NCBI RefSeq assembly: GCF_013372125.1
Contig: NZ_CP053826.1
Location: forward strand, 1,674,001 to 1,738,000
Length of the DNA: 64,000 nucleotides
Reading direction: 5' to 3'
Origin: Campylobacter curvus
GTDB lineage: Bacteria > Campylobacterota > Campylobacteria > Campylobacterales > Campylobacteraceae
In this document: positions 1 through 64,000 of the stretch, piece by piece
How the letters are laid out: every line of letters starts with the position of its first letter
Numbering within the stretch: position 1 is the stretch's first letter
Program-made: the position numbers and the translations under genes
The notes under the pieces: generated by a model
Told to the model about the DNA's origin: nothing
Database searches by the model: none
The model's input: the letters and a program-made list of their open reading frames with translations, nothing else

Positions 1-149
1 ATGCGCCCATTTCTTAGGTCGCGATTTAGCTTGCTTGGCACTCCTTTTTTAAACTCGATCGCCTTTTTGACGTAGCTAGTAAGCGGGGAGCGCTTTAAAA
101 ATATATGGAAAGGGAGCAAATTTAGATAGTCTATCTTGCCAAATATCAT
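1..149 (-). CDS. mqnA: Chorismate dehydratase MqnA (N-terminal part, runs off window)
   Basis: Reading the minus strand from an ATG at 149 gives an open frame to the window edge beginning MIFGKIDYLNLLPFHIF, with a later stretch EFKKGVPSKLNRDL. I recognise this as the start of Campylobacter MqnA, which dehydrates chorismate in the first step of the futalosine route to menaquinone. About 49 codons are visible. It begins 15 nt after the stop of the upstream quinone oxidoreductase gene, so the two may be cotranscribed. The Shine-Dalgarno is weak (GAGCGAG). The identification rests on a short N-terminus recalled from the family. Confidence 0.75.
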   Translation of the reverse strand, partial: MIFGKIDYLNLLPFHIFLKRSPLTSYVKKAIEFKKGVPSKLNRDLRNGR

Positions 150-164
150 ATCTCGCTCACTCGC

Positions 165-716
165 TTAAATTTGATATTCATCCTCTTCCAGCTCGTTTTT
201 AAGCAGCTTCACATATCTTTGCACGTGAGCCTTGATGTCAGCCTCCGTAGCGCCTAAAGCACCGCCGGCTGCGAAGATGCGGTTGAAAGTCATGCCGCAG
301 TAATACGCTCCAAGCTGCAAAGGAAGCAAAATTTCACCCAGCGTGAATTTAACCGAGCCTTTTTTGGAATATTCGGACTCTTGAGCGCCGATACTTATGG
401 CTATTTGAAGCTCTTTACCATCAAGCTTGCTACTACCGTTATCGTTTATGAACTTACCCTTTAAAACCTCGTCCATATAGGCCTTTAGCATAGGCGGGAC
501 GGAAAACCAAAACATCGGGAACTGAAACACTATCCTGTCTGCACCGATCAGTAGATCTTGCTCGGCTTTTGCATCAAATGCGCGCGTATCGCTGCCATAA
601 ATAGCCTCCAAATGGCGCACGCTAACATCAGGCACGCCCTTTGCCGCCTCAAACAAAGCGCGATTGATACGAGAATCCTCAAAATACGGATGCGACATTA
701 TAACGATAGTTTTCAT
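165..716 (-). CDS. NAD(P)H quinone oxidoreductase, flavodoxin-like fold
   Basis: A 183-residue cytosolic protein of the flavodoxin_2 / NQO1-MdaB-KefF family, expected to bind FMN or FAD and reduce quinones or nitro compounds with NAD(P)H. The N-terminal SHPYFEDSRIN (8-18) fits the phosphate-binding loop, and QFPMFWFSVPP (65-75) is the family signature. Length is normal for the short members. An AAAGGAG ribosome site precedes the ATG, and a TATAAT -10 lies upstream (758-763). It sits just before mqnA on the same strand, which fits a role in quinone metabolism, but the exact substrate is not visible. Confidence 0.85.
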   Translation of the reverse strand: MKTIVIMSHPYFEDSRINRALFEAAKGVPDVSVRHLEAIYGSDTRAFDAKAEQDLLIGADRIVFQFPMFWFSVPPMLKAYMDEVLKGKFINDNGSSKLDGKELQIAISIGAQESEYSKKGSVKFTLGEILLPLQLGAYYCGMTFNRIFAAGGALGATEADIKAHVQRYVKLLKNELEEDEYQI

Positions 717-757
717 ACTTGCTCCTTTGATTGTAGATTTTAAAAATTTCTCTCAAA

Positions 758-763
758 ATTATA
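758..763 (-). promoter_or_regulatory. -10 box of the quinone oxidoreductase gene
   Basis: TATAAT on the minus strand, preceded by GAG, 42 nt upstream of the ATG at 716. Campylobacter sigma70 promoters rely mainly on this box, and no clear -35 is seen. Confidence 0.5.
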
Positions 764-785
764 CTCAAACTTGCTTAAAATTTTA

Positions 786-1001
786 ATGCTTCTTGAGCGA
801 TCTTTAGCCTATCTGATCGCCACCTAGCCAAAATTAAATTTCGACAAAATAGTGCAGGATAAGACCCTGATATACGAGCTTTTAAAGCATAGAGACAAGG
901 GTATGTCGCATAAAATTTTGCTAAGCGATAATGAAGCCAAAAAGCAAGCTGATAAGATAATGTCCAGGGTGCAGGCATTGATGAGCCAAAGTGCGGTGTA
1001 A
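786..1001 (+). pseudogene. Decayed gene fragment of unknown family
   Basis: From the ATG at 786 the plus strand reads MLLERSLAYLIAT, hits an in-frame TAG at 825-827, and continues as PKLNFDKIVQDKTLIYELL and on to QALMSQSAV before a TAA at 999-1001. The downstream part is charged and helical with ordinary Campylobacter codons, which suggests a real coding remnant. I do not recognise the family. The opposite-strand ORF over the same DNA looks like a shadow. A transposon-like repeat is inserted directly after its stop codon. Confidence 0.35.
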
Positions 1002-1007
1002 AGATTT

Positions 1008-1193
1008 GGCTCTGTTATAATAAATCATTGACACTTGCTTCGCAAACCCTGTTCGCTCCGCAAAGCGCCGAACATATAGCACGATTTACGCGGTCAGCTA
1101 CCGCTTCCCTGTAAATCGGCGGCGATAGCGTCGCTTCACAAGGTTTGACTTCGCTTTAAAATCTAAAAATCAATGAGATATTGTAACAGAGCC
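1008..1193 (+). mobile_element. MITE-like element, copy A (intact ends, perfect 8-bp target duplication)
   Basis: A 186-bp element with inverted ends. The left end starts GGCTCTGTTATAATA and the right end, on the other strand, starts GGCTCTGTTACAATA; similarity continues to TCATTGA, about 24 bp. It is flanked by a perfect duplication AAAGATTT at 1000-1007 and 1194-1201. It has no coding capacity. The body (GCAAAGCGCCGAAC, TAGCACGATTT, GCGGTCAGCTACCG, AAATCGGCGGCGATAG, GGTTTGACTTCGC) recurs at several other places in the window. The GGCTCTGTT end and 8-bp duplication fit IS6 or IS1595 type transposases acting in trans; that link is inference. Confidence 0.85.
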
Positions 1194-1225
1194 AAAGATT
1201 TATTTGAAATTCAAGCGTGACAAAT

Positions 1226-1257
1226 AACAGTAGCGATCTTGGGCGATGGCTACTGTT
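1226..1257. other. Hairpin AACAGTAGC / GCTACTGTT
   Basis: A 9-bp perfect stem (1226-1234 with 1249-1257) around a 14-nt loop, between the repeat element and the end of upp. It could end transcription of upp, which reads towards it, but it has no U-tract. The rest of 1202-1376 shows no gene. Confidence 0.4.
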
Positions 1258-1376
1258 TACTTCAATCCTATCTCGTGAACGTTTACAGCTTTTCAAGAAG
1301 CAGTTGTTAAGCGTATAAGCTCGAAGTCACAGCAAAAATGGTGTCGTTTCGTGAGATCTGCTTTGGTTTTGTAAAT

Positions 1377-2003
1377 TTACAGCGTATTAAACACCCTATC
1401 ACCTGCGTCGCCAAGTCCCGGCACGATGTAGTTTTTCTCGTTTAGTCGCTCGTCGATCGCAGCGGTATAGACCTCGACGTCAGGGTAAATTTCACTAAAA
1501 CGCCTAAGCCCCTCGGGAGCGGCGATGATGGAGATAAATTTGATCTGCTTGATGCCGTTTTCGCGTAAAAATTTGACCGCGTCTATTGCCGTGCCGCCGG
1601 TGGCAAACATTGGATCGATGATGATGGCAAGGCGGCTTTTAGCGTCCTTTGGCAGCTTTGCGTAGAAAAACTCCGCCTGCGCGGTTTTTTCATTGCGCTG
1701 AAAGCCAAGAAACCCGACACTCGCATCGGGGATGATCGTAAAAACGCTATCGAGCATCCCAAGCGCGGCGCGCAGGATCGGGCAGATCATGACCTTTGTC
1801 GCGAGCTTTCGCGCCCTCGTCGTAGCCACGGGGGTCTGCACGCTGATCTCGCGCAGATTTAGATCCCGTGTGGCCTCGAAAATCATCAGGTGGCTTATCT
1901 CGTCAACGAGCATGCGAAACTGAAACGGCTGCGTATTTTTATCCCTTAAAATGGCGAGTTTGTGTTCGATCAAGGGGTGCGAGATGAGCCTGACGTTTTT
2001 CAT
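1377..2003 (-). CDS. upp: Uracil phosphoribosyltransferase
   Basis: A 208-residue cytosolic enzyme that makes UMP from uracil and PRPP in pyrimidine salvage. The type I PRTase PRPP loop IDPMFATGGTAID lies at 129-141, and the C-terminal uracil-binding segment YIVPGLGDAGDR is present. Length is normal. The start codon directly abuts the malic enzyme stop codon, so upp is the last gene of a gltX - malic enzyme - upp operon. A uracil permease gene lies about 49 kb away in the window and would supply its substrate. Confidence 0.97.
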   Translation of the reverse strand: MKNVRLISHPLIEHKLAILRDKNTQPFQFRMLVDEISHLMIFEATRDLNLREISVQTPVATTRARKLATKVMICPILRAALGMLDSVFTIIPDASVGFLGFQRNEKTAQAEFFYAKLPKDAKSRLAIIIDPMFATGGTAIDAVKFLRENGIKQIKFISIIAAPEGLRRFSEIYPDVEVYTAAIDERLNEKNYIVPGLGDAGDRVFNTL

Positions 2004-3257
2004 TTAAAATCCTTTTGCGAGTTTTGCCGTGTAAGCCGCGATGTCAAAGTCATTTACGCGAGCGACGGCATCCTCGATCGCCGCCTTTGCGACTGCCGGA
2101 GCGACTGCGGTTAGCACGCGCTTGTCAAACGGCTTAGGGATTATGTAGTCTTTGCCAAATTTTAGCTCGCTCACGCCAGAAGCCTTTAAAACCTCAGCAG
2201 GCACGCTCTCTTTGGCTAAATTTGCCAGCGCGCGCGCCGCCGCCATTTTCATATTTTCGGTGATCTTTTTTGCGCGCACATCAAGCGCCCCGCGGAATAT
2301 AAACGGAAAGCCAAGTACGTTATTTACTTGATTTGGATAATCACTCCTGCCAGTACCCATCATCACGTCGCTACGCACGGCGACCACGTCTTCCGGGAAG
2401 ATCTCAGGCACTGGGTTGGCAAGCGCGAAAATAATAGGTTCCGGATTCATCGTTAGCACCATCTCTTTTGTGAGCACTCCGGGCTTGCTAAGACCTAAAA
2501 ACATATCCGCCCCTTTCATCGCGTCTGCTAGCGTCCTGTCGGCGGTTTTGACGGCGAATTCGACCTTTTCTGGCGTGAGGTCGGTGCGCCCGTTATGGAT
2601 GACGCCCTTGCTGTCGATCATCACGATATTTTTCGCGCCAAGCGCCTTATACATCTTCGCGCACGCGATACCGGCAGCTCCCGAGCCGCTTACGACGATT
2701 TTTATTTTAGCGATGTCCTTGCCTGAAATTTCAAGCGCGTTTATTAGCCCCGCACTCGTTATCATCGCCGTTCCGTGCTGATCGTCGTGCATGACGGGGA
2801 TATCGACCGCATCTTGCAGCTTTTTTTCGATCTCAAAGCACTTTGGAGCGCGGATGTCCTCTAAATTTATGCCGCCAAAGGTTGGCGCAAGGGCTTTGCA
2901 AATTTCAACGATCTTGTCCGCGTCGTGCTCGTCTAGCTCGATGTCAAAGGCATCGACGTTTGCAAATTTTTTAAACAGCACCGCCTTGCCCTCCATTACG
3001 GGCTTGCCCGCTACCGCGCCGATGTCGCCAAGCCCCAGCACAGCCGTGCCGTCAGTGATAACGGCGACTAAATTCGCCTTGTTCGTGTATTTGTAGGCTA
3101 GCTCGGTGTCTTTGTTTATCTCTCTACAAGGCTCTGCCACACCCGGTGTGTAGGCCATGGATAGGTCTTTTGCGCTCTCGCACGGGGTCTTGACCTTTAT
3201 CTCGATCTTGCCGCCGATGTGGTAGTTTAGCGCCTCTTCTTTCGTCACGTGTGTCAT
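2004..3257 (-). CDS. NAD(P)-dependent malic enzyme (malate to pyruvate)
   Basis: A 417-residue enzyme that oxidatively decarboxylates malate to pyruvate. It is the short bacterial form without the phosphotransacetylase-like C-terminal domain of MaeB. Visible are the N-terminal [12 protein letters not shown] (37-48), the metal-site motif DDQHGT (158-163) and a Rossmann GSGAAG (191-196). Its start overlaps the end of gltX by 4 nt (ATGA), and upp follows without a gap. In a sugar-poor Campylobacter this feeds pyruvate from C4 acids. Confidence 0.95.
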
Positions 3258-4633
3258 TTTCTCTCCTTTAAAATATTTTTAATTCTTTGTTTGATCTCTT
3301 TGCTACCAAGCACTTCAAGCACCTCAAATATGCTCGGACTCACGCTGCTGCCAGTTAGTGCCACGCGCAAAGCCTGCGCCAAGTCTTTTAGTTTTAGTCC
3401 GTTTTGCTCTAAAAATTCGTTCGTGATCTTTTCATATCCCGCCGCGTCTAAATTTAGCGTCAAAATTTCAGCAAATTTAGCCAAAATTTCAAGGCTGGCC
3501 GGCGTGATAAATTTAGCATACGCTTTCTCGTCGTATGCGGTAGGTGCGTCGATGATCGCCTTTGCGCTTTGGCTCATCTCGACCAAGGTTTTGGAGCGTT
3601 CGCGAAGTGAATTTAGCAGCAGCTCGCCCTTAGGTAACGCTCTAAAATCCACGCCAAATTCCTTCATCTCATCAGCCAGCCTCTCATACGGCAAGGTCTT
3701 GATGTAGTGAGCGTTTAGCCAGTCGAGCTTTTGGGCGTTGTAGGTGCTTGATGACTTGTTTATGTCGTGCGGATCGAAGTATTTTAGCATGTCCTCTATG
3801 CTAAAAATCTCATCGTCGCCGTGGCTCCAACCAAGCCGCACGAGGAAATTTAAAAGCGCCTCGGGCAAATAACCCATGCGTTTATACTCCATCACGTCAG
3901 TCGCGCCGTGGCGTTTGCTAAGCTTCTTGCCGTCCTCGCCGTTTATCATCGCGACGTGGAAAAATTCCGGCTGCTTAAAGCCAAGCGCGTCATAAAGCAC
4001 GATCTGCTTTGGCGTGTTTGAGAGGTGATCGTCGCCGCGGATCACGTGCGTGACACCCATGAGCGCATCATCGACCACGACCGTGAAGTTATACGTCGGC
4101 GTGCCGTCGCTACGAGCGATGATGAAGTCATCGAGGATGTCCTCGACCTTAAATTTTACCTCGCCTTTGATGCCGTCACGTATCAAAATTTCACCGCTTA
4201 GCGGGGCTTTGATACGGATCACGGGCTCTATGCCAGCTGGTGGCGTACCGGTAAAATCACGGTAGCGATTGTCGTATTTTGGTCGCTCTTTGCGCGCTTC
4301 TTGCTCTTTGCGCAGCTCGTCAAGCTCTTCTTTACTCATATAGCATTTGTAGGCTTTGCCCTCAGCTAGGAGCTTTGCGACGTATTGTTTATAAATTTCA
4401 AAGCGGCGCGACTGATACGTGACCTCGCCGTCGTGGTCAAGCTTGCACCACGCAAAGGCTTCTTTTATCGCTTGCGTGGCTTCTTCTGAGTTTCGTTTCA
4501 GGTCGGTGTCCTCGATACGAAGCAGGAATTTTCCGCCGTTTGCTCTGGCGTAGAGATAGTTGTAAAGTGCCGTTCTAAGACCGCCGATATGTAAATACCC
4601 CGTAGGAGATGGGGCGAATCTGGTGACTAACAT
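3254..4633 (-). CDS. gltX: Glutamyl-tRNA synthetase
   Basis: Class I aminoacyl-tRNA synthetase of 459 residues charging tRNA-Glu (and/or tRNA-Gln, since Campylobacter carries two GltX paralogues and uses amidotransfer). The HIGH box appears as HIGG at 15-18 in [13 protein letters not shown], and the KMSKS box as KLSKR at 237-241. I chose the start at 4633 rather than 4666, because the longer form would overlap its own -10 box and adds residues unlike the family. It is the first gene of the gltX - malic enzyme - upp operon. Position next to the SurA-like gene matches C. jejuni gltX2. Confidence 0.95.
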
Positions 4634-4650
4634 TTCGTGCCTTGATTTTA

Positions 4651-4672
4651 TGTTATAATGGCTCAAATTATA
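4651..4672. promoter_or_regulatory. Back-to-back promoters of gltX and the PPIase gene
   Basis: Plus strand: extended -10 TGTTATAAT at 4651-4659, giving a leader of about 37 nt before the ATG at 4703. Minus strand: TATAAT at 4667-4672, giving about 27 nt before gltX at 4633. Both boxes lie inside the longest-ORF versions of the two genes, which supports the shorter starts chosen here. Confidence 0.65.
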
Positions 4673-4702
4673 TTTACAAATTACTTAAATAAAGGTTTTA
4701 TT

Positions 4703-5533
4703 ATGACAAAAAAGCTCTTTTTCACCGCTAGTGTGTGCACTGCTTTAAATTTATTTTCAGCCCAAATGGTAAACGGGATCGCCGCTATCGTCGAAAACGA
4801 ACCGATCACACTTTATGAAGTCTATCAGCTAAAAGAACAGCTAAAAACAGATGAGTCGCAGGCGCTGAATTTACTGATCAGAGACCGTCTGGAGCAAGCT
4901 CAGATCAAAAATTTAGGCATAAGCGTGACGCCATTTGAAGTAAATGAGCGCATAGACGCGATAGCAAAGCAAAACGGCATGACGAGCACTCAGTTTAGAA
5001 GCTCCGTAGAGTCGCAGGGAACGAGCTTTACGGACTTTAAAAACGAAGTCGAAAAAAAGATGCTTCAAGAAAAGCTATATAGAAATATCGCATCAGAAGC
5101 CGGTAAAAACGTGACTGACGAGCGTGCAAAGGCGTATTACGAGGCGAACAAGGAGCAGTTTAATATCTTTAACAGCGCCGAGATCGTGCTGTTTAGAGCC
5201 GCCAGTATGCAAGAGCTAGAAAATCAAAAGGGCAAACTAAGCCCGCTAAAAGGCGTCCAGGCGCAAAATTTAACGCTTGAGTATCAAAGCACGAACCCGC
5301 AGCTAGCCTCGATCATAGCAAATACCGCGATCGGTGACTTCACGCAAATTTTCAAAACACAAGAGGGCTTTGACATGTTTTATGTCAAAAACAAGATCGG
5401 CTCGTATACGCCGAGCTTTGATCAGATTAAAGACGAGATAATAAACAGCCTTTATCAAAACGAGCAGCAAAAAACCATGCAGGATTATTTCGATAAGCTC
5501 CGCGCAAAAGCAAAGGTACAAATTTTAAGATAA
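4703..5533 (+). CDS. SurA-like periplasmic chaperone / peptidyl-prolyl isomerase (Cj1289 type)
   Basis: A 276-residue exported protein: a Lys-rich start, a hydrophobic core and a cleavage site near LNLFSA-QM. It has a SurA_N-like chaperone domain and a C-terminal lobe resembling a degenerate parvulin domain, as in C. jejuni Cj1289, whose chromosomal position it shares. It would assist folding of outer membrane proteins. The ATG at 4703 is preceded by AAAGG and follows an extended -10; the upstream in-frame ATG at 4658 lies in the promoter. It is transcribed alone and convergent with accC. Confidence 0.85.
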   Translation: MTKKLFFTASVCTALNLFSAQMVNGIAAIVENEPITLYEVYQLKEQLKTDESQALNLLIRDRLEQAQIKNLGISVTPFEVNERIDAIAKQNGMTSTQFRSSVESQGTSFTDFKNEVEKKMLQEKLYRNIASEAGKNVTDERAKAYYEANKEQFNIFNSAEIVLFRAASMQELENQKGKLSPLKGVQAQNLTLEYQSTNPQLASIIANTAIGDFTQIFKTQEGFDMFYVKNKIGSYTPSFDQIKDEIINSLYQNEQQKTMQDYFDKLRAKAKVQILR

Positions 5534-5555
5534 ATCGTAGCTAACGTAAATTTCG

Positions 5556-5586
5556 CCCGCTTTGGCTAAATTTCAGCCAGAGCGGG
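5556..5586. terminator. Hairpin between convergent PPIase gene and accC
   Basis: A 12-bp stem, CCCGCTTTGGCT (5556-5567) pairing with AGCCAGAGCGGG (5575-5586) with a single G-U, and a 7-nt AAATTTC loop. It lies in the 67-bp gap between two converging genes and probably works for both strands, although the downstream T-runs are short. Confidence 0.7.
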
Positions 5587-5600
5587 TCTAAATGTAAATT

Positions 5601-6932
5601 CTAGTGCCTTGATAGGTAGTTCGTATCGTAGTTGTTGTTTATGAAGTCGGGATTTTCCATCATCGCGATGTGAAAATCACGCGTGGTTTTGATGCCTTGG
5701 ATGATGAGCTGATCTAATGCGACTTTCATTTTGTGGATCGCTCTGTTTCGATCCTCGTCCCAGACGACTAGCTTTCCTATCATGCTGTCATAAAACGGCG
5801 GTATAGAGTAGTCTTGATAGATGTGGCTGTCCATTCGCACGTTGCGACCGCCAGGACAGACGTATTTTGTGATCTTACCGGGGCTTGGCACGAAAGTATT
5901 TGGATCCTCTGCAGTGATGCGGCACTCTATCGAGTGTCCTTTTAGCTTTATGCTACTTTGAGCTGGCAGCTTCTCACCTTGCGCGACTCTTATCATCCAC
6001 TCGATGATGTCAAGTCCGCTCACCATCTCGCTCACGCAGTGTTCGACTTGTAAGCGAGTGTTCATCTCGATGAAGTAAAAGTCTAAATTTTTATCGACTA
6101 AAAACTCAAACGTGCCCGCTCCCTCGTAGCCGATAGCTTTTGCCGCTTTTATAGCCGTCTCGTGAAGCCTTTTTCGCGTCTTTTCATCAAGCAATATCGC
6201 AGGGCTCTCTTCTATGAGCTTTTGATGTCTGCGCTGCATCGAGCAGTCGCGCTCGCCGATGTGAAGGACGTTGCCGTGGCTGTCGCCGATGATCTGCACC
6301 TCGATGTGACGCGGGTTTAGGATATATTTTTCCATATACATCGTGCCGTCGCCAAATGCGCTCATCGCCTCGCTCTCGGCCGACCAAAACGCCTTTTCAA
6401 GATCGACTTCTTTCTCGACTACGCGCATGCCTCGACCGCCACCGCCTGCAGCTGCTTTTAAAATGACCGGATAGCCGATCTTTTTAGCTAGATCCTTGGC
6501 GACTTTGATGTCTGCTATCGCACCGTCAGAGCCGGGGATTACCGGCACACCGGCACGCTGCATCATTTGCTTGGCCTTGCTTTTATCACTCATCAAAGCC
6601 ATAGCTTCTACGCTTGGTCCTATAAATTTTAGCTTGTGATGAGAACAAATTTCAACGAAATTTTGATTTTCACTCAAAAAGCCGTATCCCGGAAATATCG
6701 CGTCCGCTTCACTTATCTCGGCTGCGCTGATGATGGCCGGGATATTTAGGTAGCTATCACTTGAGCGAGGATTGCCTATGCAGATCGAAGCGTCGGCATA
6801 TCTAACGTAAAGTGCGTCGGCATCGGCTGTCGAATGCACCACGATGGCTTCTTTACCCATCTCCTTTATCGTTCGCAGCGCTCGAAGAGCAATCTCTCCG
6901 CGGTTTGCGATTAAAATTCGCTTTAGCTCCAT
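5601..6932 (-). CDS. accC: Biotin carboxylase subunit of acetyl-CoA carboxylase
   Basis: A 443-residue ATP-grasp enzyme that carboxylates the biotin on AccB with bicarbonate and ATP, the first half-reaction of fatty acid synthesis. Visible are the N-terminal LIANRGEIALR, the glycine-rich ATP lid GGGGRGM (163-169), and the catalytic EMNTRLQVEH. Length is normal. The ATG overlaps the accB stop by 1 nt (TAATG), so the two are translationally coupled. The biotin it needs could be made with bioB at 28.2 kb. Confidence 0.97.
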   Translation of the reverse strand: MELKRILIANRGEIALRALRTIKEMGKEAIVVHSTADADALYVRYADASICIGNPRSSDSYLNIPAIISAAEISEADAIFPGYGFLSENQNFVEICSHHKLKFIGPSVEAMALMSDKSKAKQMMQRAGVPVIPGSDGAIADIKVAKDLAKKIGYPVILKAAAGGGGRGMRVVEKEVDLEKAFWSAESEAMSAFGDGTMYMEKYILNPRHIEVQIIGDSHGNVLHIGERDCSMQRRHQKLIEESPAILLDEKTRKRLHETAIKAAKAIGYEGAGTFEFLVDKNLDFYFIEMNTRLQVEHCVSEMVSGLDIIEWMIRVAQGEKLPAQSSIKLKGHSIECRITAEDPNTFVPSPGKITKYVCPGGRNVRMDSHIYQDYSIPPFYDSMIGKLVVWDEDRNRAIHKMKVALDQLIIQGIKTTRDFHIAMMENPDFINNNYDTNYLSRH

Positions 6933-7390
6933 TAAATTTTCTCCACACCAAATAGTGGCAATCCAAATTCCACCGGCTGTCCGTCGGCTACGAGAGCCTC
7001 GGTAATCTGACAGTCAAACTCAGCCTCTATCTCATTCATTATCTTCATAGCTTCGATTATACCGATGATATCGCCCTTTCTGACCCTTTGTCCTACTTTG
7101 ACAAAGGGTGCTGCACCAGGGCTTGGAGCCATGTAAAACGTGCCTACCATAGGCGATTTGATACTATCTTTTGGAGATTGGCTCGGTTTTGATTCGGTGC
7201 TTAAGACGACATTTACCGGAGTCGGAGCGGCGGGCGTAGGGGCTTGCACTACTGGCGCAGGAGCGGGCAGCTCGCAGCAGTCGGCGAATTTCTCAAGCTC
7301 TATCTCAAAATCGCCCTCTTTGATGCGAATTTTATTCATCGTCATACTATCAAAGATCTGCATCAGCTCCTTAATATCTTCTTTTTTCAT
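6932..7390 (-). CDS. accB: Biotin carboxyl carrier protein of acetyl-CoA carboxylase
   Basis: A 152-residue carrier. The N-terminal AccB segment is followed by a Pro/Ala-rich linker (about 42-63) and a C-terminal biotinyl domain with EAMKIMNE, where Lys116 is the biotinylated lysine. It is first in the accB-accC operon, with an AGGAG site a few bases before the ATG. The linker is short compared with enterobacterial AccB but usual for the family. Confidence 0.96.
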   Translation of the reverse strand: MKKEDIKELMQIFDSMTMNKIRIKEGDFEIELEKFADCCELPAPAPVVQAPTPAAPTPVNVVLSTESKPSQSPKDSIKSPMVGTFYMAPSPGAAPFVKVGQRVRKGDIIGIIEAMKIMNEIEAEFDCQITEALVADGQPVEFGLPLFGVEKI

Positions 7391-7454
7391 TTAGTTCTCC
7401 TAAAATTTTATAAGTAGTTTGGCGTATTGTAGCAAAATTTAGTGAAATTAAAAC

Positions 7455-8153
7455 TTACTTCGCCGCTTTAGCCCTGTCTAAAAAGTTTATAAATCCAAAC
7501 ATAACAACACTCAAAACGACCAAAATCAGGCTCAAGATCAAGGCTCTTTCATTTTGTCCGTCATAAACGGCGTTGAATATCGCAAGCGAAACGGTGTCCG
7601 TCTTACCAACGATATTGCCGCCTAGCATGAGCGTGATACCCACCTCGCCAAGCGCCCTTGCGACGGACAATATAAGAGCCGAAAGCACACTTTTAAAAAT
7701 GAGCGGCAGCATTATGAAAATGGCTATTTCAAAGCGGCTCTTACCAAGGCTAAGACCAGCCTCGATGAGACTTTTTGGGAAGCTTTCGAGCACGCTTTGA
7801 ACGGGCTTTACCAAAAGCGGCAAGCCCGCTAAAAACGCCGCTATGACAAGAGCATTGAAGCTAAATACGATATTTAGCCCAAGAGCCTTTCCTATAAAGC
7901 TGTTTCGCCCCAAAAGATAAAGTAGCAAAAACCCCGTCGCAATGGGCGGAAATACGAGTGGGAACATTACGACGGCCTCTAAAACCGCCTTAAATTTACC
8001 TTTATAAAATGCGAGGAAATAAGCTATCGGCAAGCCGATGAAGATAAAAAGCAAAAACGCCACAAATAGCGTCTTTGCACTAAGAAAAAGAGGATGTATC
8101 AGCCAGTTTAGATCAACGATCTGCAAAATTTCCCTTTCAAATGCTAGGCGCAC
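7455..8153 (-). CDS. ModB-type oxyanion ABC transporter permease (no ATPase next to it)
   Basis: An inner membrane permease of 232 residues with about five hydrophobic spans and the cytoplasmic loop motif EAGLSLGKSRFEIAIFIMLP, the EAA loop that docks an ATPase. It belongs to the molybdate/tungstate (ModB/TupB) group. It lies 7 nt after a ModA-like binding protein gene. The start is uncertain: GTG at 8153, or a TTG at 8126 preceded by AAAGGG. No ATP-binding gene follows, unlike the full mod operon at 36.6-40.1 kb, so it may borrow ModC from there. Confidence 0.85.
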   Translation of the reverse strand: MRLAFEREILQIVDLNWLIHPLFLSAKTLFVAFLLFIFIGLPIAYFLAFYKGKFKAVLEAVVMFPLVFPPIATGFLLLYLLGRNSFIGKALGLNIVFSFNALVIAAFLAGLPLLVKPVQSVLESFPKSLIEAGLSLGKSRFEIAIFIMLPLIFKSVLSALILSVARALGEVGITLMLGGNIVGKTDTVSLAIFNAVYDGQNERALILSLILVVLSVVMFGFINFLDRAKAAK

Positions 8154-8160
8154 TTTTGAT

Positions 8161-8862
8161 CTATTTTAGCCCGAATTTAGCAAAGATCTCTTTTGAACGA
8201 GGTGTTTTTAGCTCGTCCAAAAATTTAGCGCAATTAGCATTTTTATCGCAGCTAGCAAGCTTTGCCGCGCTGATGAAAACGGGGCTATAAAGGCTCTCGT
8301 CGATGTAGATGACCGAGCCAAATTCGCCCTTTCTAGCCTCCGCCTCGGTCGAGTTGATAAAGCCCGCATCAACTTCGCCGTTTAGCACGTATGTAACGAC
8401 TTGCAGTACGCCGGCAACGGCTAAAATTTTAGGTGCGAGCTCGCTTTCAAGCTTTGCATTTTTCAAAAATTCCACCGTGCGGATGCCGTAAATCGCCTTT
8501 TTAGCATCTGGCATCGCGATCTTGGCTAAATTTTTAAGCTCGCTCGCGTCCTTTATCTGCTTGCCCTTTGGCGTGACGAGCACGAGACCTGCCTTGCCGA
8601 TGCGCTCGTAACCTTTGATGTCAAGGTCGGTTTTCTTTAAAAACGCCTCGTCACCCACGATGAGCGCCATGTCGCTTTGCTTTGCCTGAGCCGTGATCTG
8701 GGCTAAATTTGCAAACGCGCCCTCGACATTCACGCCATCTTTTTTGAGATTTTCGATGACCGCGGTCACGGGCTTTTTAAAACCACCGCCAGCACCGACT
8801 AGAAGGCTATCCGCACCAAAAACAAATACCGCTGCCAGCGATAAAAACAATAACTTTTTCAT
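8161..8862 (-). CDS. ModA-like periplasmic oxyanion-binding protein
   Basis: A 233-residue exported protein with signal peptide MKKLLFLSLAAVFVFGA and the early GAGGGFKKP typical of molybdate/tungstate binding proteins. Later parts (AVAGVLQVVTYVLNGEVDAGF) fit the same fold. The ATG at 8862 is chosen because a strong AGGAGG stands 4 nt before it; the longer in-frame extension has no such site. With the following permease it forms a two-gene unit inserted between accB and dcd relative to C. jejuni order. Ligand may be molybdate, tungstate or another oxyanion. Confidence 0.8.
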   Translation of the reverse strand: MKKLLFLSLAAVFVFGADSLLVGAGGGFKKPVTAVIENLKKDGVNVEGAFANLAQITAQAKQSDMALIVGDEAFLKKTDLDIKGYERIGKAGLVLVTPKGKQIKDASELKNLAKIAMPDAKKAIYGIRTVEFLKNAKLESELAPKILAVAGVLQVVTYVLNGEVDAGFINSTEAEARKGEFGSVIYIDESLYSPVFISAAKLASCDKNANCAKFLDELKTPRSKEIFAKFGLK

Positions 8863-8899
8863 TGTCCCTCCTAAATAGAATTTGGCTTTAATGGTATAA

Positions 8900-8917
8900 A
8901 ATATATTATTATATATT
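8900..8917. promoter_or_regulatory. AT-only palindrome upstream of the ModA-like gene
   Basis: AATATAT-TATT-ATATATT, perfect 7-bp arms, 38 nt upstream of the ModA-like start. The shape is like the TATATA-N-TATATA core of ModE operators, but such AT palindromes arise easily by chance here. Confidence 0.3.
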
Positions 8918-9023
8918 GATAAATTTAGGAATTTTAAGTGCAAAATTTGCAAAATAAAAATATCACATAGAAATAAAAGATAGTAGCGCACGTAGAGTAA
9001 AATTTATGCTTAAATTTAAATTA

Positions 9024-9032
9024 TGCTATAAT
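9024..9032 (+). promoter_or_regulatory. Extended -10 promoter of dcd
   Basis: TGCTATAAT (TG-N-TATAAT), 27 nt upstream of the dcd ATG, with AAGGA as ribosome site. Confidence 0.65.
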
Positions 9033-9058
9033 CGCTTAAATTTAATTAAGGATAAAAA

Positions 9059-9619
9059 ATGGGGCTAAAAAGCGACAGGTGGATACGCGAAAAGAGTTTG
9101 AATGAGCAAATGATTGTGCCCTTTTGCGAGGAACAAGTCGGGCGCGGGGTCGTGAGCTACGGCGTAAGCAGCTACGGATACGACATCCGCGTGGGAAACG
9201 AGTTTAAAATTTTTACAAACGTAGGCGGAACGGTCGTCGATCCCAAGAATTTCGACGAGAGAAATGTAGTCGATTTCGTCGGGGATGTCTGTATCGTGCC
9301 GCCAAATTCCTTTGCTCTCGCGCGCACGGTAGAGTATTTTAATATGCCTGATAATGTGCTTGCTATCTGCCTTGGCAAAAGTACATACGCGCGCTGCGGC
9401 ATCATCGTAAATGTAACTCCGTTTGAGCCAGGATTTAAGGGACATATCACGATCGAGATCTCAAACACGACGCCACTGCCGGCTAAAATTTATGCAAATG
9501 AGGGTATAGCGCAAGTGCTGTTTATCGAGGGTGACGAGCCTTGCGAGGTGACGTATGCCGACAAAAAGGGCAAATATCAAGCGCAAGAAGGGATAACACT
9601 GCCGAGGATATTAAAGTAA
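9059..9619 (+). CDS. dcd: dCTP deaminase
   Basis: A 186-residue enzyme converting dCTP to dUTP for thymidylate synthesis, in the dUTPase-like trimeric fold. The N-terminal [17 protein letters not shown] and the central [19 protein letters not shown] are family signatures. It follows an extended -10 promoter and an AAGGA site. Its place just before the flagellar glycosylation locus is as in C. jejuni Cj1292. Confidence 0.96.
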
Positions 9620-9621
9620 AT

Positions 9622-9656
9622 TTATGGCATAAAATTTGCTTTATGGCATAAAATTT
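9622..9656 (+). repeat. 16-bp direct repeat overlapping the sigma54 site
   Basis: TTATGGCATAAAATTT occurs at 9622-9637 and again at 9641-9656 with 3 bases between. Only the first copy is followed by the GC needed for a -12 element. Confidence 0.85.
9625..9640 (+). promoter_or_regulatory. Sigma54 (RpoN) promoter for the flagellar glycosylation operon
   Basis: TGGCATAAAATTTGCT carries the invariant GG (9626-9627) and GC (9638-9639) exactly 10 bases apart and matches the TGGCAC-N4-TTGCT consensus well. The start of transcription would lie near 9651 and the maf ATG at 9678. RpoN controls many flagellar genes in Campylobacter, so the context fits. Confidence 0.6.
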
Positions 9657-9677
9657 AATAATCAAAAAGGGGTAAAT

Positions 9678-11681
9678 ATGGCAAGAGATAATGATGATAT
9701 CAGGCTTGGCGGTCTTAGTAAAATAGCCAAAGAAGAAAAAAAAGAAATCGAATTTAAGGGCATAGCAAATCCAATATTTGAAAAAAATTTGAATGCCCTA
9801 TTTCAACAAGACGAAATTTTAGCTGCAAGATTATTTAGTCTCTCATCCCAGGACAAATATGAGGTTTTTCAGGGAAGCGATATAATCGATATAAACATCA
9901 TCAACAAAAAAACTTTTAAATATATCTACGAAAACCCCGTTAAGGATATTGAAAATTTATTAGAAGAAACGCAAAGAAAATATAAAAGATACCCTGCACT
10001 ATTTTTTTACGGACTAGGAAACGGTATTTTTTACAAAGCGATATTAAAAAACGAAACACACAAAAGAATCATCGTAATAGAGCCAGACTTAGAGATCATA
10101 TATATAGTTTTAAATTTGATCGATTTTGCAGATGATTTAGCAAAAGAGCGACTGATTTTATTTTATTCGGAATTTACCACATATACACAGTTTTACTATC
10201 TTATTACTAAGCTTGATCTAAGTATGTATGCAAAAACTTACAACCTGATAATCCACACTAAATTTTACGACGACTTTGCGGATGATTACACTAGGATAAA
10301 CAAAGATATAACCAAGGCATTTTCTCACATGGCCGTTTCTCATGGCAACAGCATAGATGACCTTTTGATAGGAGTCAGGCAGCATATCGAAAATTTACCA
10401 AAGATGCTCACAAACTACTGCTATACAGACTTAGTTAAAAAGAGGCACGGATTAATGGATACTGCCGTCATCGTCTCTACTGGACCAAGCCTTGATAAGC
10501 AGCTTGAAACTCTCAAAAAATTTGCTCCCTTTGTGAGCATAATAAGCGTCGATGCCTCATATCCGATACTTGCAAGAAACGGCATAAAGCCTGACTACGT
10601 GACCTCGATCGAGCGAATGATCCCGACATCGACATTTTTTGAGAAAAAACACCCAAAAATCGACAAAGATATACACTTCGTAGTAGCATCAGTAACACAT
10701 AAACAAACTATAAAAAATATCTTACCGCGCCGTTTAGTTTTAACGATGCGTCCGCAAAACGAAGAGATGATGTATGGACTTAAAAGATACGGTTATTTAG
10801 GTGTAGGGCATAGCTGCGCAAATATGGGGTATCAGCTAGCTTACGCACTGGGGCATAAAAATATCGTATTCATTGGTCAAGATCTTGCCTTTGGCAAGGA
10901 TGGTGCCAGCCACGCAAAAGGTCATACCATAATGCAGCCAGATGAAAATTTATACACGACCGCTTATGGTGGCGAAGGAGAAGTGCGCACGACATATGTT
11001 TGGACGATCTTTAAAAATCAATTTGAAAACGATATCGAAGAGGCTAAAAGGGAAGACATAACTTCTTACAACTGCACAGAGGGTGGCGCCAGGATAAACG
11101 GTGCTATCGAACGTCCATTTTTAGAAGTAATGAACGAACTTTGCAAAGATAAGGTAGCCAAAAGACTCCCAAATATCCCAAAAACTAGCGACAAACAATC
11201 AAGCAAAGATATGCTAAAAGCCTATAAAACCATACAAGATAAAATTTCAGTTCAAACTCTAGTTAAGAATAAGATCGAACACACCTTCTTAGAAGTCGTG
11301 CCTAAAATAGACGAGATATTAAAAATTCGCAACGAAGGTAAAGTAAGTGAAAAACTTTTTTCGAGGCTTTTAAAGATAATAAAAACTATCGACAAAACAA
11401 AAGATTTCATCACGAGAAAAAAATATAAGCCTTACATAGAACATATCTTTCAAATCTCAGTCTTTTATCAAGAGCTTGAACTCGCCAAAATTTCCGTCGC
11501 TCCAAGCGATACTAAACTAGAAAAGGTAAATAAGCTAATAGAATGGGCTGAATTTCACAAATATTGGCTATTTTCCGCAGCCGGTGGGTTTGAAGCAGAT
11601 ATTCAAACTACGAAAAAAGCTGCCAAAAATCTCATAAATGAGCTTAAAAAACGTGGAATTTTGCCACAGAAGAAAAAATAA
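9678..11681 (+). CDS. Motility accessory factor (Maf, DUF115 family)
   Basis: A 667-residue protein of the Maf / PseE family, which lies in Campylobacter flagellar glycosylation loci and is thought to transfer nonulosonic acids from CMP-sugars onto flagellin. The core TAVIVSTGPSLDKQL and SIISVDASYPILARNGIKPDYV segments and the later FIGQDLAF are the DUF115 hallmarks. The start at 9678 is supported by AAGGGG and a sigma54 promoter upstream. The stop overlaps the legB ATG by one base. With the leg genes behind it, the likely donor is CMP-legionaminic acid. Confidence 0.88.
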   Translation: MARDNDDIRLGGLSKIAKEEKKEIEFKGIANPIFEKNLNALFQQDEILAARLFSLSSQDKYEVFQGSDIIDINIINKKTFKYIYENPVKDIENLLEETQRKYKRYPALFFYGLGNGIFYKAILKNETHKRIIVIEPDLEIIYIVLNLIDFADDLAKERLILFYSEFTTYTQFYYLITKLDLSMYAKTYNLIIHTKFYDDFADDYTRINKDITKAFSHMAVSHGNSIDDLLIGVRQHIENLPKMLTNYCYTDLVKKRHGLMDTAVIVSTGPSLDKQLETLKKFAPFVSIISVDASYPILARNGIKPDYVTSIERMIPTSTFFEKKHPKIDKDIHFVVASVTHKQTIKNILPRRLVLTMRPQNEEMMYGLKRYGYLGVGHSCANMGYQLAYALGHKNIVFIGQDLAFGKDGASHAKGHTIMQPDENLYTTAYGGEGEVRTTYVWTIFKNQFENDIEEAKREDITSYNCTEGGARINGAIERPFLEVMNELCKDKVAKRLPNIPKTSDKQSSKDMLKAYKTIQDKISVQTLVKNKIEHTFLEVVPKIDEILKIRNEGKVSEKLFSRLLKIIKTIDKTKDFITRKKYKPYIEHIFQISVFYQELELAKISVAPSDTKLEKVNKLIEWAEFHKYWLFSAAGGFEADIQTTKKAAKNLINELKKRGILPQKKK

Positions 11682-12865
11682 TGGAAATTTTAGATTTAAT
11701 AGGTAGGAAAAAAGAGCTTTTTGAAGATGATATAGCATTTTTTGAAGACAAGTTACGTGAAGTCATCGCAAATTCTAGCTTCTTAGTCATCGGTGCAGCA
11801 GGCTCCATAGGCTCTGCCGTGACTAAAGAAATTTTTAAAAGAGAGCCCAAAAAACTCTACGCAGTCGATATATCAGAAAATAATCTAGTCGAACTCGTAA
11901 GAGATATAAGAAGCGAATTTGGCTACATCAAGGGCGAATTCAAAACATTTGCGATAGATATTAAAAGTCATGAATTTGATGCTATGCTAGCTCAAAATAA
12001 TATTGACTATATTTTAAATTTATCAGCGCTTAAACACGTAAGAAGTGAAAAAGATCCTTTCACACTCATGCGAATGATCGAAACAAATATATTTAATACC
12101 GACAAAACATTAAAACAAGCTATTGAAAAAGGCAGCAAAAAATACTTTTGTGTCAGTACCGATAAAGCCGCAAATCCTGTAAATTTAATGGGTGCAAGCA
12201 AAAGGATAATGGAAATGTTTGCTATAAGACGTTCAAAAGACATCGACGTATCTATGGCTCGCTTTGCTAATGTAGCATTTAGCGACGGTTCGCTACTTTT
12301 TGGATTTAAAAAACGTATCGAAAAAGCCCAGCCCATAGTCGCTCCAAACGATGTGAAAAGATATTTCGTAACACCAAAAGAAAGTGGTGAGCTTTGCCTT
12401 ATGAGCTGTATATTTGGCGAAAATAGAGATATATTTTTTCCAAAACTAGATGAAAAGCTACATCTCATGACTTTTAGCGAGATAGCACAAAGGTATCTAA
12501 AAAGCTTAGGTTTCGAGCCATTTTTATGTGAAAGTGAAGACGAAGCTAGAAAGCTATCCAAAAATTTGCCCAAAAAAGGTCTTTATCCTTGTCTTTTTAC
12601 CCCTAGCGATACGACCGGCGAGAAAGATTTTGAAGAATTTTTTATGCAAGGAGAGCAGCTTGATCTAAATAAATTTCAAAGTATAGGCATCATTAAAAAC
12701 AAGATGACTATCGAAAGTAAGAAACTAGACGAATTTGAAATCAACATAAAAGCCATGCAAAATGGCTTAAAATGGCAAAAAGAAGATATATTAAAAGAGT
12801 TTTTTAAGCTGATCCCTGATTTTACGCATAAAGAAAAGAGAAAATATTTAGATGAAAAAATGTGA
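11681..12865 (+). CDS. legB: LegB-like nucleotide-sugar 4,6-dehydratase
   Basis: A 394-residue extended SDR. It has the NAD motif GAAGSIG (38-44), STDKA (159-163) and MGASK (170-174), with Met where most SDRs have Tyr, as in the FlaA1/PseB group. In the legionaminic pathway LegB acts on GDP-GlcNAc to give the 4-keto-6-deoxy sugar. It is followed by legC with a 14-nt overlap. The neighbours (legC, legI, legG, ptmE, legF) decide for LegB over PseB. Confidence 0.85.
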   Translation: MEILDLIGRKKELFEDDIAFFEDKLREVIANSSFLVIGAAGSIGSAVTKEIFKREPKKLYAVDISENNLVELVRDIRSEFGYIKGEFKTFAIDIKSHEFDAMLAQNNIDYILNLSALKHVRSEKDPFTLMRMIETNIFNTDKTLKQAIEKGSKKYFCVSTDKAANPVNLMGASKRIMEMFAIRRSKDIDVSMARFANVAFSDGSLLFGFKKRIEKAQPIVAPNDVKRYFVTPKESGELCLMSCIFGENRDIFFPKLDEKLHLMTFSEIAQRYLKSLGFEPFLCESEDEARKLSKNLPKKGLYPCLFTPSDTTGEKDFEEFFMQGEQLDLNKFQSIGIIKNKMTIESKKLDEFEINIKAMQNGLKWQKEDILKEFFKLIPDFTHKEKRKYLDEKM

Positions 12866-14003
12866 TTTTAACGAAATTTTGGACTTTATCAAGCAAACAT
12901 TTGGCAAAGATAAAGTCCCGCTTCATGAGCCCAAATTTATTGGCAACGAAAAAAAATATTTAACAGACTGCATCGACAGCGGTTTTGTTTCAAGCGTAGG
13001 CAAATATGTAAATGAATTTGAAAGCAAATTTGCCAAAATAGTAAATTCAAAATTTGCAGTAGCCACGAGCAACGCCACTTCTGCACTACATGTGGCACTC
13101 AAACTGGGCGGAGTTGGCTTAAATGACGAGGTCATAACCCAGCCATTAACCTTCATAGCAACTTGCAACGCTATAAGCTATCTAAATGCAAAGCCTATTT
13201 TTATTGATGTTGATTTAGACACATTGGGACTTAGCCCCACTTCGCTACAAAATTTTTTAGATAAAAACTGCGAGATAGCAGATGGCTTTTGCATAAATAA
13301 AACAAGCGGAAAGATCGTAAAAGCATGCCTGCCAATGCATACATTCGGACTTCCTTGCCGCATATCCGAGATAAAAGAAATTTGCGATACTTGGCATATA
13401 AATTTGATCGAAGATGCAGCCGAAAGCCTAGGAAGCTATTATAAAGGTAAGCACACAGGCACATTTGGCAAACTGGGCGCATTTAGCTTCAATGGCAACA
13501 AAATAGTCACGAGCGGTGGGGGAGGCGTGATCGTGACAGACGATGAAGCTTTGGCAAAAAGAGCCAAACATATCACGACCACGGCAAAAATGCCACATCC
13601 TTACGAATACGTTCATGACGAGATCGGCTTTAACTACCGTATGCCAAATTTAAATGCCGCCCTGCTCATAGCCCAGCTTGAAAATTTAGAAATATTTTTA
13701 AAAAGCAAGCGTGAGCTATCGCAAATTTATAGCGAATTTTTCGCCAAATTTGACGATATTAAATTTATAAATGAGCCATCAAATTCTCATTCAAATTTTT
13801 GGTTGAATGCTATTTTGCTTGAAAACAAAGACAAAAGAGACGAATTTTTAAAGCTAAGCAACGAAAATGGAGTTTGCACCCGCCCTATTTGGAGGCTTAT
13901 GAGTGAGCTTGATATGTTCAAAGATTGCCAAAAGGACGAGCTGAAAAACGCTAAATTTTTAAGCGACAGGATAGTAAATATCCCAAGCAGCGCGAGAATA
14001 TAA
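12852..14003 (+). CDS. legC: LegC-like sugar 4-aminotransferase
   Basis: A 383-residue PLP enzyme of the DegT/DnrJ/EryC1/StrS family that aminates C4 of the keto sugar made by LegB using glutamate. Asp in EDAAE (187-191) and Lys217 in SFNGNK are the expected PLP residues. The length and the C-terminal RPIWRLM segment fit LegC. The next gene, a legH remnant, starts directly at its stop codon. Confidence 0.88.
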   Translation: MKKCDFNEILDFIKQTFGKDKVPLHEPKFIGNEKKYLTDCIDSGFVSSVGKYVNEFESKFAKIVNSKFAVATSNATSALHVALKLGGVGLNDEVITQPLTFIATCNAISYLNAKPIFIDVDLDTLGLSPTSLQNFLDKNCEIADGFCINKTSGKIVKACLPMHTFGLPCRISEIKEICDTWHINLIEDAAESLGSYYKGKHTGTFGKLGAFSFNGNKIVTSGGGGVIVTDDEALAKRAKHITTTAKMPHPYEYVHDEIGFNYRMPNLNAALLIAQLENLEIFLKSKRELSQIYSEFFAKFDDIKFINEPSNSHSNFWLNAILLENKDKRDEFLKLSNENGVCTRPIWRLMSELDMFKDCQKDELKNAKFLSDRIVNIPSSARI

Positions 14004-14138
14004 ATGCAAGATATCGTTTTAGTAGGGGGCGGAGGGCATTGTAAAAGCGTCATAGACGTGATAGAGCTTGAAAATAAATTTAAAATTTTAGGCATCATAG
14101 ATACGGCGGAAAATGTCGGAAAAAAGATATTTGATTAG
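14004..14138 (+). pseudogene. legH: Truncated legH (N-terminal 44 codons only)
   Basis: MQDIVLVGGGGHCKSVIDVI and the following residues are the first part of a PglD/NeuD/LegH-type N-acetyltransferase (sugar-nucleotide binding half). The frame stops at TAG 14136-14138 after 44 codons. A full enzyme needs about 200 residues with a left-handed beta-helix, and nothing in the next bases continues it. It sits where legH is expected, directly after legC. Probably a deletion joined to the next gene. Confidence 0.75.
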
Positions 14139-14150
14139 GAGAGTACGAGC

Positions 14151-14825
14151 ATGATGATAGATATAAAAGCAAACAAACTATATATAATCGGTACTGGCGG
14201 GTTTGCTTCAGAAGTTACGGAGTATATTTTAGATATAGGATATCAGATAGATGGGTATTTTGATATAGACGATACAAATCACAAATATTATGGATATGAT
14301 GCACCATATTTATGAAATGAGGTAGATTTTATGTTTAAGCGAGGCGATAATATTGTCATAGCCATATCTGATTATAAAATTAGAAAACGTATATATACCA
14401 ATCTTAAAGGTAAGGGGTTAAATTTTCCAAATATTATTCACAAAAATACATTCATCTCACAATCATCCATTATCGGAGACGGTGCTATTTTATGTCCATT
14501 TGTGTCTATAACTTCAAATGCCAAGATAGGTAATAATTTTCAAGCAAATATATATAGCTACGTGGCGCATGATTGTATCATAGGTGATAATGTAACTTTT
14601 GCGCCCAGCGTTAAATGCAATGGCAATGTTATAGTCAAAGATAATGTTTATATGGGAACCGGCACTATTATCTATCAGGGCAAAAAAGATGAGCCGCTAG
14701 TCATAGGAGAAAGTGTCGTTATAGCAGCAGGTTCTGTCGTTACCAAAAATATACCAGATGGTATGAAAGTTTTTGGTAATCCAGCTATTGAATTTACAAG
14801 AGATAATATAAAAAGGAGAATGTAA
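14151..14825 (+). pseudogene. NeuD/LegH-type sugar acetyltransferase interrupted by an in-frame TGA
   Basis: From the ATG at 14151 (AGGAG before it) the frame reads KLYIIGTGGFASEVTEYIL, a NeuD-like N-terminal domain, to a TGA at 14313-14315. The same frame resumes as NEVDF and MFKRGDNIVIAISDY, then hexapeptide repeats (IIGDGAILCP, KIGNNFQAN, VAHDCIIGDN, GAGSVV-like AAGSVVTKNIPDG) to a TAA. An ATG at 14331 with GAGG 8 nt upstream could still start the 164-residue catalytic half. The gene is more AT-rich than its neighbours, which suggests separate acquisition. If functional it would supply the N-acetylation step of LegH. Confidence 0.7.
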
Positions 14826-14868
14826 TGGGTCTCTTTTTCTTAAATACTTTACTAGAAGCCATAAAAAT

Positions 14869-15867
14869 ATGAAAAAAGTATTTATAATCGCAGAAGCCGG
14901 AGTTAATCACAATGGAAGCATCGAACTAGCCAAAAAGCTCATAGACATCGCCGTAAAAGCCGGCGTGGATGCGGTAAAATTTCAGACATTTAAAACCGAG
15001 CTTTGTATCTCAAAAAATGCCGATAAAGCCGAGTATCAAAAAAAGACGACTGACACGAACGAAACCCAGTTTGAGATGATAAAAAAGCTTGAACTAAACC
15101 AAAGGGCGCACGAAGAGCTTTTGGCATATTGCGATAAAAAAAATATCACGTTTTTATCAACACCGTTTGATAGTGAAAGCATCAAACTTTTGGATAAACT
15201 TGGGTTAAAAATATTTAAAATCCCAAGCGGAGAGATTACAAATTTACCCTATCTAAAGCAGATCGCAAAGCTTGATAAAAATATTATCTTATCCACAGGT
15301 ATGGCAAATTTAGCAGAGATAGAACAAGCTATAAATGTCTTGATTTCAAACGGTACGAAACGGCAAAATATCAGCTTGCTTCACGCAAATACCCAGTATC
15401 CTACACCGATGCAAGACGTAAATTTAAACGCTATGAAAACCATGCAAGAAGCCTTTAAGCTACTGGTTGGATATAGCGATCATACGCTTGGTATCGAGGT
15501 GCCTATCGCCGCAGTCGCCATGGGAGCAACGATAATAGAAAAGCATTTCACTCTTGATAAAACGATGTCAGGACCCGATCACAAAGCAAGCCTTGAGCCA
15601 AATGAGCTAATCAGCATGGTAAAGGCGATACGAAACATAGAACTTGCGCTTGGCGACGGTATAAAAAAAGCAAGCAAAAGCGAGAGTGAAAATATCAAGA
15701 TAGCAAGAAAATCGATAGTCGCAAACTCACCTATAAAAAAAGGTGAAATTTTTAGCGAAAAAAATCTCGCCGTAAAACGCCCTGGAAGTGGCATAAGCCC
15801 TATGCGGTGGGACGAAGTTATAGGACAAAGAGCACAAAAAGACTACAAAGAAGATGAACTGATATGA
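14869..15867 (+). CDS. legI: N,N'-diacetyllegionaminic acid synthase (NeuB family)
   Basis: A 332-residue sialic-acid-synthase family enzyme that condenses 2,4-diacetamido-2,4,6-trideoxymannose with phosphoenolpyruvate. The N-terminal FIIAEAGVNHNGS, the central GYSDHTLG and EKHFTLDK, and a C-terminal antifreeze-like SAF domain (about 270-332, RSIVA to AVKRPG) are all present. It overlaps legG by 4 nt. Assignment to Leg rather than Neu or Pse follows from the surrounding ptm/leg genes. Confidence 0.9.
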   Translation: MKKVFIIAEAGVNHNGSIELAKKLIDIAVKAGVDAVKFQTFKTELCISKNADKAEYQKKTTDTNETQFEMIKKLELNQRAHEELLAYCDKKNITFLSTPFDSESIKLLDKLGLKIFKIPSGEITNLPYLKQIAKLDKNIILSTGMANLAEIEQAINVLISNGTKRQNISLLHANTQYPTPMQDVNLNAMKTMQEAFKLLVGYSDHTLGIEVPIAAVAMGATIIEKHFTLDKTMSGPDHKASLEPNELISMVKAIRNIELALGDGIKKASKSESENIKIARKSIVANSPIKKGEIFSEKNLAVKRPGSGISPMRWDEVIGQRAQKDYKEDELI

Positions 15868-17027
15868 GAAAAATTTGCGTCGTAACAGGGACAAGGGCTG
15901 AATACGGACTGCTTCATCCGCTTTTAAAAGCCGTGCAAGAAGAGGCAAATCTAAAACTTCAACTGATCGTCACGGGCATGCACCTAAGCCCTGAATTTGG
16001 GCTTACTTATAAAGAAATCCAAAAAGATTTTAAGATAGATAAAAAAATAGAGATGCTTTTAAGCTCAGATACCGCAGTCGGAATTTCAAAATCTATGGGG
16101 CTAGCACAAATAGGATTTAGCGATGCTTATGACGAGTTAAAGCCTGACATAGTAGTGCTTCTTGGCGATAGGTATGAAATTTTTGCTGCTGCGAGTGCTG
16201 CGATGATAGCGCAGATACCTATCGCTCATCTTTACGGCGGAGAGACGACGCAAGGAGCGTTTGACGAGTCTATACGCCACAGCATCACAAAGATGAGTCA
16301 TATTCATTTCGTATCGGCAGACGAATATAAAAACCGAGTCATCCAGCTTGGCGAAAACCCAAAATTTGTATTCAATGTCGGCGCACTTGGTGTAGAAAAT
16401 ATAAAAAAGCTAAATTTTATGTCACGTGATGAATTTGAAAAATTTATAAATTTCAAACTAAATAAAAAAAATATCATCGTCACATTTCATCCGGTCACAC
16501 TCGAAAATGCTACCGCGAAAGCTCAATTTGACGAAATTTTAAGCGCGATAAACGAACTAAAAGATACAAATATCATTTTTACAAAGGCAAACTCCGATAC
16601 GGACGGCAGGATAATAAACAAGATGATAGACGATTACGTCAAAAAAAATGCCGATAGATCCGTCGCATTCACATCTATGGGGCAAACTGGATATTTAAAT
16701 GCTTTAAAATTTGTAGATGTCGTAGTGGGGAATAGCTCAAGCGGCATCATGGAAGCCCCAAGCTTCAAAAAAGCGACGATAGACATAGGTGACAGACAAA
16801 AGGGGCGCATAAAAGCAAATAGCGTGATAGAGTGCGAGCCTATAAAAAATGAAATTTTAAAAGCTTTCAAAAAAGCCTACTCAAAAGAGTTTCAAAAAAA
16901 TTTAAAAAGCATATCAAATCCTTACGAGAACGGCAACACGAGCAGTAAAATAGTAAAAATTTTAAAAGAGATAAATTTAGACGGCATTTTAAAAAAGAAA
17001 TTTTACGATATAAAGGGAATTTCATGA
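15864..17027 (+). CDS. legG: Hydrolysing nucleotide-sugar 2-epimerase (NeuC family)
   Basis: A 387-residue GT-B fold enzyme. In the legionaminic pathway it removes GDP and inverts C2 to give the manno sugar used by LegI. Signatures are VVTGTRAEYGLLHPLL at the N-terminus, LLGDRYE, HLYGGETTQGA and VVGNSSSGIMEAP. The start overlaps legI by ATGA and its end overlaps ptmE in the same way, so the genes are coupled. Confidence 0.9.
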   Translation: MRKICVVTGTRAEYGLLHPLLKAVQEEANLKLQLIVTGMHLSPEFGLTYKEIQKDFKIDKKIEMLLSSDTAVGISKSMGLAQIGFSDAYDELKPDIVVLLGDRYEIFAAASAAMIAQIPIAHLYGGETTQGAFDESIRHSITKMSHIHFVSADEYKNRVIQLGENPKFVFNVGALGVENIKKLNFMSRDEFEKFINFKLNKKNIIVTFHPVTLENATAKAQFDEILSAINELKDTNIIFTKANSDTDGRIINKMIDDYVKKNADRSVAFTSMGQTGYLNALKFVDVVVGNSSSGIMEAPSFKKATIDIGDRQKGRIKANSVIECEPIKNEILKAFKKAYSKEFQKNLKSISNPYENGNTSSKIVKILKEINLDGILKKKFYDIKGIS

Positions 17028-18070
17028 AAACTATCGACAAAGTCAAGCTTGATATAAACTCGACCATAAAGCAAGCGCTACAAATCATACAAAACGGTGC
17101 TTTGCAAATCGCGCTGGTCGTAGATAAAGATGACAAACTAATAGGCACAATAACCGACGGCGATATAAGGCGCGGTCTGCTTAGCGGGCTTGATCTAAAC
17201 AGTAAGATAGAAAGCATCGTCTTTAAAAACCCGACCGTTGCCAACATCGGCGATACGAAAGATGAAATTTTAAAACTAGCCCTCGCAAAAAAGCTCCACA
17301 AAATCCCGGTAGTCGATGAAAACGGCGTGCTAGTAGGCATCCAAGAGATAGAAAATATCTTGATGCCGACTACAAAGCCAAACGCAGTCGTTTTGATGGT
17401 AGGCGGGCTTGGCACCAGGCTTCGCCCACTGACTGAAAATACTCCAAAGCCGATGCTAAAAGTAGGTGATAAGCCGATACTTCAAACGATAGTGGAGAGA
17501 TTCGCCGAGTATGGTTACACAGATATAAAAATGTGCGTAAATTTCAATGCCAAGGTCATTCAAAACTATTTTGGAGATGGGGGCAAATTTGGCGTAAATA
17601 TAGAATACATCTTAGAATCAAAAAGAATGGGCACAGCCGGTGCGCTAAGCCTGCTTAAAAAGACCCCTAGCGAGCCATTTTTCGTGATGAACGGCGATCT
17701 TCTTACTAATGTAAATTTTGAGCACATCCTAAACTATCATCTAGCAAATGACGCCACAGCCACGATGTGCGTGAGAGAGTATGACTATCAAGTGCCTTAT
17801 GGCGTAGTAAAAGTAAATGACAACAAAATCACATCCATCACCGAAAAACCTATCCACAAATTTTTTGTGAGTGCCGGCATCTATATGCTCTCACCAGATA
17901 TTTTAAACCTCATCCCAAAAGACGAATACTACGATATGCCAATGCTCTTTGACGCCCTGATAAAAAGCGGCAAAAACACGATCTCTTTCCCACTTCACGA
18001 ATACTGGATCGATATAGGCAGGATCGAAGAGTATCAAAAGGCAAACGAAGAATACGCAAAGATATTTTGA
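17024..18070 (+). CDS. ptmE: PtmE: CBS-domain glucosamine-1-phosphate guanylyltransferase
   Basis: A 348-residue fusion. Two CBS motifs (about 1-118, with ALVVDKDDKLIGTITDGDIRRG and KIPVVDENGVLVG) precede a nucleotidyltransferase domain with GGLGTRLRP (127-135). In C. jejuni PtmE makes the GDP-sugar that enters the legionaminic pathway, which is why this route uses GDP rather than UDP. The CBS pair may sense nucleotides. It overlaps both neighbours. Confidence 0.88.
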   Translation: MKTIDKVKLDINSTIKQALQIIQNGALQIALVVDKDDKLIGTITDGDIRRGLLSGLDLNSKIESIVFKNPTVANIGDTKDEILKLALAKKLHKIPVVDENGVLVGIQEIENILMPTTKPNAVVLMVGGLGTRLRPLTENTPKPMLKVGDKPILQTIVERFAEYGYTDIKMCVNFNAKVIQNYFGDGGKFGVNIEYILESKRMGTAGALSLLKKTPSEPFFVMNGDLLTNVNFEHILNYHLANDATATMCVREYDYQVPYGVVKVNDNKITSITEKPIHKFFVSAGIYMLSPDILNLIPKDEYYDMPMLFDALIKSGKNTISFPLHEYWIDIGRIEEYQKANEEYAKIF

Positions 18071-18978
18071 TGAAAGCTTTGGTTGTAGGTTATGGCTCGA
18101 TCGGCAAAAGACACTGCGAGGTCTTAGAAAATTTAGACTTCATATCGTCTGTTTCGTTGGTCACAAGCCAAGAAGTCAGGGATAAAATTTGTTATAAAAA
18201 CCTTCAAAGTGTGCCAAATTTATCTCAGTTTGGTTATTTCATCATCGCGACACCTACTTTTTTACATCTTGAAAATTTAAAATTTTTAGACGAAAGAGTA
18301 AAAGGCAAGATCATATTTTGTGAAAAGCCGCTTTTTGAAACGGCACATAAATTTACCCCGCAAAATAATAAAATTTTCGTAGGCTATGTATTGCGTTTTC
18401 ATCCGCTTTTACAAAAGCTAAAAGAGCTTTTGGCAAATGAGAAAATTTTATTTATAAACGCAAGCTGCGGGCAGTATCTGCCGACTTGGCGAAACGACGA
18501 CTACAAGCTATCTTACAGCGCAGATAAACTCAAAGGCGGCGGAGTGCTACTTGATCTAAGCCACGAGATAGACTACACGACGTGGCTTGGCGGGAAGCTA
18601 AACCGGATAAAAAGCTTTAAAGGTAAAATTTCAGACCTTGAGATAACAAGCGACGATCTGTGCGTCATTTTAGGCAAAAACCAAAGCGGCGCTATCGTAA
18701 ATATAAGCATCGATTACATAAGCAAAATTTCTCGTCGCGAGCTTTTGGTAGAGTGTGAAAATTCTACTTTCAGGCTTGATTTTATAGCGAACAAACTGGT
18801 AAAAAAAGATAAATTCGATAGCGAGGAGATATTTCAGACGCCAAATTTACAGCGAAATGAGCTTTTTGTAAAGATGCACGAGGATATTTTTAAAGAGCAA
18901 AAATTTATATGCAAATTTAACGAAGGGCTAGAAACGATGGAAACTATTTTTAAAATTCAAAGGCAAAACAATGAGTGA
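18070..18978 (+). CDS. ptmF: PtmF: Gfo/Idh/MocA oxidoreductase
   Basis: About 302 residues with an N-terminal Rossmann motif VVGYGSIGKRH and EKPLFE, typical of Gfo/Idh/MocA sugar dehydrogenases. In C. jejuni PtmF sits in the same place and, with PtmA, is assigned to precursor supply for legionaminic acid. The ATG at 18070 overlaps the ptmE stop by one base (TGATG); the TTG just upstream is less likely. Its end overlaps legF by 8 nt. Confidence 0.83.
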   Translation: MKALVVGYGSIGKRHCEVLENLDFISSVSLVTSQEVRDKICYKNLQSVPNLSQFGYFIIATPTFLHLENLKFLDERVKGKIIFCEKPLFETAHKFTPQNNKIFVGYVLRFHPLLQKLKELLANEKILFINASCGQYLPTWRNDDYKLSYSADKLKGGGVLLDLSHEIDYTTWLGGKLNRIKSFKGKISDLEITSDDLCVILGKNQSGAIVNISIDYISKISRRELLVECENSTFRLDFIANKLVKKDKFDSEEIFQTPNLQRNELFVKMHEDIFKEQKFICKFNEGLETMETIFKIQRQNNE

Positions 18979-19672
18979 AATTTTATGCACGATATGTGCA
19001 AGAGGCGGCAGCAAGGGCGTAAAAGGTAAAAATATAAAAGAGCTTTGCGGCAAACCGCTCATCGCATACACAATTGAGCAAGCTCTCGCTTCAAATTTAT
19101 TTCGCCATATCGTCGTGAGCACCGATAGCGACTTGATAGCTGATATTGCAGTCAAATTTGGTGCTGAGGTATTTTTCAAGCGAGATACTGCGATGGCAAG
19201 CGATACGGCAGGCAAACTAGACGTGATAAAAGACGCTTTTAAAAGAAGCGAAGCGCATTATAATCAAAAATTTGACTACGAGATCGACCTTGACGCAACT
19301 GCTCCACTTCGTGACGTTAGCGACATCAAAAACGCGTTCGAGCAATTTATCGCAAACGATAATGACAATCTGATAACGGCTATGCCAAGTAGAAGAAGTC
19401 CTTATTTTAATCTCGTTGAGATCAGCCAAAACGGCGAAGTCAGACTGTCAAAACAGCTTCAAAACCCAGTCCTAAGAAGGCAAGACGCACCAAAGACTTA
19501 CGATATGAACGCGTCGATTTATATCTGGAAGCGTGAAATTTTACTAAATGAAAATTCTATATTTTTGCCTAAAACCGGACTTTATATCATGCTGGAGGAG
19601 CGCTCTATCGACATCGATAGCGAGCTTGATTTTAAATTCGTAGAATCCATCTTAAAGGAAAGAAATGCTTAA
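18971..19672 (+). CDS. legF: CMP-legionaminic acid synthetase (NeuA family)
   Basis: A 233-residue cytidylyltransferase with the N-terminal CTICARGGSKGVKGKNIKEL, which binds CTP, and the internal DLDATAPLR. It activates legionaminic acid to the CMP form used for flagellin modification. It corresponds to C. jejuni ptmB/legF. It overlaps ptmF by 8 nt and ptmA by 8 nt. Confidence 0.9.
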   Translation: MSEILCTICARGGSKGVKGKNIKELCGKPLIAYTIEQALASNLFRHIVVSTDSDLIADIAVKFGAEVFFKRDTAMASDTAGKLDVIKDAFKRSEAHYNQKFDYEIDLDATAPLRDVSDIKNAFEQFIANDNDNLITAMPSRRSPYFNLVEISQNGEVRLSKQLQNPVLRRQDAPKTYDMNASIYIWKREILLNENSIFLPKTGLYIMLEERSIDIDSELDFKFVESILKERNA

Positions 19673-20435
19673 AGATAAAGTAGTACTCGTAAGCGGAGGC
19701 GCAGGTCTCATAGGAAAGGAATTCATAAAAGCCATAGCTAAAAACGGCGCAACTGCGATAATAGCCGATATAGATGAAAACATAGGACTGCAAACCAAGC
19801 AAAATTTACAAAAAGAGCCAGGTAGCGCGAGCATAGACTTCATAAAGCTTGACATAACCTCAGCCGACTCTCTTGAAGCGTGCATTGAGCATATCAGCAA
19901 GAAATACGGCAAGATAGACGCTCTTGTAAATTCAGCCTATCCTAGGAACAAAAACTACGGCAGACATTTTTTCGATGTGAAATTTGATGATTTCGTTGAA
20001 AATTTAGGCTTAAATTTAGGCGGATATTTTTTAAGCTCGAAGCATTTCGCTAAATTTTTCCAGACTCAAAAATACGGCAACATCATAAACATAAGCTCGA
20101 TCTACGGAGTCATCGCACCGAAATTTGAAGTTTATGACGATACGCCGATGACTATGCCGGTCGAATATGCCGCGATAAAATCAGGTCTTATCCATCTTAC
20201 AAAATACATGGCAAAATATTTCAAAGGTCAAAATATCAGAGTAAATGCCATAAGCCCGGGCGGGATATTCGATCATCAAAATGAAATTTTTCTAAAAAAT
20301 TATAAAGCTCAATGCCTAAACAAGGGCATGCTTGACCCGTGCGACTTAACGGGTGCGTTGATATTTTTATTGAGCAATGCTAGTTTATACGTAAATGGTC
20401 AAAATATCATAGTAGATGACGGATTTTGTTTATAG
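19665..20435 (+). CDS. ptmA: PtmA: short-chain dehydrogenase
   Basis: A 256-residue classical SDR with VSGGAGLIGKEF for NAD(P) binding, NISSIYG and a YxxxK site in YAAIKSG. It ends the operon, as in C. jejuni where PtmA follows LegF. Together with PtmF it is thought to act in legionaminic precursor formation. The C. jejuni gene ptmG, needed for acetamidino legionaminic acid, is not present in this cluster. Confidence 0.87.
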   Translation: MLKDKVVLVSGGAGLIGKEFIKAIAKNGATAIIADIDENIGLQTKQNLQKEPGSASIDFIKLDITSADSLEACIEHISKKYGKIDALVNSAYPRNKNYGRHFFDVKFDDFVENLGLNLGGYFLSSKHFAKFFQTQKYGNIINISSIYGVIAPKFEVYDDTPMTMPVEYAAIKSGLIHLTKYMAKYFKGQNIRVNAISPGGIFDHQNEIFLKNYKAQCLNKGMLDPCDLTGALIFLLSNASLYVNGQNIIVDDGFCL

Positions 20436-20573
20436 AATTTAGGTGACTTTCACTACTTAGTCTCTGTAAGAGTAACAAATTTTATTGATTTGGAGCAGGT
20501 CAAGAATTTGGATTTTTTAGTCCTATTAAATTATCGATATTTTTATTTTATAAATAAAGCCTAAAGCTAAATT

Positions 20574-21878
20574 TCAAAGCCTTTGCTTTTTAAATCTTGG
20601 ATTAAATTTTATCTCATCTACGAATTCTATCTTTGCAGGAACTTTGAATTTATCGAGTTTTGATATACAATGTCTCAAGATTTCAGATTTTGAAATTTCT
20701 TTATTCAAAACGATTTTTGCGACGACCATTTGTCCGATTATCGTGGATTTTTCTGCCGATACCATCACGTCTTTTACGGCATCAAGCTCAAATATCACAC
20801 TTTCCACCTCAGATGGGAGTACCTTTTGTCCACCGACATTTATGACCTCTTTTGAACGCCCTATTATTTTTATACCCCCATCTTCTCCAAGCTGTACCAG
20901 ATCGCCAGTCTTAAACCAACCATCATCAGTAAAACTATCCATAGGAGCATTCAAGTAGCCCACTATCTGCGTTTTCGAGCGTAGCCAGAGCTCGTTATCT
21001 ACGATTTTGTATTCGAGGTCTTTATCATCTATTTTCATAAAGGTAGAATCTTTTGAGCTGGTACTTGCGATACCAGTTTCACTCGTACCAAATGTTTGTA
21101 GGAATTTGACCTTAGGAAACTGGGTCTTTAACCGTTCTAGCAAGCTCTCACTCATCGTTTCTGTGCCATAAGTGATCATCCGAAGTGCACTCAGATCATA
21201 TCTTTTGTGCGCACCGCTCATAAGTATCAAATTTAAAAATGTCGGCGAGCTTGGTAAAATCATTATTCTATGATCTTGCAAAAGCTTGCAAATTTCGTCT
21301 GGATCTCTATTCCTTGCTATGATGGCGGTCGAGCCTATCGACAAGATGTTTAAAAGCGTATTTATACCGCCAATATGATCAAACATCAAAAACACAAGCA
21401 TATTGAGACTCTTTTGCCTTTTACCATCATAGTGTCTCATCAAAATATCAAGGTCATGCACCATTGCCTTTGGTTTACCAGTACTACCACTTGAAAACAG
21501 CACCAGTCCCGCGTGGTTTTCTCGCTTTAATTTTTCTATCATTTCATGAGTTTCATTGCACTCTAAATTTACTAGCCTAAGCCCATCATCAGGTGCTATA
21601 CTAAATTCGCAAAATGCTTCATCCAAGCGACTCTGTATCTCTTCTTTTACAGTATTCGTTATAGGCACGATAATATTATGGTTTTCATAAAGCGCAAAAA
21701 ATGATGCGATACTTAAAAAGCTATAATCTCCCAAAATAGCTACGACCTTATTTTTTATACATTTTAAAATTCCGCCTTTGAGCTCTTTTATCTTATCATG
21801 AAGCTGGCTATAAGTATAAGTGATACCGTCATAAACGATAGCCTGCTTTTGCCCAAATTCTAAAATTTTATCACTCAT
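20574..21878 (-). CDS. AMP-forming acyl/aminoacyl ligase (ANL superfamily)
   Basis: A 434-residue adenylating enzyme with the phosphate loop SSGSTGKPK (129-137), TFGTSETG, and KTGDLVQLGEDGGIKIIGRSKEVI, which leads to the C-terminal lid. It would adenylate a carboxylic or amino acid and load it onto a carrier. It lies 8 nt after an SDR gene and just behind an acyl carrier protein gene on the same strand. C. jejuni has a comparable amino-acid-activating enzyme / ACP pair (Cj1307/Cj1308) in its flagellar locus. Substrate unknown. Confidence 0.85.
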   Translation of the reverse strand: MSDKILEFGQKQAIVYDGITYTYSQLHDKIKELKGGILKCIKNKVVAILGDYSFLSIASFFALYENHNIIVPITNTVKEEIQSRLDEAFCEFSIAPDDGLRLVNLECNETHEMIEKLKRENHAGLVLFSSGSTGKPKAMVHDLDILMRHYDGKRQKSLNMLVFLMFDHIGGINTLLNILSIGSTAIIARNRDPDEICKLLQDHRIMILPSSPTFLNLILMSGAHKRYDLSALRMITYGTETMSESLLERLKTQFPKVKFLQTFGTSETGIASTSSKDSTFMKIDDKDLEYKIVDNELWLRSKTQIVGYLNAPMDSFTDDGWFKTGDLVQLGEDGGIKIIGRSKEVINVGGQKVLPSEVESVIFELDAVKDVMVSAEKSTIIGQMVVAKIVLNKEISKSEILRHCISKLDKFKVPAKIEFVDEIKFNPRFKKQRL

Positions 21879-21886
21879 CTTATCTC

Positions 21887-22606
21887 CTAGTTGGTGATAC
21901 CGCCAAGATATATGATTTGTGCGGTCACGAAATCGCTCTTTTCATCAATGAAAAAGTCGATGACATTTTTCACATCATCAAATTCACCAAATCTTTTTAT
22001 AGCCTGCTTTTGCAAAAGCTCATTTATCTTATTTTCTGGAACGGCTTTGATGAGATCTGTTTTGATCGGTGTTGGGGCGATGGCATTTACTGTTATGCCA
22101 AAGCTAGCGAGCTCCTTTGCACTCACTTTCGTGATACTCTCTATGGCCGCTTTACTAGCTGCGTATACCGCCTCACCTTCTAAATTTAAAGGAGCTGCGA
22201 TAGTAGAAAAATTTACGATACGAAAGTGATTTTGTTTTGCTGATTTTGCCTTTAGACTCATCACTTTCGCAACTTCTCGCAAAAATAAGAATGTTCCTTT
22301 TAAATTTGTATCTAAAACCCTATCCATACTTGAAGTTGGTGTCGTCAGGATATGATTCATCGATGCGATGCCTGCGTTATTTATCAACACATCTATACCG
22401 TCAAATTCTCGCTTCACGGCTCTTACCATATCCACGACTGCACTCTCGTCGCCGATATCAAGGCTAAAATGACGATAGTTTTCATCCTTTATCCCGCTTT
22501 GTCCGTGTGAGCATCCTGCAACCACAAAGCCTTTTTCAAGATAATGCGAGCAAAGCTCTTTGCCGATACCTTTGCTCGTGCCGGTTATCATAACGACTCT
22601 ACTCAT
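21887..22606 (-). CDS. FabG-like short-chain dehydrogenase
   Basis: About 239 residues. Cofactor loop TGTSKGIG (8-15), NNAG, a Ser in NFST and the YAASK active site are all present. It resembles 3-oxoacyl-ACP reductases. The start at 22606 is chosen because its ATG overlaps the ACP stop (ATGAGTAG), while the longer form would run far into the ACP gene. It probably modifies the acyl group carried by the ACP. Confidence 0.85.
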   Translation of the reverse strand: MSRVVMITGTSKGIGKELCSHYLEKGFVVAGCSHGQSGIKDENYRHFSLDIGDESAVVDMVRAVKREFDGIDVLINNAGIASMNHILTTPTSSMDRVLDTNLKGTFLFLREVAKVMSLKAKSAKQNHFRIVNFSTIAAPLNLEGEAVYAASKAAIESITKVSAKELASFGITVNAIAPTPIKTDLIKAVPENKINELLQKQAIKRFGEFDDVKNVIDFFIDEKSDFVTAQIIYLGGITN

Positions 22607-22883
22607 CCAACATCTCTTTGATAAATTTTTCAAGGCTTTTTACATCTCTAAAAGGTGACACGCGCATACTCATCGCTTTTTCATTAGCTATGACGATATC
22701 TTTGTTTAAATTTGATGAGATCTTGTCTTCAAGTTCACTGATAAACACTACAAGTCCCAAAGAATCAAGCAGTGCATCGCTACCAAATATCTTAGTATCC
22801 TCGTTTATGTCGCTAAATTTTATATCGTAATCTTCGCAAGTTTGCCTCAGTGTGGACATGATCAACTCTTGTAAATTTTGCAT
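22599..22883 (-). CDS. Acyl carrier protein
   Basis: A 94-residue carrier with the phosphopantetheine site DSLGL; Ser41 is the attachment residue. Four helices typical of ACP are predicted by eye. The ATG at 22883 is preceded by AAGGAG at good spacing; the upstream in-frame GTG lies inside that ribosome site. It leads a three-gene unit with the SDR and AMP ligase. This is unlikely to be the fatty-acid AcpP, which normally sits with fab genes; a dedicated pathway is more likely. Confidence 0.85.
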   Translation of the reverse strand: MQNLQELIMSTLRQTCEDYDIKFSDINEDTKIFGSDALLDSLGLVVFISELEDKISSNLNKDIVIANEKAMSMRVSPFRDVKSLEKFIKEMLDE

Positions 22884-23263
22884 TTTCACTCCTTTACTTT
22901 AATATCAAAATTCTTTGAAATTTTTAAAATATTTTGCATTATTTTTATCTTTTATTTCTGATGAGTAAAATTTGAAGCGTCTCGTCATCTAAAAGCCTAC
23001 ACCTTCCTCATATCGATTTAAAGCATTGTAGCTAATAATAATAAAACTTACGCTAAAATCAGCCAAATTTAAAGCAAAAGAAAATAAATTAAAATCCTAA
23101 ATTTCAACACTGCAAAAAATAAGGTATTCATTATCGCCAAGCTCTAGACAAACCAAAGTAGCGAATCGCGCGGATACGGACGTAAAAAGTTACAAACCTA
23201 CATGCTTGTTAACTGTTTTATATATAAATTTCAATAGACAAAACAAGAGGAATTTCGTAGAAA
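22884..23263. other. Intergenic region with no gene found
   Basis: About 380 bp between the ACP gene and the flagellin terminator. It is AT-rich without an open frame of note. It must hold the ACP operon promoter; TATTTT- and TATTAAAG-like boxes are present but none is convincing. Confidence 0.5.
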
Positions 23264-23264
23264 T

Positions 23265-23299
23265 AAAAAAGGCTAAGGTGACTTTCGCCGACCTTAGCC
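23265..23299 (-). terminator. Rho-independent terminator of flagellin
   Basis: On the minus strand, GGCTAAGG (23299-23292) pairs with CCTTAGCC (23278-23271), followed by TTTTTT. It lies about 60 nt past the flagellin stop. This is the strongest terminator in the window. Confidence 0.9.
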
Positions 23300-23361
23300 C
23301 TGAGTTTAACACCTTTGCGTAAGGGGCGGAAAGCCCGCCAACCCGCAATGCACTAACTAAA

Positions 23362-24870
23362 TTATTGAAGTAGTTTCAAGACGTTTTGTTGAACGCTGTT
23401 TGCTTGGCTCATAGCATAAGCACCTGATTGAGCTAGGATATTATGCTTAGAGAAGTTTGCTGACTCGCTAGCGAAGTCAACGTCTCTGATTTGAGATTCT
23501 GCTGATTTTACGTTAACTTGAGTAACAGTTATGTTATTTACTGTTGCTTGGAGCTGATTTTGAACAGAACCAAGGTCAGAGCGAACTAGATCAAGTGTTT
23601 TTTGAGCTGACTCAGCTATACTCATTACCGCCATAGCGCCGCGTAGTGTCATGACACCTGCTGATTGATTAACAGAAAGGGCTTTACTCATTCTTTGGAA
23701 GCCCATAGCGGTAGCTAGATTTTTATCTATTTGACCGCGAACATCTCTTAGAGATACTGATTGTTGCGCGCCGCCATTGACAGAGAATGCTATCGAAAGT
23801 TTTGTATTACCGCCGCCTACCATTTTGATATCGCGTCCGTCAAGGCGAACTAGGTTCAATCTACCGACAAAGCCCGCTGTTAATGATGAGCCACCAGCAG
23901 CTTTACCTTTGCCACCAAGACCTAAGCTTATTTTATCACCCGTTACTTGTATAGCCCGACCATCACGGCTAGTAAGCACCATTTTACCGCTTTCTGCATC
24001 GACAGAGGCCTCTACACCTGTTTGATCTTTTACAGAGTTGATAGCATTTACCAAAGCGCCGTTGCTGTCGTTTGCTTTGACTTCAAGATCACCGATCTTT
24101 ACGCCGTTGATGGTAAGGCTCTTTATTTGTCCGCCAGCTATAGCACCTTCAGCTTTCCATGTTACATCATAAGTAGCGCGAACACCGGTTTTATCAGCTA
24201 CTTTGTTGATATTTTCAGCTAAAGCACCAATACCTTTACCGATACCTGTTGAGATAGTAGCACCTGTAACGCCGACATCATTTACGCCATCTACGTTTAA
24301 GAATTTAAGATTTACATCACCCATAGCCGTTAAAAGCTTTGAGCTCTCAAATCTTGTCAGACCGATCTTATCAGATGTAGTCGCACCAATACTTGCTTTA
24401 ACTGTTTGGTTTGAGTAAGCACCGATTTGGAATTCTTTGTTAGAGAATGTTCCGTTTAGGAGTTGTTGTCCATTGAAAGACGTAGTGTTACCGATGTTAT
24501 CAAGCTCCTCCATCAAGCGAACGATGTCAGCTTGAAGTGCTTGACGTGATTGAGTAGTTTGTCCGTCTTGGGCTGATTGAGTAGCTTTAACTTTGATAGT
24601 GTCAAGAATTTTAAGCTGCTCGTCCATAGCCTTGTCAGCTACTTGGATGATACCGATAGCGTCGTTACCATTTGCGATAGCTTGACCAAGAGCGCTTGCT
24701 TGTGAGCGAAGGCTATCAGCGATAGATAGACCAGATGCGTCATCAGCGGCTGTTTGGATACGAAGACCTGAAGAAAGTTTGTTTAGAGACTTTGATAGGT
24801 CAGTGTTGTTGCTAACTGCGTTAGCGTGTGTGTTGAGGGCGTTTACGTTAGTGTTAATACGAAAACTCAT
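23362..24870 (-). CDS. flaA: Flagellin
   Basis: A 502-residue filament protein. The conserved N-terminal D0/D1 ([34 protein letters not shown]) and C-terminal ([22 protein letters not shown]) helices are intact; the variable centre is shorter than in C. jejuni FlaA (about 570). Serines and threonines in the centre are candidates for glycosylation by the adjacent locus. No second flagellin gene lies in the window, unlike the flaA-flaB pair of C. jejuni. It has a sigma28 promoter, an AGGAT ribosome site and a strong terminator. Confidence 0.96.
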
Positions 24871-24918
24871 TTTAAATCCTTTTAGTTTTTAGTTACGACT
24901 TCTTGTCGCACAAAAACT

Positions 24919-24945
24919 ATATCGGAAGCTTTCAAAAAAACTTTA
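24919..24945 (-). promoter_or_regulatory. Sigma28 (FliA) promoter of flagellin
   Basis: On the minus strand TAAAG (24945-24941), 16 bases, then CGATAT (24924-24919), the Campylobacter flaA-type -35/-10 pair. The -10 lies 48 nt before the ATG. Confidence 0.85.
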
Positions 24946-25026
24946 GAGCTAAAAAGAAAAAATTTTAAAAATTTTATGACTACCCTAAATTTTCCTTTTC
25001 ATTATTGTAATATCAGATTTTTTTGT

Positions 25027-25032
25027 TACAAT
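25027..25032 (+). promoter_or_regulatory. -10 box of topA
   Basis: TACAAT preceded by GT, 27 nt before the topA ATG at 25060. This excludes the longer in-frame start at 24976, which lies upstream of the box. Confidence 0.5.
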
Positions 25033-25059
25033 TACGCCAAAAATTTTAAAAGGCTACGG

Positions 25060-27168
25060 ATGAAAGATCTAATCATTGTAGAGTCGCCTGCAAAAGCACG
25101 AACTATAAAAAATTTCCTAAGTAAAAACTACGATGTCATCGCATCTAAAGGGCACATAAGAGACCTGCCCAAAACCAGCTTTGGCATAAAGATCGAGGAT
25201 GAGAAATTCACGCCAGAATACCGCGTGAGCCTGGATCATTCAAAGATAGTAAAAGAGATAAAAGAGCTCGCCAAGGGTGCAAACGAAATTTACCTCGCGA
25301 CCGATGAGGATAGAGAGGGCGAGGCGATAGCATTTCACATCGCAAATGCTATCGGTAAAGAGGTCTCCGCGCTGCCTCGCATAGTCTTTCACGAGATAAC
25401 AAAGACCGCCATCGACAATGCCTTAAAACATCCGCGAAAGATCGATATGAACAGCGTAAATGCGCAGCAAGCGCGTAGATTGCTCGATCGTATCGTAGGC
25501 TACAAGCTAAGCCCCCTTTTAAATTTAAAGATACAAAAGGGCCTAAGCGCAGGACGCGTGCAAAGTGCCGCACTCAAGATCATCGTCGATCGTGAGCGCG
25601 AGATCAGGGCGTTTAAACCGGTCGAGTATTACAGTATCGATACGAAATTTAAGACCGATCTTGACGCCGAGCTGATAAAATTTGAAGGCAAAAAGATAGA
25701 AAAGCTCACTATCACGAACGCCGATCGCGCCAAATACATCGTAGACGCCCTAAAAAACGAGAAATTTAGCGTCCGCGAGATAGAGAGCAAGGATAGAAAG
25801 ATCCAGCCAAGCCCGCCATTTATGACCTCTACGCTTCAACAAAGCGCCTCAAACCGCCTAGGCTTTAGCCCTAAAAAGACGATGATGCTGGCTCAAACGC
25901 TTTATGAGGGCGTGCAGACGCACGAGGGCTTCATGGGCGCGATAACGTATATGAGAACGGACAGTCTAAATTTAGCCAAAGAGGCTATCGAGGCCGCGCG
26001 CGAGCTGATAAAAAGCGAGTTTGGCAAAGACTATCTGCCGCCAAAAGCCGTGCACTACGCCACTAGCTCAAAAGGCGCGCAAGAAGCGCACGAGGCCATA
26101 CGCCCGACAAATCTAAATTTCACGCCCGAGATCGCGGCGAAATTTCTACAAAAAGACGAGCTGCGCCTTTATACTTTGATATACAATAGATTTTTAGCAT
26201 GTCAGATGAGCGCATGCGTGAGCCAAACGCAAAATTTATTCGTCGTAAGCGATAATGGCGAGTTTAAGATAAGCGGCAGAAAGGTGCTATTTGACGGCTT
26301 TTACCGCGTTTATGGAGATATGGATAAGGATAAAATTTTACCAAATCTAAATGTAGGCGATGAGATGAAGCTTGAAAGCATCAAAGAAAGCCAGCATTTC
26401 ACCGAGCCGCCTGCTCGCTACTCGGAGGCCGGACTTGTCAAAAAGCTAGAAAGCCTTGGCATAGGACGTCCTAGCACCTACGCCCCTACGATCTCACTAC
26501 TGACCTCTCGCGAATACGTCAGGGTCGAGAAAAAGCAGCTCATACCAAACGACGTCGCCTTTAGCATGATAGGCGTTTTGGAGGAGCATTTTAATGATAT
26601 CGTAGATAGCGAATTTACCTCACATCTTGAAGAGAAGCTCGACCTCATCGCCGAGGACAAGGCCGACTGGCAAAAGGTACTGAGCGAATTTTACTATCCT
26701 TTCATGGATAAAATTTCAGAAGGCAAAACGGGCATCAAAAGCCTCAAAGTCGCCACTCCGATCGGTGAGAAATGCCCTCAATGTGGCGGCGAGCTGGTAA
26801 AAAGAAAGGGTAGATACGGCGAATTCATCGCATGTAGCAATTTCCCGAAGTGTAAATACTCACGCAACATCGCAAGCGAGGCAAGCGACGCAGGCGCGCA
26901 AACAGCCGAGCCAAAAGCCAAAAAAGAGCTGGTAAAGCTAGACGTGCCATGTCCAAAGTGCGGCGGCGTCATCGTGGAAAGGTTTAGCAGGCGAGGGAAA
27001 TTTTACGGCTGCGCCAACTATCCAAAGTGCGACTTCATCAGCAACTACGAGCCGACCGAGCATAAATGTAGCGAATGCGGGTCGATGATGGTCAAAAAAG
27101 AGCTCAAAAAAGGGACGTTTTTAGAGTGCACCAAATGCAAGCACAAAGTCCAGATAGGCGAAAACTGA
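25060..27168 (+). CDS. topA: DNA topoisomerase I
   Basis: A 702-residue type IA topoisomerase that relaxes negative supercoils. The TOPRIM domain starts at LIIVESPAKA with TDEDREGEA (81-89), and the catalytic Tyr297 lies in ITYMRTDS. Three C-terminal four-Cys zinc modules follow (CPQCGG, CPKCGG and CSECGS types). The ATG at 25060 follows a -10 box; the upstream extension is not family-like. The next gene begins at the base after its stop. Confidence 0.96.
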   Translation: MKDLIIVESPAKARTIKNFLSKNYDVIASKGHIRDLPKTSFGIKIEDEKFTPEYRVSLDHSKIVKEIKELAKGANEIYLATDEDREGEAIAFHIANAIGKEVSALPRIVFHEITKTAIDNALKHPRKIDMNSVNAQQARRLLDRIVGYKLSPLLNLKIQKGLSAGRVQSAALKIIVDREREIRAFKPVEYYSIDTKFKTDLDAELIKFEGKKIEKLTITNADRAKYIVDALKNEKFSVREIESKDRKIQPSPPFMTSTLQQSASNRLGFSPKKTMMLAQTLYEGVQTHEGFMGAITYMRTDSLNLAKEAIEAARELIKSEFGKDYLPPKAVHYATSSKGAQEAHEAIRPTNLNFTPEIAAKFLQKDELRLYTLIYNRFLACQMSACVSQTQNLFVVSDNGEFKISGRKVLFDGFYRVYGDMDKDKILPNLNVGDEMKLESIKESQHFTEPPARYSEAGLVKKLESLGIGRPSTYAPTISLLTSREYVRVEKKQLIPNDVAFSMIGVLEEHFNDIVDSEFTSHLEEKLDLIAEDKADWQKVLSEFYYPFMDKISEGKTGIKSLKVATPIGEKCPQCGGELVKRKGRYGEFIACSNFPKCKYSRNIASEASDAGAQTAEPKAKKELVKLDVPCPKCGGVIVERFSRRGKFYGCANYPKCDFISNYEPTEHKCSECGSMMVKKELKKGTFLECTKCKHKVQIGEN

Positions 27169-27693
27169 TTGAGCGTTCTTAAGCTTGGACTGATCTCGGA
27201 TAGTCATTTTAAGCCTGACGTCGCGCGCGAAGCGATCGAAATTTTAAAGCGCGAGAGGGCGCAGATACTGCTTCACGCCGGAGATATCGTGGAGCTTGAT
27301 ACACTTTTGGCTCTGCGTGAAAGCGGGCTGGAGTATCGCGCCGTGCTTGGCAACAACGATGACGAGCTTGCGAAATTTAAGGGCGAATTCGAACTTTTTG
27401 ACGAGCCTTATGAGTTTAAATTTATGGATATCAAAATCGCCCTCATGCATCATCCAAAATTTCTAAATATCGATGCTAATGTCGTAGTTTTCGGTCATAC
27501 GCATAGCTTTGGCGCGATCATGAAAGACGGCAAGCTTTTTGTAAATCCGGGTGAAATTTGCGGACGGAAATTCGGTAAATTCAGCTTCATGCTACTAGTC
27601 TACGAAAATCAGGAATTTATCGCCGCAAGGTTTAGCAGATCGCCAAACGAGAGCCGGTGGCACAAAGAAACGATAAAGATAGAGAGTGTTTAA
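27169..27693 (+). CDS. YfcE/MJ0936-type metallophosphoesterase
   Basis: A 174-residue phosphodiesterase with all metal-binding motifs: DSH (near 11), GDIVE, GNND, MHH and GHTHS. It starts with TTG directly after the topA stop, so it is translated in coupling with topA. Substrate in Campylobacter is not known. Confidence 0.88.
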   Translation: MSVLKLGLISDSHFKPDVAREAIEILKRERAQILLHAGDIVELDTLLALRESGLEYRAVLGNNDDELAKFKGEFELFDEPYEFKFMDIKIALMHHPKFLNIDANVVVFGHTHSFGAIMKDGKLFVNPGEICGRKFGKFSFMLLVYENQEFIAARFSRSPNESRWHKETIKIESV

Positions 27694-27724
27694 ATTTTAC
27701 GGACGAGAGAATTTTAGTATAGTG

Positions 27725-27900
27725 TTGATTTCTTAAACGAGCGCTTCGCTTCTGCTTTGCAGTTGCGAAAGGAGTGAAGCAAAAATCTTGCTAGCTCTAC
27801 AAAGCGCCGAATTGTAGCACGATTTTTTGCTTTGCAACTGCGAGCAAAACGTGTTAAACGTTAAGTACTCTGCCTTTTGCTCATCTTATTTGCAAAGCAG
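27725..27900. repeat. Decayed copy of the MITE family (copy B2)
   Basis: The stretch holds the family core in order: CGCTTCGC, CTCTACAAAGCGCCGAA, GTAGCACGATTTTTTGC and TTGCAACTGCGAGCA, but no recognisable ends. It lies upstream of the better copy B in the same 514-bp gap. Confidence 0.6.
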
Positions 27901-27963
27901 AAGCTAGAATTTTAAAAAAACCTAATAAATTTTGCTTTAGACGAACCTGGTAAAATTTAAGAA

Positions 27964-28176
27964 GGCTCTGTTAAAATATTTCATTGATTTTCAGTTTTTA
28001 AAGCAGGAGAATGCGAACAGCATTCGAGTAAAACCTTGTTAGCGAGCTTATCGCCGCCGATTTTTCACTTCGCTATCGCTCGTGACGAGACTGCGCTACG
28101 AGCAGAGAAGCCACAGGCTGACCGCGGTCTGCTTGCAGTTGCGAAGCAAGTGTCAATAGTTTATTATAATAGAGCG
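27964..28176 (-). mobile_element. MITE-like element, copy B (upstream of bioB)
   Basis: A 213-bp element in the orientation opposite to copy A. The left end is GGCTCTGTTAAAATATTTCA and the right end, read on the other strand, CGCTCTATTATAATA. It is flanked by TTTAAGAA (27956-27963) and ATTAAGAA (28177-28184), an 8-bp duplication with one mismatch. The body shares CGGTCTGCTTGCAGTTGCGAAG with other copies. The right end holds a TATAAT facing bioB. Confidence 0.8.
28165..28170 (+). promoter_or_regulatory. -10 box for bioB, inside the MITE end
   Basis: TATAAT within TTATTATAATAGAGC, the inverted-repeat end of copy B, 37 nt before the bioB ATG. No other -10 of this quality is seen in the gap, so the repeat may supply the promoter. 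Confidence 0.5.
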
Positions 28177-28207
28177 ATTAAGAAAATCAAATAAAAAGGA
28201 AATTTCA

Positions 28208-29047
28208 ATGAAAACCATAATGCTATGCGCCATATCATCTTTGAGTGCGGGCAACTGCTCGGAGGATTGCCATTACTGCACGCAAAGTGCTGGCACCAAG
28301 GCCGACATCAAGCGCTATAAGCTAAAAACTCCGGATCAAGTCGTAAGTGAGGCTAAAAAAGCATACGCAAACCACGCTTTGGGCTTTTGCCTGGTGACTA
28401 GCGGAGCGAGGCTCGATGATCAAAAGACCGAGCAAGTCGCTCGCATAGCAAGAGCCGTCAGTAAAGAGGTGCCAGAGCTTATGCTTATAGCTTGCAACGG
28501 TATGGCAAGCCTAGATCAGCTAAAAGAGCTCAAAAATGCGGGCGTTTTTAGCTACAACCATAACCTAGAAACCTCGCGGGAATTTTTCCCGAAAATCTGC
28601 ACCACACACAGCTGGGACGAGCGCTGGCAGACGAATTTAGACGCCAAGGCTGCAGGGCTACAGCTTTGCTGTGGCGGTATCTACGGCATCGGCGAGAGTG
28701 AGGCCGATCGCGCTAGCTTTCGCGCCAGTCTAAAAGAGTTAGCTCCATTTTCCAGTCCGATAAATTTTTTCATCGCCAATCCCGCGCTCAAGATCGATAC
28801 ACCAAGGCTAAGCGTAGATGAGGCGCTAAAGATCGTAGACGATACCGCGCTAGCCCTGCCAAATGCGCGCATAATGATCGCAGGCGGACGCGAGGCCGTG
28901 CTTGGCGAGCGTCAATACGAAATTTTTGATCACGGCGTAAGCGCGGTCGTGATAGGCGACTACCTCACGACAAAGGGCGAGGAAAGCTGCAAAGATATCG
29001 CTAAATTTAAGCAAATGGGATTTGAATTTGCCAGCAAATGCCATTAG
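28208..29047 (+). CDS. bioB: Biotin synthase
   Basis: A 279-residue radical SAM enzyme that inserts sulfur into dethiobiotin. The Cys triad CSEDCHYC (C17, C21, C24) binds the 4Fe-4S cluster. YNHNLETS and ARIMIAGGRE are family motifs. It is shorter than E. coli BioB, as usual in epsilonproteobacteria. AAAAGGA precedes the ATG. Biotin is needed by AccB/AccC encoded upstream in the window. No other bio gene is adjacent. Confidence 0.95.
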   Translation: MKTIMLCAISSLSAGNCSEDCHYCTQSAGTKADIKRYKLKTPDQVVSEAKKAYANHALGFCLVTSGARLDDQKTEQVARIARAVSKEVPELMLIACNGMASLDQLKELKNAGVFSYNHNLETSREFFPKICTTHSWDERWQTNLDAKAAGLQLCCGGIYGIGESEADRASFRASLKELAPFSSPINFFIANPALKIDTPRLSVDEALKIVDDTALALPNARIMIAGGREAVLGERQYEIFDHGVSAVVIGDYLTTKGEESCKDIAKFKQMGFEFASKCH

Positions 29048-29105
29048 TATTTAACATGGCTATGCGAGCGACGGAGCATTAATCAAATCGTAACCAAGCT
29101 TTTTA

Positions 29106-29111
29106 TATAAT
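29106..29111 (+). promoter_or_regulatory. -10 box of the antiporter-gltA unit
   Basis: TATAAT 24 nt before the TTG start at 29136, followed by an AAAGGA ribosome site. Confidence 0.45.
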
Positions 29112-29135
29112 CAAAAAATTTCAAAAAGGATACAT

Positions 29136-30305
29136 TTGCAAACCAACGTCGCAAGCGAGCTTAGCATACTTGTCACCTTAGCTTTCATCATTTTCGCATC
29201 GCCTTATATCTCCAGGATATTGCGCGTGCAAGTAGCTCCGGTCGAGATAATGCTAGGCGCGCTCGCAGGCTACATCGGCGTCATAGGCGAAAACGAAATT
29301 TTCGGGCTCATTAGCGAGGTAGGCTTTTTCTTTTTGATGTTTTTAGCGGGCATGGAGATAGATCTAAGGATGCTGATAAACATCGACCGCAAAATTTTAA
29401 GGCTAGGCTGCATCTATCTGGCGCTCATCTACCTGCTAGCAGCTGTGCTGACCTTTAGTTTAGATCTTAGTACGCTTTATATCATCATCATACCGATAAT
29501 GGCTGTAGGCATGATATTTACGCTGTTTAAAGAGTATGGCAAGCAGCAAGAGTGGCTAAATTTAAGCATGCTGATCGCCACTATCGGCGAGCTCATAAGT
29601 ATCATGCTTTTGACGTTTGCGGCGGCTTATTTGCAGTTTGGCGCTGGCGTGAAGCTGTGGCTTACTATCACCTATCTAGTCGCGTTTTTAGCACTTAGTG
29701 TGCTTGGCTTTAAGCTTTTAAACGTCATATTTTGGTGGTATCCAAGCCTTAAGGTCGTGCTGATGCCTCACTATGACAAGGACGAAAAGGATATCCGCCT
29801 TAGTATCGCCGTATTTTTCGCCATGGTCGCACTCATGATATATCTAAATTTAGAGGTGGCGTTTGGTGCGTTTATCGCAGGTATGTTCATCGCGACGTTT
29901 TTTGATCACAAAAAAGACCTGCCGCACAAGCTAGCCAGCTTTGGCTTTGGCTTTTTGGTGCCGACCTTTTTTGTGCATATCGGCTCGACCTTCAAGCTTG
30001 CAAATTTATCCTCGCCTGACGTGCTCGAGCAAGCGGCGTTCATATTTGCCGCGATGCTTGGCTGCAGGCTCGTTGCGAGCGTGGTATTTTTAAATTTGCT
30101 TAAATTTAAAGGTATCGTGCTTTACGCACTTTCTCAGTCGATGCCGCTGACACTTCTCATCGCCGTTGCTACGATAGCACACAAAACGGGCGAGATAAGC
30201 GAAAATTCTTACACCTCTTTCATCCTAGCAAGCCTTATGCAAGCTATAATATCAACGATAGCAATCAAAATTTTAATGAGCCTTAAAAGCCAAACGAAAG
30301 GATAA
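29136..30305 (+). CDS. CPA2-family cation:proton antiporter (KefB-like)
   Basis: A 389-residue inner membrane protein with about 12 hydrophobic spans and VEIMLGALAGYIG and FFLMFLAGMEIDLRML near the N-terminus, typical of the Na_H_exchanger (CPA2) family. It lacks the C-terminal TrkA-N/RCK domain of E. coli KefB. It starts with TTG after AAAAGGA. Only 3 nt separate it from gltA. The transported ion (K or Na) cannot be told. Confidence 0.82.
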   Translation: MQTNVASELSILVTLAFIIFASPYISRILRVQVAPVEIMLGALAGYIGVIGENEIFGLISEVGFFFLMFLAGMEIDLRMLINIDRKILRLGCIYLALIYLLAAVLTFSLDLSTLYIIIIPIMAVGMIFTLFKEYGKQQEWLNLSMLIATIGELISIMLLTFAAAYLQFGAGVKLWLTITYLVAFLALSVLGFKLLNVIFWWYPSLKVVLMPHYDKDEKDIRLSIAVFFAMVALMIYLNLEVAFGAFIAGMFIATFFDHKKDLPHKLASFGFGFLVPTFFVHIGSTFKLANLSSPDVLEQAAFIFAAMLGCRLVASVVFLNLLKFKGIVLYALSQSMPLTLLIAVATIAHKTGEISENSYTSFILASLMQAIISTIAIKILMSLKSQTKG

Positions 30306-30308
30306 ACG

Positions 30309-31586
30309 ATGCGCGAAACCGCGACACTCACGGACAACAGAACGGGTAAAAGCTACGAATTCCCGATATTAAAAGGCACGATGGGACCCGATGTGATCGA
30401 CATCTCGACGTTTTTTAGCGACACAGGGATGTTCACCTTTGACCGCGGCTACACCTCGACTGCGATGTGCCGCTCGTCTATCACCTACATCGACGGGCTA
30501 AAAGGCGAACTGATGTATCGGGGCTACGACATCGCCTATCTCGCCGAGAATAAGACCTTTTTGGACGTGGCGTATCTGCTTTTAAACCGCGAGCTGCCAA
30601 ACAAAGCCCAATACGACGCCTTTAAGCTCGAACTCAAAAAGCGCAGTTTCATCCACGAGGGTATGCTTAAAATTTTTGACGCATTCCCTGACAAAGCCCA
30701 CCCTATGGCGATCTTGCAAGCGGCAGTCTCGGCGCTCTCGGCGTTTTATTTCGATCATCTCAATATGGACAAGCCAGAAGAATACCACGAGATGGCGATG
30801 CGAATCATCGCAAAGATCCCGACTATCGCGGCGTTTTACTACCGCTTTTCACGCGGACTACCGATCATCTATCCAAATTTAGACCGTGGCTTTACCGAAA
30901 ATTTTCTCTACATGATGCGCAGCTACCCTTACGAGCATGTCGATCTTAAGCCTATCGAAGTCAAGGCGCTTGACACCGTCTTCATGCTGCACGCCGATCA
31001 CGAGCAAAACGCCTCCACCACGACCGTGCGCACCGTGGGCTCGACACACGCACACCCGTATGCGTGCATCTCTGCTGGCATCGGCGCGCTGTGGGGCTGG
31101 GCGCATGGCGGAGCGAACGAGGGCGTCATCCGCCAGCTAGAAGAGATCGGCTCGGTCGCAAACGTCGATAAATACATCGCTCGCGCCAAGGACAAGAACG
31201 ATCCGTTTAGGCTGCTTGGCTTTGGACACCGCGTGTATAAAAATTTCGACCCGCGCGCGAAGGTGCTAAAAAAGATGCGCGACCAGCTAGTTAGCGAGAT
31301 CGGTATCAACTCCGAACTCATCGCGATTGCCAATCGCATCGAGGAGATCGCGCTAAATGACGAGTATTTCGTCAGTCGCAACCTCTATCCGAACGTCGAT
31401 TTTCACTCGGGACTCATCTTAAAAGCCCTTGGCATACCAAACGATATGTTCGCCGTGATCTTCGTCATCGGCCGCACGCCGGGCTGGATCAGCCAGTGGA
31501 TCGAGCTAAAAGAGCAAGGCAGCATCAAGATCGTGCGCCCTCGCCAGCTGTATGTTGGGGAAACCAACCGCACACCAAAACAATAG
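30309..31586 (+). CDS. gltA: Citrate synthase
   Basis: A 425-residue type II citrate synthase condensing oxaloacetate and acetyl-CoA. The active-site His regions LHADHEQNASTT and GWAHGGANEG, and GFGHRVYKNFDPRA, are intact, as is the distal DFHSG. AAGGA lies before the ATG. cysQ follows at 15 nt, so the antiporter, gltA and cysQ look like one unit. Confidence 0.97.
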   Translation: MRETATLTDNRTGKSYEFPILKGTMGPDVIDISTFFSDTGMFTFDRGYTSTAMCRSSITYIDGLKGELMYRGYDIAYLAENKTFLDVAYLLLNRELPNKAQYDAFKLELKKRSFIHEGMLKIFDAFPDKAHPMAILQAAVSALSAFYFDHLNMDKPEEYHEMAMRIIAKIPTIAAFYYRFSRGLPIIYPNLDRGFTENFLYMMRSYPYEHVDLKPIEVKALDTVFMLHADHEQNASTTTVRTVGSTHAHPYACISAGIGALWGWAHGGANEGVIRQLEEIGSVANVDKYIARAKDKNDPFRLLGFGHRVYKNFDPRAKVLKKMRDQLVSEIGINSELIAIANRIEEIALNDEYFVSRNLYPNVDFHSGLILKALGIPNDMFAVIFVIGRTPGWISQWIELKEQGSIKIVRPRQLYVGETNRTPKQ

Positions 31587-31601
31587 GAAGCATCTTAAAT
31601 T

Positions 31602-32414
31602 TTGAAAAGCATAGATGATCTACTAGCCCTTGCCAAGGTCGCCGCACTGGCTGCCGGCGAGCAGATAAAAAGGCATTATGAGAATTTCACGCTCACGCTA
31701 AAGGCCGACCGCTCACCGCTCACTAGCGCCGATCTGGCCGCAAACGAGGCTATCATCAAAATTTTAAGCCAAAGCGGCCTGCCCGTTTGCTCGGAGGAGA
31801 AAATTTTAGAGCCTAAAAGCTGCGAAAATTTAGAGCGGTTCTGGCTAGTAGACCCGCTTGACGGCACGAAAGAATTCATCGCCAAAAACGGAGAATTTTG
31901 CGTTTGTATCGCCTTGATAGAAAACCAACGCCCTACCCTTGGCGTGATATTCATCCCCCACACGAACGAGCTTTTTTACGCGAGCGCGGGCGGAGCTTTT
32001 AAGGAAATTTTGGACGCAAGAGGTCAAATTTTAACCAAAACAAATCTACGCCAAAGCAGGCAAAACGGCAAAAATTTCATCCTTCTAAGTCATAGGAGCA
32101 AAAGCCTAAAAGCAAAAGCTATCGCTGCAAAACTCAGTCTAAATCATGCTAAAATAGGCTCTGCGATAAAATTTTGCCGCCTGGCGGAGGGAAGCGGCGG
32201 CGTTTATGCGAGATTTAGCCCCAGCTGCCTTTGGGACAATGCCGCAGGCGACGCGATAGTCTGCTTTAGCGGCGGGGCGGTCGTGGACACTAACACGCAT
32301 CTACCGCCAAGATACGACATAAAAACGCTCGCCAGTCCTCATTTCATAGCCCTAAGCCGCGAAAATTTAGTGCTTTTAGAGCCTATCTTAGACCTTTGCG
32401 AGGATAAAATTTAG
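31602..32414 (+). CDS. cysQ: 3'(2'),5'-bisphosphate nucleotidase (CysQ)
   Basis: A 270-residue inositol-monophosphatase-family enzyme that hydrolyses PAP to AMP during sulfate assimilation and coenzyme turnover. The metal motif DPLDGTK (84-90) and the C-terminal WDNAAGDA are present. The start is TTG after AGGAAG; no ATG is available near it. Length is normal. Confidence 0.88.
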   Translation: MKSIDDLLALAKVAALAAGEQIKRHYENFTLTLKADRSPLTSADLAANEAIIKILSQSGLPVCSEEKILEPKSCENLERFWLVDPLDGTKEFIAKNGEFCVCIALIENQRPTLGVIFIPHTNELFYASAGGAFKEILDARGQILTKTNLRQSRQNGKNFILLSHRSKSLKAKAIAAKLSLNHAKIGSAIKFCRLAEGSGGVYARFSPSCLWDNAAGDAIVCFSGGAVVDTNTHLPPRYDIKTLASPHFIALSRENLVLLEPILDLCEDKI

Positions 32415-32441
32415 GCAAATCGGCTCGACCGCCAATTTCGA

Positions 32442-34019
32442 TCACTCATGCCTGTCTGAAAGCCGCCATTTCTCCTCTTCAAGGTCGATCTGATACAAAA
32501 ATCTACGTATCAGCTCCTCATCGATGCGCGGATCTTTGTTTAGCTACGCTAGCACGCGGCGTTGCTCGCTTAGGATAGCAAAATACCTCTCTTTCGCGTC
32601 CGCAGTGATACCGCAGCTATCGGCTGAAACCTGAAAGCTCCACGCCTTTTTTCGCAGTTGAAGTAAAAAGCTCTCGTCATTTTTAAAGTGGCTTTGCATA
32701 AAATTTAGCGACGCTTGCGCTAGTGTCTTTCGTATTAGCGTCTCCGCCTGCGTGGCGGGCATATGATCGTCAAATTCAGGCATTTTCGCTTTTTTAATGA
32801 GTAGTGAAAGCGTGAGTCCCTGCACCACAAGCGTCATCAAGATCGCCACAAAGGTGATGAAAAGTATGAGATCGCGGTGCGGAAACGCCTGCGTACCAGC
32901 CATTATCGGTATCGACAAAGCAGACGCCAGAGACACGACACCGCGCATGCCAGCCCAGCCGATCACGAGCGGTGCGCCGTTGCCGGGGTATTTATCGTCG
33001 GCGACCTCGATGAAATTTTTCATTATCAAGGTAACTATCGCTGCGCCGTAAGAGGCGAAGATACGCACGACGATGAGCACCGCCGTCACGAGCAGTCCGT
33101 AGCCGGTCGCGGTGATGAGCGAGACGCCCTCTCTTTGCAGCCCTTCTAAAATTTGCGGCAAGTCAAGCCCTATGAGCGCAAACACAAGACCGTTTAAGAT
33201 GAAGATGAAATTTCGCCACACGGGCACGGCGTGAGTGCGCGTGGTAGCGTCAAACATCTCGTTTCGCTTCGTCGAGAGATATAGCCCTCCGGTGACCACC
33301 GCGAGCACGCCCGAGGAGTGGATCTCCTCGGCCAAAATATACATCGCATAAGGCGTCATGAGCGTTAGGATCGTATCCATATTTGCATCAAAAGGCAAAA
33401 TTTTATGCAGCCTGCAAACGATAAATGCCACTGCAAGCCCCGCTCCCACGCCTCCTGCGATCATCCAGATAAAACTGCCCACCGCCTCGTACCAGACAAA
33501 CTGCCCCGTCGTGACCGCGACCGCCGCAAAGCGAAAGATGATGAGTGAGGAGGCGTCATTTAGCAGACTCTCGCCCTCCAGTATCGCCGAGACGCGCTTT
33601 GGCACTTTGACGAATTTCAATATCACAGCCGCGCTCACAGCATCAGGCGGCGAGACGATGGCACCCAGCAAAAAGCCAAGTGCGAGCGAAAAGCCCGGTA
33701 TCAGCCAGTTTGCGACGAGTGCAACGGCAGCAGCGGTGATGAAAACCACGACGAAAGCAAAGCCGCCGATCATGCGCCTCCACTTCCAAAACTCCTTAAA
33801 CGATACCGCCCACGCGGCTTCGTAAAGCAATGGAGGCAAAAATACGATGAAAATGAGCTGAGGATCGATGCGGACGTGTGGTAAATTTGGCACGAAGCTA
33901 ATCGCCAGCCCGCCAAGGACTAAAAGTATCGGATAGGCGATCTTTAGGCGGTTTGCGAGCATCATTAGAGCTACGATCAGCGCGAGCAGTCCAAGAAATA
34001 GCAAGAATTTTTCGGTCAT
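32442..34019 (-). pseudogene. CPA1-family Na+/H+ antiporter with a premature stop near its C-terminus
   Basis: The frame from 34019 encodes 491 residues: about 12 membrane spans, the Na_H_exchanger motif LLNDASSL and GWAGMRGVVSLA, and a cytoplasmic tail. It meets TAG at 32544-32546. The same frame then continues for 33 codons (LNKDPRIDEELIRRFLYQ, LEEEKWRL) to TGA at 32442-32444. The tail ending is coding-like, so one stop mutation probably cut 34 residues from the cytosolic C-terminus. The membrane part is complete, so the protein may still work. It is isolated between cysQ (convergent) and a MITE fragment. Confidence 0.8.
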
Positions 34020-34116
34020 TTTTTATCCTAAATTTAAATGTGCGAGTATAACAAAATGAGGCTTACGGGCGGTTTATCTTACGGCAGCTCACCTGCGTGG
34101 GGTCAAAATTCGTAGA

Positions 34117-34195
34117 ATTCTTAGCATAGTCAAAACTTCGCTACGAACAAGATAAGTGGTAGCTGACCGCGCGTCTAATCGTGCTGCAAAACAAA
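34117..34195 (-). repeat. Partial MITE fragment (copy C) at the end of the methyltransferase gene
   Basis: Read on the minus strand this holds GCAGCACGATTAGACGCGCGGTCAGCTACC and TTCGTAGCGAAGTTTTGACT-like pieces in short form, matching the TAGCACGATTT, GCGGTCAGCTACCG and TTTGACTTCGC core of copy A. It has no terminal repeats. It ends at the base before the methyltransferase stop codon at 34196. Confidence 0.55.
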
Positions 34196-35767
34196 TCAAA
34201 TCTCCTCAAAAAGAAACAACGCACTAAACAGCTTTGCGGTCTCTTTTACGAGCCCGAGGGCGTATTTGTTTATCTTCTCGCCCTTTATCTCCTTGTCGTT
34301 GTCATAAATTCTCATCTTATTTTTCTTTACATACTCCGCAAACATCAAACCTATCTGCTCGAGAGAATTTTTACCGTCAAATTCAAGCCCGATGAGATAG
34401 TCCGTATTTTTGATGTTTTCATTAAAATTTAGCTCGCTGGCAAAGGCGATATCGGGCTTTTCGTGATTTAAAAAATACCTCAAATAATCCGCCACATAAG
34501 GCTTTAGTCTCGATCTGCCCGGCTCATACTCGATATTTTTAAATTCCTTCACGGCCAGTGCGACATTATCGTTTACAGAGAGTAGTTTTACAAACGCCAG
34601 ATATACATTTAGCTTCTGCTCGGGCAAAAGCTCTAAAATTTGAGACAAATTTATACTAGCAGGATACATTTTGTGAAAGACTTCGCACAGCCAGTCGATG
34701 TTTTCTGGCATATATTGATCGTCAGCATTTAGCCAAGAGCCATCCTCTTTTTTGAAATTTATTATGATATGAAGCTTATTTACGTCGCTTGGTCCGATCT
34801 GCTTATCGGCGACCTTGGCGTAGGCGTCCTTATGTACGATGAGGCTTTGTCTAAACGCTCTGTTTGTAAGAAAGTCCAAAAGCTGCTCGGACTCTATCCT
34901 GTCTTTAAATTTCTCGTTTTTATACGTATCGATATCGCTAGCGCCAAGATCAGGCCTAAATATATCCGACAGATCGCTCTCGCAAAGATAGGCAAGTCCG
35001 TTTTTATCAAGGTCGCCAGCAAAATCCTTAAAATAAAAAGGATCATTCACATGCTCGAGGTATTCGTGCAGGATATAATGATCCTTTTGAGCTTTTATGT
35101 TATCGATCCACTTTAAAAGCGAGGATACAGGTGTCTCTTTGTCTATTTTACCGCTCTGCACCTTATCTTGCAGGTATTTCTCGTAAATTTTAAGCGCCTC
35201 TTTGGCGGCCTTTAGCCTACCCTGCGCACTTTGCTCATCTTTGGATGCCAGATACATCAAATCGCGCAAGATATCCTTCATCTTCCAGCCAGGATAGGTG
35301 TTATACGAGATGAAAGCCACGCCGTTTTGGCTTAAATTTTCTTTTATGACGCGCAGGATCGCCTCTTTGACGAAGTCCGGTACCCAGCTATAAACGCCGT
35401 GAGCGATGATGTAGTCAAATTTCTGCACTCCGACATCAGCTGCGCTAAATTTGCAGATATCTTTTTGCACGAGGGTTAAATTTTTTATACCGATCTCGCC
35501 TAAAATTTCGCGCCCGCGCTTTATTTGCTCGCCGCTTAGATCGACGCCGACTAGCTTTGCGTTTGGATTATGCAGGGCAAATGGTATGAGGTTGCCGCCA
35601 AAGCTACATCCTATCTCTAAGATCCTAGCGTTTTGACTGGATGCGGGCTCGATGCCAAGCAGCGCCGCGCACGCCTCCAGCCTCAGAGGCGAGCACTGCG
35701 GGAAGGCGCTAGAGGTGTAAGTAAGCTCATCGTATGATCTTTTTATGTCGTTTTGTATGTCGCTCAT
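34196..35767 (-). CDS. Class I SAM methyltransferase with regulatory domain
   Basis: A 523-residue protein. Motif I of the SAM site is ILEIGCSFGGN and a later Asp is in VGVDLSGEQ. The second half resembles the methyltransferase regulatory domain (PF10119) often fused to such enzymes in proteobacteria. Substrate unknown. It is monocistronic, with GGACGAAG before the ATG, and precedes nothing obvious. A MITE fragment touches its 3' end. Confidence 0.82.
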   Translation of the reverse strand: MSDIQNDIKRSYDELTYTSSAFPQCSPLRLEACAALLGIEPASSQNARILEIGCSFGGNLIPFALHNPNAKLVGVDLSGEQIKRGREILGEIGIKNLTLVQKDICKFSAADVGVQKFDYIIAHGVYSWVPDFVKEAILRVIKENLSQNGVAFISYNTYPGWKMKDILRDLMYLASKDEQSAQGRLKAAKEALKIYEKYLQDKVQSGKIDKETPVSSLLKWIDNIKAQKDHYILHEYLEHVNDPFYFKDFAGDLDKNGLAYLCESDLSDIFRPDLGASDIDTYKNEKFKDRIESEQLLDFLTNRAFRQSLIVHKDAYAKVADKQIGPSDVNKLHIIINFKKEDGSWLNADDQYMPENIDWLCEVFHKMYPASINLSQILELLPEQKLNVYLAFVKLLSVNDNVALAVKEFKNIEYEPGRSRLKPYVADYLRYFLNHEKPDIAFASELNFNENIKNTDYLIGLEFDGKNSLEQIGLMFAEYVKKNKMRIYDNDKEIKGEKINKYALGLVKETAKLFSALFLFEEI

Positions 35768-35806
35768 CTTCGTCCTTTAAATTTCGCTTTGGTTGGTAAA
35801 TTTAGA

Positions 35807-36304
35807 CTAAAACGCCCTGTTTTTTATGAGCTCGAGTGTATTTTTAGCATCGTCTTGCGGCTTTAGCACCAGATCTGCGCGCACGATCTTGCCGCCTTTT
35901 ATGATGAGAGTCTGGCGAAAATAAAATTTCTTGCCGTCCCCGCTTGAAAACACGGGAAGCTCCAGCGCACGCTCAAGGGCGAAATCAGCGTCGTTTAAGA
36001 ACATGAATTGCGCGCCGGTGTCCTCTTTGAATTTTATCTGCTCCGCAAGATCTTGCGTCCCGATAGCCACGACCATAAAGCCAAGCTCGTTAAATTCGCT
36101 CATCAGTCTTTTGTATTCGCCCGCTTGCACGGTGCAGCCGGTCATGCCCTCGGTGTTTTTGAGCTGTTCGCTTAAAAATTTGCCGCTCTCGCCCATCTTA
36201 GGATACAAAAATACGACGCAATCATGCGTCCTGGCAAACGCCGAAAAGTCGAAATCCTCGCCCTTTAGACCCTTTAAATGTATGCTCGTAGGAATTTTGA
36301 TCAT
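35807..36304 (-). CDS. Bcp/PrxQ-like peroxiredoxin
   Basis: A 165-residue thioredoxin-fold protein of the AhpC/TSA type. The usual YFYPKDNTPGCT block appears as LYPKMGES, then a spaced TGCTVQ, so a single Cys (in MTGCT) is the peroxidatic candidate. The rest (EFNELGFMVVAIGTQ, FRQTLIIKGGKIV) fits Bcp. It would remove peroxides in this microaerophile. The inserted segment before the Cys is unusual for Bcp; activity is inferred. Confidence 0.75.
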   Translation of the reverse strand: MIKIPTSIHLKGLKGEDFDFSAFARTHDCVVFLYPKMGESGKFLSEQLKNTEGMTGCTVQAGEYKRLMSEFNELGFMVVAIGTQDLAEQIKFKEDTGAQFMFLNDADFALERALELPVFSSGDGKKFYFRQTLIIKGGKIVRADLVLKPQDDAKNTLELIKNRAF

Positions 36305-36368
36305 ATCGATCCTTTAAAATTTTAATGAAATCTTAAGCGCATTATAACATTTAAATTTAATTATATTC

Positions 36369-36600
36369 AGCTATATTTCAACAAAGTATTATATTTAAAC
36401 GAATGCTTCGCAAATCTTACTTGCTCCACAAAGTGCCGAACGTGTAGCACGATTTTTTGCTTCGACTTCGTCTTGCAACTGCGAGCAGACAGCGGTCAAC
36501 TACCGCTTCCCTCAAAATCGGCGACGTCTGCTTGCAGTTGCGAAGCAAAATAGTGTCGCTTCATAAGATTTGACTACGCTGGAACGAAACCTTGAAATTT
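36369..36600 (+). repeat. MITE family copy D (one end degenerate)
   Basis: The left end AGCTATATTTCAACAAAGTATT matches the TIR of copy F, GGCTCTGTTTTGACAAAGTATT, at 17 of 22 bases. The body has CTCCACAAAGTGCCGAAC, GTAGCACGATTTTTTGC, AGCGGTCAACTACCGCTTCCC and TTTGACTACGC. The right end is not recognisable. It fills the 313-bp gap between the peroxiredoxin and the stop of modB. Confidence 0.7.
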
Positions 36601-36617
36601 CATCCGATAAATTTAGC

Positions 36618-37283
36618 TCACTTGCTCTTGGTATTAAAAAAATATACCAAAAACAGCACGCCAAAGCTGATAGCAAGCATCAAGGCGGCATATACGTGCG
36701 CCTTTGTATAATCAAGCATCTCGACCGCCTCGAATATCGCGATACTAGCGACCTTCGTCTCGCCGGCGACACTTCCGCCTATCATCAACACGACGCCAAA
36801 TTCCCCCATCGTATGCGCAAAACTAACGACGATCGCCGTCAGCAAGCTTGGCTTGATATTTGGCAAGATCACGCGAAAAAGCGTCTCGAATTTACCCTTG
36901 CCAAGCGAATAACTAGCCTCAAACAAGCTCTTACTGAGGCTATTTAGCCCCGCATAGACAGGCTGAAACATAAAAGGAAGCGAATATATGCAGCTTGCTA
37001 CGACCAGTCCCGTGAAGTTAAAAACGAGCCTGATGTCAAACACGCTCTCGAAAAATTTACCGATCGGCGAATAAGGCGAAAGAAATATGAGCAGATAAAA
37101 GCCTAAAACGCTAGGTGGCAGCACGAGTGGCAAAGAGATTACGGCCTCGATGACGGGCTTGCCCCAAAAATCCCTGCGCGACATCGCATAAGCCAAAGCA
37201 AGCACTACGAAAAAGAGTATGGCGCTTGAAACCAAAGAGAGCTTTAAAGATAGATAAAACGGCGAGAAATCTATATCAAACAT
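36618..37283 (-). CDS. modB: Molybdate ABC transporter permease
   Basis: About 221 residues with five membrane spans and the EAA loop EASYSLGKGKFETLFRVILP that docks ModC. VVSFAHTMGEFGVVLMIGG is the ModB signature. I prefer the ATG at 37283 (MFDIDFSPFYLSLKLS); the in-frame ATG at 37316 adds 11 charged residues. It is last in the mod operon. A MITE copy follows its stop. Confidence 0.9.
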   Translation of the reverse strand: MFDIDFSPFYLSLKLSLVSSAILFFVVLALAYAMSRRDFWGKPVIEAVISLPLVLPPSVLGFYLLIFLSPYSPIGKFFESVFDIRLVFNFTGLVVASCIYSLPFMFQPVYAGLNSLSKSLFEASYSLGKGKFETLFRVILPNIKPSLLTAIVVSFAHTMGEFGVVLMIGGSVAGETKVASIAIFEAVEMLDYTKAHVYAALMLAISFGVLFLVYFFNTKSK

Positions 37284-37333
37284 GGCTCGCTCGCATCGTT
37301 TGTGGGTAAATCCCATTTAAATTTACGTCCGAT

Positions 37334-38209
37334 CTAGCGTGCATTTTCGCCCTCTATCTTTTGCAAATTTACATTAAAGGCCTTTGCGCTCACGGTGACG
37401 ATATCGCCCGCCTTTAGCCCGGCCGCTTCGTCGCAGCTTAGCACTATCTCGCAAAGCTGCTGGCCCACGAGCACAAGCGCTACAAATATCGCGTCGCAGC
37501 GTTTTATCTCTAAAATTTTGCCGTTAAATGCAAATTTTTGAGAGCCGGACTGCTTTAAAAACACCTCCGCAGGGCTCGCCGCGGTGCTTACCTTACCGCC
37601 ATCAAGCACGAAAACTTTCGAGCAAAGCTTATAGATCTCGCCCACATCGTGACTAACGAGCACTACGCTCATCTTGAATTCGGCGTGAAGCGCTTGCAAA
37701 TAATCTTGTAGCTTGCCTCTCATATCGTTATCAAGTGCACTTAGCGGCTCGTCAAGCAGTAAAATTTCAGGTCGTCTCATCAGCGCACGAGCGAGCGCCA
37801 CACGCTGTTTTTGACCGCCGGAGAGCTTTGAGATACGTGCATCTTTTAAGCTGCCTAACTCGCACATGGCTAAAAGCTTATCCGCAAGCTGCTTGTCTTT
37901 GTTTGCAAAGAGTAAATTTTCAAGCAAGTTCATATTTTCAAACAGGGCGTAATCCTGAAACAAAAACCCGATATTTCGCTTTTGTGCCGGTAAATTTACG
38001 TTTTCGTCGAAAAAGACTCGTTCGCCGACCTTGATACGTCCGCTATCTGGCGTCTCAAAGCCGGCCAGCAAGCGTAAGATAGTCGTTTTGCCGCCGCCGC
38101 TCTTGCCGTAAAGCGCGACGAATTCACCGCGATTTATCTGTAAATTCGCATCAAGGACGAATCTCCCGCTAGCGCCGCTGAGCTCTTTTTTGCACGAAAT
38201 TTCAATCAT
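37334..38209 (-). CDS. modC: Molybdate ABC transporter ATP-binding protein
   Basis: A 291-residue ATPase with Walker A GKSGGGKT (35-42), signature LSGGQKQRVALARAL, Walker B LLLDEPLSALD and a C-terminal TOBE region (about 215-291). It energises uptake through ModB and possibly through the orphan ModB-like permease at 7.5 kb. It overlaps the preceding Mop gene by 8 nt. Confidence 0.92.
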   Translation of the reverse strand: MIEISCKKELSGASGRFVLDANLQINRGEFVALYGKSGGGKTTILRLLAGFETPDSGRIKVGERVFFDENVNLPAQKRNIGFLFQDYALFENMNLLENLLFANKDKQLADKLLAMCELGSLKDARISKLSGGQKQRVALARALMRRPEILLLDEPLSALDNDMRGKLQDYLQALHAEFKMSVVLVSHDVGEIYKLCSKVFVLDGGKVSTAASPAEVFLKQSGSQKFAFNGKILEIKRCDAIFVALVLVGQQLCEIVLSCDEAAGLKAGDIVTVSAKAFNVNLQKIEGENAR

Positions 38210-38600
38210 CGATGCCGCTTATGTGGACGCAGGTCGATTTGATATAGGCAAAGACGCTGTCGCCCTCGTTTAAATTCAGCTCATTGCAAGAAAGGCTGGA
38301 GATTATGCTCTCAAACTCGAACTGAGCGAATTTCAGATGAATAACACTTAAAATTTCGCCCTTTGAAATTTTAAGTATTTTGCATGGAAGTTCGTTTCTT
38401 ATCGAGCAGTTTTGAAGCTTTGAAGTAGCGATTATCACATCGGAGCTTTTGAAATTTAGCCTGACGTTAAGGCCCTCGCGCAAACGACTGTGATCGCCAA
38501 GGGCCAACATATAGATGACGGCGTCAGTATCTGAAATTTGAAATTTATAGCAACCGACGCCATCACGCTCAAGTATTTGTAAAATTTGCGCTTTTATCAT
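38202..38600 (-). CDS. Mop/TOBE-domain molybdate-binding protein
   Basis: A 132-residue cytosolic protein in the middle of the mod operon, matching the small molybdopterin-binding protein seen between mod genes in C. jejuni. The second half (CSIRNELPCKILKIS, LNLNEGDSVFAYIKST) is a Mop/TOBE fold; the first half is a divergent version of the same. It may store molybdate or shuttle it. It overlaps modA by 4 nt and modC by 8 nt. Confidence 0.78.
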   Translation of the reverse strand: MIKAQILQILERDGVGCYKFQISDTDAVIYMLALGDHSRLREGLNVRLNFKSSDVIIATSKLQNCSIRNELPCKILKISKGEILSVIHLKFAQFEFESIISSLSCNELNLNEGDSVFAYIKSTCVHISGIDD

Positions 38601-39352
38601 TTAGCCGGGACGTTGTAGCCAAATTTTTTGAAAATTTCCCTACCTTTATCGCCCAAAACGAAGTCGTAAAATGCCTTTGCTTCCGCGTTATTTTCGGCGC
38701 GTTTAGTTATCACGATACCTTGATCGATCGGAGTGTAGAGCTTTGGATCTACAAATGCGTAGTTCACGCCCTCTTTGTATTTTGACATTTTCTCGTCAAA
38801 CAGCGCGCTAGCCGCGATAAATCCGACATCAGCAGCACTTAGAGCCTGAGAGAGGGTCTCTGAAATTTTTTGCGCATAGACGATATGTTTTTCGACTTTA
38901 TCGAACAATTTCGCGTTTTTGAGCGCTTCGATACTTGCCTTGCCGTAAGGTGCGGTCTCAGGATTTGCTATCGAGATGGATTTTAGCCCCACGACTACGT
39001 TTAGTCCTTTTTTGAAGTCGATATTTCTGATAGAAAACATCGCAAGCGCGCCTTGTGCATAAATTACCGGCTTGGTTGCTGCAAATCCGCTGTCATATAC
39101 CTTTTGAGTAAAGCCCATGTCAGCAGCCATGAAGATATCGGCAGGCGCGCCGTTTTGTATCTGCGTAGTGAGGCCGCCGCTCGCGCCAAGTGTCACATTT
39201 ACCTTTGTTTGCGGGCTGACCTTGGCAAATTCGCTGATGAGCTCAGGGAAAGCGTATGTCGTATTTGCCGCCGCATAGACTGTTATATCCCCCGCAAATG
39301 CGCTGATAGCAAGCGTAATGCTCGCAACTATCGAAGAAAGAAATTTTTTCAT
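38597..39352 (-). CDS. modA: Molybdate-binding periplasmic protein
   Basis: A 251-residue exported protein with a signal peptide (MKKFLSSIVASITLAISAFA) and the ModA pattern TVYAAANTTYAFPEL, LGASGGLTTQI and GAPADIFMAAD. The start abuts the modE stop. It delivers molybdate to ModB/ModC for molybdoenzymes such as formate dehydrogenase and nitrate reductase. Confidence 0.93.
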   Translation of the reverse strand: MKKFLSSIVASITLAISAFAGDITVYAAANTTYAFPELISEFAKVSPQTKVNVTLGASGGLTTQIQNGAPADIFMAADMGFTQKVYDSGFAATKPVIYAQGALAMFSIRNIDFKKGLNVVVGLKSISIANPETAPYGKASIEALKNAKLFDKVEKHIVYAQKISETLSQALSAADVGFIAASALFDEKMSKYKEGVNYAFVDPKLYTPIDQGIVITKRAENNAEAKAFYDFVLGDKGREIFKKFGYNVPAK

Positions 39353-40138
39353 TTATACTCCTATTATGATTTGTGATGATTTTACTACCGCTGTCAGCTC
39401 GTCGCCGACGCCTATTTGCATATCCATAGCGCTATCTTTTGTGATTATAGCGGTCAGGGTCTGCTCGTCGCTTAGTTTCATCGTTATCTCGGCGCTAACC
39501 ACCCCTATTTTGGCCTCTATGACCTTGCCTTTTAGCTGATTTCGCGTGCTGAGATTAAGCTTCTCGTCGCCTTTTACCAGGATGACAGCCGGGGCTTTGA
39601 ATATAAAAACGACCTTTTTGCCGACCTTTAGGGCTAAACTTTTCTCGCTTTCGACCGTGATAGTCGCGCTTAGAGTGCTGCCGTTGCTAAGGCGAGCGAT
39701 GACTTCGGTATTCACCGCACCTGAGTTTATATGCGTTATCTCGCAGCATAGCTGGTTGCGAGCGCTTAAATTCATGCTCATGCGCTGTAAATTCACGATA
39801 TCGACATCGTTAAAATCGACCTTCTCGCAGATCCTTTGTAAAAAATCTTTCTGCGCTTCAAGTATCGCATCGTAAATTTCGATCATCTTTTCGCCGTATT
39901 CGCTTAGCTCCGAGCCGCTATTTTTCTTGTTTCCGTCCGCACGAACTATGAGAGGCTTGTGACTTTTATTGTTGAGAGTATCGAGACTGTCCCAAGCATT
40001 TTTATACGAGATGCCGACAAAATCGGCCGCCTTGGTTATGCTTTTTGTCTTTTTTACCGCTTTAAGAAGCTGTATATGCTTTGCTAAAACTTGTGTATCT
40101 TCGCTCAAAAACAGCTCTAAATTTACGTCCGATTTCAC
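39353..40138 (-). CDS. modE: ModE-type molybdate-responsive regulator
   Basis: A 261-residue regulator: an N-terminal winged helix-turn-helix (about 15-70, SITKAADFVGISYKNAWDSLDTLN) followed by two Mop/TOBE domains (about 123-190 and 195-261, each beginning with an SxRNQLxG-like block). It senses molybdate and should repress the mod operon it heads. A short palindrome upstream may be its operator. Confidence 0.9.
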   Translation of the reverse strand: MKSDVNLELFLSEDTQVLAKHIQLLKAVKKTKSITKAADFVGISYKNAWDSLDTLNNKSHKPLIVRADGNKKNSGSELSEYGEKMIEIYDAILEAQKDFLQRICEKVDFNDVDIVNLQRMSMNLSARNQLCCEITHINSGAVNTEVIARLSNGSTLSATITVESEKSLALKVGKKVVFIFKAPAVILVKGDEKLNLSTRNQLKGKVIEAKIGVVSAEITMKLSDEQTLTAIITKDSAMDMQIGVGDELTAVVKSSQIIIGV

Positions 40139-40174
40139 CTTTTTCCTTTCTATATAATAATTTAATTTCGTAAG

Positions 40175-40190
40175 TATAGCTCATGCTATA
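40175..40190. promoter_or_regulatory. Palindrome upstream of modE, candidate ModE operator
   Basis: TATAGC-TCAT-GCTATA, 6-bp perfect arms, 36 nt before the modE start and also upstream of mlaA on the other strand. It resembles ModE boxes in having TATA-rich half sites, but the match to the E. coli consensus is loose. Confidence 0.35.
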
Positions 40191-40297
40191 TATTAATTTA
40201 CTTAAAATTTCAAATAAAGTGTTTTAATTCTTTTAAAGTTTCAAAAGGATAAAATCTAGACTAATTTTTAAAATTTTAGGCTATTATAGGACATTTT

Positions 40298-40999
40298 ATG
40301 AGAATTTTGCTGGCTATTTTCTTTAGCACGCTACTAGCTTTTGCAAACCCTAGCACAAACGAAGCGGACGAATTCGACGTGGAATTTGACGCCAAAGCCA
40401 ACACCTTTGACCCACTAAGCGGCTACAACCGCGTGATGACGAATGTGAACGATTTTATATATTCAAACATACTCACTCCTGCCGCCAAGGGCTATGCCTA
40501 CGTAGTTCCCGAGCCCGCGCGCACCGCGATCTCAAACTTTTTTGACAATCTCATGTTCCCTATCCGCTTCGTAAATAACGTGTTACAGCTTAAATTCCAA
40601 AACGCAGGTGAGGAGACGCTGAGATTTCTTGCAAATACGATAATCGGCTTTGGCGGACTGACCGACGGCGCGAAATACTACGGACTAAAAGAGCACGACG
40701 AGGATCTGGGGCAGACGCTAGGATACTGGGGCGTAGGCAGCGGTTTTCATATCGTTTGGCCGATCTTAGGACCTTCAAATTTAAGAGATACTGCGGGCAT
40801 GGTGGGAGATTATTTCGCAAATCCTATCAGCTACGTGAAGCCAAGAGAGCTATCCATCGGTATAGGCGCGTTTAAATACCTAAACGACTTCTCGCACGAT
40901 CCGACGGCCTACGATAAGCTCAAAAAAGACGCGATCGATCTTTATCCGTTTTTACGCGACGGCTACGAGCAAAGACGCGAACACCTAATCAAGGAATGA
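40298..40999 (+). CDS. mlaA: MlaA (VacJ) outer membrane lipid-asymmetry protein
   Basis: A 233-residue exported protein with FDPLSGYNRVMTNVNDFIYSN, NFFDNLMFPIRFVNN, and LGYWGVGSGFHIVWPILGPSNLRDT, all VacJ hallmarks. It removes phospholipids from the outer leaflet. The signal peptide ends near LLAFAN without a lipobox Cys, unlike E. coli MlaA. It starts the mlaA - mlaC - RND exporter operon, as in C. jejuni Cj1371-1373. Confidence 0.9.
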   Translation: MRILLAIFFSTLLAFANPSTNEADEFDVEFDAKANTFDPLSGYNRVMTNVNDFIYSNILTPAAKGYAYVVPEPARTAISNFFDNLMFPIRFVNNVLQLKFQNAGEETLRFLANTIIGFGGLTDGAKYYGLKEHDEDLGQTLGYWGVGSGFHIVWPILGPSNLRDTAGMVGDYFANPISYVKPRELSIGIGAFKYLNDFSHDPTAYDKLKKDAIDLYPFLRDGYEQRREHLIKE

Positions 41000-41001
41000 A
41001 T

Positions 41002-41598
41002 ATGAAAATTTTTAAAATTTTACTCGCTGCGGTGCTATTTGCGTGTAGCCTTTGGGCGGTCTCTGAAAACGAGATCAAGCAAGAGGTGACTAAGCGCACA
41101 GACGAAGCTATCAAGGTGCTAAAAGATACAAATTTAGACAACGCGGCAAAGAGTAAGGCCTTGTTTGCGATATTCGATCCGTTGTTTGACTTTAAGCAAA
41201 TGGCTAAAATCAGCCTTGGCAAGCGCTACAACAGCCTAAGTGCCAGCGAGCAAAAGCAGTTTGACGAGGCTTTCGAGCAAAAGCTAAAAAGCTCATACAT
41301 CGATAAGCTACTTAGCTACACCAATCAAGAAATAAACATAAAAGACGCGAGCAAACCTCAGCCAAATCGCTACTGGCTAAATTCCGAGCTCATAAGCGAG
41401 GGCAAACCCTATGAGTTCGTCTATAAATTTTACGACGCGAAGGAGCGCGGCTGGCTAATATATGATATCGATATCATAGGCGTGAGCATCATCCAGACAT
41501 ACCGCAGTCAGTTTGCCGACCTACTTGACAACGCCGATTTTGCGACACTGATAGCAAAGCTAAATCAAACAACCCTACCAAATCAAGGCGACAAATAG
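41002..41598 (+). CDS. mlaC: MlaC (Ttg2D) periplasmic phospholipid-binding protein
   Basis: About 198 residues with a signal peptide (MKIFKILLAAVLFACSLWA) and the MlaC pattern of helices ending in WLIYDIDIIGVSIIQTYRSQF. It carries phospholipids between membranes. The ATG at 41002 is chosen since GGA lies 6 nt before it, whereas for the ATG at 40996 that site would touch the start codon. The gene starts just after the mlaA stop. Confidence 0.88.
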   Translation: MKIFKILLAAVLFACSLWAVSENEIKQEVTKRTDEAIKVLKDTNLDNAAKSKALFAIFDPLFDFKQMAKISLGKRYNSLSASEQKQFDEAFEQKLKSSYIDKLLSYTNQEINIKDASKPQPNRYWLNSELISEGKPYEFVYKFYDAKERGWLIYDIDIIGVSIIQTYRSQFADLLDNADFATLIAKLNQTTLPNQGDK

Positions 41599-41604
41599 CC
41601 CTTG

Positions 41605-44049
41605 ATGCGCGCTATTTTTAAATTTATCCTGACCTTTGACAAGCTCATCATCGCGCTTGTCTTGGCATTAAGCGCGCTATTTGGCTACTTTAGCACGAAG
41701 CTTAGCATAGACGCCTCGGCGGAAACGCTCCTGCTGGAACACGACCCCGATCTTGAGGCCTGGCGCGAAATTTCAAAACGCTACATCTCACCGACCTATC
41801 TTGTAGTGACCTATACGCCCAAAAATGGCGATCTGCTAGCTAACGAGAGCCTTGATCTCATCAAAAATTTAAGCGACGAACTGGCCAAAAACGATATGGT
41901 GCAAAACGTCCTTTCTATCCTGAACGTCCCGCTCCTTGAGAGCGTAGATGGCGGGCTGACGGGTATTTTCAAGCACACTCCTACGCTGATGGATGCGGAT
42001 ATAAACAAAAGCAAGGCAAGGGAGGAATTCTCACGTAGCCCCCTTTATAGCGGCAACCTCATCAGCAAAGATCTAAAAACCACGGCGATCGTGCTAAATT
42101 TAAAGGACGACGAGAAATTTAACGAGCTTTTAAACGAGCGAAACGAGCTTAGTTTAAAAGAGCAAAACGGCACGATAAGCGCAGCCGAAAATGTGAAATT
42201 TGAAGAGGTGAAGGTCGAGTTTAAGCGCTACCGAGACGAGCTCAGGGTCAAGGAACATGAAAATTTAGAGCGCATAAAAGCCAGCATCGCGAAATTTAAC
42301 AGCCAAAATAGCTTATTCCTGGGCGGCGCAAACATGATAGCCGATGATATGATAAGCTTTGTCAAAAGCGATCTTTACATCTACGGCATCAGCGTTTTGC
42401 TGCTGCTTGGCTTTAGTTTGTGGCTATTTTTCAGGCAGATACGCTGGATAGTGCTGCCGATATTCATCTGCGCGGTGAGCGTAGTTTTTACGACCGGGAT
42501 ATTTGGGCTCTTTGGCTGGGAGGTAACGGTGATCAGCTCAAACTACATCGCCCTGCAGCTCATCATCACCATCTCCACGGTCATCCACCTCATCGTAAGC
42601 TACCGAGAATTTTACATAAAGCATCCAAAATACAGCCAAAGGCAGCTCGTATATCTCACGCTGTGTGATAAATTCAGCCCCTCTTTTTGGGCGATATTTA
42701 CGACGATCATCGGCTTTAGCTCGCTAGTGACCGCTGACATCAAGCCCGTCATAATGCTAGGCGTGATGATGAGCTCGGGTATCGCGGTATCGCTTGTGCT
42801 TGCGTTTTTATTGTTTGGCTCGATAGTTGTGAATTTAAGTAAAATTCCGCCTGTGAGGACGTTTGAAAACAAATTCCACTTTACCAAGCAATGCGCCGCT
42901 ATCGCCATAAATTCGCGTAAATTTGTCTACGGCGTCTGCGTTTTGGTCGTAGTTTTCGGACTTTATGGCATCAGTAACCTAAAGGTCGAAAACAGCTTCA
43001 TCGGCTATTTCAAAGAAGACACGCAGATCCGCCAAGGCATGCAGATCATAGACACCAAGCTAGGCGGCACGATCCCGGTAGACATCATCGTGACCTTTAA
43101 GGGTAGCGCACGGACAAAAGACGATAGCGGGCAAAAGGATGAATTTGAAAGCGAATTCGACGCGGATGCGAACGATGCGAAGTATTGGTTTAACAGCTAT
43201 CACATGCGTGTCGCAGAAAAGATCCACGATCATCTAAAAAAGCAAAATTTCATCGGCAACGTAAGCTCACTAGGCACGCTTATCAAGGTCATGAAAGAGC
43301 TGAACAACGGCGAAGTCGATGATTTCCTACTCGCGGCAATGTATGAGAAGCTACCGCAAAACTACAAAAACATACTCCTGACCCCTTACGTGAGCGTAGA
43401 AAACAACCAACTGCGATTTAGCATGCGTATCATCGACAGTGATAAAAATTTGCGTCGCAACGAGTTTTTAAAAGAGCTCAAAGCCGGCGTAGAGCAGATC
43501 AGCAAAAACGACGATGTAAAGGTCGAAACGGTCGGCATGATGGTGCTTTATAACAACATGCTTCAAAATTTGCTAAGCTCGCAGGTCGATACTTTCGGGC
43601 TGACCGTGTTCATGCTATTTGTCGTATTTTGCTTTATATTTAAAAGTATCAAGCTGGCCACGATCGCCATAGTCTCAAACATCATCCCGCTTTGCACGCT
43701 ATTTGGCGTGATGGGTATCTTTGGCATACCGCTTGATGTTATGAGTATCACAATCGCGGCCATCAGTATCGGCATCGGCGTCGATGACATCATCCATTAT
43801 ATACATCGCTTCCGCGAGGAACGCCTCACAAAAGGCATAGTAGAGAGCATAAAAGCCAGCCACGCCAGTATCGGATACGCGATGTATTACACCTCGTTCA
43901 CGATATTTTTGGGCTTTAGCGTAATGATAACGAGCAACTTCATACCGACTATTTATTTTGGACTTTTGACCGATCTGGTTATGATCTTTATGCTGCTTGG
44001 CGCACTCATAATACTGCCAAGCCTCATCATAAGCTTTGTAAGAAGGTGA
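41605..44049 (+). CDS. RND/MMPL-family exporter
   Basis: A protein of about 814 residues with the two-fold RND build: one N-terminal span, a large periplasmic loop (about 35-245), a group of five spans, then a second loop and spans (SIGIGVDDIIHYIHRFREER near the end). It belongs to the MmpL / HpnN-like group linked to lipid transport. It follows mlaA and mlaC and probably works with them. ATG at 41605 is preferred to the TTG before it. Ten bases after the stop a MITE copy begins. Confidence 0.85.
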   Translation: MRAIFKFILTFDKLIIALVLALSALFGYFSTKLSIDASAETLLLEHDPDLEAWREISKRYISPTYLVVTYTPKNGDLLANESLDLIKNLSDELAKNDMVQNVLSILNVPLLESVDGGLTGIFKHTPTLMDADINKSKAREEFSRSPLYSGNLISKDLKTTAIVLNLKDDEKFNELLNERNELSLKEQNGTISAAENVKFEEVKVEFKRYRDELRVKEHENLERIKASIAKFNSQNSLFLGGANMIADDMISFVKSDLYIYGISVLLLLGFSLWLFFRQIRWIVLPIFICAVSVVFTTGIFGLFGWEVTVISSNYIALQLIITISTVIHLIVSYREFYIKHPKYSQRQLVYLTLCDKFSPSFWAIFTTIIGFSSLVTADIKPVIMLGVMMSSGIAVSLVLAFLLFGSIVVNLSKIPPVRTFENKFHFTKQCAAIAINSRKFVYGVCVLVVVFGLYGISNLKVENSFIGYFKEDTQIRQGMQIIDTKLGGTIPVDIIVTFKGSARTKDDSGQKDEFESEFDADANDAKYWFNSYHMRVAEKIHDHLKKQNFIGNVSSLGTLIKVMKELNNGEVDDFLLAAMYEKLPQNYKNILLTPYVSVENNQLRFSMRIIDSDKNLRRNEFLKELKAGVEQISKNDDVKVETVGMMVLYNNMLQNLLSSQVDTFGLTVFMLFVVFCFIFKSIKLATIAIVSNIIPLCTLFGVMGIFGIPLDVMSITIAAISIGIGVDDIIHYIHRFREERLTKGIVESIKASHASIGYAMYYTSFTIFLGFSVMITSNFIPTIYFGLLTDLVMIFMLLGALIILPSLIISFVRR

Positions 44050-44059
44050 AATAAAATTT

Positions 44060-44300
44060 GGCTCTTATAATAAAATGCTGATAGCCTTAAACTAACGCTT
44101 CGCAAATCTTATTCGCTTCGCAAGACGCCGAACATATTCGCGTTGCTCGCAGCTTTTTAAGACGCTTCGTTGCACTCGCAACTGCAAGCAGACCGCGGTC
44201 AGCTTTATAGCTTCCCTCAAAATCGGCGGCGATAGTGTCGCTTCATAAGGTTTGACTTCACTTTGAGAGCTGAAAATCAATGAGATGTTTTAATGGAGAT
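44060..44300 (+). mobile_element. MITE-like element, copy E (perfect 8-bp target duplication)
   Basis: A 241-bp element. The left end GGCTCTTATAATAAAATGCTGATAG lacks GTT relative to copy A; the right end is AATCAATGAGATGTTTTAATGGAGAT, decayed at its tip. It is flanked by perfect TAAAATTT at 44052-44059 and 44301-44308. The body is collinear with copy A (CGCTTCGCAAGACGCCGAAC, CGCGGTCAGC, AAATCGGCGGCGATAGTGTCGC, AGGTTTGACTTC). The right duplication touches the stop codon of the next gene. Confidence 0.8.
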
Positions 44301-44307
44301 TAAAATT

Positions 44308-44880
44308 TCATTTCATTATCTTTAAAAATGAATAAACATCAGCTACGCCGTCAATGTGTTTGGCGTACCATATAGCGTGCTTTTCTTGCTCGATGCTATC
44401 CACGACTCCGCTAAATACGACATCGCAGCCCACGATACTGACCCTGACGTTCGTGCCCTCGACGATGCTGTCTTTAAATAAATTTTGCTTCAAATCGGCT
44501 AAAATTTTAAAACTATCGCAGGGATAGTCCTGCTTTTTTATCTGCAAATACGTATAAATTTTGCGCACACCGTCCGTATCTTTGGCGAGCTCTATGAGCT
44601 TATCTTGCATCTTTATATCATCTACGAGCCCGATGAGATAGACATCGCCGTAAAAGCACTCGATCTCGATGTCAAGGTTACTAAGTCCCTTTGAAAAGAA
44701 AATTTTGCTTCGTAGTTTGCTCTGGATGAATTTATCTCGCGTGATAGAGTAGATGCCACGCTGATCGCGTGAGATCGAGTAGGCGTCGTAGACATTAAGC
44801 GGTGCGGTAGCCGGGGTAAACAGCGCCGAGCAGCCAAAGAGCGACAATATCAAAACCATAGCGATAACGGCTCTTAAAAT
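44308..44880 (-). CDS. BON-domain lipoprotein, possible ATT start
   Basis: A lipoprotein of about 190 residues with two BON domains (about 50-120 and 125-190, VYLIGLVDD and VVFSGVVDS being their cores), expected in the periplasm and tied to the membrane by Cys in LFGC. The first ATG (44859) gives a signal peptide without basic residues. An ATT at 44880, with AAGGAT 6 nt before it, adds LRAVIA and restores the Arg, so ATT may be the real start. Similar to OsmY/YraP-type proteins in envelope stability. Confidence 0.78.
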   Translation of the reverse strand: MLRAVIAMVLILSLFGCSALFTPATAPLNVYDAYSISRDQRGIYSITRDKFIQSKLRSKIFFSKGLSNLDIEIECFYGDVYLIGLVDDIKMQDKLIELAKDTDGVRKIYTYLQIKKQDYPCDSFKILADLKQNLFKDSIVEGTNVRVSIVGCDVVFSGVVDSIEQEKHAIWYAKHIDGVADVYSFLKIMK

Positions 44881-45025
44881 GGTAAGATCCTTATGAATTT
44901 TGCTCGAATTATAGCATTTTTAAGCCATGCTTTGGGCTCGGGGCGGCTATTTTTATTAAAATTTTAAATTTAATAAAAATTTGAAGTAAAATTTACATAA
45001 AATTTGCTAAAATACGCTCACTTAC

Positions 45026-45120
45026 GGAGGATAAAGTGATCTGGTGGCGCTCACGGACTTCAAATCCGATGGCGGGGCGGTTGACCGTCTTGCGGGGAGT
45101 TCGATTCTCTCATCCTCTCG
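45026..45120 (+). tRNA. selC: tRNA-Sec (anticodon UCA)
   Basis: A selenocysteine tRNA. The anticodon arm GGACTTCAAATCC has UCA at 45060-45062 in a CTTCAAA loop, as in E. coli selC. It has a long variable arm (GGCGGGGCGGTTGACCGTCTTGC) and a T arm GGGAG-TTCGATT-CTCTC. The acceptor GAGGAT (45027-45032) pairs with ATCCTC (45112-45117), and G26 can wobble with T118; CCA is encoded at 45121-45123. The first acceptor pair is imperfect. It implies that this organism makes selenoproteins. Confidence 0.93.
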
Positions 45121-45189
45121 CCAAAATTCCAACCGCTACAGATACGCTGATTTGTAAAGTAGACCAGCCAAAGCTAGCCTACTTATACT

Positions 45190-48135
45190 TTAAAATTTGA
45201 TCTCCCATGTAAATTTGAAATTCCTGCCCGGAGCGTAAAATCTTTTGATACCAACGCCCGTATCTTGGTTAATCATGTTATTGGTACCAACTGCCCTTAT
45301 CGATCTAGCTAAATCCCAAGTCATATATTTTTGGTCGGTTATATTGTAAAGCCCAAAGCCAAATGTGAAATTTTTAATAGGCTTAGCATAAGCTATCATG
45401 TCTAAAATGGTATAATTACCACTTCTCCATGCTATAGTACTATCGGTTACAGGTTTTCCTTTTACTATCTTTCCTGCATCTCTTTGACTTTCCCAATACA
45501 TATTATAAGTATCATCCGCCTTTTTCTCCCCTACATCTGTTATATAAAAATCTATACCGTATTTATCACCCGGTGTAGAGTAGCCTAGCGTATATACAGA
45601 AGTTGTAGGCTGAATGGCATTCATGGGGATAGTATCATTCATCCTGCCTTTTTGATGAGTAAATTTGTATCCTACTCTAAAGCCCCTTAGTGAAGATGAA
45701 ATTTCATCTAGCTCCAATCGAGAATTTATCTCAAATCCAGTTACTTTTGCTTTATCTCTATTTATATTTTGCCAAAAAGGATAAGCTATACCGCTACCAA
45801 TATCAACAGGCTTTTCTCCAAGATATGCTAGATCTATAAAATTTTCATAGTCAGTCTTAAAAACACTAAAACTAGCAAAGCTTTGATTTTTATAAAAAGT
45901 AAGAGCAGCTTCTTTTGTCTTTGCTATCTCAGCTTTTAGATTAATATTTGGCGAGATAGAAAAACTTGGATGTTTAAAAGTCATATACATCTCATCTGCT
46001 GTTGGAGCACGAAAACCTTTTGAATACTTCACTTGAAATCTCATAAAAGACAAAGGGTCTAAATTTACACCAAGTGAATAAGAGTCGCTCTTAAATTCTT
46101 TATCTTGTAGCAATATCGCTAAATTTTGTCTAAGATTTTCTAACACACAAGGAGAATTGTAGGCGCCATTGGCATAAGGATCGCAATTATATGGTACTGG
46201 CACAAAGATACCCACTATCATTCCGTGTGGTATAGGAATATTGCTATTATATTTTGGCTGATGTTTGACTTTATCATATCTATAATTTAAATCAAATCCT
46301 AGCCAATCCGCAATCTTCATATCGTCACCGATATAAAATGCAGAAGTTTTAGTGGTTACGGGTACAAGATAGCTGTGGATATCGTTTGTATTTTGTTTTA
46401 CATTTGAGCCATTTGGCCAATTTCCCGGATTTGGCTGGTAAATCCCATTTGCATCAGGAGTGCTATCCGATCCTATAAACCAATCAGACCACCACTGGAT
46501 ATTACCTCCTCTAAATCCATCTTTATTCACCATACTTTTATTTGTTTTACTATAAAGCATACCGTATTTCATAGAGTGCTCTGTACCTAGTAGTGTAAAT
46601 TCTTTATCAAAATCTATATTGAATTGCTTTGTATCAGTGTTTAGATCCCTATCATTATAAAAACTCACGTGGCGACCAGCTCTGCCTGGAACTATAAATG
46701 ATGTATCTTCTTTTGCGGTAGTCCATCCTAAATCTTTTGTTTTAGTTTTGATATAACCATATTTTTTACCATTTCTTTCTATGATTTCTATATCTCTTTC
46801 TACAAATCTATAAACGCTACTCCATTCTTCATCTGTCTTTTGAAGAACCTTAAATTTCTTTGTGCAGTCTATTTTAGAACAGTCAAGATATGTCCTTTCT
46901 ATCGAATACTCTTGATAGTCAGTTCCTTGATGAAGCTCTTGTCCAGCAGAATTTTTAATGGTAGTTCCATAATCATACTCTGCCGTTAGTTCATTACCAC
47001 TTTTATCAACCGTTTTATGAGCTCCACCACCGCTATCAATATGTAGCCCTTGTGGATTTTGTACCTCTCTACACTCTGAGCCAGTACAAAATTCATCAGT
47101 TCTGGCGGTATTTGTTATCTTTTGTTTAGAGTATGATATCTTAAAACTATCCCAAAAAGGAGTCTCTACAAAGCTCTCATAAGTATATTGTGTATTCGTT
47201 CTAGTTGATTTGTCGTTATTTACTCTACCTCCATCGTAAAATATATTTGTCATAGTGCTTGGTCTTAATGTATAAGAAAAGTCTTCCCCTACTGAACCTA
47301 TTTTGGAATCATCATGCATTACACTAAATCTATGCTCTTCGCTTGGTTGAAAGCCTATTTTTATCATAGTGCTTTTGCGAGTTATGTTATATGGATCTAC
47401 CTTTTCCCTTTCTCTACCAACTTTATGCCTATCTTCTTCAGGAGAATATATATCGTAAAAATAATTCTTTGTTTCGTGTCCGTTCCTGTTTGTATTTATG
47501 ACTAATATATCAAACCACTTGACCCTGGCAGCAGCGCTAATGGATCTAAAATTTTGACTATCTCTACTTTGGTAACCATTTTTAAAACCAAAATACCAGT
47601 TCTTATCTATCAGATAATCCCTTGCATCTTTGGTCTCAAACATCACAGAGCCACCAAGTGCACCTGAGCCTGTCTTTATAGAGTCGGCACCTTTTGTTAT
47701 GGTAGCTAGCTTGACGTTTTCCATCTCTACGCCGTTGCGGGTATTGTTAAAATTTCCGTATCCTTCGAATAGCTCTCTAAAGCCTTGAGACGAAAGCGTC
47801 TCGGCCTGATGAAGCCCATCGATAGTGATAGCTACGCGGTTTTCGTCTACACCACGTATGGCATATCCGCTAGCGCCAAATCTTCCCGCCTCTACGACCG
47901 TTACGCCGGTTTCGTATTTTACGAGGTCTCTACTGTCTGAAACCTGCTGTTTGCTAAGCGTCTCAGCGCTCTTCTTAGTCTCTCCGACCTTTTTGGTCTT
48001 CACATCGTCATCAGGCGTCGTGCCGATAACTTCGATACTATCTAGCTTTACATCCTTTTCGTCTGCTGCGAATAACCCTCCTGCGTTTAGGATCAATAAA
48101 GCAATCAAAGACAACTTTAATCTGTTGCCACTCAT
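45190..48135 (-). CDS. TonB-dependent receptor, haem/haemoglobin-transferrin type
   Basis: A 981-residue outer membrane receptor. After a signal peptide (about 1-23) comes a plug domain with SIEVIGT, GVTVVEAGRFGASGYAIRGVD and ITIDGLHQAE, then a 22-strand barrel ending in NFKFTWEIKF with a terminal Phe. The plug and RFYAPGRNF end resemble the TonB haemoglobin/transferrin/lactoferrin receptor group. Two disulfide-like Cys pairs occur in extracellular loops. It stands alone behind tRNA-Sec, and a loose Fur-like box lies upstream, so iron control is likely. Ligand not proven. Confidence 0.85.
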   Translation of the reverse strand: MSGNRLKLSLIALLILNAGGLFAADEKDVKLDSIEVIGTTPDDDVKTKKVGETKKSAETLSKQQVSDSRDLVKYETGVTVVEAGRFGASGYAIRGVDENRVAITIDGLHQAETLSSQGFRELFEGYGNFNNTRNGVEMENVKLATITKGADSIKTGSGALGGSVMFETKDARDYLIDKNWYFGFKNGYQSRDSQNFRSISAAARVKWFDILVINTNRNGHETKNYFYDIYSPEEDRHKVGREREKVDPYNITRKSTMIKIGFQPSEEHRFSVMHDDSKIGSVGEDFSYTLRPSTMTNIFYDGGRVNNDKSTRTNTQYTYESFVETPFWDSFKISYSKQKITNTARTDEFCTGSECREVQNPQGLHIDSGGGAHKTVDKSGNELTAEYDYGTTIKNSAGQELHQGTDYQEYSIERTYLDCSKIDCTKKFKVLQKTDEEWSSVYRFVERDIEIIERNGKKYGYIKTKTKDLGWTTAKEDTSFIVPGRAGRHVSFYNDRDLNTDTKQFNIDFDKEFTLLGTEHSMKYGMLYSKTNKSMVNKDGFRGGNIQWWSDWFIGSDSTPDANGIYQPNPGNWPNGSNVKQNTNDIHSYLVPVTTKTSAFYIGDDMKIADWLGFDLNYRYDKVKHQPKYNSNIPIPHGMIVGIFVPVPYNCDPYANGAYNSPCVLENLRQNLAILLQDKEFKSDSYSLGVNLDPLSFMRFQVKYSKGFRAPTADEMYMTFKHPSFSISPNINLKAEIAKTKEAALTFYKNQSFASFSVFKTDYENFIDLAYLGEKPVDIGSGIAYPFWQNINRDKAKVTGFEINSRLELDEISSSLRGFRVGYKFTHQKGRMNDTIPMNAIQPTTSVYTLGYSTPGDKYGIDFYITDVGEKKADDTYNMYWESQRDAGKIVKGKPVTDSTIAWRSGNYTILDMIAYAKPIKNFTFGFGLYNITDQKYMTWDLARSIRAVGTNNMINQDTGVGIKRFYAPGRNFKFTWEIKF

Positions 48136-48219
48136 AAAAACTCCTTGAATTTATTAAAAATTTTGATTACACGATATATAGCAATTTATATAATCTTTAT
48201 CAATTTTTGAGCGTATTTT

Positions 48220-48238
48220 AAAATGAAAATTATTAAAA
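48220..48238. promoter_or_regulatory. Possible Fur box of the large TonB receptor gene
   Basis: AAAATGAAAATTATTAAAA matches 13 of 19 bases of the GATAATGATAATCATTATC consensus, 85 nt upstream of the receptor start. In such AT-rich DNA this is weak. Confidence 0.3.
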
Positions 48239-48319
48239 CTTTATTAAAAATAAAAAAAATTGATTAGTTTTGGATAAATAAATTATTATAAATTACGAAA
48301 GGATCGGTAGTATCGATGA

Positions 48320-49339
48320 TCAAAATTTCACACGCGGGTTGATGTTTAGCTCGTTATGCTTCACAAACTCGCCTTTTAGGTATTTCTCGCGGCCCGCGCG
48401 TGCTATCATCGCGGCGTTATCGGAGCAAAATTCAAGCGGAGCTAAAAGTAGCTCGCAACCGCTTTCAAGGCATAGTCGCTCGATACGAGAGCGTAAATTC
48501 AGGTTCGCACTCGCTCCACCCACGATGCCAAAGCGCTTAAACTGGCGCTCTTTGAAAATTTTAGTCAGCTTATCCATGATGTGCGCGCAGGCTGCATTTT
48601 CAAAAGCGTAGCAAATGTCCGCCATATCGTCGTTTGAGAGCTCGCGATCTGTCGCGCCTGCTAAATTTTGGCCTTTTATCTTTTCTATCTCAAGCCTCAC
48701 TTGGTTTTTAAGCCCGGAAAAGCTATACTCCAGCCGTTTATCGTGCAAAAGCGGGATAGTAAATTTAAACCTCTGCTTGTCTTTGCATTGCTGCGCTAAA
48801 TTTTGCACCGCCGCGCCGCCAGGGTAGCCAAGCTGCATCATCTTAGCCACCTTATCAAAGCTCTCACCAAAGCTATCGTCGCTAGTGCCGGCAAGCAGTG
48901 AAATTTTACCCGCCGTATCGATGTCAAGCACCATCGTATGCCCGCCGCTTACCAGCAAGACGCCAAGTGGGAATTTCGCCTCGCAGCCCAAAAACAGCGA
49001 ATAGATATGCCCCACCAGATGATTTACGGCGATGAGCGGCACATTTAGCGCCACACTAAGGGCCTTTGCCATGCTCACGCCTCCTATCAGGCTCACGCTA
49101 AGGCCGGGCTCATTTGTGACGGCGATAGCCTTTATCTCTTTAAATTTTGGCTTTATCTCTTCAAGTAGCGCCGGCAGTGCCTTTGTATGAAGCCTCGCGG
49201 CAAGCTCCGGCACTACGCCGCCAAAGGGGCTGTGCTCGCTTTCTTGAGAGATCTTTTTATGATAAAGCAGCTTTAAATTTTTGATATCCAAAAGCGCAAC
49301 CGAGCTATCGTCGCAGCTGCTTTCTATACCAAGTATCAT
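48320..49339 (-). CDS. tsaD: tRNA N6-threonylcarbamoyladenosine synthase subunit TsaD
   Basis: A 339-residue ASKHA-fold protein that transfers the threonylcarbamoyl group to A37 of ANN-decoding tRNAs. It has ILGIESSCDDSSVAL, and the metal-binding His107 and His111 in NHLVGHIYS. Length is normal. Its ATG overlaps the pgp1 stop (ATGA), and GGAG lies before it. Position next to pgp1 matches C. jejuni Cj1344c. Confidence 0.96.
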   Translation of the reverse strand: MILGIESSCDDSSVALLDIKNLKLLYHKKISQESEHSPFGGVVPELAARLHTKALPALLEEIKPKFKEIKAIAVTNEPGLSVSLIGGVSMAKALSVALNVPLIAVNHLVGHIYSLFLGCEAKFPLGVLLVSGGHTMVLDIDTAGKISLLAGTSDDSFGESFDKVAKMMQLGYPGGAAVQNLAQQCKDKQRFKFTIPLLHDKRLEYSFSGLKNQVRLEIEKIKGQNLAGATDRELSNDDMADICYAFENAACAHIMDKLTKIFKERQFKRFGIVGGASANLNLRSRIERLCLESGCELLLAPLEFCSDNAAMIARAGREKYLKGEFVKHNELNINPRVKF

Positions 49340-50637
49340 TTAAACTCCACCAAGATCATACCGGCAAATTTATCGGCGCCGCCATCGTTTCGGTAAAATT
49401 CCACGCGGTAGACTTTGCTTTCTTTATCGACGGCATAAGAGCCGCTCATTTGCCTTTTAGCTATCTCCTCGCCCGCCTCGTCGCCACTCTTGCCGCTGTA
49501 TCCGATGACATTTGTGCGCACGCTAGGGATCTTTAAAATTTTAAAGCTGTTTTTGAGCGAAATTTTATCCCCGCTTTTGGCTGAAATTTGCTTGCCATCA
49601 GCGACCAGCGCGATATCTTTTAAAACGGGTGCATACTCGAAATACTGCGGATTTAGCTTTGTCACAAAGCGGTTTCCATACTGCACCTTGTAGCCGTTAC
49701 CGTCCTTTAAAACGGCGATGAGAGGGTTTGACGAGCTGTATCTTAGCTCGCCCTTTTTTAGCGGGACGAAATTTAGACTGCCTTTTAGATTGTGGATATT
49801 CAGCACGAAAGCATCGTCAAAGAGACTCAGGCGGATCTCCTTTTCTATCGCCTTTTTCACCTCCTTTACGTTCAGCGCGAAAGGTCGCGTAAATTCTATC
49901 CCCGCTACGCGCATGTATTCCTCGATGGCCAGCAGATGATAGTAGGTGCGCTGCTCGGCGTTTAAATTTTTGCTCGCTTCGTTTGCAAATGCCGACTTGC
50001 TCTGCGTCACAGCGTAATACGTGAGGCTCTTTAGCATCTCTTTATCGCCAAGTGCGGTGTGTGTGTTTTTGATGTGATAAGCATGCTTGGCGTCGAGTAA
50101 ATGAGCGTTTATGACGTCTCTCACCCTAGCCGCTACGCCCTCTAAATTTTCGTACCTAGCGCCCTTTAGACTGCTTTGATCTATTATGCAGGTATTGCCC
50201 CATTTGTCAGGATTTTCGTCCTTATTTACGAAAGTGTCGCGGTAATACCCGCTGCCATCGTGTAAATTTAAGATGATAGATACGTTTTTGTCCGTTATCA
50301 CGTCTTTGATGCGCATTACCGCGTCATAGTCTGGATCGCCCCTGTCGATGTGCGCAAATTTACGGTTCATGTCGCCTTTGGTGCCGCGGCTTCGCTGGAT
50401 GATGCTTGGGAAATTTAGATTTGGCACGACCCAGAGGCTGCCTTTTGTGATGTTGTAGTCCGTCGCCACGATAGAAGCGGCCAGAAATCCTCCCGGCTCA
50501 TCGCCTTGTATGCCGCCTATCAAAAGCATCGTATTGTCGCTTGGCACGCCCTTTTTGATGAGCGCGTATTCTAAATTTTTACCTTGTAAAAATGCGCAAA
50601 ACAGCGCCAAAATAGCCAAAATTTTTAAAATTTTCAC
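49336..50637 (-). CDS. pgp1: Peptidoglycan DL-carboxypeptidase Pgp1
   Basis: About 433 residues, exported, M14 metallopeptidase that trims tripeptides of peptidoglycan to dipeptides and is required for helical cell shape in C. jejuni. The metal ligands appear as GGIQGDE (Q44 and E47, Gln in place of the usual His) and NLHDG (H126), which matches C. jejuni Pgp1. I choose the GTG at 50637 since GGAGG lies 5 nt upstream; the ATG at 50649 overlaps that site. It is followed by tsaD. Confidence 0.9.
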   Translation of the reverse strand: MKILKILAILALFCAFLQGKNLEYALIKKGVPSDNTMLLIGGIQGDEPGGFLAASIVATDYNITKGSLWVVPNLNFPSIIQRSRGTKGDMNRKFAHIDRGDPDYDAVMRIKDVITDKNVSIILNLHDGSGYYRDTFVNKDENPDKWGNTCIIDQSSLKGARYENLEGVAARVRDVINAHLLDAKHAYHIKNTHTALGDKEMLKSLTYYAVTQSKSAFANEASKNLNAEQRTYYHLLAIEEYMRVAGIEFTRPFALNVKEVKKAIEKEIRLSLFDDAFVLNIHNLKGSLNFVPLKKGELRYSSSNPLIAVLKDGNGYKVQYGNRFVTKLNPQYFEYAPVLKDIALVADGKQISAKSGDKISLKNSFKILKIPSVRTNVIGYSGKSGDEAGEEIAKRQMSGSYAVDKESKVYRVEFYRNDGGADKFAGMILVEFK

Positions 50638-50655
50638 ACTATCCTCCATCGATAG

Positions 50656-51894
50656 CTAGTAGCCCTCGTAATGCCTGCTCTTTGGCAAGAATAAATTTAA
50701 AACTATGCCGGTGACCGCGCCAAGTCCGATACCAGTAAAGCTCACCACTCCAAAATCAAGCACCATACCGCCTATGGCAAAGACAAAGATGAGCGCGACG
50801 ATGATCATGTTTCTAGGATCGGCCAGATCGACTTTGTTTTTTATCAGCGTCTCCATGCCTACGCTTGCGATTATGCCAAAAAGCAGCAGCATTATACCGC
50901 CGATCACCGGAGCCGGGATAGTAGAGAGCGCGGCTCCTAGCTTACCGACAAAGGCCAGCACGATAGCCGTTATTGAGGTCCATGTCATGACCCCCGGATT
51001 ATAGGCCTTTGTTATGCTGACTGCGCCCGTTACCTCCGAGTATGTCGTATTTGGCGGACCTCCGAAAAAGGCAGCCAGCGATGTCGCCAGCCCGTCGCCA
51101 AGCAGCGTGTTTTTAAGTCCGGGATTTTTGAGGAAATTTTCCTTCGTTACGTTCGAGATAGCTAGCATATCGCCGATATGCTCGATAGCAGGGGCGATCG
51201 CGATAGGTATCATGTAGAGGATCGCGTCTAGCTCGAAGCTTGGGGCGCTGAAATTTGGCAGCTTAAACCAAGCCGCCTCAATAATCGGGACGAAATTTAC
51301 CATCCCGAAAAAATAAGCCGCCACATAACCCACGAGTATGCCGCAAAGTATCGGCACCAGGCGTAAGATACCGCGCCCTATCATCATTACGATTATCGTG
51401 GCTACTAGTGAGATGCCCGCCACTATGAGCGCCTCGGTCTGCGCATAGGCGCTTTGGCCTTTACCCATCGCCATATTCACGGCTGCCGGCGAGAGGATGA
51501 GACCTATGGTCATTATCACGGGGCCCACGACCACGGGCGGTAAAATTTTATGTAAAAAGCCCTCGCCGCGAAAGCGCACGATGAAGCTTAGCACCACGTA
51601 AAAAAGTCCGGCAAACACCACGCCGCCCATGGTAGCCGCTACGCCCCACTCCTTTATGCTAAAAGTCATCGGCGCGATAAATGCAAACGAGCTCGCCAAA
51701 AATATCGGCGGAACGTTTTTGCGCGTTATTATCTGAAAAAGCAGTGTGCCAAGGCCCGCCGTAAAAAGCGCTACGTTCGCGTCAAGCCCCGTTAGTATCG
51801 GCACCAACACAAGTGCGCCAAACGCCACGAACAAAAACTGAACGCCGATGATGCTATCTTTTAGACTAAAGTGATAGCCCTCATATTTTTGCAT
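50656..51894 (-). CDS. uraA: Uracil permease, NCS2 family
   Basis: A 412-residue membrane protein with about 14 spans and the NCS2 signatures AIEHIGDMLAISNVT and PNTTYSEVTGAVS, closest to uracil:proton symporters. With upp at 1.4 kb it would allow use of external uracil. It is inserted between pgp1 and dxr compared with C. jejuni. The start overlaps the dxr end by 14 nt, with AAGGGG before the ATG, so it is cotranscribed. Confidence 0.9.
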   Translation of the reverse strand: MQKYEGYHFSLKDSIIGVQFLFVAFGALVLVPILTGLDANVALFTAGLGTLLFQIITRKNVPPIFLASSFAFIAPMTFSIKEWGVAATMGGVVFAGLFYVVLSFIVRFRGEGFLHKILPPVVVGPVIMTIGLILSPAAVNMAMGKGQSAYAQTEALIVAGISLVATIIVMMIGRGILRLVPILCGILVGYVAAYFFGMVNFVPIIEAAWFKLPNFSAPSFELDAILYMIPIAIAPAIEHIGDMLAISNVTKENFLKNPGLKNTLLGDGLATSLAAFFGGPPNTTYSEVTGAVSITKAYNPGVMTWTSITAIVLAFVGKLGAALSTIPAPVIGGIMLLLFGIIASVGMETLIKNKVDLADPRNMIIVALIFVFAIGGMVLDFGVVSFTGIGLGAVTGIVLNLFLPKSRHYEGY

Positions 51895-52978
51895 TTAGTC
51901 CCCTTTTTGCAAATTTTCTAACCTCTGCGTCGATCGCAAAAATTTCATCTTTTGTCTCTATTTTCACATCGGCAAATCTCTTCGCCGCAGCCAAAACGAT
52001 GCGAGAGATATCCAAAAACCCGCACTCGCCCTTTAAAAACGCAAACACTCCGACCTCGTTTGCGGCATTTATCACCACGCCAAGATCGGGGCACTGCAAG
52101 ACCTGCTCTTTTAGCGAAAAGATCGGATACTTCTTTAAATTTATTTTATGAAATTTTATATCTTTAAGAGCTAGCAGATCAGCGTGCGCTACGACATTTT
52201 CGCTCACGTTTTCAAGCACGGCATGCGCGATAGCCAGCTTCATATCAGCACGCGAGATATGCGCGGTGCAAGAGCCGTCCACAAACTCCACCAAGGCATG
52301 CACCATCGATGTAGGCTCGATGAGAGCGTCGATCCTGCTCGTGCCGTAAAGCCAAAAAGCCTCCATGACTTCAAAGAGTTTGTTCGCCATCGTGGCGCTA
52401 TCTATCGTGATCTTTGCGCCCATGCTCCAGTTTGGATGTTTCAAAGCGTCACTTGGCGTGACTTTGGCTAAATTTTTTATCGGCGTGCGGTAAAACGCCC
52501 CGCCGCTTGCGGTGATTACGAGGCGGCTTGGTGCGGTGCGGTTTTGCAGTAAAAATTTAAGCCCGAAATGCTCGCTATCAATAGGCGAAATTTTGGCTGT
52601 ATCCAGAAATTTACCGCCTGCGACCAGGCTTTCTTTATTTGCCAGTGCTAGGCTTTTGCCAAGCTCTTGCGTCTTTAGACTAGGTGCGAGCCCTGCAAAT
52701 CCCACGAGAGCATTTACCACCTTTTGGCTGTGGCAGGCCTCAAGCATCTCAAGCAGACCCTTTGCACCTATAAAAATTTGAGATTTTTTTAAAATTTTGA
52801 CCTCGCTAGCTAGGCTTTCATCTGCTACACAGACGAATTTAGGCCTAAATTTAGCGATCTGCTCGTTTAAAAGAGCGATATTTTTAGCGCAGCTTAGCGC
52901 CTCAACGCTTACGCCGTGACGAGAGCAAATTTCAAGAGTGTTCGTACCGATAGAGCCCGTAGAGCCTAGTATTACCAC
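51881..52978 (-). CDS. dxr: 1-deoxy-D-xylulose-5-phosphate reductoisomerase
   Basis: About 365 residues; the second step of the MEP isoprenoid pathway, making MEP from DXP with NADPH. ILGSTGSIGTNTL is the NADPH site. LANKESLVAGG, PIDSEH and TIDSATMANKLFE hold the metal and substrate residues. The GTG at 52978 fits the family start and leaves only 7 nt of overlap with cdsA; a TTG 12 nt upstream is the alternative. Confidence 0.95.
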   Translation of the reverse strand: MVILGSTGSIGTNTLEICSRHGVSVEALSCAKNIALLNEQIAKFRPKFVCVADESLASEVKILKKSQIFIGAKGLLEMLEACHSQKVVNALVGFAGLAPSLKTQELGKSLALANKESLVAGGKFLDTAKISPIDSEHFGLKFLLQNRTAPSRLVITASGGAFYRTPIKNLAKVTPSDALKHPNWSMGAKITIDSATMANKLFEVMEAFWLYGTSRIDALIEPTSMVHALVEFVDGSCTAHISRADMKLAIAHAVLENVSENVVAHADLLALKDIKFHKINLKKYPIFSLKEQVLQCPDLGVVINAANEVGVFAFLKGECGFLDISRIVLAAAKRFADVKIETKDEIFAIDAEVRKFAKRGLNAKI

Positions 52979-53703
52979 GAAAGCGCCCAAAGAAGTGCAA
53001 CGACGCCAAATAGATATCCGTCTATCCTGTCAAGCATACCGCCATGTCCCGGGAAAAGCCCGCCGCTGTCCTTGACCCCACCGGCGCGCTTTAGATAGCT
53101 CTCGAAAAGATCGCCCCAAATGGCAAAAACGCAGACTAAAAAGCTAGTAAAGATGATCTGTAAAAAGCCGTCCATCACGAGGTTGCCGCAAATCGTGCCG
53201 ACTATGGTGCCGGCTATCACGCCGCCTGCGACGCCCTCTATCGTTTTGTTCGGAGAGCTTGGACTAAAGGGGTGCTTGCCGACGGCCTTGCCGGTAAAAT
53301 AGGCCGCAGTATCGCTGGCTGCGACGCTCAAAATGAGCCATACCAGATACCCTAGACCATACTCCGAGTAAAGCATCCACATCATAAATATCGGCGTAGT
53401 CGGATAGATGAAAGGCAAAACACTGCTTAAGCTCTGGCTCTTGACATGCGCCAGCACTGAGGCTACTAGCATGATAGCCAGCATCGCGATAAATATAGGG
53501 TTTGTAAAAAATGTGAGCGAATAAAAAACAAGCGCTATGAAAACTAGCTGCTTATGCTCGATACCGTAGAGCTTGAGCGCCTCGCAAAATGCAAAATAAA
53601 GCACGATGCCTAGCAAGACGAAATTTAAAATATAGCTGTTTATGAAAAATACTATCAAGACAGCCGCTAGCATAAGCACGCCCGTTACGATACGAGATGT
53701 CAT
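52972..53703 (-). CDS. cdsA: Phosphatidate cytidylyltransferase
   Basis: A 243-residue inner membrane enzyme with about seven spans that makes CDP-diacylglycerol for phospholipids. The C-terminal signature is visible as KDSGGLFPGHGGMLDRIDG. AAGGAGAT precedes the ATG, and an extended -10 lies upstream. It leads the cdsA-dxr-uraA-pgp1-tsaD series, all joined by overlaps or short gaps. Confidence 0.95.
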   Translation of the reverse strand: MTSRIVTGVLMLAAVLIVFFINSYILNFVLLGIVLYFAFCEALKLYGIEHKQLVFIALVFYSLTFFTNPIFIAMLAIMLVASVLAHVKSQSLSSVLPFIYPTTPIFMMWMLYSEYGLGYLVWLILSVAASDTAAYFTGKAVGKHPFSPSSPNKTIEGVAGGVIAGTIVGTICGNLVMDGFLQIIFTSFLVCVFAIWGDLFESYLKRAGGVKDSGGLFPGHGGMLDRIDGYLFGVVALLWALSW

Positions 53704-53736
53704 CTTATCTCCTTAATATGCCTAAAATTTAAGCGC

Positions 53737-53745
53737 ATTATAGCA
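53737..53745 (-). promoter_or_regulatory. Extended -10 promoter of cdsA
   Basis: TGCTATAAT on the minus strand, 34 nt before the cdsA ATG. It gives the cdsA operon its own promoter, downstream of the inserted MITE copy F. Confidence 0.6.
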
Positions 53746-53846
53746 TTTAAATTTTAAGAGGTTATTTACCAAATTTATATGAGTGAAATTTTCAAGCGAA
53801 GTTTCGTTTGCCCAAGCGTTTAAAATTTCAAAGGAGCGGGAATTCT

Positions 53847-54177
53847 GGCTCTGTTTTGACAAAGTATTGACGCCCTTAAACAAACGCTTCAATCTTATTT
53901 ACTCCAGGAGCAACCTAGCACAGACGCGAACAAGGTTTCAAGGAAATCTTTTTTTGCTTCGCAAAAAACTACTCAGCCCCTGCGGGCTTGCCTAATTTTT
54001 CGTTTCGTTGCACTCACGACTGCTAGCGAAAGTGCAGAGCAAGTAGCCGTTCCCCTGCTTGCGAGAGTAGCGAACGAAGCGAAGCAGAAACATCGGCGGC
54101 GATAAGCTCGCTACTAAGATTTGACTACGCTAGAATGTTTAAAATTTTAAAAATCAACACCTTATCAAAACAGAGCC
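53847..54177 (+). mobile_element. MITE-like element, copy F (331 bp, long inverted ends)
   Basis: Left end GGCTCTGTTTTGACAAAG continuing to TATTGA; right end, on the other strand, GGCTCTGTTTTGATAAGG continuing to TGTTGA: about 24 bp with three mismatches. This end type differs after GGCTCTGTT from that of copy A, so there are two subtypes. The body is longer but shares CATCGGCGGCGATAAGCTCGC and AGATTTGACTACGC with copies A and D. A clear 8-bp duplication is not seen (GGAATTCT against AAAATTTA). It separates the coiled-coil gene from cdsA. Confidence 0.8.
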
Positions 54178-54182
54178 AAAAT

Positions 54183-54521
54183 TTATATCTTTATATCAAG
54201 CACATGCCCCTCGTTAAGGCTCTCGTCCTCTTGTTGCTGGCTTTCGTAGCTCTCGTTTTGCTGGCTTTCTTGCTGCGAGCTTTGCTCGAAAGCGCCCGCC
54301 TCTTGCTCGCCCTTTTCTTTTTCGTGCTGATTTTGTGGGTCTATTTTATATGTCTCCTCGGCAGGGCGGATCTGCTTTACTTCGCCCTCTTGCTCGCCGG
54401 CAAGCTGCGTAGCCAGGGCCGCTTGCATGTCAAATCTGGCTTGATTGTTCGCTTGCACTTGCGAGACTACAGGCGCGTTTTGGTTGATAAAAGTTGTATT
54501 TCCTATCGGTGTTACTGACAT
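54183..54521 (-). CDS. Small Gln/Glu-rich coiled-coil protein (Cj1348 position)
   Basis: A 112-residue protein without a known domain. The first half is ordinary (MSVTPIGNTTFINQNAPVV); the second (about 60-105) is very rich in Gln, Glu and Ser and is probably disordered or coiled. In C. jejuni a small coiled-coil gene sits at the same place beside the NFACT gene. AAGGTG lies before the ATG, and its start follows the NFACT stop by 10 nt. Function unknown. Confidence 0.7.
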   Translation of the reverse strand: MSVTPIGNTTFINQNAPVVSQVQANNQARFDMQAALATQLAGEQEGEVKQIRPAEETYKIDPQNQHEKEKGEQEAGAFEQSSQQESQQNESYESQQQEDESLNEGHVLDIKI

Positions 54522-54531
54522 TTTGCACCTT

Positions 54532-55854
54532 TCATCGTTTGTTTATTATGATCGTCTTAAAATTGATATAGTTTACATTAGCGCCACTCGTGATCTTCAC
54601 GTTTTCGCGCTTCGTGTAGTCTACTTCGTAGCTTCCGGCACCTTTTACGCTAAATTCCACGCAGATCTTAGCGCCAAATCTAAGCACCTCTTCATCGAGC
54701 TTCGTTTTGTTCGTTTTTATGATGACATGTGCGCTTGGAGCGTCCTTTACATGCAGCCAAATATCGTCTTTCCTGGCGTTTTTCAAGAGCTCGACATTGC
54801 CCTTTTCGTTGCGCCCTACTAAAATTTTAAAATCTTTTACATAAAAGCTTTGGACGTTTTCGCTTTGAGATCTGGCCTCTTTTTCTCTCTGGCGACTTGG
54901 TCTTTTAGGGCTTAAAATTTCAAGCTCCCCGACACTGCTCGCCTCTTGTAAAAGCGATCTTAGTCCGTTTAAAAATTCTATCTTTTGGCTTAAATTCCGC
55001 CCCTCAAGCTGCACGCCAAGCGCCTTTGCCCTAAGCCTTTTAGACTTGGCGTAAAAGTCGTTCGCACTATTTTTGGGTGTGTCTTCGAGGCTTAGATTTA
55101 AAATCTCACCGTCAAAATCCCTCAATGTTATCTCGCGCTCATAGCCCTTAAAATACGATAAATTCGCCAGTAAAAGCGAGCCTATATGCGCGTAATGTTC
55201 GCTTTGTTTAAGCAGCTCGTCCTTTTTTTCCAAAAAGCGTAAATCTTGCTCCAAGCTTTCAAGCTTTTTTTGCACGACAGCTAGTTTGATCGCCCTTAAA
55301 TTCGCTAAATTTTGCTCGTTGATCTTAGCAAATTCATCTTTTAAAAATTTATCAAAGTCCGCGATCTCTTGACTTGGTTTTTCCTTTATATCTATGGGCT
55401 CAAGCTCTTTTAAAGCCTCGCCCACTTCGATCTTGCGGTAGCTGTTATCAATGTGGCGCAGGGCTTCTAGGATGATGTCTTTTTCGTCCGTGATGATGGC
55501 GTTTGTGAAGCGGCCGGTAAATTCCAGATAAAGCTTTGTGACGAGGCTCTTGTATGAGCCGCTTTGCGTGCAGGTAAATTTTAAAATTCTATTGTTTTTC
55601 AGACACTCTACACTTTGGATATGGGCGGAATTCAGCCGTTTTTTAAGGACGTTGTCAAACGGCGCTTGATAAATTTTAGTTTGCTTAAAATTTTCGTCTT
55701 TATATATCGCAGAGCCCGATTTTGCAAGGTCAAAAAAGATATCTTCGCGCTCGAATTCTATCAAGAGCAGCATATCGCCGACGCGTTTTATGCTATTTAT
55801 CTTTTTAAATTTCGACAAAAAGGCCGCTATCTGGACCAAATGCGCGTATTTCAT
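54532..55854 (-). CDS. NFACT/RqcH-family protein (fibronectin-binding-like)
   Basis: A 440-residue protein of the FpbA / Rqc2 family. An N-terminal NFACT-N domain (about 1-200, KLYLEFTGRFTNAIITD), a coiled-coil middle (about 205-290) and a C-terminal NFACT-R domain (FKILVGRNEKGNVELLKNARKDDIWLHVKDAPSAHVII) are visible. Family members work in ribosome quality control; in C. jejuni the gene (Cj1349c) was described as fibronectin-binding. Confidence 0.87.
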   Translation of the reverse strand: MKYAHLVQIAAFLSKFKKINSIKRVGDMLLLIEFEREDIFFDLAKSGSAIYKDENFKQTKIYQAPFDNVLKKRLNSAHIQSVECLKNNRILKFTCTQSGSYKSLVTKLYLEFTGRFTNAIITDEKDIILEALRHIDNSYRKIEVGEALKELEPIDIKEKPSQEIADFDKFLKDEFAKINEQNLANLRAIKLAVVQKKLESLEQDLRFLEKKDELLKQSEHYAHIGSLLLANLSYFKGYEREITLRDFDGEILNLSLEDTPKNSANDFYAKSKRLRAKALGVQLEGRNLSQKIEFLNGLRSLLQEASSVGELEILSPKRPSRQREKEARSQSENVQSFYVKDFKILVGRNEKGNVELLKNARKDDIWLHVKDAPSAHVIIKTNKTKLDEEVLRFGAKICVEFSVKGAGSYEVDYTKRENVKITSGANVNYINFKTIIINKR

Positions 55855-55924
55855 AACCTTGCCCTTGCTAAATTTAGTGCCGTTTTAGATATACAGAGCA
55901 AAAATCATACCAAAAAAAGGTGCA

Positions 55925-56719
55925 CTAGATCGTATTTACCTTCATAAACGCCCAGTTCATCACGTTTTTATGAGTTTTGCCGCCGCGCTCAAAATACCGT
56001 TTAAGCCGCGTTTTTTCAGCGTCATTTAGCGTATCGTGCAGTCCCCACTCGACCTTTTTTATCAACTCCTCGGCACTCTGCACGCTCTCACGGCAGCAGC
56101 TATTTATATAGCTTATTTCTGGATGATAGCCCATTTGAACCAGAATATTTATGACGTAGATAAAGTCCGGACGCGGCGCGACGTCTCGTTCTATGACGTC
56201 CAAAAGCTCGCTATCTACGAACATCCCGCCCACTTTAAACGTGAGATAAAGCGCACGGTTTGCCTTTGAGATGAGCCTAGCCAGCGTGGCGCATATGTCG
56301 CTCACTTCAAGGCAGCGCGAGGCAAAGACGACGTCGGTTGGTTCGATGTCGCTCCAATCATCGTCAAAGGATCTTTGCAGTGTCGTTACGTTCGTAAGCC
56401 CCAGATCCGCGGCATTTTCGCGGACAAATTTTAGCATCTGCTGCGAAAAATCACATGCCACCACGTGCTGCACCTTTTGTGCGGCAAGACAGCTAAGCCC
56501 GCCCGGTCCGCACGCGAAGTCAAGCACCGAATGCACGCCCGTAAAATCGACACGTCGCAAAAACTCCAAAATGTAGTCACTTTGCAGGATACCGTCGTTA
56601 AATTTAGCCGCCTTTGCGTCCCAGTCGGTCTTGGTCTTTGCGCCAAATGAGCTTTTCGCACGCTGGGCTTTGTAAAGCTCGTTAAAGTCGATCTCGTCGA
56701 AGTTTGATTTTAATATCAT
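55925..56719 (-). CDS. SAM-dependent methyltransferase downstream of the metal-uptake genes
   Basis: About 264 residues, class I methyltransferase with motif I LDFACGPGG and the acidic VACDFSQQML after it. The start at 56719 has AAGGAAAAA before it; the ATG at 56746 is weaker. It lies behind the ABC ATPase gene on the same strand with a structured gap between. Such genes often follow iron/cobalamin-type ABC transporters in this group of bacteria; substrate unknown. Confidence 0.78.
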   Translation of the reverse strand: MILKSNFDEIDFNELYKAQRAKSSFGAKTKTDWDAKAAKFNDGILQSDYILEFLRRVDFTGVHSVLDFACGPGGLSCLAAQKVQHVVACDFSQQMLKFVRENAADLGLTNVTTLQRSFDDDWSDIEPTDVVFASRCLEVSDICATLARLISKANRALYLTFKVGGMFVDSELLDVIERDVAPRPDFIYVINILVQMGYHPEISYINSCCRESVQSAEELIKKVEWGLHDTLNDAEKTRLKRYFERGGKTHKNVMNWAFMKVNTI

Positions 56720-56902
56720 GGTTTTTCCTTTTTCAAAATTATACAAAATTTACGCGAGCCAAACCGCACAAATCAAAGGCAAAGCGGTGCGGCTGGCTTA
56801 AATTCGTCAAAAATAAATTTCATATCTCACGAACTTAAAGCCCAATGTCGCAAGATGAATAAATTTTTCCACTTCGTGCTCGTAGCAACCCAAGGCGCGG
56901 TA

Positions 56903-57002
56903 TTTTGATTTCAGGCGAGGCGGTTGCGAGCAAAACTAGGGAGCATATAAATATGTATGTGACCGACGTTGCGAGAGCAACCAACGAAGCATCAAATCAA
57001 AA
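56903..57002 (-). ncRNA. Structured intergenic element, candidate RNA
   Basis: An outer 9-bp stem (TTTTGATTT 56903-56911 with AAATCAAAA 56994-57002) encloses three hairpins: TTGC-GA-GCAA (56924-56933), CATAT-AA-ATATG (56944-56955) and GTTGC-GAGA-GCAAC (56968-56981). It lies in the 295-bp gap between the ABC ATPase and the methyltransferase. It has no protein-coding frame. It may be an RNA element acting on the methyltransferase gene or a dispersed repeat; only one copy is seen here. Confidence 0.4.
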
Positions 57003-57014
57003 GACAAGCTAGAG

Positions 57015-57752
57015 TCATAATTTATCTTCGTATTTTTCGTATTTTATCCCATAAATCTTATCGATATTTTCGGCATTTATGAGCCGTTCGCTCTCGCCAA
57101 AATCCAAAATTTTACCCTCCTTCAAAAACATCACCAAATTTGACACGAACCTCGCGTGGCGCGGATAGTGCGTCGTCTGCACGATCGTATAGCCCTCGTC
57201 CGCGAGCGAGCGGATCATTTCAAGCAGTCTGATTTGATTGCCAAAGTCAAGCCCGTTCGTGGGCTCGTCCATAAAGATGATCTTTGCGCCCTGCACCAGC
57301 GTGCGCGCGATGTATGCCAGCTGCCGCTCGCCGCCGCTCACGCGCGTATATGGCTCGTTTTTTAGGCGTGCGATGCCCATTTTTGCCAGCGCCTCCTCCG
57401 CTAGAGCCTTGTCCGCCGCGCTAAAATTCGAAAACAGCGGCGTCCTGCAAAGCGCGCCCATCAGCACCACGTCAAATACGGTGTAGTCGTATGAAGGCTC
57501 GTGCGTCTGCGGGATGTAGGCGACCACCCTAGCAAGCTCGTTTTTAGCGTATGCGCGCACGTCCTTGCCCATGATCTTGACCTCGCCCTCAAATCTCAAA
57601 AAGCCAAGCATTATGCGAAGCAGCGTGCTTTTACCGCTGCCGTTTGCGCCCAAAATGCTTAGCGTATCGCCCCGCCCCAGCCCAAAGCAGATACCGTCCA
57701 GCACCACGCGCTTTTTATAGGCGAAGCGCAAATTCTTAACTTCGATCAACAT
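57015..57752 (-). CDS. FecE/BtuD-type ABC transporter ATPase
   Basis: A 245-residue ATP-binding subunit with Walker A GANGSGKST (35-43), signature VSGGERQLAYIARTL, and Walker B IIFMDEPTNGLD. It powers uptake of an iron chelate, haem, cobalamin or another metal complex with the permease just upstream (3-nt gap). The last genes of the series, it ends at the structured element. Confidence 0.9.
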   Translation of the reverse strand: MLIEVKNLRFAYKKRVVLDGICFGLGRGDTLSILGANGSGKSTLLRIMLGFLRFEGEVKIMGKDVRAYAKNELARVVAYIPQTHEPSYDYTVFDVVLMGALCRTPLFSNFSAADKALAEEALAKMGIARLKNEPYTRVSGGERQLAYIARTLVQGAKIIFMDEPTNGLDFGNQIRLLEMIRSLADEGYTIVQTTHYPRHARFVSNLVMFLKEGKILDFGESERLINAENIDKIYGIKYEKYEDKL

Positions 57753-57755
57753 ACG

Positions 57756-58757
57756 TTAAAAACCCTTCTTTGCGCGGCGAAGCACAACGATAAACATCGG
57801 AATTCCAAAGAGCGAGGTAACTATGCCAATCGGAATTTCAAAGGTAAAAATGAGCCGCGAAAAGCTGTCGCAAAACAGCAAAAATATCGCGCCGATCATC
57901 GCCGAGCTGACCAAAACCGCGCGGTTGTCCGCTCCGTAAGCAAAACGCGCGATGTGCGGCACGATAAGCCCGATCCAGCCGATGATACCCGCGATCGTCA
58001 CGCTTAGCGCGCTCACAAATGTAGCGGTCAAGATGACAAAAATTTTGACTCGCCGCACGTCCACGCCCAGGCTTTTGGCCTCCTCCTCGCCAAGGCTTAG
58101 TGCGTTTAGGTATTTGCCGCTAAGTGCCAGCAGCAAAATGCCCGCCAACATCGGTAGAATCGAGATCTGCAAAAAGCTCTTTGAGGCAAAGCCAAGGCTT
58201 CCCATCAAAAAATATGTGATCGCGGGCAGCGTGTCATTGGGGTCGGCGGCGTATTTTAGCACGGAAAGCAGCGAGGTAAAAAGCGAGCCGCTGATAACGC
58301 CGCCAAGAACCAGCACGATGACGCTGTCGCTGCGCGAGTAAAGTGCCGAGACCGCAAGCGCGCAAACGACCGCCGCAAAGCCAAACGCAAAGGTGCTAAG
58401 CTGGATGAGCGTCTCGTTTAACCCGAAAAACATCCCGACCGCCGCGCCAAAGCCGGCACCTGATAGCACGCCAAGGATCGAGGGCGAGACGAGAGGATTC
58501 ACAAACATCGCCTGGTACGCCGCGCCCGAGATGGCAAGCGACGCGCCGATGAGCACGCAGGCGATGATGCGCGGTAGGCGAATCTCCATCACGAGCGTGT
58601 GGATGATCTTGTAGGCGTCCAAATTTTGCCCGCGCACTGCGGCGCCGAAGTAGTCGATGTAGTCGCGCGCGGTAAAGCCGTATTTACCGAGCAGCAACGA
58701 GCCAAAGACGCAAAGAGCGAGCAAAAATAGCAAAAACAGGAAGGAATTTTTACTCAC
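57756..58757 (-). CDS. FecCD/BtuC-family permease
   Basis: About 333 residues with ten spans, the standard metal-chelate permease. PRIIACVLIGASLAISGAAYQAMFVNPLVSP is split over the first conserved block, and GWIGLIVPHIARF is the second. The GTG at 58757 is preferred (8-nt overlap with the binding-protein gene); a TTG at 58787 would add 10 basic residues. Confidence 0.9.
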   Translation of the reverse strand: MSKNSFLFLLFLLALCVFGSLLLGKYGFTARDYIDYFGAAVRGQNLDAYKIIHTLVMEIRLPRIIACVLIGASLAISGAAYQAMFVNPLVSPSILGVLSGAGFGAAVGMFFGLNETLIQLSTFAFGFAAVVCALAVSALYSRSDSVIVLVLGGVISGSLFTSLLSVLKYAADPNDTLPAITYFLMGSLGFASKSFLQISILPMLAGILLLALSGKYLNALSLGEEEAKSLGVDVRRVKIFVILTATFVSALSVTIAGIIGWIGLIVPHIARFAYGADNRAVLVSSAMIGAIFLLFCDSFSRLIFTFEIPIGIVTSLFGIPMFIVVLRRAKKGF

Positions 58758-59796
58758 CAAGTATCTTTTTCGCAGCGTTTTCGTCAAGGTCGATGTCCAA
58801 AAATAGCTTGTAAAATTCGCGAGTTTCTTTCACCATATCAAATTTAAACGCCTCAGGGTAGGTTAAATTTATGAGCCATTTGAGCCCCAAAAAGCGCATG
58901 AACGAAGGCGGACGGTCAAACCACGAAAAGGGTTCGCGCGGGATATAAAACGCCTTTTTGTTTTTCACTGCGCTTAGTAGCTGCCATTTGGGGTCGGCGT
59001 AAATTTTATCAAAAAGCTCTTTTTCGTAGATGAGAACGATATCGGGATCGTATTTTACCAGCTGCTCGAAGCTGATCTTCACGCGCCCGAATGCCTTGGC
59101 ATTGGGGTCTTCGCTGCACGTATGCACGTTTCGCGCGCCGCTTCGCTCGATGAGGGTCGCATGCCACGAGCCCGCGCACTCAGTCGATAGCCCGTCGCTA
59201 CCCTGCGCGTGGTAAATTCGTGCGCGTTTTACGCCGCTATTTTTGATGTAGCTTTCCACTTCGTCGCTTAAATTTAGCGAGCTTTGCGCGTATTTTATCA
59301 GCTCGTTTGCGCGCGCTTCTTTGCCTAAAATTTTGCCCAAAACCTCAAAGCTTTGCAGATAATCTTCCAGCCGCAAGGCGTTTAGATAAAGCATCGGTTT
59401 TTTAATGGGGCCAAAAACTTCGCTCATTTTTTTCGTGTTTTTGGAGCTTAAATTTACTAGGATGAGCTCGGGGTCGAGGCGTAAAAGCATCTCGACGTTT
59501 GGGATCTTGCCCTGCCCGAAAAAGCCGCCCACGACGGGCTGCTCACGCACATTTTGCTTGATGTATGGTCGCTCGTAGTCGTTCCACTCAAAATTTACGC
59601 CGCTGATCTTTTCGGGAGCGAGCGCGTAAAGGATATAAAGAAGCGGCGGCGAGCTCGCATACACACGGCTTGGCACGCCTTTTAGCGCGGCAAAATCGCT
59701 GCTGTTTTCCTGAATGAATTTTGAAATTTCAGCTTCGCTCATGCCAAATGCGAGGCAGATGCAGCCCAAAAGACAAAGTATAAATTTTTTAAGCAT
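58750..59796 (-). CDS. Periplasmic metal-chelate binding protein
   Basis: A 348-residue exported protein with the class III binding-protein (PBP2/FecB-BtuF) pattern: early SRVYASSPPLLYILYAL, PNVEMLLRLDPELILV, YDPDIVLIYE and a conserved tail WFDRPPSFMRFLGLKWL. The signal peptide is MLKKFILCLLGCICLAFG. GGAG precedes the ATG. It binds the ligand brought in by the TonB receptor encoded upstream. The exact metal is not visible. Confidence 0.87.
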   Translation of the reverse strand: MLKKFILCLLGCICLAFGMSEAEISKFIQENSSDFAALKGVPSRVYASSPPLLYILYALAPEKISGVNFEWNDYERPYIKQNVREQPVVGGFFGQGKIPNVEMLLRLDPELILVNLSSKNTKKMSEVFGPIKKPMLYLNALRLEDYLQSFEVLGKILGKEARANELIKYAQSSLNLSDEVESYIKNSGVKRARIYHAQGSDGLSTECAGSWHATLIERSGARNVHTCSEDPNAKAFGRVKISFEQLVKYDPDIVLIYEKELFDKIYADPKWQLLSAVKNKKAFYIPREPFSWFDRPPSFMRFLGLKWLINLTYPEAFKFDMVKETREFYKLFLDIDLDENAAKKILGE

Positions 59797-59887
59797 TTTA
59801 GCTCCGTTATTATTTTAGGATATTTTGCTAAGCTTAAAAGAAGCGGCAAATTTAGGTATTGCCATATTACCCAAATTTGCCTAAATA

Positions 59888-61960
59888 TCAGAATTTATAT
59901 CGAACGTTCGAGAAAAATACTCGACCCTCTTCAGGGTAGCCCTCTCGGTATTCATAATTTCTATCAAATAGATTTGAAACGCCAACGTCGATGCTTAAAT
60001 TTTCGGTCGGTTTGTAGGTAAATTTAAGATTTGTCACGCCAAAGCCGCCAAGCTTCGTGACATAGTCTGAGCCTGAGCCTGAGTTTGACCATCTGCTTGA
60101 AACCAGCTCTTGGGACATATAGACGCTGAATTTTGGCATAAATTTAAAATCCACATACGCAAAGCCCTTGTGTTTTGGTATGTCATAGACCCTACTATCG
60201 TCGGTATTTTTATATTTTGCGTTCATATATGTGTAGTTGCCACCAAGCTCTAAATTTGATGTCGCAAAGTATATCGCACCAAGCTCGAAGCCCTTATAGT
60301 CAGCCCTTTCTATATTGACACTCTTTTTAAGCTCCGTATTTCCAACAAAAAGCCCTGTTTTTATATCTCCGATAGCATCTTTGACTTTTGAGTAAAATAC
60401 AGCCGTCTCGAGCCTTAGCGTATCGCTAAAATTTCGCTGATAGCCAAGCTCATAGTGGTTTGCTATCTCGGGCTTTAGGTATGGATTTGAAATATATCGA
60501 TTAAACCTTGTGCTGTATCTTTCTTTCATACTTGGAAAATAGGTCTTTTTAGCAAAGCTGACACTTAGTTCATCCTTGCCGTCAAAGCTATGTTTGATAG
60601 CTGCTTGATAATTAAACGCATGTTCTTTTGTTGTATCATAAGTTACTATTTTTTGTGTAGCGTTAGCCATAGTGGCATAAGCTTTTGCGCTTATGCCGTC
60701 TCTCACGTCGTAGCTAGCACCGACGATAAGTCTCGTCATATCGCTAAATCTATATGTGTTTTCAAGTCCAAAGGAGTATGACTTATCTTTCATCAGCTCT
60801 TCTGGCTCTTGATATTTAGCGCCTTTGTGCTTATCGTGTTTATAGTTAGTAGCAAATTTCAAAGTATCGTTATCGCCTATATCGCCGCCAACTTCCACAC
60901 CAAAGCCATAGGCTGTATCCTTATAGCTACTTCGACTATCTGAAGACGTCACATTGCTTCTATAATTCTGTGTTTGCCAAATTGTTTTTTCTTTATCATT
61001 AAAACTATAAAGCGTATTTTTAAATGTATCGTGGAAAATTTTAGTATTTAGATATACCGCACCAAAATCGGTATGTGATAAAAAGTAGAGACTTTGTCTA
61101 TCCCATTGCGGCCAATCCCAATATCTTAAGGCCTGACCATATCCGCTGTATCTACCATTATTTCGGAGTACTCCTTTACTATATCTACCCGCATAATACG
61201 GCTGCTCTTTTTCGCCTTTTTGGTTGATGTAGCTGATGGCGTATTCGTCGGTATCGTTTGGAGTAAAGCCAAATTTGATGTTAAATTTCTTATCTCTTTG
61301 GACTGAATTTTCGCGTCTGCCGCCGTCTTCGTTTTTATTTACGTCAGTCGTAAATTTATGCGAGAGCTGCTGTCCCATGTCCTCCATATAGCTACCACCG
61401 GACTGAACGTAAAATAGCTCTTGTTTGCTACCGATGTTAAATTCAACGTTGTTGCCGTAAGTTTTAGCATTTTTGCCCGTTTCAAAGCCGTACCCGATGT
61501 CTCCTTCCAGCTCGCGTGTCGGCTTTTTGGTGATCAAATTTATCGCTCCGCCCATAGTATTCATGCCGTAAAGCACAGAACTTGAGCCCTTTGAGATATC
61601 TATACGACTTAGATCAAACGTCGTAAATCGCCCAAAGTCTACGTTACCATCATACGGGATATAAACGGGGATACCATCGATAAAAAGCGGTACTCGGCGC
61701 GCGTCAAAACCGCGAACGTAGAAATTTTGCTCGGCGCGCGGACCTTTTTTATCCACATACACACCAGGCGTCATCGCTGCGACCTCGGATAGGCGTTTGA
61801 CCTCGTTTCTTTGCATATCTTCTTGCGTGATGACGGCGACATTGTTATCACTACTCTTGCTGCCGTCTTTGTTTGCGACGATCTCGACCTCCCCTAGCTG
61901 AAAAACTTGTGCGTGAAGTGCCAGAGCCGCACTACATGCCATCAAAAGCGACTTTTTCAT
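59888..61960 (-). CDS. TonB-dependent outer membrane receptor of the metal-chelate system
   Basis: A 690-residue receptor. The signal peptide (about 1-18) is followed by VEIVANKDG (TonB-box region), a plug with PGVYVDKKGPRAEQNFYVRGFDARRVP and GSSSVLYGMNTMGGAINLITKKP, and a barrel ending in FFSNVRYKF. It is smaller than haemoglobin receptors. AAGGGGA is before the ATG. It precedes the binding protein, permease and ATPase genes, so all four act in one uptake route across both membranes. Confidence 0.88.
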   Translation of the reverse strand: MKKSLLMACSAALALHAQVFQLGEVEIVANKDGSKSSDNNVAVITQEDMQRNEVKRLSEVAAMTPGVYVDKKGPRAEQNFYVRGFDARRVPLFIDGIPVYIPYDGNVDFGRFTTFDLSRIDISKGSSSVLYGMNTMGGAINLITKKPTRELEGDIGYGFETGKNAKTYGNNVEFNIGSKQELFYVQSGGSYMEDMGQQLSHKFTTDVNKNEDGGRRENSVQRDKKFNIKFGFTPNDTDEYAISYINQKGEKEQPYYAGRYSKGVLRNNGRYSGYGQALRYWDWPQWDRQSLYFLSHTDFGAVYLNTKIFHDTFKNTLYSFNDKEKTIWQTQNYRSNVTSSDSRSSYKDTAYGFGVEVGGDIGDNDTLKFATNYKHDKHKGAKYQEPEELMKDKSYSFGLENTYRFSDMTRLIVGASYDVRDGISAKAYATMANATQKIVTYDTTKEHAFNYQAAIKHSFDGKDELSVSFAKKTYFPSMKERYSTRFNRYISNPYLKPEIANHYELGYQRNFSDTLRLETAVFYSKVKDAIGDIKTGLFVGNTELKKSVNIERADYKGFELGAIYFATSNLELGGNYTYMNAKYKNTDDSRVYDIPKHKGFAYVDFKFMPKFSVYMSQELVSSRWSNSGSGSDYVTKLGGFGVTNLKFTYKPTENLSIDVGVSNLFDRNYEYREGYPEEGRVFFSNVRYKF

Positions 61961-62016
61961 GAATTCCCCTTTAAGTTTATTTTTTATATTGTTTATAAAC
62001 GCTTTTAAACGTTGTA

Positions 62017-62036
62017 TTTTTATATCTATATAAAAA
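62017..62036. promoter_or_regulatory. Perfect 20-bp AT palindrome before the TonB receptor gene
   Basis: TTTTTATAT-CT-ATATAAAAA, 9-bp perfect arms, 57 nt upstream of the receptor start. It could be an operator for a metal regulator (Fur, NikR-like) or a weak terminator. Confidence 0.35.
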
Positions 62037-62095
62037 AATAATTTTAATTGAGAAATATTTAAACTACACTTAAAGTTAAATCGCTGAAAAATATT

Positions 62096-62305
62096 TCATA
62101 AATTTTCATATTTCAAGCACTCAAAGCTTTGCTCGCTCCAGCGCCTAAACAAGCAGTTGTAGCAGCTGATCTCATCATCACAAACAAGCTCGTCTTCGTC
62201 GCTATCAAGCATGAAAAATTTACAATTTAAAGCAGAAAATTTAGCATCTTCGTATGCAAATTTCCCGTATAAAAAGGTGCCGTTCGTATCGAAATTCTCA
62301 TCCAT
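62096..62305 (-). CDS. Small Cys-rich protein coupled to the TiaS-like gene
   Basis: About 69 residues, acidic, with CYNCLFRRW near residue 48 plus further cysteines (NCKFFM, LVCDDEISC, FECL). The Cys pattern suggests a bound metal or cluster. The ATG overlaps the TiaS-like stop by one base, so both are translated together. I do not recognise the family. Confidence 0.6.
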   Translation of the reverse strand: MDENFDTNGTFLYGKFAYEDAKFSALNCKFFMLDSDEDELVCDDEISCYNCLFRRWSEQSFECLKYENL

Positions 62306-63036
62306 CAAAACCCTCGTAGCTCCTCTACATCAAGACTTCTAAATCTGCCGTCGCTATCTTTTTTGACCAGCAAAACGGACCTGGAATTTTTGATCACAAG
62401 CTTTAAATTTCGCCCAAAAACGATCGTTTCGTCGTTTTTTATCTTATTAAAATTTTCATCTAAAATTTCGCTTGCATAGCCTAGATTTAAGAATTCTGTG
62501 GCTCTCATCTCATCTTGTGTCATCTTTATACAGCCTCTTACTTTACCGTCGTTGCCGCCTAGCCTGAGCCCCAGTCCCGCCAGTGCTCCGATGACACCGC
62601 GTCCGCCGTTTTTGAGCCCTTTTAGATAGACATTTTGCCTCTTTGCTTGCGAGTAGGCTTCGCTTTTGTCTAAATATTCGCTTTTAGCGCGGTAACCAAA
62701 ATCTATCAGCCCCGAAATATCGGTGATATCGCCTTTAAACGCCACTGCGATGCCAGGTTCGGCACTAGGAGCGCTTTTGGCGAGCAAAAATTCTTGTATG
62801 AATTTTATAACCTCATCTCGCTCAATATGACTCAGCACCGTGCTAAAGCACATAGAGCTATTGTGTGAGGTGTAGTTTATCCGCTCGTCAAGCAACAGCT
62901 GATGACGGCTGATAAAGGAGCAAGGTGCAAAATTTTCATCTATAAATTTTACTATATTTTGAGCCAGCATACCTGTTGATCTTGGATATCCGATCTCATC
63001 TGTATCATCGATACAAACGTATATCTCCTCACGCAT
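62305..63036 (-). CDS. TiaS-like protein (COG1571 N-terminal type)
   Basis: A 243-residue protein starting VCIDDTDEIGYPRSTG and holding GGRGVIGALAGLGLRLGG near 143-160. Both blocks match the catalytic half of archaeal TiaS, which attaches agmatine to C34 of tRNA-Ile using ATP. The OB and zinc-ribbon domains that bind tRNA are absent, so a different substrate is likely. It leads the strand-wise series of small Cys protein, TonB receptor and ABC transporter genes. AAGGAT is at the start. Family assignment is from memory of motifs. Confidence 0.55.
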   Translation of the reverse strand: MREEIYVCIDDTDEIGYPRSTGMLAQNIVKFIDENFAPCSFISRHQLLLDERINYTSHNSSMCFSTVLSHIERDEVIKFIQEFLLAKSAPSAEPGIAVAFKGDITDISGLIDFGYRAKSEYLDKSEAYSQAKRQNVYLKGLKNGGRGVIGALAGLGLRLGGNDGKVRGCIKMTQDEMRATEFLNLGYASEILDENFNKIKNDETIVFGRNLKLVIKNSRSVLLVKKDSDGRFRSLDVEELRGF

Positions 63037-63128
63037 TTTTATCCTTATACCAAATGTAAATAATTATATTTAATAAAATATAAAATCATGCATAAATATC
63101 ATTTATATAATTTTAAATTTAATAATAA

Positions 63129-63147
63129 TATAATGATAACCATTTTT
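63129..63147. promoter_or_regulatory. Fur box between the TiaS-like gene and the receptor pseudogene
   Basis: TATAATGATAACCATTTTT matches 15 of 19 bases of the Fur consensus. It lies 19 nt before the ATG at 63166 and 93 nt from the divergent gene at 63036, so it could control both. Confidence 0.65.
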
Positions 63148-63165
63148 AAGATTTAAGGTGAAAAA

Positions 63166-64000
63166 ATGAATAAAATAAACATAAGTTTAGCAGCTTCAGT
63201 GCTGCTTTTGACGCAAATTTACGCTGCAGACGTGAAGCTTGAAGGCGTGGAGGTCACAGACAGCGCAGATGACGGCTACCGCGCAAAGACAAGCGAGGTC
63301 GGCAAGACGACGACACCTATTTTAGAGATCCCGCAAACGGTCAATGTCGTGACCCAGCAGCAAATAAAGGACAAAAAGCCTGAAACGCTGGCAGAGAGCC
63401 TGCAAAACGTGAGCGGTATCAGCTACGGAAACACCACGGGCGGCATATTTGACGCGATCATAAAGCGTGGCTTTGGCGGCGGTAGAGACGGCTCGATCAT
63501 GCGAAATGGCGTGCCGGCCACCGTGATGCACAGCTTTAATAAAAGCGTCGAAAGCGTGGAGGTGCTAAAAGGGCCAGCGAGCCTACTTTACGGTGCGCAA
63601 GAGCCCGGTGGCATCATAAATATGGTCACCAAAAAGCCGCTTTATAGCTTTTAAAATGAAATTTGGGCGGGCGTGGGCAACCGCCACTACTGGAACGCAG
63701 GCTTTGACACGACAGGCCCTATCAGCGAGAGCGGCTTTGCGTATAGATTTATATTTGACGCGATGCAAAAGGACTACTGGCGCGAATTTGGCGATTATAA
63801 AAACTATCTATTCGCCCCGTCGCGCTAGTATAAGGGCGATGACTACCGCATAAATTTCGCCTACACGCACACACGCTCGACTGACCCGATCGACCGCGGT
63901 ATGTATCTCATCCCAGCCACGGGGCAGTTGCTGCCGATCGGTAAAAAGGTGCGCCTTGATGAGCCGTTTAATAAGCTAAAAACGACTCTTGACACCGTCG
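63166..64000 (+). pseudogene. TonB-dependent siderophore receptor with two in-frame stops (runs off window)
   Basis: The frame from 63166 codes for a signal peptide, LEGVEVTDS, and a full plug domain (PQTVNVVTQQQIKDKKPETLAESL, VEVLKGPASLLYGAQEPGGIINMVTKKP), as in FhuE/FpvA/FoxA-type siderophore receptors. It stops at TAA 63652-63654 and resumes in the same frame (NEIWAGVGNRHYW, FIFDAMQKDYWREFG) to TAG 63826-63828, then YKGDDYRINFAYTHTR to the window edge. With two nonsense codons the barrel cannot be made, so the receptor is dead unless the stops are read through. Confidence 0.88.

Follow-up and report, generated by a model that had tools for sequence, protein, structure and literature searches.

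A modular family of short transposable elements in Campylobacter curvus and its probable IS1595-family partner

Introduction

Several intergenic gaps in a 64,000-nucleotide stretch of the Campylobacter curvus genome (contig NZ_CP053826.1, positions 1,674,001 to 1,738,000; GC content 43.9%; hereafter the window) contain related sequences that code for no protein. What are these sequences, and by what were they moved? An initial annotation of the window read them as miniature non-autonomous transposons (MITEs) with inverted ends. Here we analyze their distribution, their termini, their internal make-up and their candidate transposase, and weigh other explanations.

Results

Copies in the window

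All seven places proposed in the initial annotation were found to carry related sequence. The full copy at 1008..1193 (plus strand; copy 1) has type A ends and none of the optional internal modules; both of its 9-base ends are intact, and it is flanked by a perfect target site duplication (TSD), AAAGATTT. The copy at 27964..28176 (minus strand) also has type A ends and contains modules M4 and M5, while its left core is missing, its second end is decayed and its TSD, TTTAAGAA/ATTAAGAA, has one mismatch. At 44060..44300 (plus strand) a copy with module M3 has lost both ends to decay and is bordered on either side by a perfect TSD, TAAAATTT. The three 8-bp duplications are thus as first described, and the division of the ends into two subtypes, A and B, is real. 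The full copy at 53847..54177 (plus strand) represents type B (GGCTCTGTTTTGAYAA, both 9-mers exact) and has modules M2 and M3 plus one further palindrome, scored as M4 in one analysis and as M1-like in another; no TSD was found at this copy, 4 of the 8 flank positions being mismatched. Partial or decayed copies lie at 27725..27900 (plus strand; left part type-B-like, module M1) and 36369..36600 (plus strand; left end type-B-like, module M3, right end degraded), and a fragment of the core lies at 34117..34195 (minus strand; matching other copies with E ~1e-6 over 34135-34188). A right-hand end fragment at 62090..62116 (minus strand) was not among the places first proposed. The statement that the repeats explain most intergenic gaps over 250 bp was too strong, as a copy is present in 5 of 10 such gaps when ORFs of at least 100 aa are considered, and in 3 of 7 when the cut-off is at least 60 aa.

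Distribution in the genome

GGCTCTGTT occurs 71 times in the 1.97-Mb genome, compared with 2 for the reversed control, and 5 times in the window, where 0.38 would be expected. The search for further copies listed 57 MITE regions of 170-530 bp, and blastn of copy 1 against the genome gave 48 matches including itself, the best non-self match being 97% identical. The copies are intergenic, 4 of the 57 lying between divergent genes; none is fully contained in an ORF of 90 aa or more, and partial overlap with an ORF was seen in 5. The genome also has three 16S rRNA genes of 1651 nt each with an apparent insert, and the 16S gene of C. curvus 525.92 is described as being 1701 bp long and containing an intervening sequence (PMC3734277). 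No convincing similarity was seen between the apparent insert and the MITE, and a MITE origin of the insert was rejected for that reason.

The 24-base type A right end, with one degenerate base, gave no match among other species in the genome-contig collection. Elements of 148-178 bp with exact ends were found at two places among 48 genomes of the genus, both in this genome; since elements of the most frequent size (185-189 bp) and all those with mutated ends escape this pattern, the result is weak evidence of absence elsewhere.

Terminal repeats, target duplications and empty sites

The two ends are identical at 15 or more of 24 positions in 34 end pairs, with 21/24 in copy 1. These 34 were picked by that end identity alone, and one of them (1432431) does not belong to the family. 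In 19 of the 34 the flanks carry a perfect 8-bp repeat, whereas 1000 shuffles gave 0.76 such cases on average and never more than 4. A hand-picked set of 38 copies had a perfect 8-bp duplication in 22 cases, none at 9 bp, and the duplications were 98% A+T. This set was drawn from 41 pairs that had been kept for similar ends or similar flanks, and from which 587086-587432 (one copy paired a second time), 1432431 and 1751316 were removed; the count of 22 thus owes something to selection on the duplications themselves, and the end-only count of 19/34 repeats it. A perfect duplication is absent in 15 of the 34 end pairs and 16 of the 38 hand-picked copies.

Sister species were then compared at seven MITE sites. 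At six of them a relative has a listed match that crosses the junction and has no copy there. Base-by-base comparison confirmed two as exact empty sites: site 1853311 in one relative (G009, 93.5% identity) and site 1138749 in the four loci checked. At site 1562460 there are relatives without the MITE, yet the alignment is unclean (36-58 gap bases), and at site 804482 none of the matches listed crosses the junction. Given the inverted ends, the duplications of 8 bp and no other length, the lack of any copy contained within an ORF and the empty sites in sister species, the reading as a non-autonomous transposon held, and this short gene-less repeat family is a MITE family.

Modular interior and fold

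Five palindromic segments (M1-M5) occur in many combinations among the copies, so that the make-up of the family is a mosaic. Mean linkage (r2) was 0.18 at 1-10 bp and 0.09 at 10-30 bp. This fall with distance was not significant in a permutation test (53/500; inner sites, 84/500), and recombination is at most a possible source of the mosaic.

A window copy folds very stably (z -6.0). Compensatory changes were found in 11 of 39 stem pairs, a count reached by none of 500 shuffles, with slid controls giving 1-5. The folded stems are thus kept by compensatory changes, which do not tell an RNA from a DNA palindrome, or selection from templated repair. These observations, together with the intergenic position of the copies and the few that lie between divergent genes, would also suit a functional structured RNA or cruciform (a terminator, an RNA stabilizer or a protein-binding site) for which mobility is secondary. 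Inverted ends covary anyway, however, and related sequences may beat shuffles even without structure. When a palindrome serves as its own template in replication, a change in one arm of a stem can also be copied into the other with no selection involved. In addition, no Rfam family except tRNA-Sec reached its gathering score in the window, and at six of the seven tested sites a relative does without the copy. It seems improbable, on balance, that a structural function is primary.

The candidate partner transposase

A full-length IS1595-family transposase of ~340 aa, containing a zinc ribbon and a DDE domain (the match to a helix-turn-helix is weak), is present in five genomes of the genus. In four of these (G014, G041, G043 and G004) it lies in a transposon of 3.0-5.2 kb that has similar ends and is flanked by a perfect 8-bp duplication; in the fifth the transposon is cut by the contig. 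The first 24 bases of the right end of copy 1 agree with the G014 transposon at 21 positions, and at 14-21 across all partner ends compared. Type B ends fit more poorly in ungapped comparison with the partner transposons (13-15/24 for copy 1096678, 15-20 for copy 53847). G014, which bears the transposon, also has a homologous full MITE, 79% identical and with the TSD AATTTTTA. Only ~33 bp at one end of the G014 transposon matched copy 1, and the MITE interior bears no visible sign of having arisen from the partner by deletion.

In this genome, a search with a profile of the ~340-aa group (profile A1) gave no match. An intact autonomous partner was likewise not found here by profile A1, and PF12762 detected only an IS1016-like insertion sequence (IS). 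As no transposase of this group was found in the genome, the pairing is drawn from the transposon ends of other species. The initial annotation had suggested a full-length IS6 or IS1595 element with the same ends; the IS1595 part is supported, in other genomes only, by the four delimited transposons.

Could the copies instead have been moved by the genome's own IS1595-family element, the IS1016-like IS of 233 aa (C1, 32.7-33.5 kb)? The IS1016 subgroup, e.g. ISApl4, belongs to the IS1595 family and makes A+T-rich 8-bp duplications (PMC12561309), and the 233-aa IS fits the DESYFG ... HINGIENFW signature of that subgroup as far as it is described there. It has an A+T-rich 8-bp duplication (AAATCTTA) and its ends begin with GGCTC. 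Past GGCTC, however, the ends diverge (9/24 against the MITE right end, with 9170 of 10000 shuffled tails as good), and the subgroup differs from the MITE partner group in both ends and transposase. The IS also lies beside a MITE copy and apparently within it, as though it had inserted there. It was rejected as partner because its ends do not match, and we regard its involvement as very improbable. IS6 ends also read GG-TCTGTT and IS6 elements make 8-bp duplications, so that the first bases and the duplications are alike, but an IS6-family MITE is hardly credible and IS6 was rejected as partner, since this genome has no PF13610 match in a search that finds matches in 5 of 14 control genomes, and the best IS1595-type transposon ends already match the MITE end at 20-21/24.

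Relatives of the partner group were found in Neisseria, Pasteurellaceae, a Helicobacteraceae bin and a Clostridia bin. Of the 13 partner loci that were scanned, 12 have genes for DNA methylation or restriction-modification after the transposase, and these genes belong to several Pfam families across several bacterial families. One conserved transposase with varied modification genes suggests repeated association, and a possible route by which DNA-modification systems spread.

Discussion

We conclude that the MITE family was very probably mobilized in trans by an IS1595-family transposase of the ~340-aa group (probability roughly 0.87). The transposase would bind GGCTCTGTT-N9-ATTGA ends and place the short element between genes, in DNA rich in A+T, making an 8-bp duplication. 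The short core may gain, lose or swap up to five palindromic segments, giving elements of ~170-530 bp. Since the present host carries the MITEs without such a transposase, their movement has probably ceased until the transposase returns on a larger transposon with DNA-modification genes. A more speculative picture, which we consider rather unlikely, is that of a combinatorial MITE, in which one transposable core takes up, sheds or exchanges interchangeable palindromic cassettes at set positions, a branched fold is kept by compensatory change, and the element relies on a group of transposons that always carry modification genes, though of different families; shuffling, fold and methylation may then act together in spread.

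With this family a defined intergenic repeat becomes available for this part of Campylobacter, helpful for annotation and for telling strains apart by which copies they have, and a candidate transposase is named that is directly testable. In agreement with the initial annotation, no earlier description of such a MITE in Campylobacter was met in the open literature, searched mostly at title level.

In comparison with known systems, it is a further MITE family related to IS1595, of a type already known, with an unusual modular interior. The partner group shares its transposase family, its 8-bp duplication and the presence of passenger genes with the IS1595 family as Siguier, Gagnevin and Chandler reportedly defined it in 2009. 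The elements tISCpe8 and MTnSag1 have an IS1595-family DDE transposase, 25-bp inverted repeats, 8-bp duplications and extra genes, the cargo of tISCpe8 being lincomycin resistance (PMC5704250), whereas, as far as that account describes them, the cargo of the partner group differs, being DNA-modification genes in 12 of the 13 loci. An IS1595-related MITE (ISHwa6-related) of Haloquadratum walsbyi is 165 bp long, with 7 copies, 25-bp inverted repeats and an 8-bp duplication (PMC3852290, Table 4). To the extent of that table, the Campylobacter family resembles it in being short, in its 8-bp duplication and inverted repeats and in its IS1595-family relation; it differs, apart from the other domain of life, in that the cognate transposase was not found in the Campylobacter genome, in its 57 listed copies and in its modular interior. 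BOX elements of Streptococcus pneumoniae and Correia elements of Neisseria are also intergenic and palindromic, BOX with variable internal modules. The present family differs from them in host and sequence, and it has five distinct modules that vary at set positions.

Copy number and genomic context of the repeats

All seven places in the window that the initial annotation had named as related were found to be members of one repeat family. The 9-base MITE end probe GGCTCTGTT was counted 5 times in the window, where 0.38 would be expected, and 71 times across the genome (1,974,918 bp), where the reversed control gave 2. When the genome was searched by blastn with copy 1 (window 1008-1193, which carries type A ends, one of the two end subtypes, and no optional modules), 48 matches including self were obtained, the best non-self ones at 93-97% identity. 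In 252,506 bp, namely the window plus stretches around matches, whose overlaps agree without conflict, 66 clusters of end, core and module probe matches were found and 57 MITE copies were listed; for the genome both figures are minimum counts, since the search started from exact ends and two copies. The genome-wide search proposed at the outset has yielded further copies. An additional MITE end fragment, absent from the initial annotation, lies at window 62090-62116 (E 6e-8 against other copies).

A simple ORF search (minimum 90 aa) placed none of the 57 copies entirely within an ORF, with partial overlap in five. The neighbouring genes are in tandem for 39 copies, convergent for 12 and divergent for 4, with 2 undetermined. 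A tRNA-Sec gene at window 45026-45119 is situated inside a long intergenic gap without MITE. The three 16S rRNA genes of the genome (L190-L192) are all 1651 nt long; L190 seems to contain an insert, unlike the MITE, within positions 150-420 (unaligned), and an intervening sequence in the 16S rRNA gene of C. curvus 525.92 is reported in the accessible part of PMC3734277.

Target duplications and empty sites

Selection by end similarity only, with a minimum of 15 identities in 24 bases, gave 34 end pairs, among them one (1432431) from outside the family. Of these 34 pairs, 19 are flanked by a perfect 8-bp direct repeat; random dealing of the right flanks gave a mean of 0.76 and a maximum of 4 in 1000 shuffles. 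In a 38-copy set, partly selected by its flanks, the perfect repeat was exactly 8 bp in 22 copies, 7 bp in one, 4 bp in one and 9 bp in none; the A+T content of the 22 perfect 8-bp targets is 98%.

Ten empty-site queries were designed from copies with perfect duplications, and seven were searched in the genus. At six of the seven the junction was crossed by at least one listed match, sometimes by only 17 bases; at the seventh, 804482, the matches listed covered one side only. Base-by-base checking found the site of copy 1853311 empty in genome G009, with a single target and 93.5% identity, and that of copy 1138749 empty in four of four loci (74.5-79.3% identity), three having a single ATTTATTT and the fourth one substitution within it. 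For both copies a relative has a MITE-free site; the initial annotation had suggested such a comparison with sister strains. The MITE is also absent at the 1562460 site from four relatives, but divergence of the spacer there prevents a clean junction from being read. Separately, the G009 locus G009:C1:38358-38858 (L170) is 93% identical to the window's genome over one stretch, and other orthologous G009 stretches among the matches listed show 71-85%; on these identities the excess might possibly reflect recent exchange.

Modular interior and predicted fold

A common core aligns across the copies, and five palindromic segments, M1-M5, are each present or absent at fixed places. Modules were scored in 41 copies by an alignment threshold, with 26 fully resolved and 15 having at least one uncertain call. 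The 26 resolved copies display 12 module combinations, with no module in 12 copies and all five in 3. All four presence/absence combinations were seen for each of the 10 module pairs, the rarest being a single copy each for M1-M5, M2-M5 and M3-M5 (the M3-M5 copy is poorly aligned). Within the 252,506 bp, every module probe match fell either in a listed copy or in a cluster that contained a core or end match as well. The mosaic may have arisen by exchange between copies or by repeated hairpin loss.

The window copy is predicted to form a single long stem that includes internal hairpins (-67.5 kcal/mol versus -40.8 for shuffles, z -6.0). In an alignment of 20 copies, 19 module-less ones from the window's genome and one from genome G014, compensatory changes were observed in 11 of 39 pairs, a number matched by none of 500 shuffles; slid structures gave 1-5. 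Such changes could reflect selection on the fold. Alternatively, they could come from kinship of the aligned rows, or from templated repair of the palindromes. Seven of the 11 pairs fall in internal stems, and the G014 copy, alone among the 20, has three adjacent pairs of a single stem exchanged at once.

Candidate transposases

The initial annotation had suggested looking for a full-length IS1595 or IS6 element with the MITE ends in the same genome, and none was found. The IS6 profile PF13610 had no match there, and PF12762 found one IS1595-type transposase, in an IS of about 745 bp (L062:1211-1955, G000:C1 about 32.7-33.5 kb) whose ends read GGCTCAAGATAAG and whose own duplication is AAATCTTA; this IS is inserted adjoining or within MITE sequence. 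Its protein fits the IS1016-subgroup signature as quoted in the accessible part of PMC12561309. Over 24 bases its end shares 9 identities with the right and 11 with the left end of copy 1, with no match past GGCTC, and this IS was rejected as the partner of the MITEs.

A second IS1595 group, A1, has no profile match in the window's genome. Among 48 genomes of the genus, including the window's, it is full-length in five (G004, G014, G039, G041 and G043), as transposases of 337-341 aa, the remaining ones 63-65% identical to the first; 13 genomes had some match, and in eight of these it was fragmentary (G022, G044) or weak and distant. For four of the five, the borders of the whole transposon could be set from its ends and a perfect 8-bp duplication: G014 (3627 bp), G041 (2999 bp), G004 (5215 bp) and G043 (3832 bp, with a single altered base in the ends); the G039 transposon runs beyond the contig edge. 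The right end of copy 1 shares 21 of 24 bases with the G014 transposon, which shuffled tails equalled in 0 of 10000 trials; against all partner ends compared, the identities are 14-21 for the right end and 15-21 for the left. The match between the G014 transposon and copy 1 is confined to about 33 bp at one end, and the MITE interior is not a visible remnant of the partner transposon.

One complete MITE of the same family is present in G014 as well (79% identical, TSD AATTTTTA). Two elements of G042, a different species, with type B ends, called MITE-like by ends and duplications as distinct from interior homology, measure 525 bp (L197:1015-1539, perfect 8-bp duplication) and 398 bp (L199:1129-1526, 8-bp repeat with one mismatch). 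PF12762 matches number 26 in the 2.6-Mb genome G037, and several of them contain stop codons; this one species of the genus shows an IS1595-type expansion together with decay.

Candidate partner group in named records and its cargo

Twelve A1 loci in named records come from hosts that include Actinobacillus ureae, Pasteurella, Neisseria, Psychrobacter, Helicobacteraceae bins and a Clostridia bin; one of them, L158, is apparently the G043 contig again (same ORFs). Ends with a direct repeat were found at four, perfect in L160, L164 and L166 but with a single mismatch and a one-base offset in L161; they were not found at the other eight, some of which are cut or fragmentary. The transposase ORF of L164 (Neisseria gonorrhoeae DSM 9188) is truncated.

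Cargo was scanned by Pfam domains in 13 loci (L134, L137-L140, L159-L164, L166 and L169), a set that leaves aside L165, L167, L168 and the G022 and G044 fragments. In 12 of them the transposase is followed by at least one gene matching a DNA-methylation or restriction-modification domain. Nine of these loci have N6_Mtase or Eco57I, L162 has two D12 methylases, and L166 and L169 each have N6_N4_Mtase with ResIII. The exception is L163, whose single scanned neighbour is on the opposite strand and has no Pfam match. The cargo lies between found ends in eight of the 12 (L134, L137, L139, L140, L160, L161, L164 and L166); in L138, L159, L162 and L169 it is placed by its position behind the transposase. 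Because the Pfam families of the cargo differ, the association appears to have arisen more than once rather than by descent from a single event.

Discussion

Judged from sequence, the repeats are very probably (roughly 87%) MITEs that were moved, at least formerly, in trans by the IS1595-type transposase of group A1. Since the transposase is absent here, identities are spread and many ends are decayed, the data suggest past episodes of activity, the transposase source having meanwhile disappeared or residing in other strains.

Among the titles and abstracts listed for MITEs in Campylobacter, and for C. curvus together with repeats or insertion sequences, none dealt with the present family, subscription papers being mostly outside their scope. 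It was likewise not found in the accessible parts of PMC3852290, PMC5217627 and PMC3734277; that of the MITE review PMC10969869 contains neither the word Campylobacter nor IS1595, and the MITEs in that of PMC9769681 are from E. coli only. For cargo, none of the titles listed for IS1595 with methyltransferase or restriction-modification describes this association, and the accessible parts of PMC3339403, PMC12561309 and PMC5704250 do not mention it; other cargo-bearing IS1595 elements are described in that of PMC5704250.

IS1595-related MITEs were already known: one in Haloquadratum, 165 bp long, has 25-bp ends and 8-bp duplications (Table 4 of PMC3852290). The present family is very probably a further IS1595-related MITE, of a kind already known; a specialist would notice above all that its interior is modular and that the partner group carries DNA-modification cargo.
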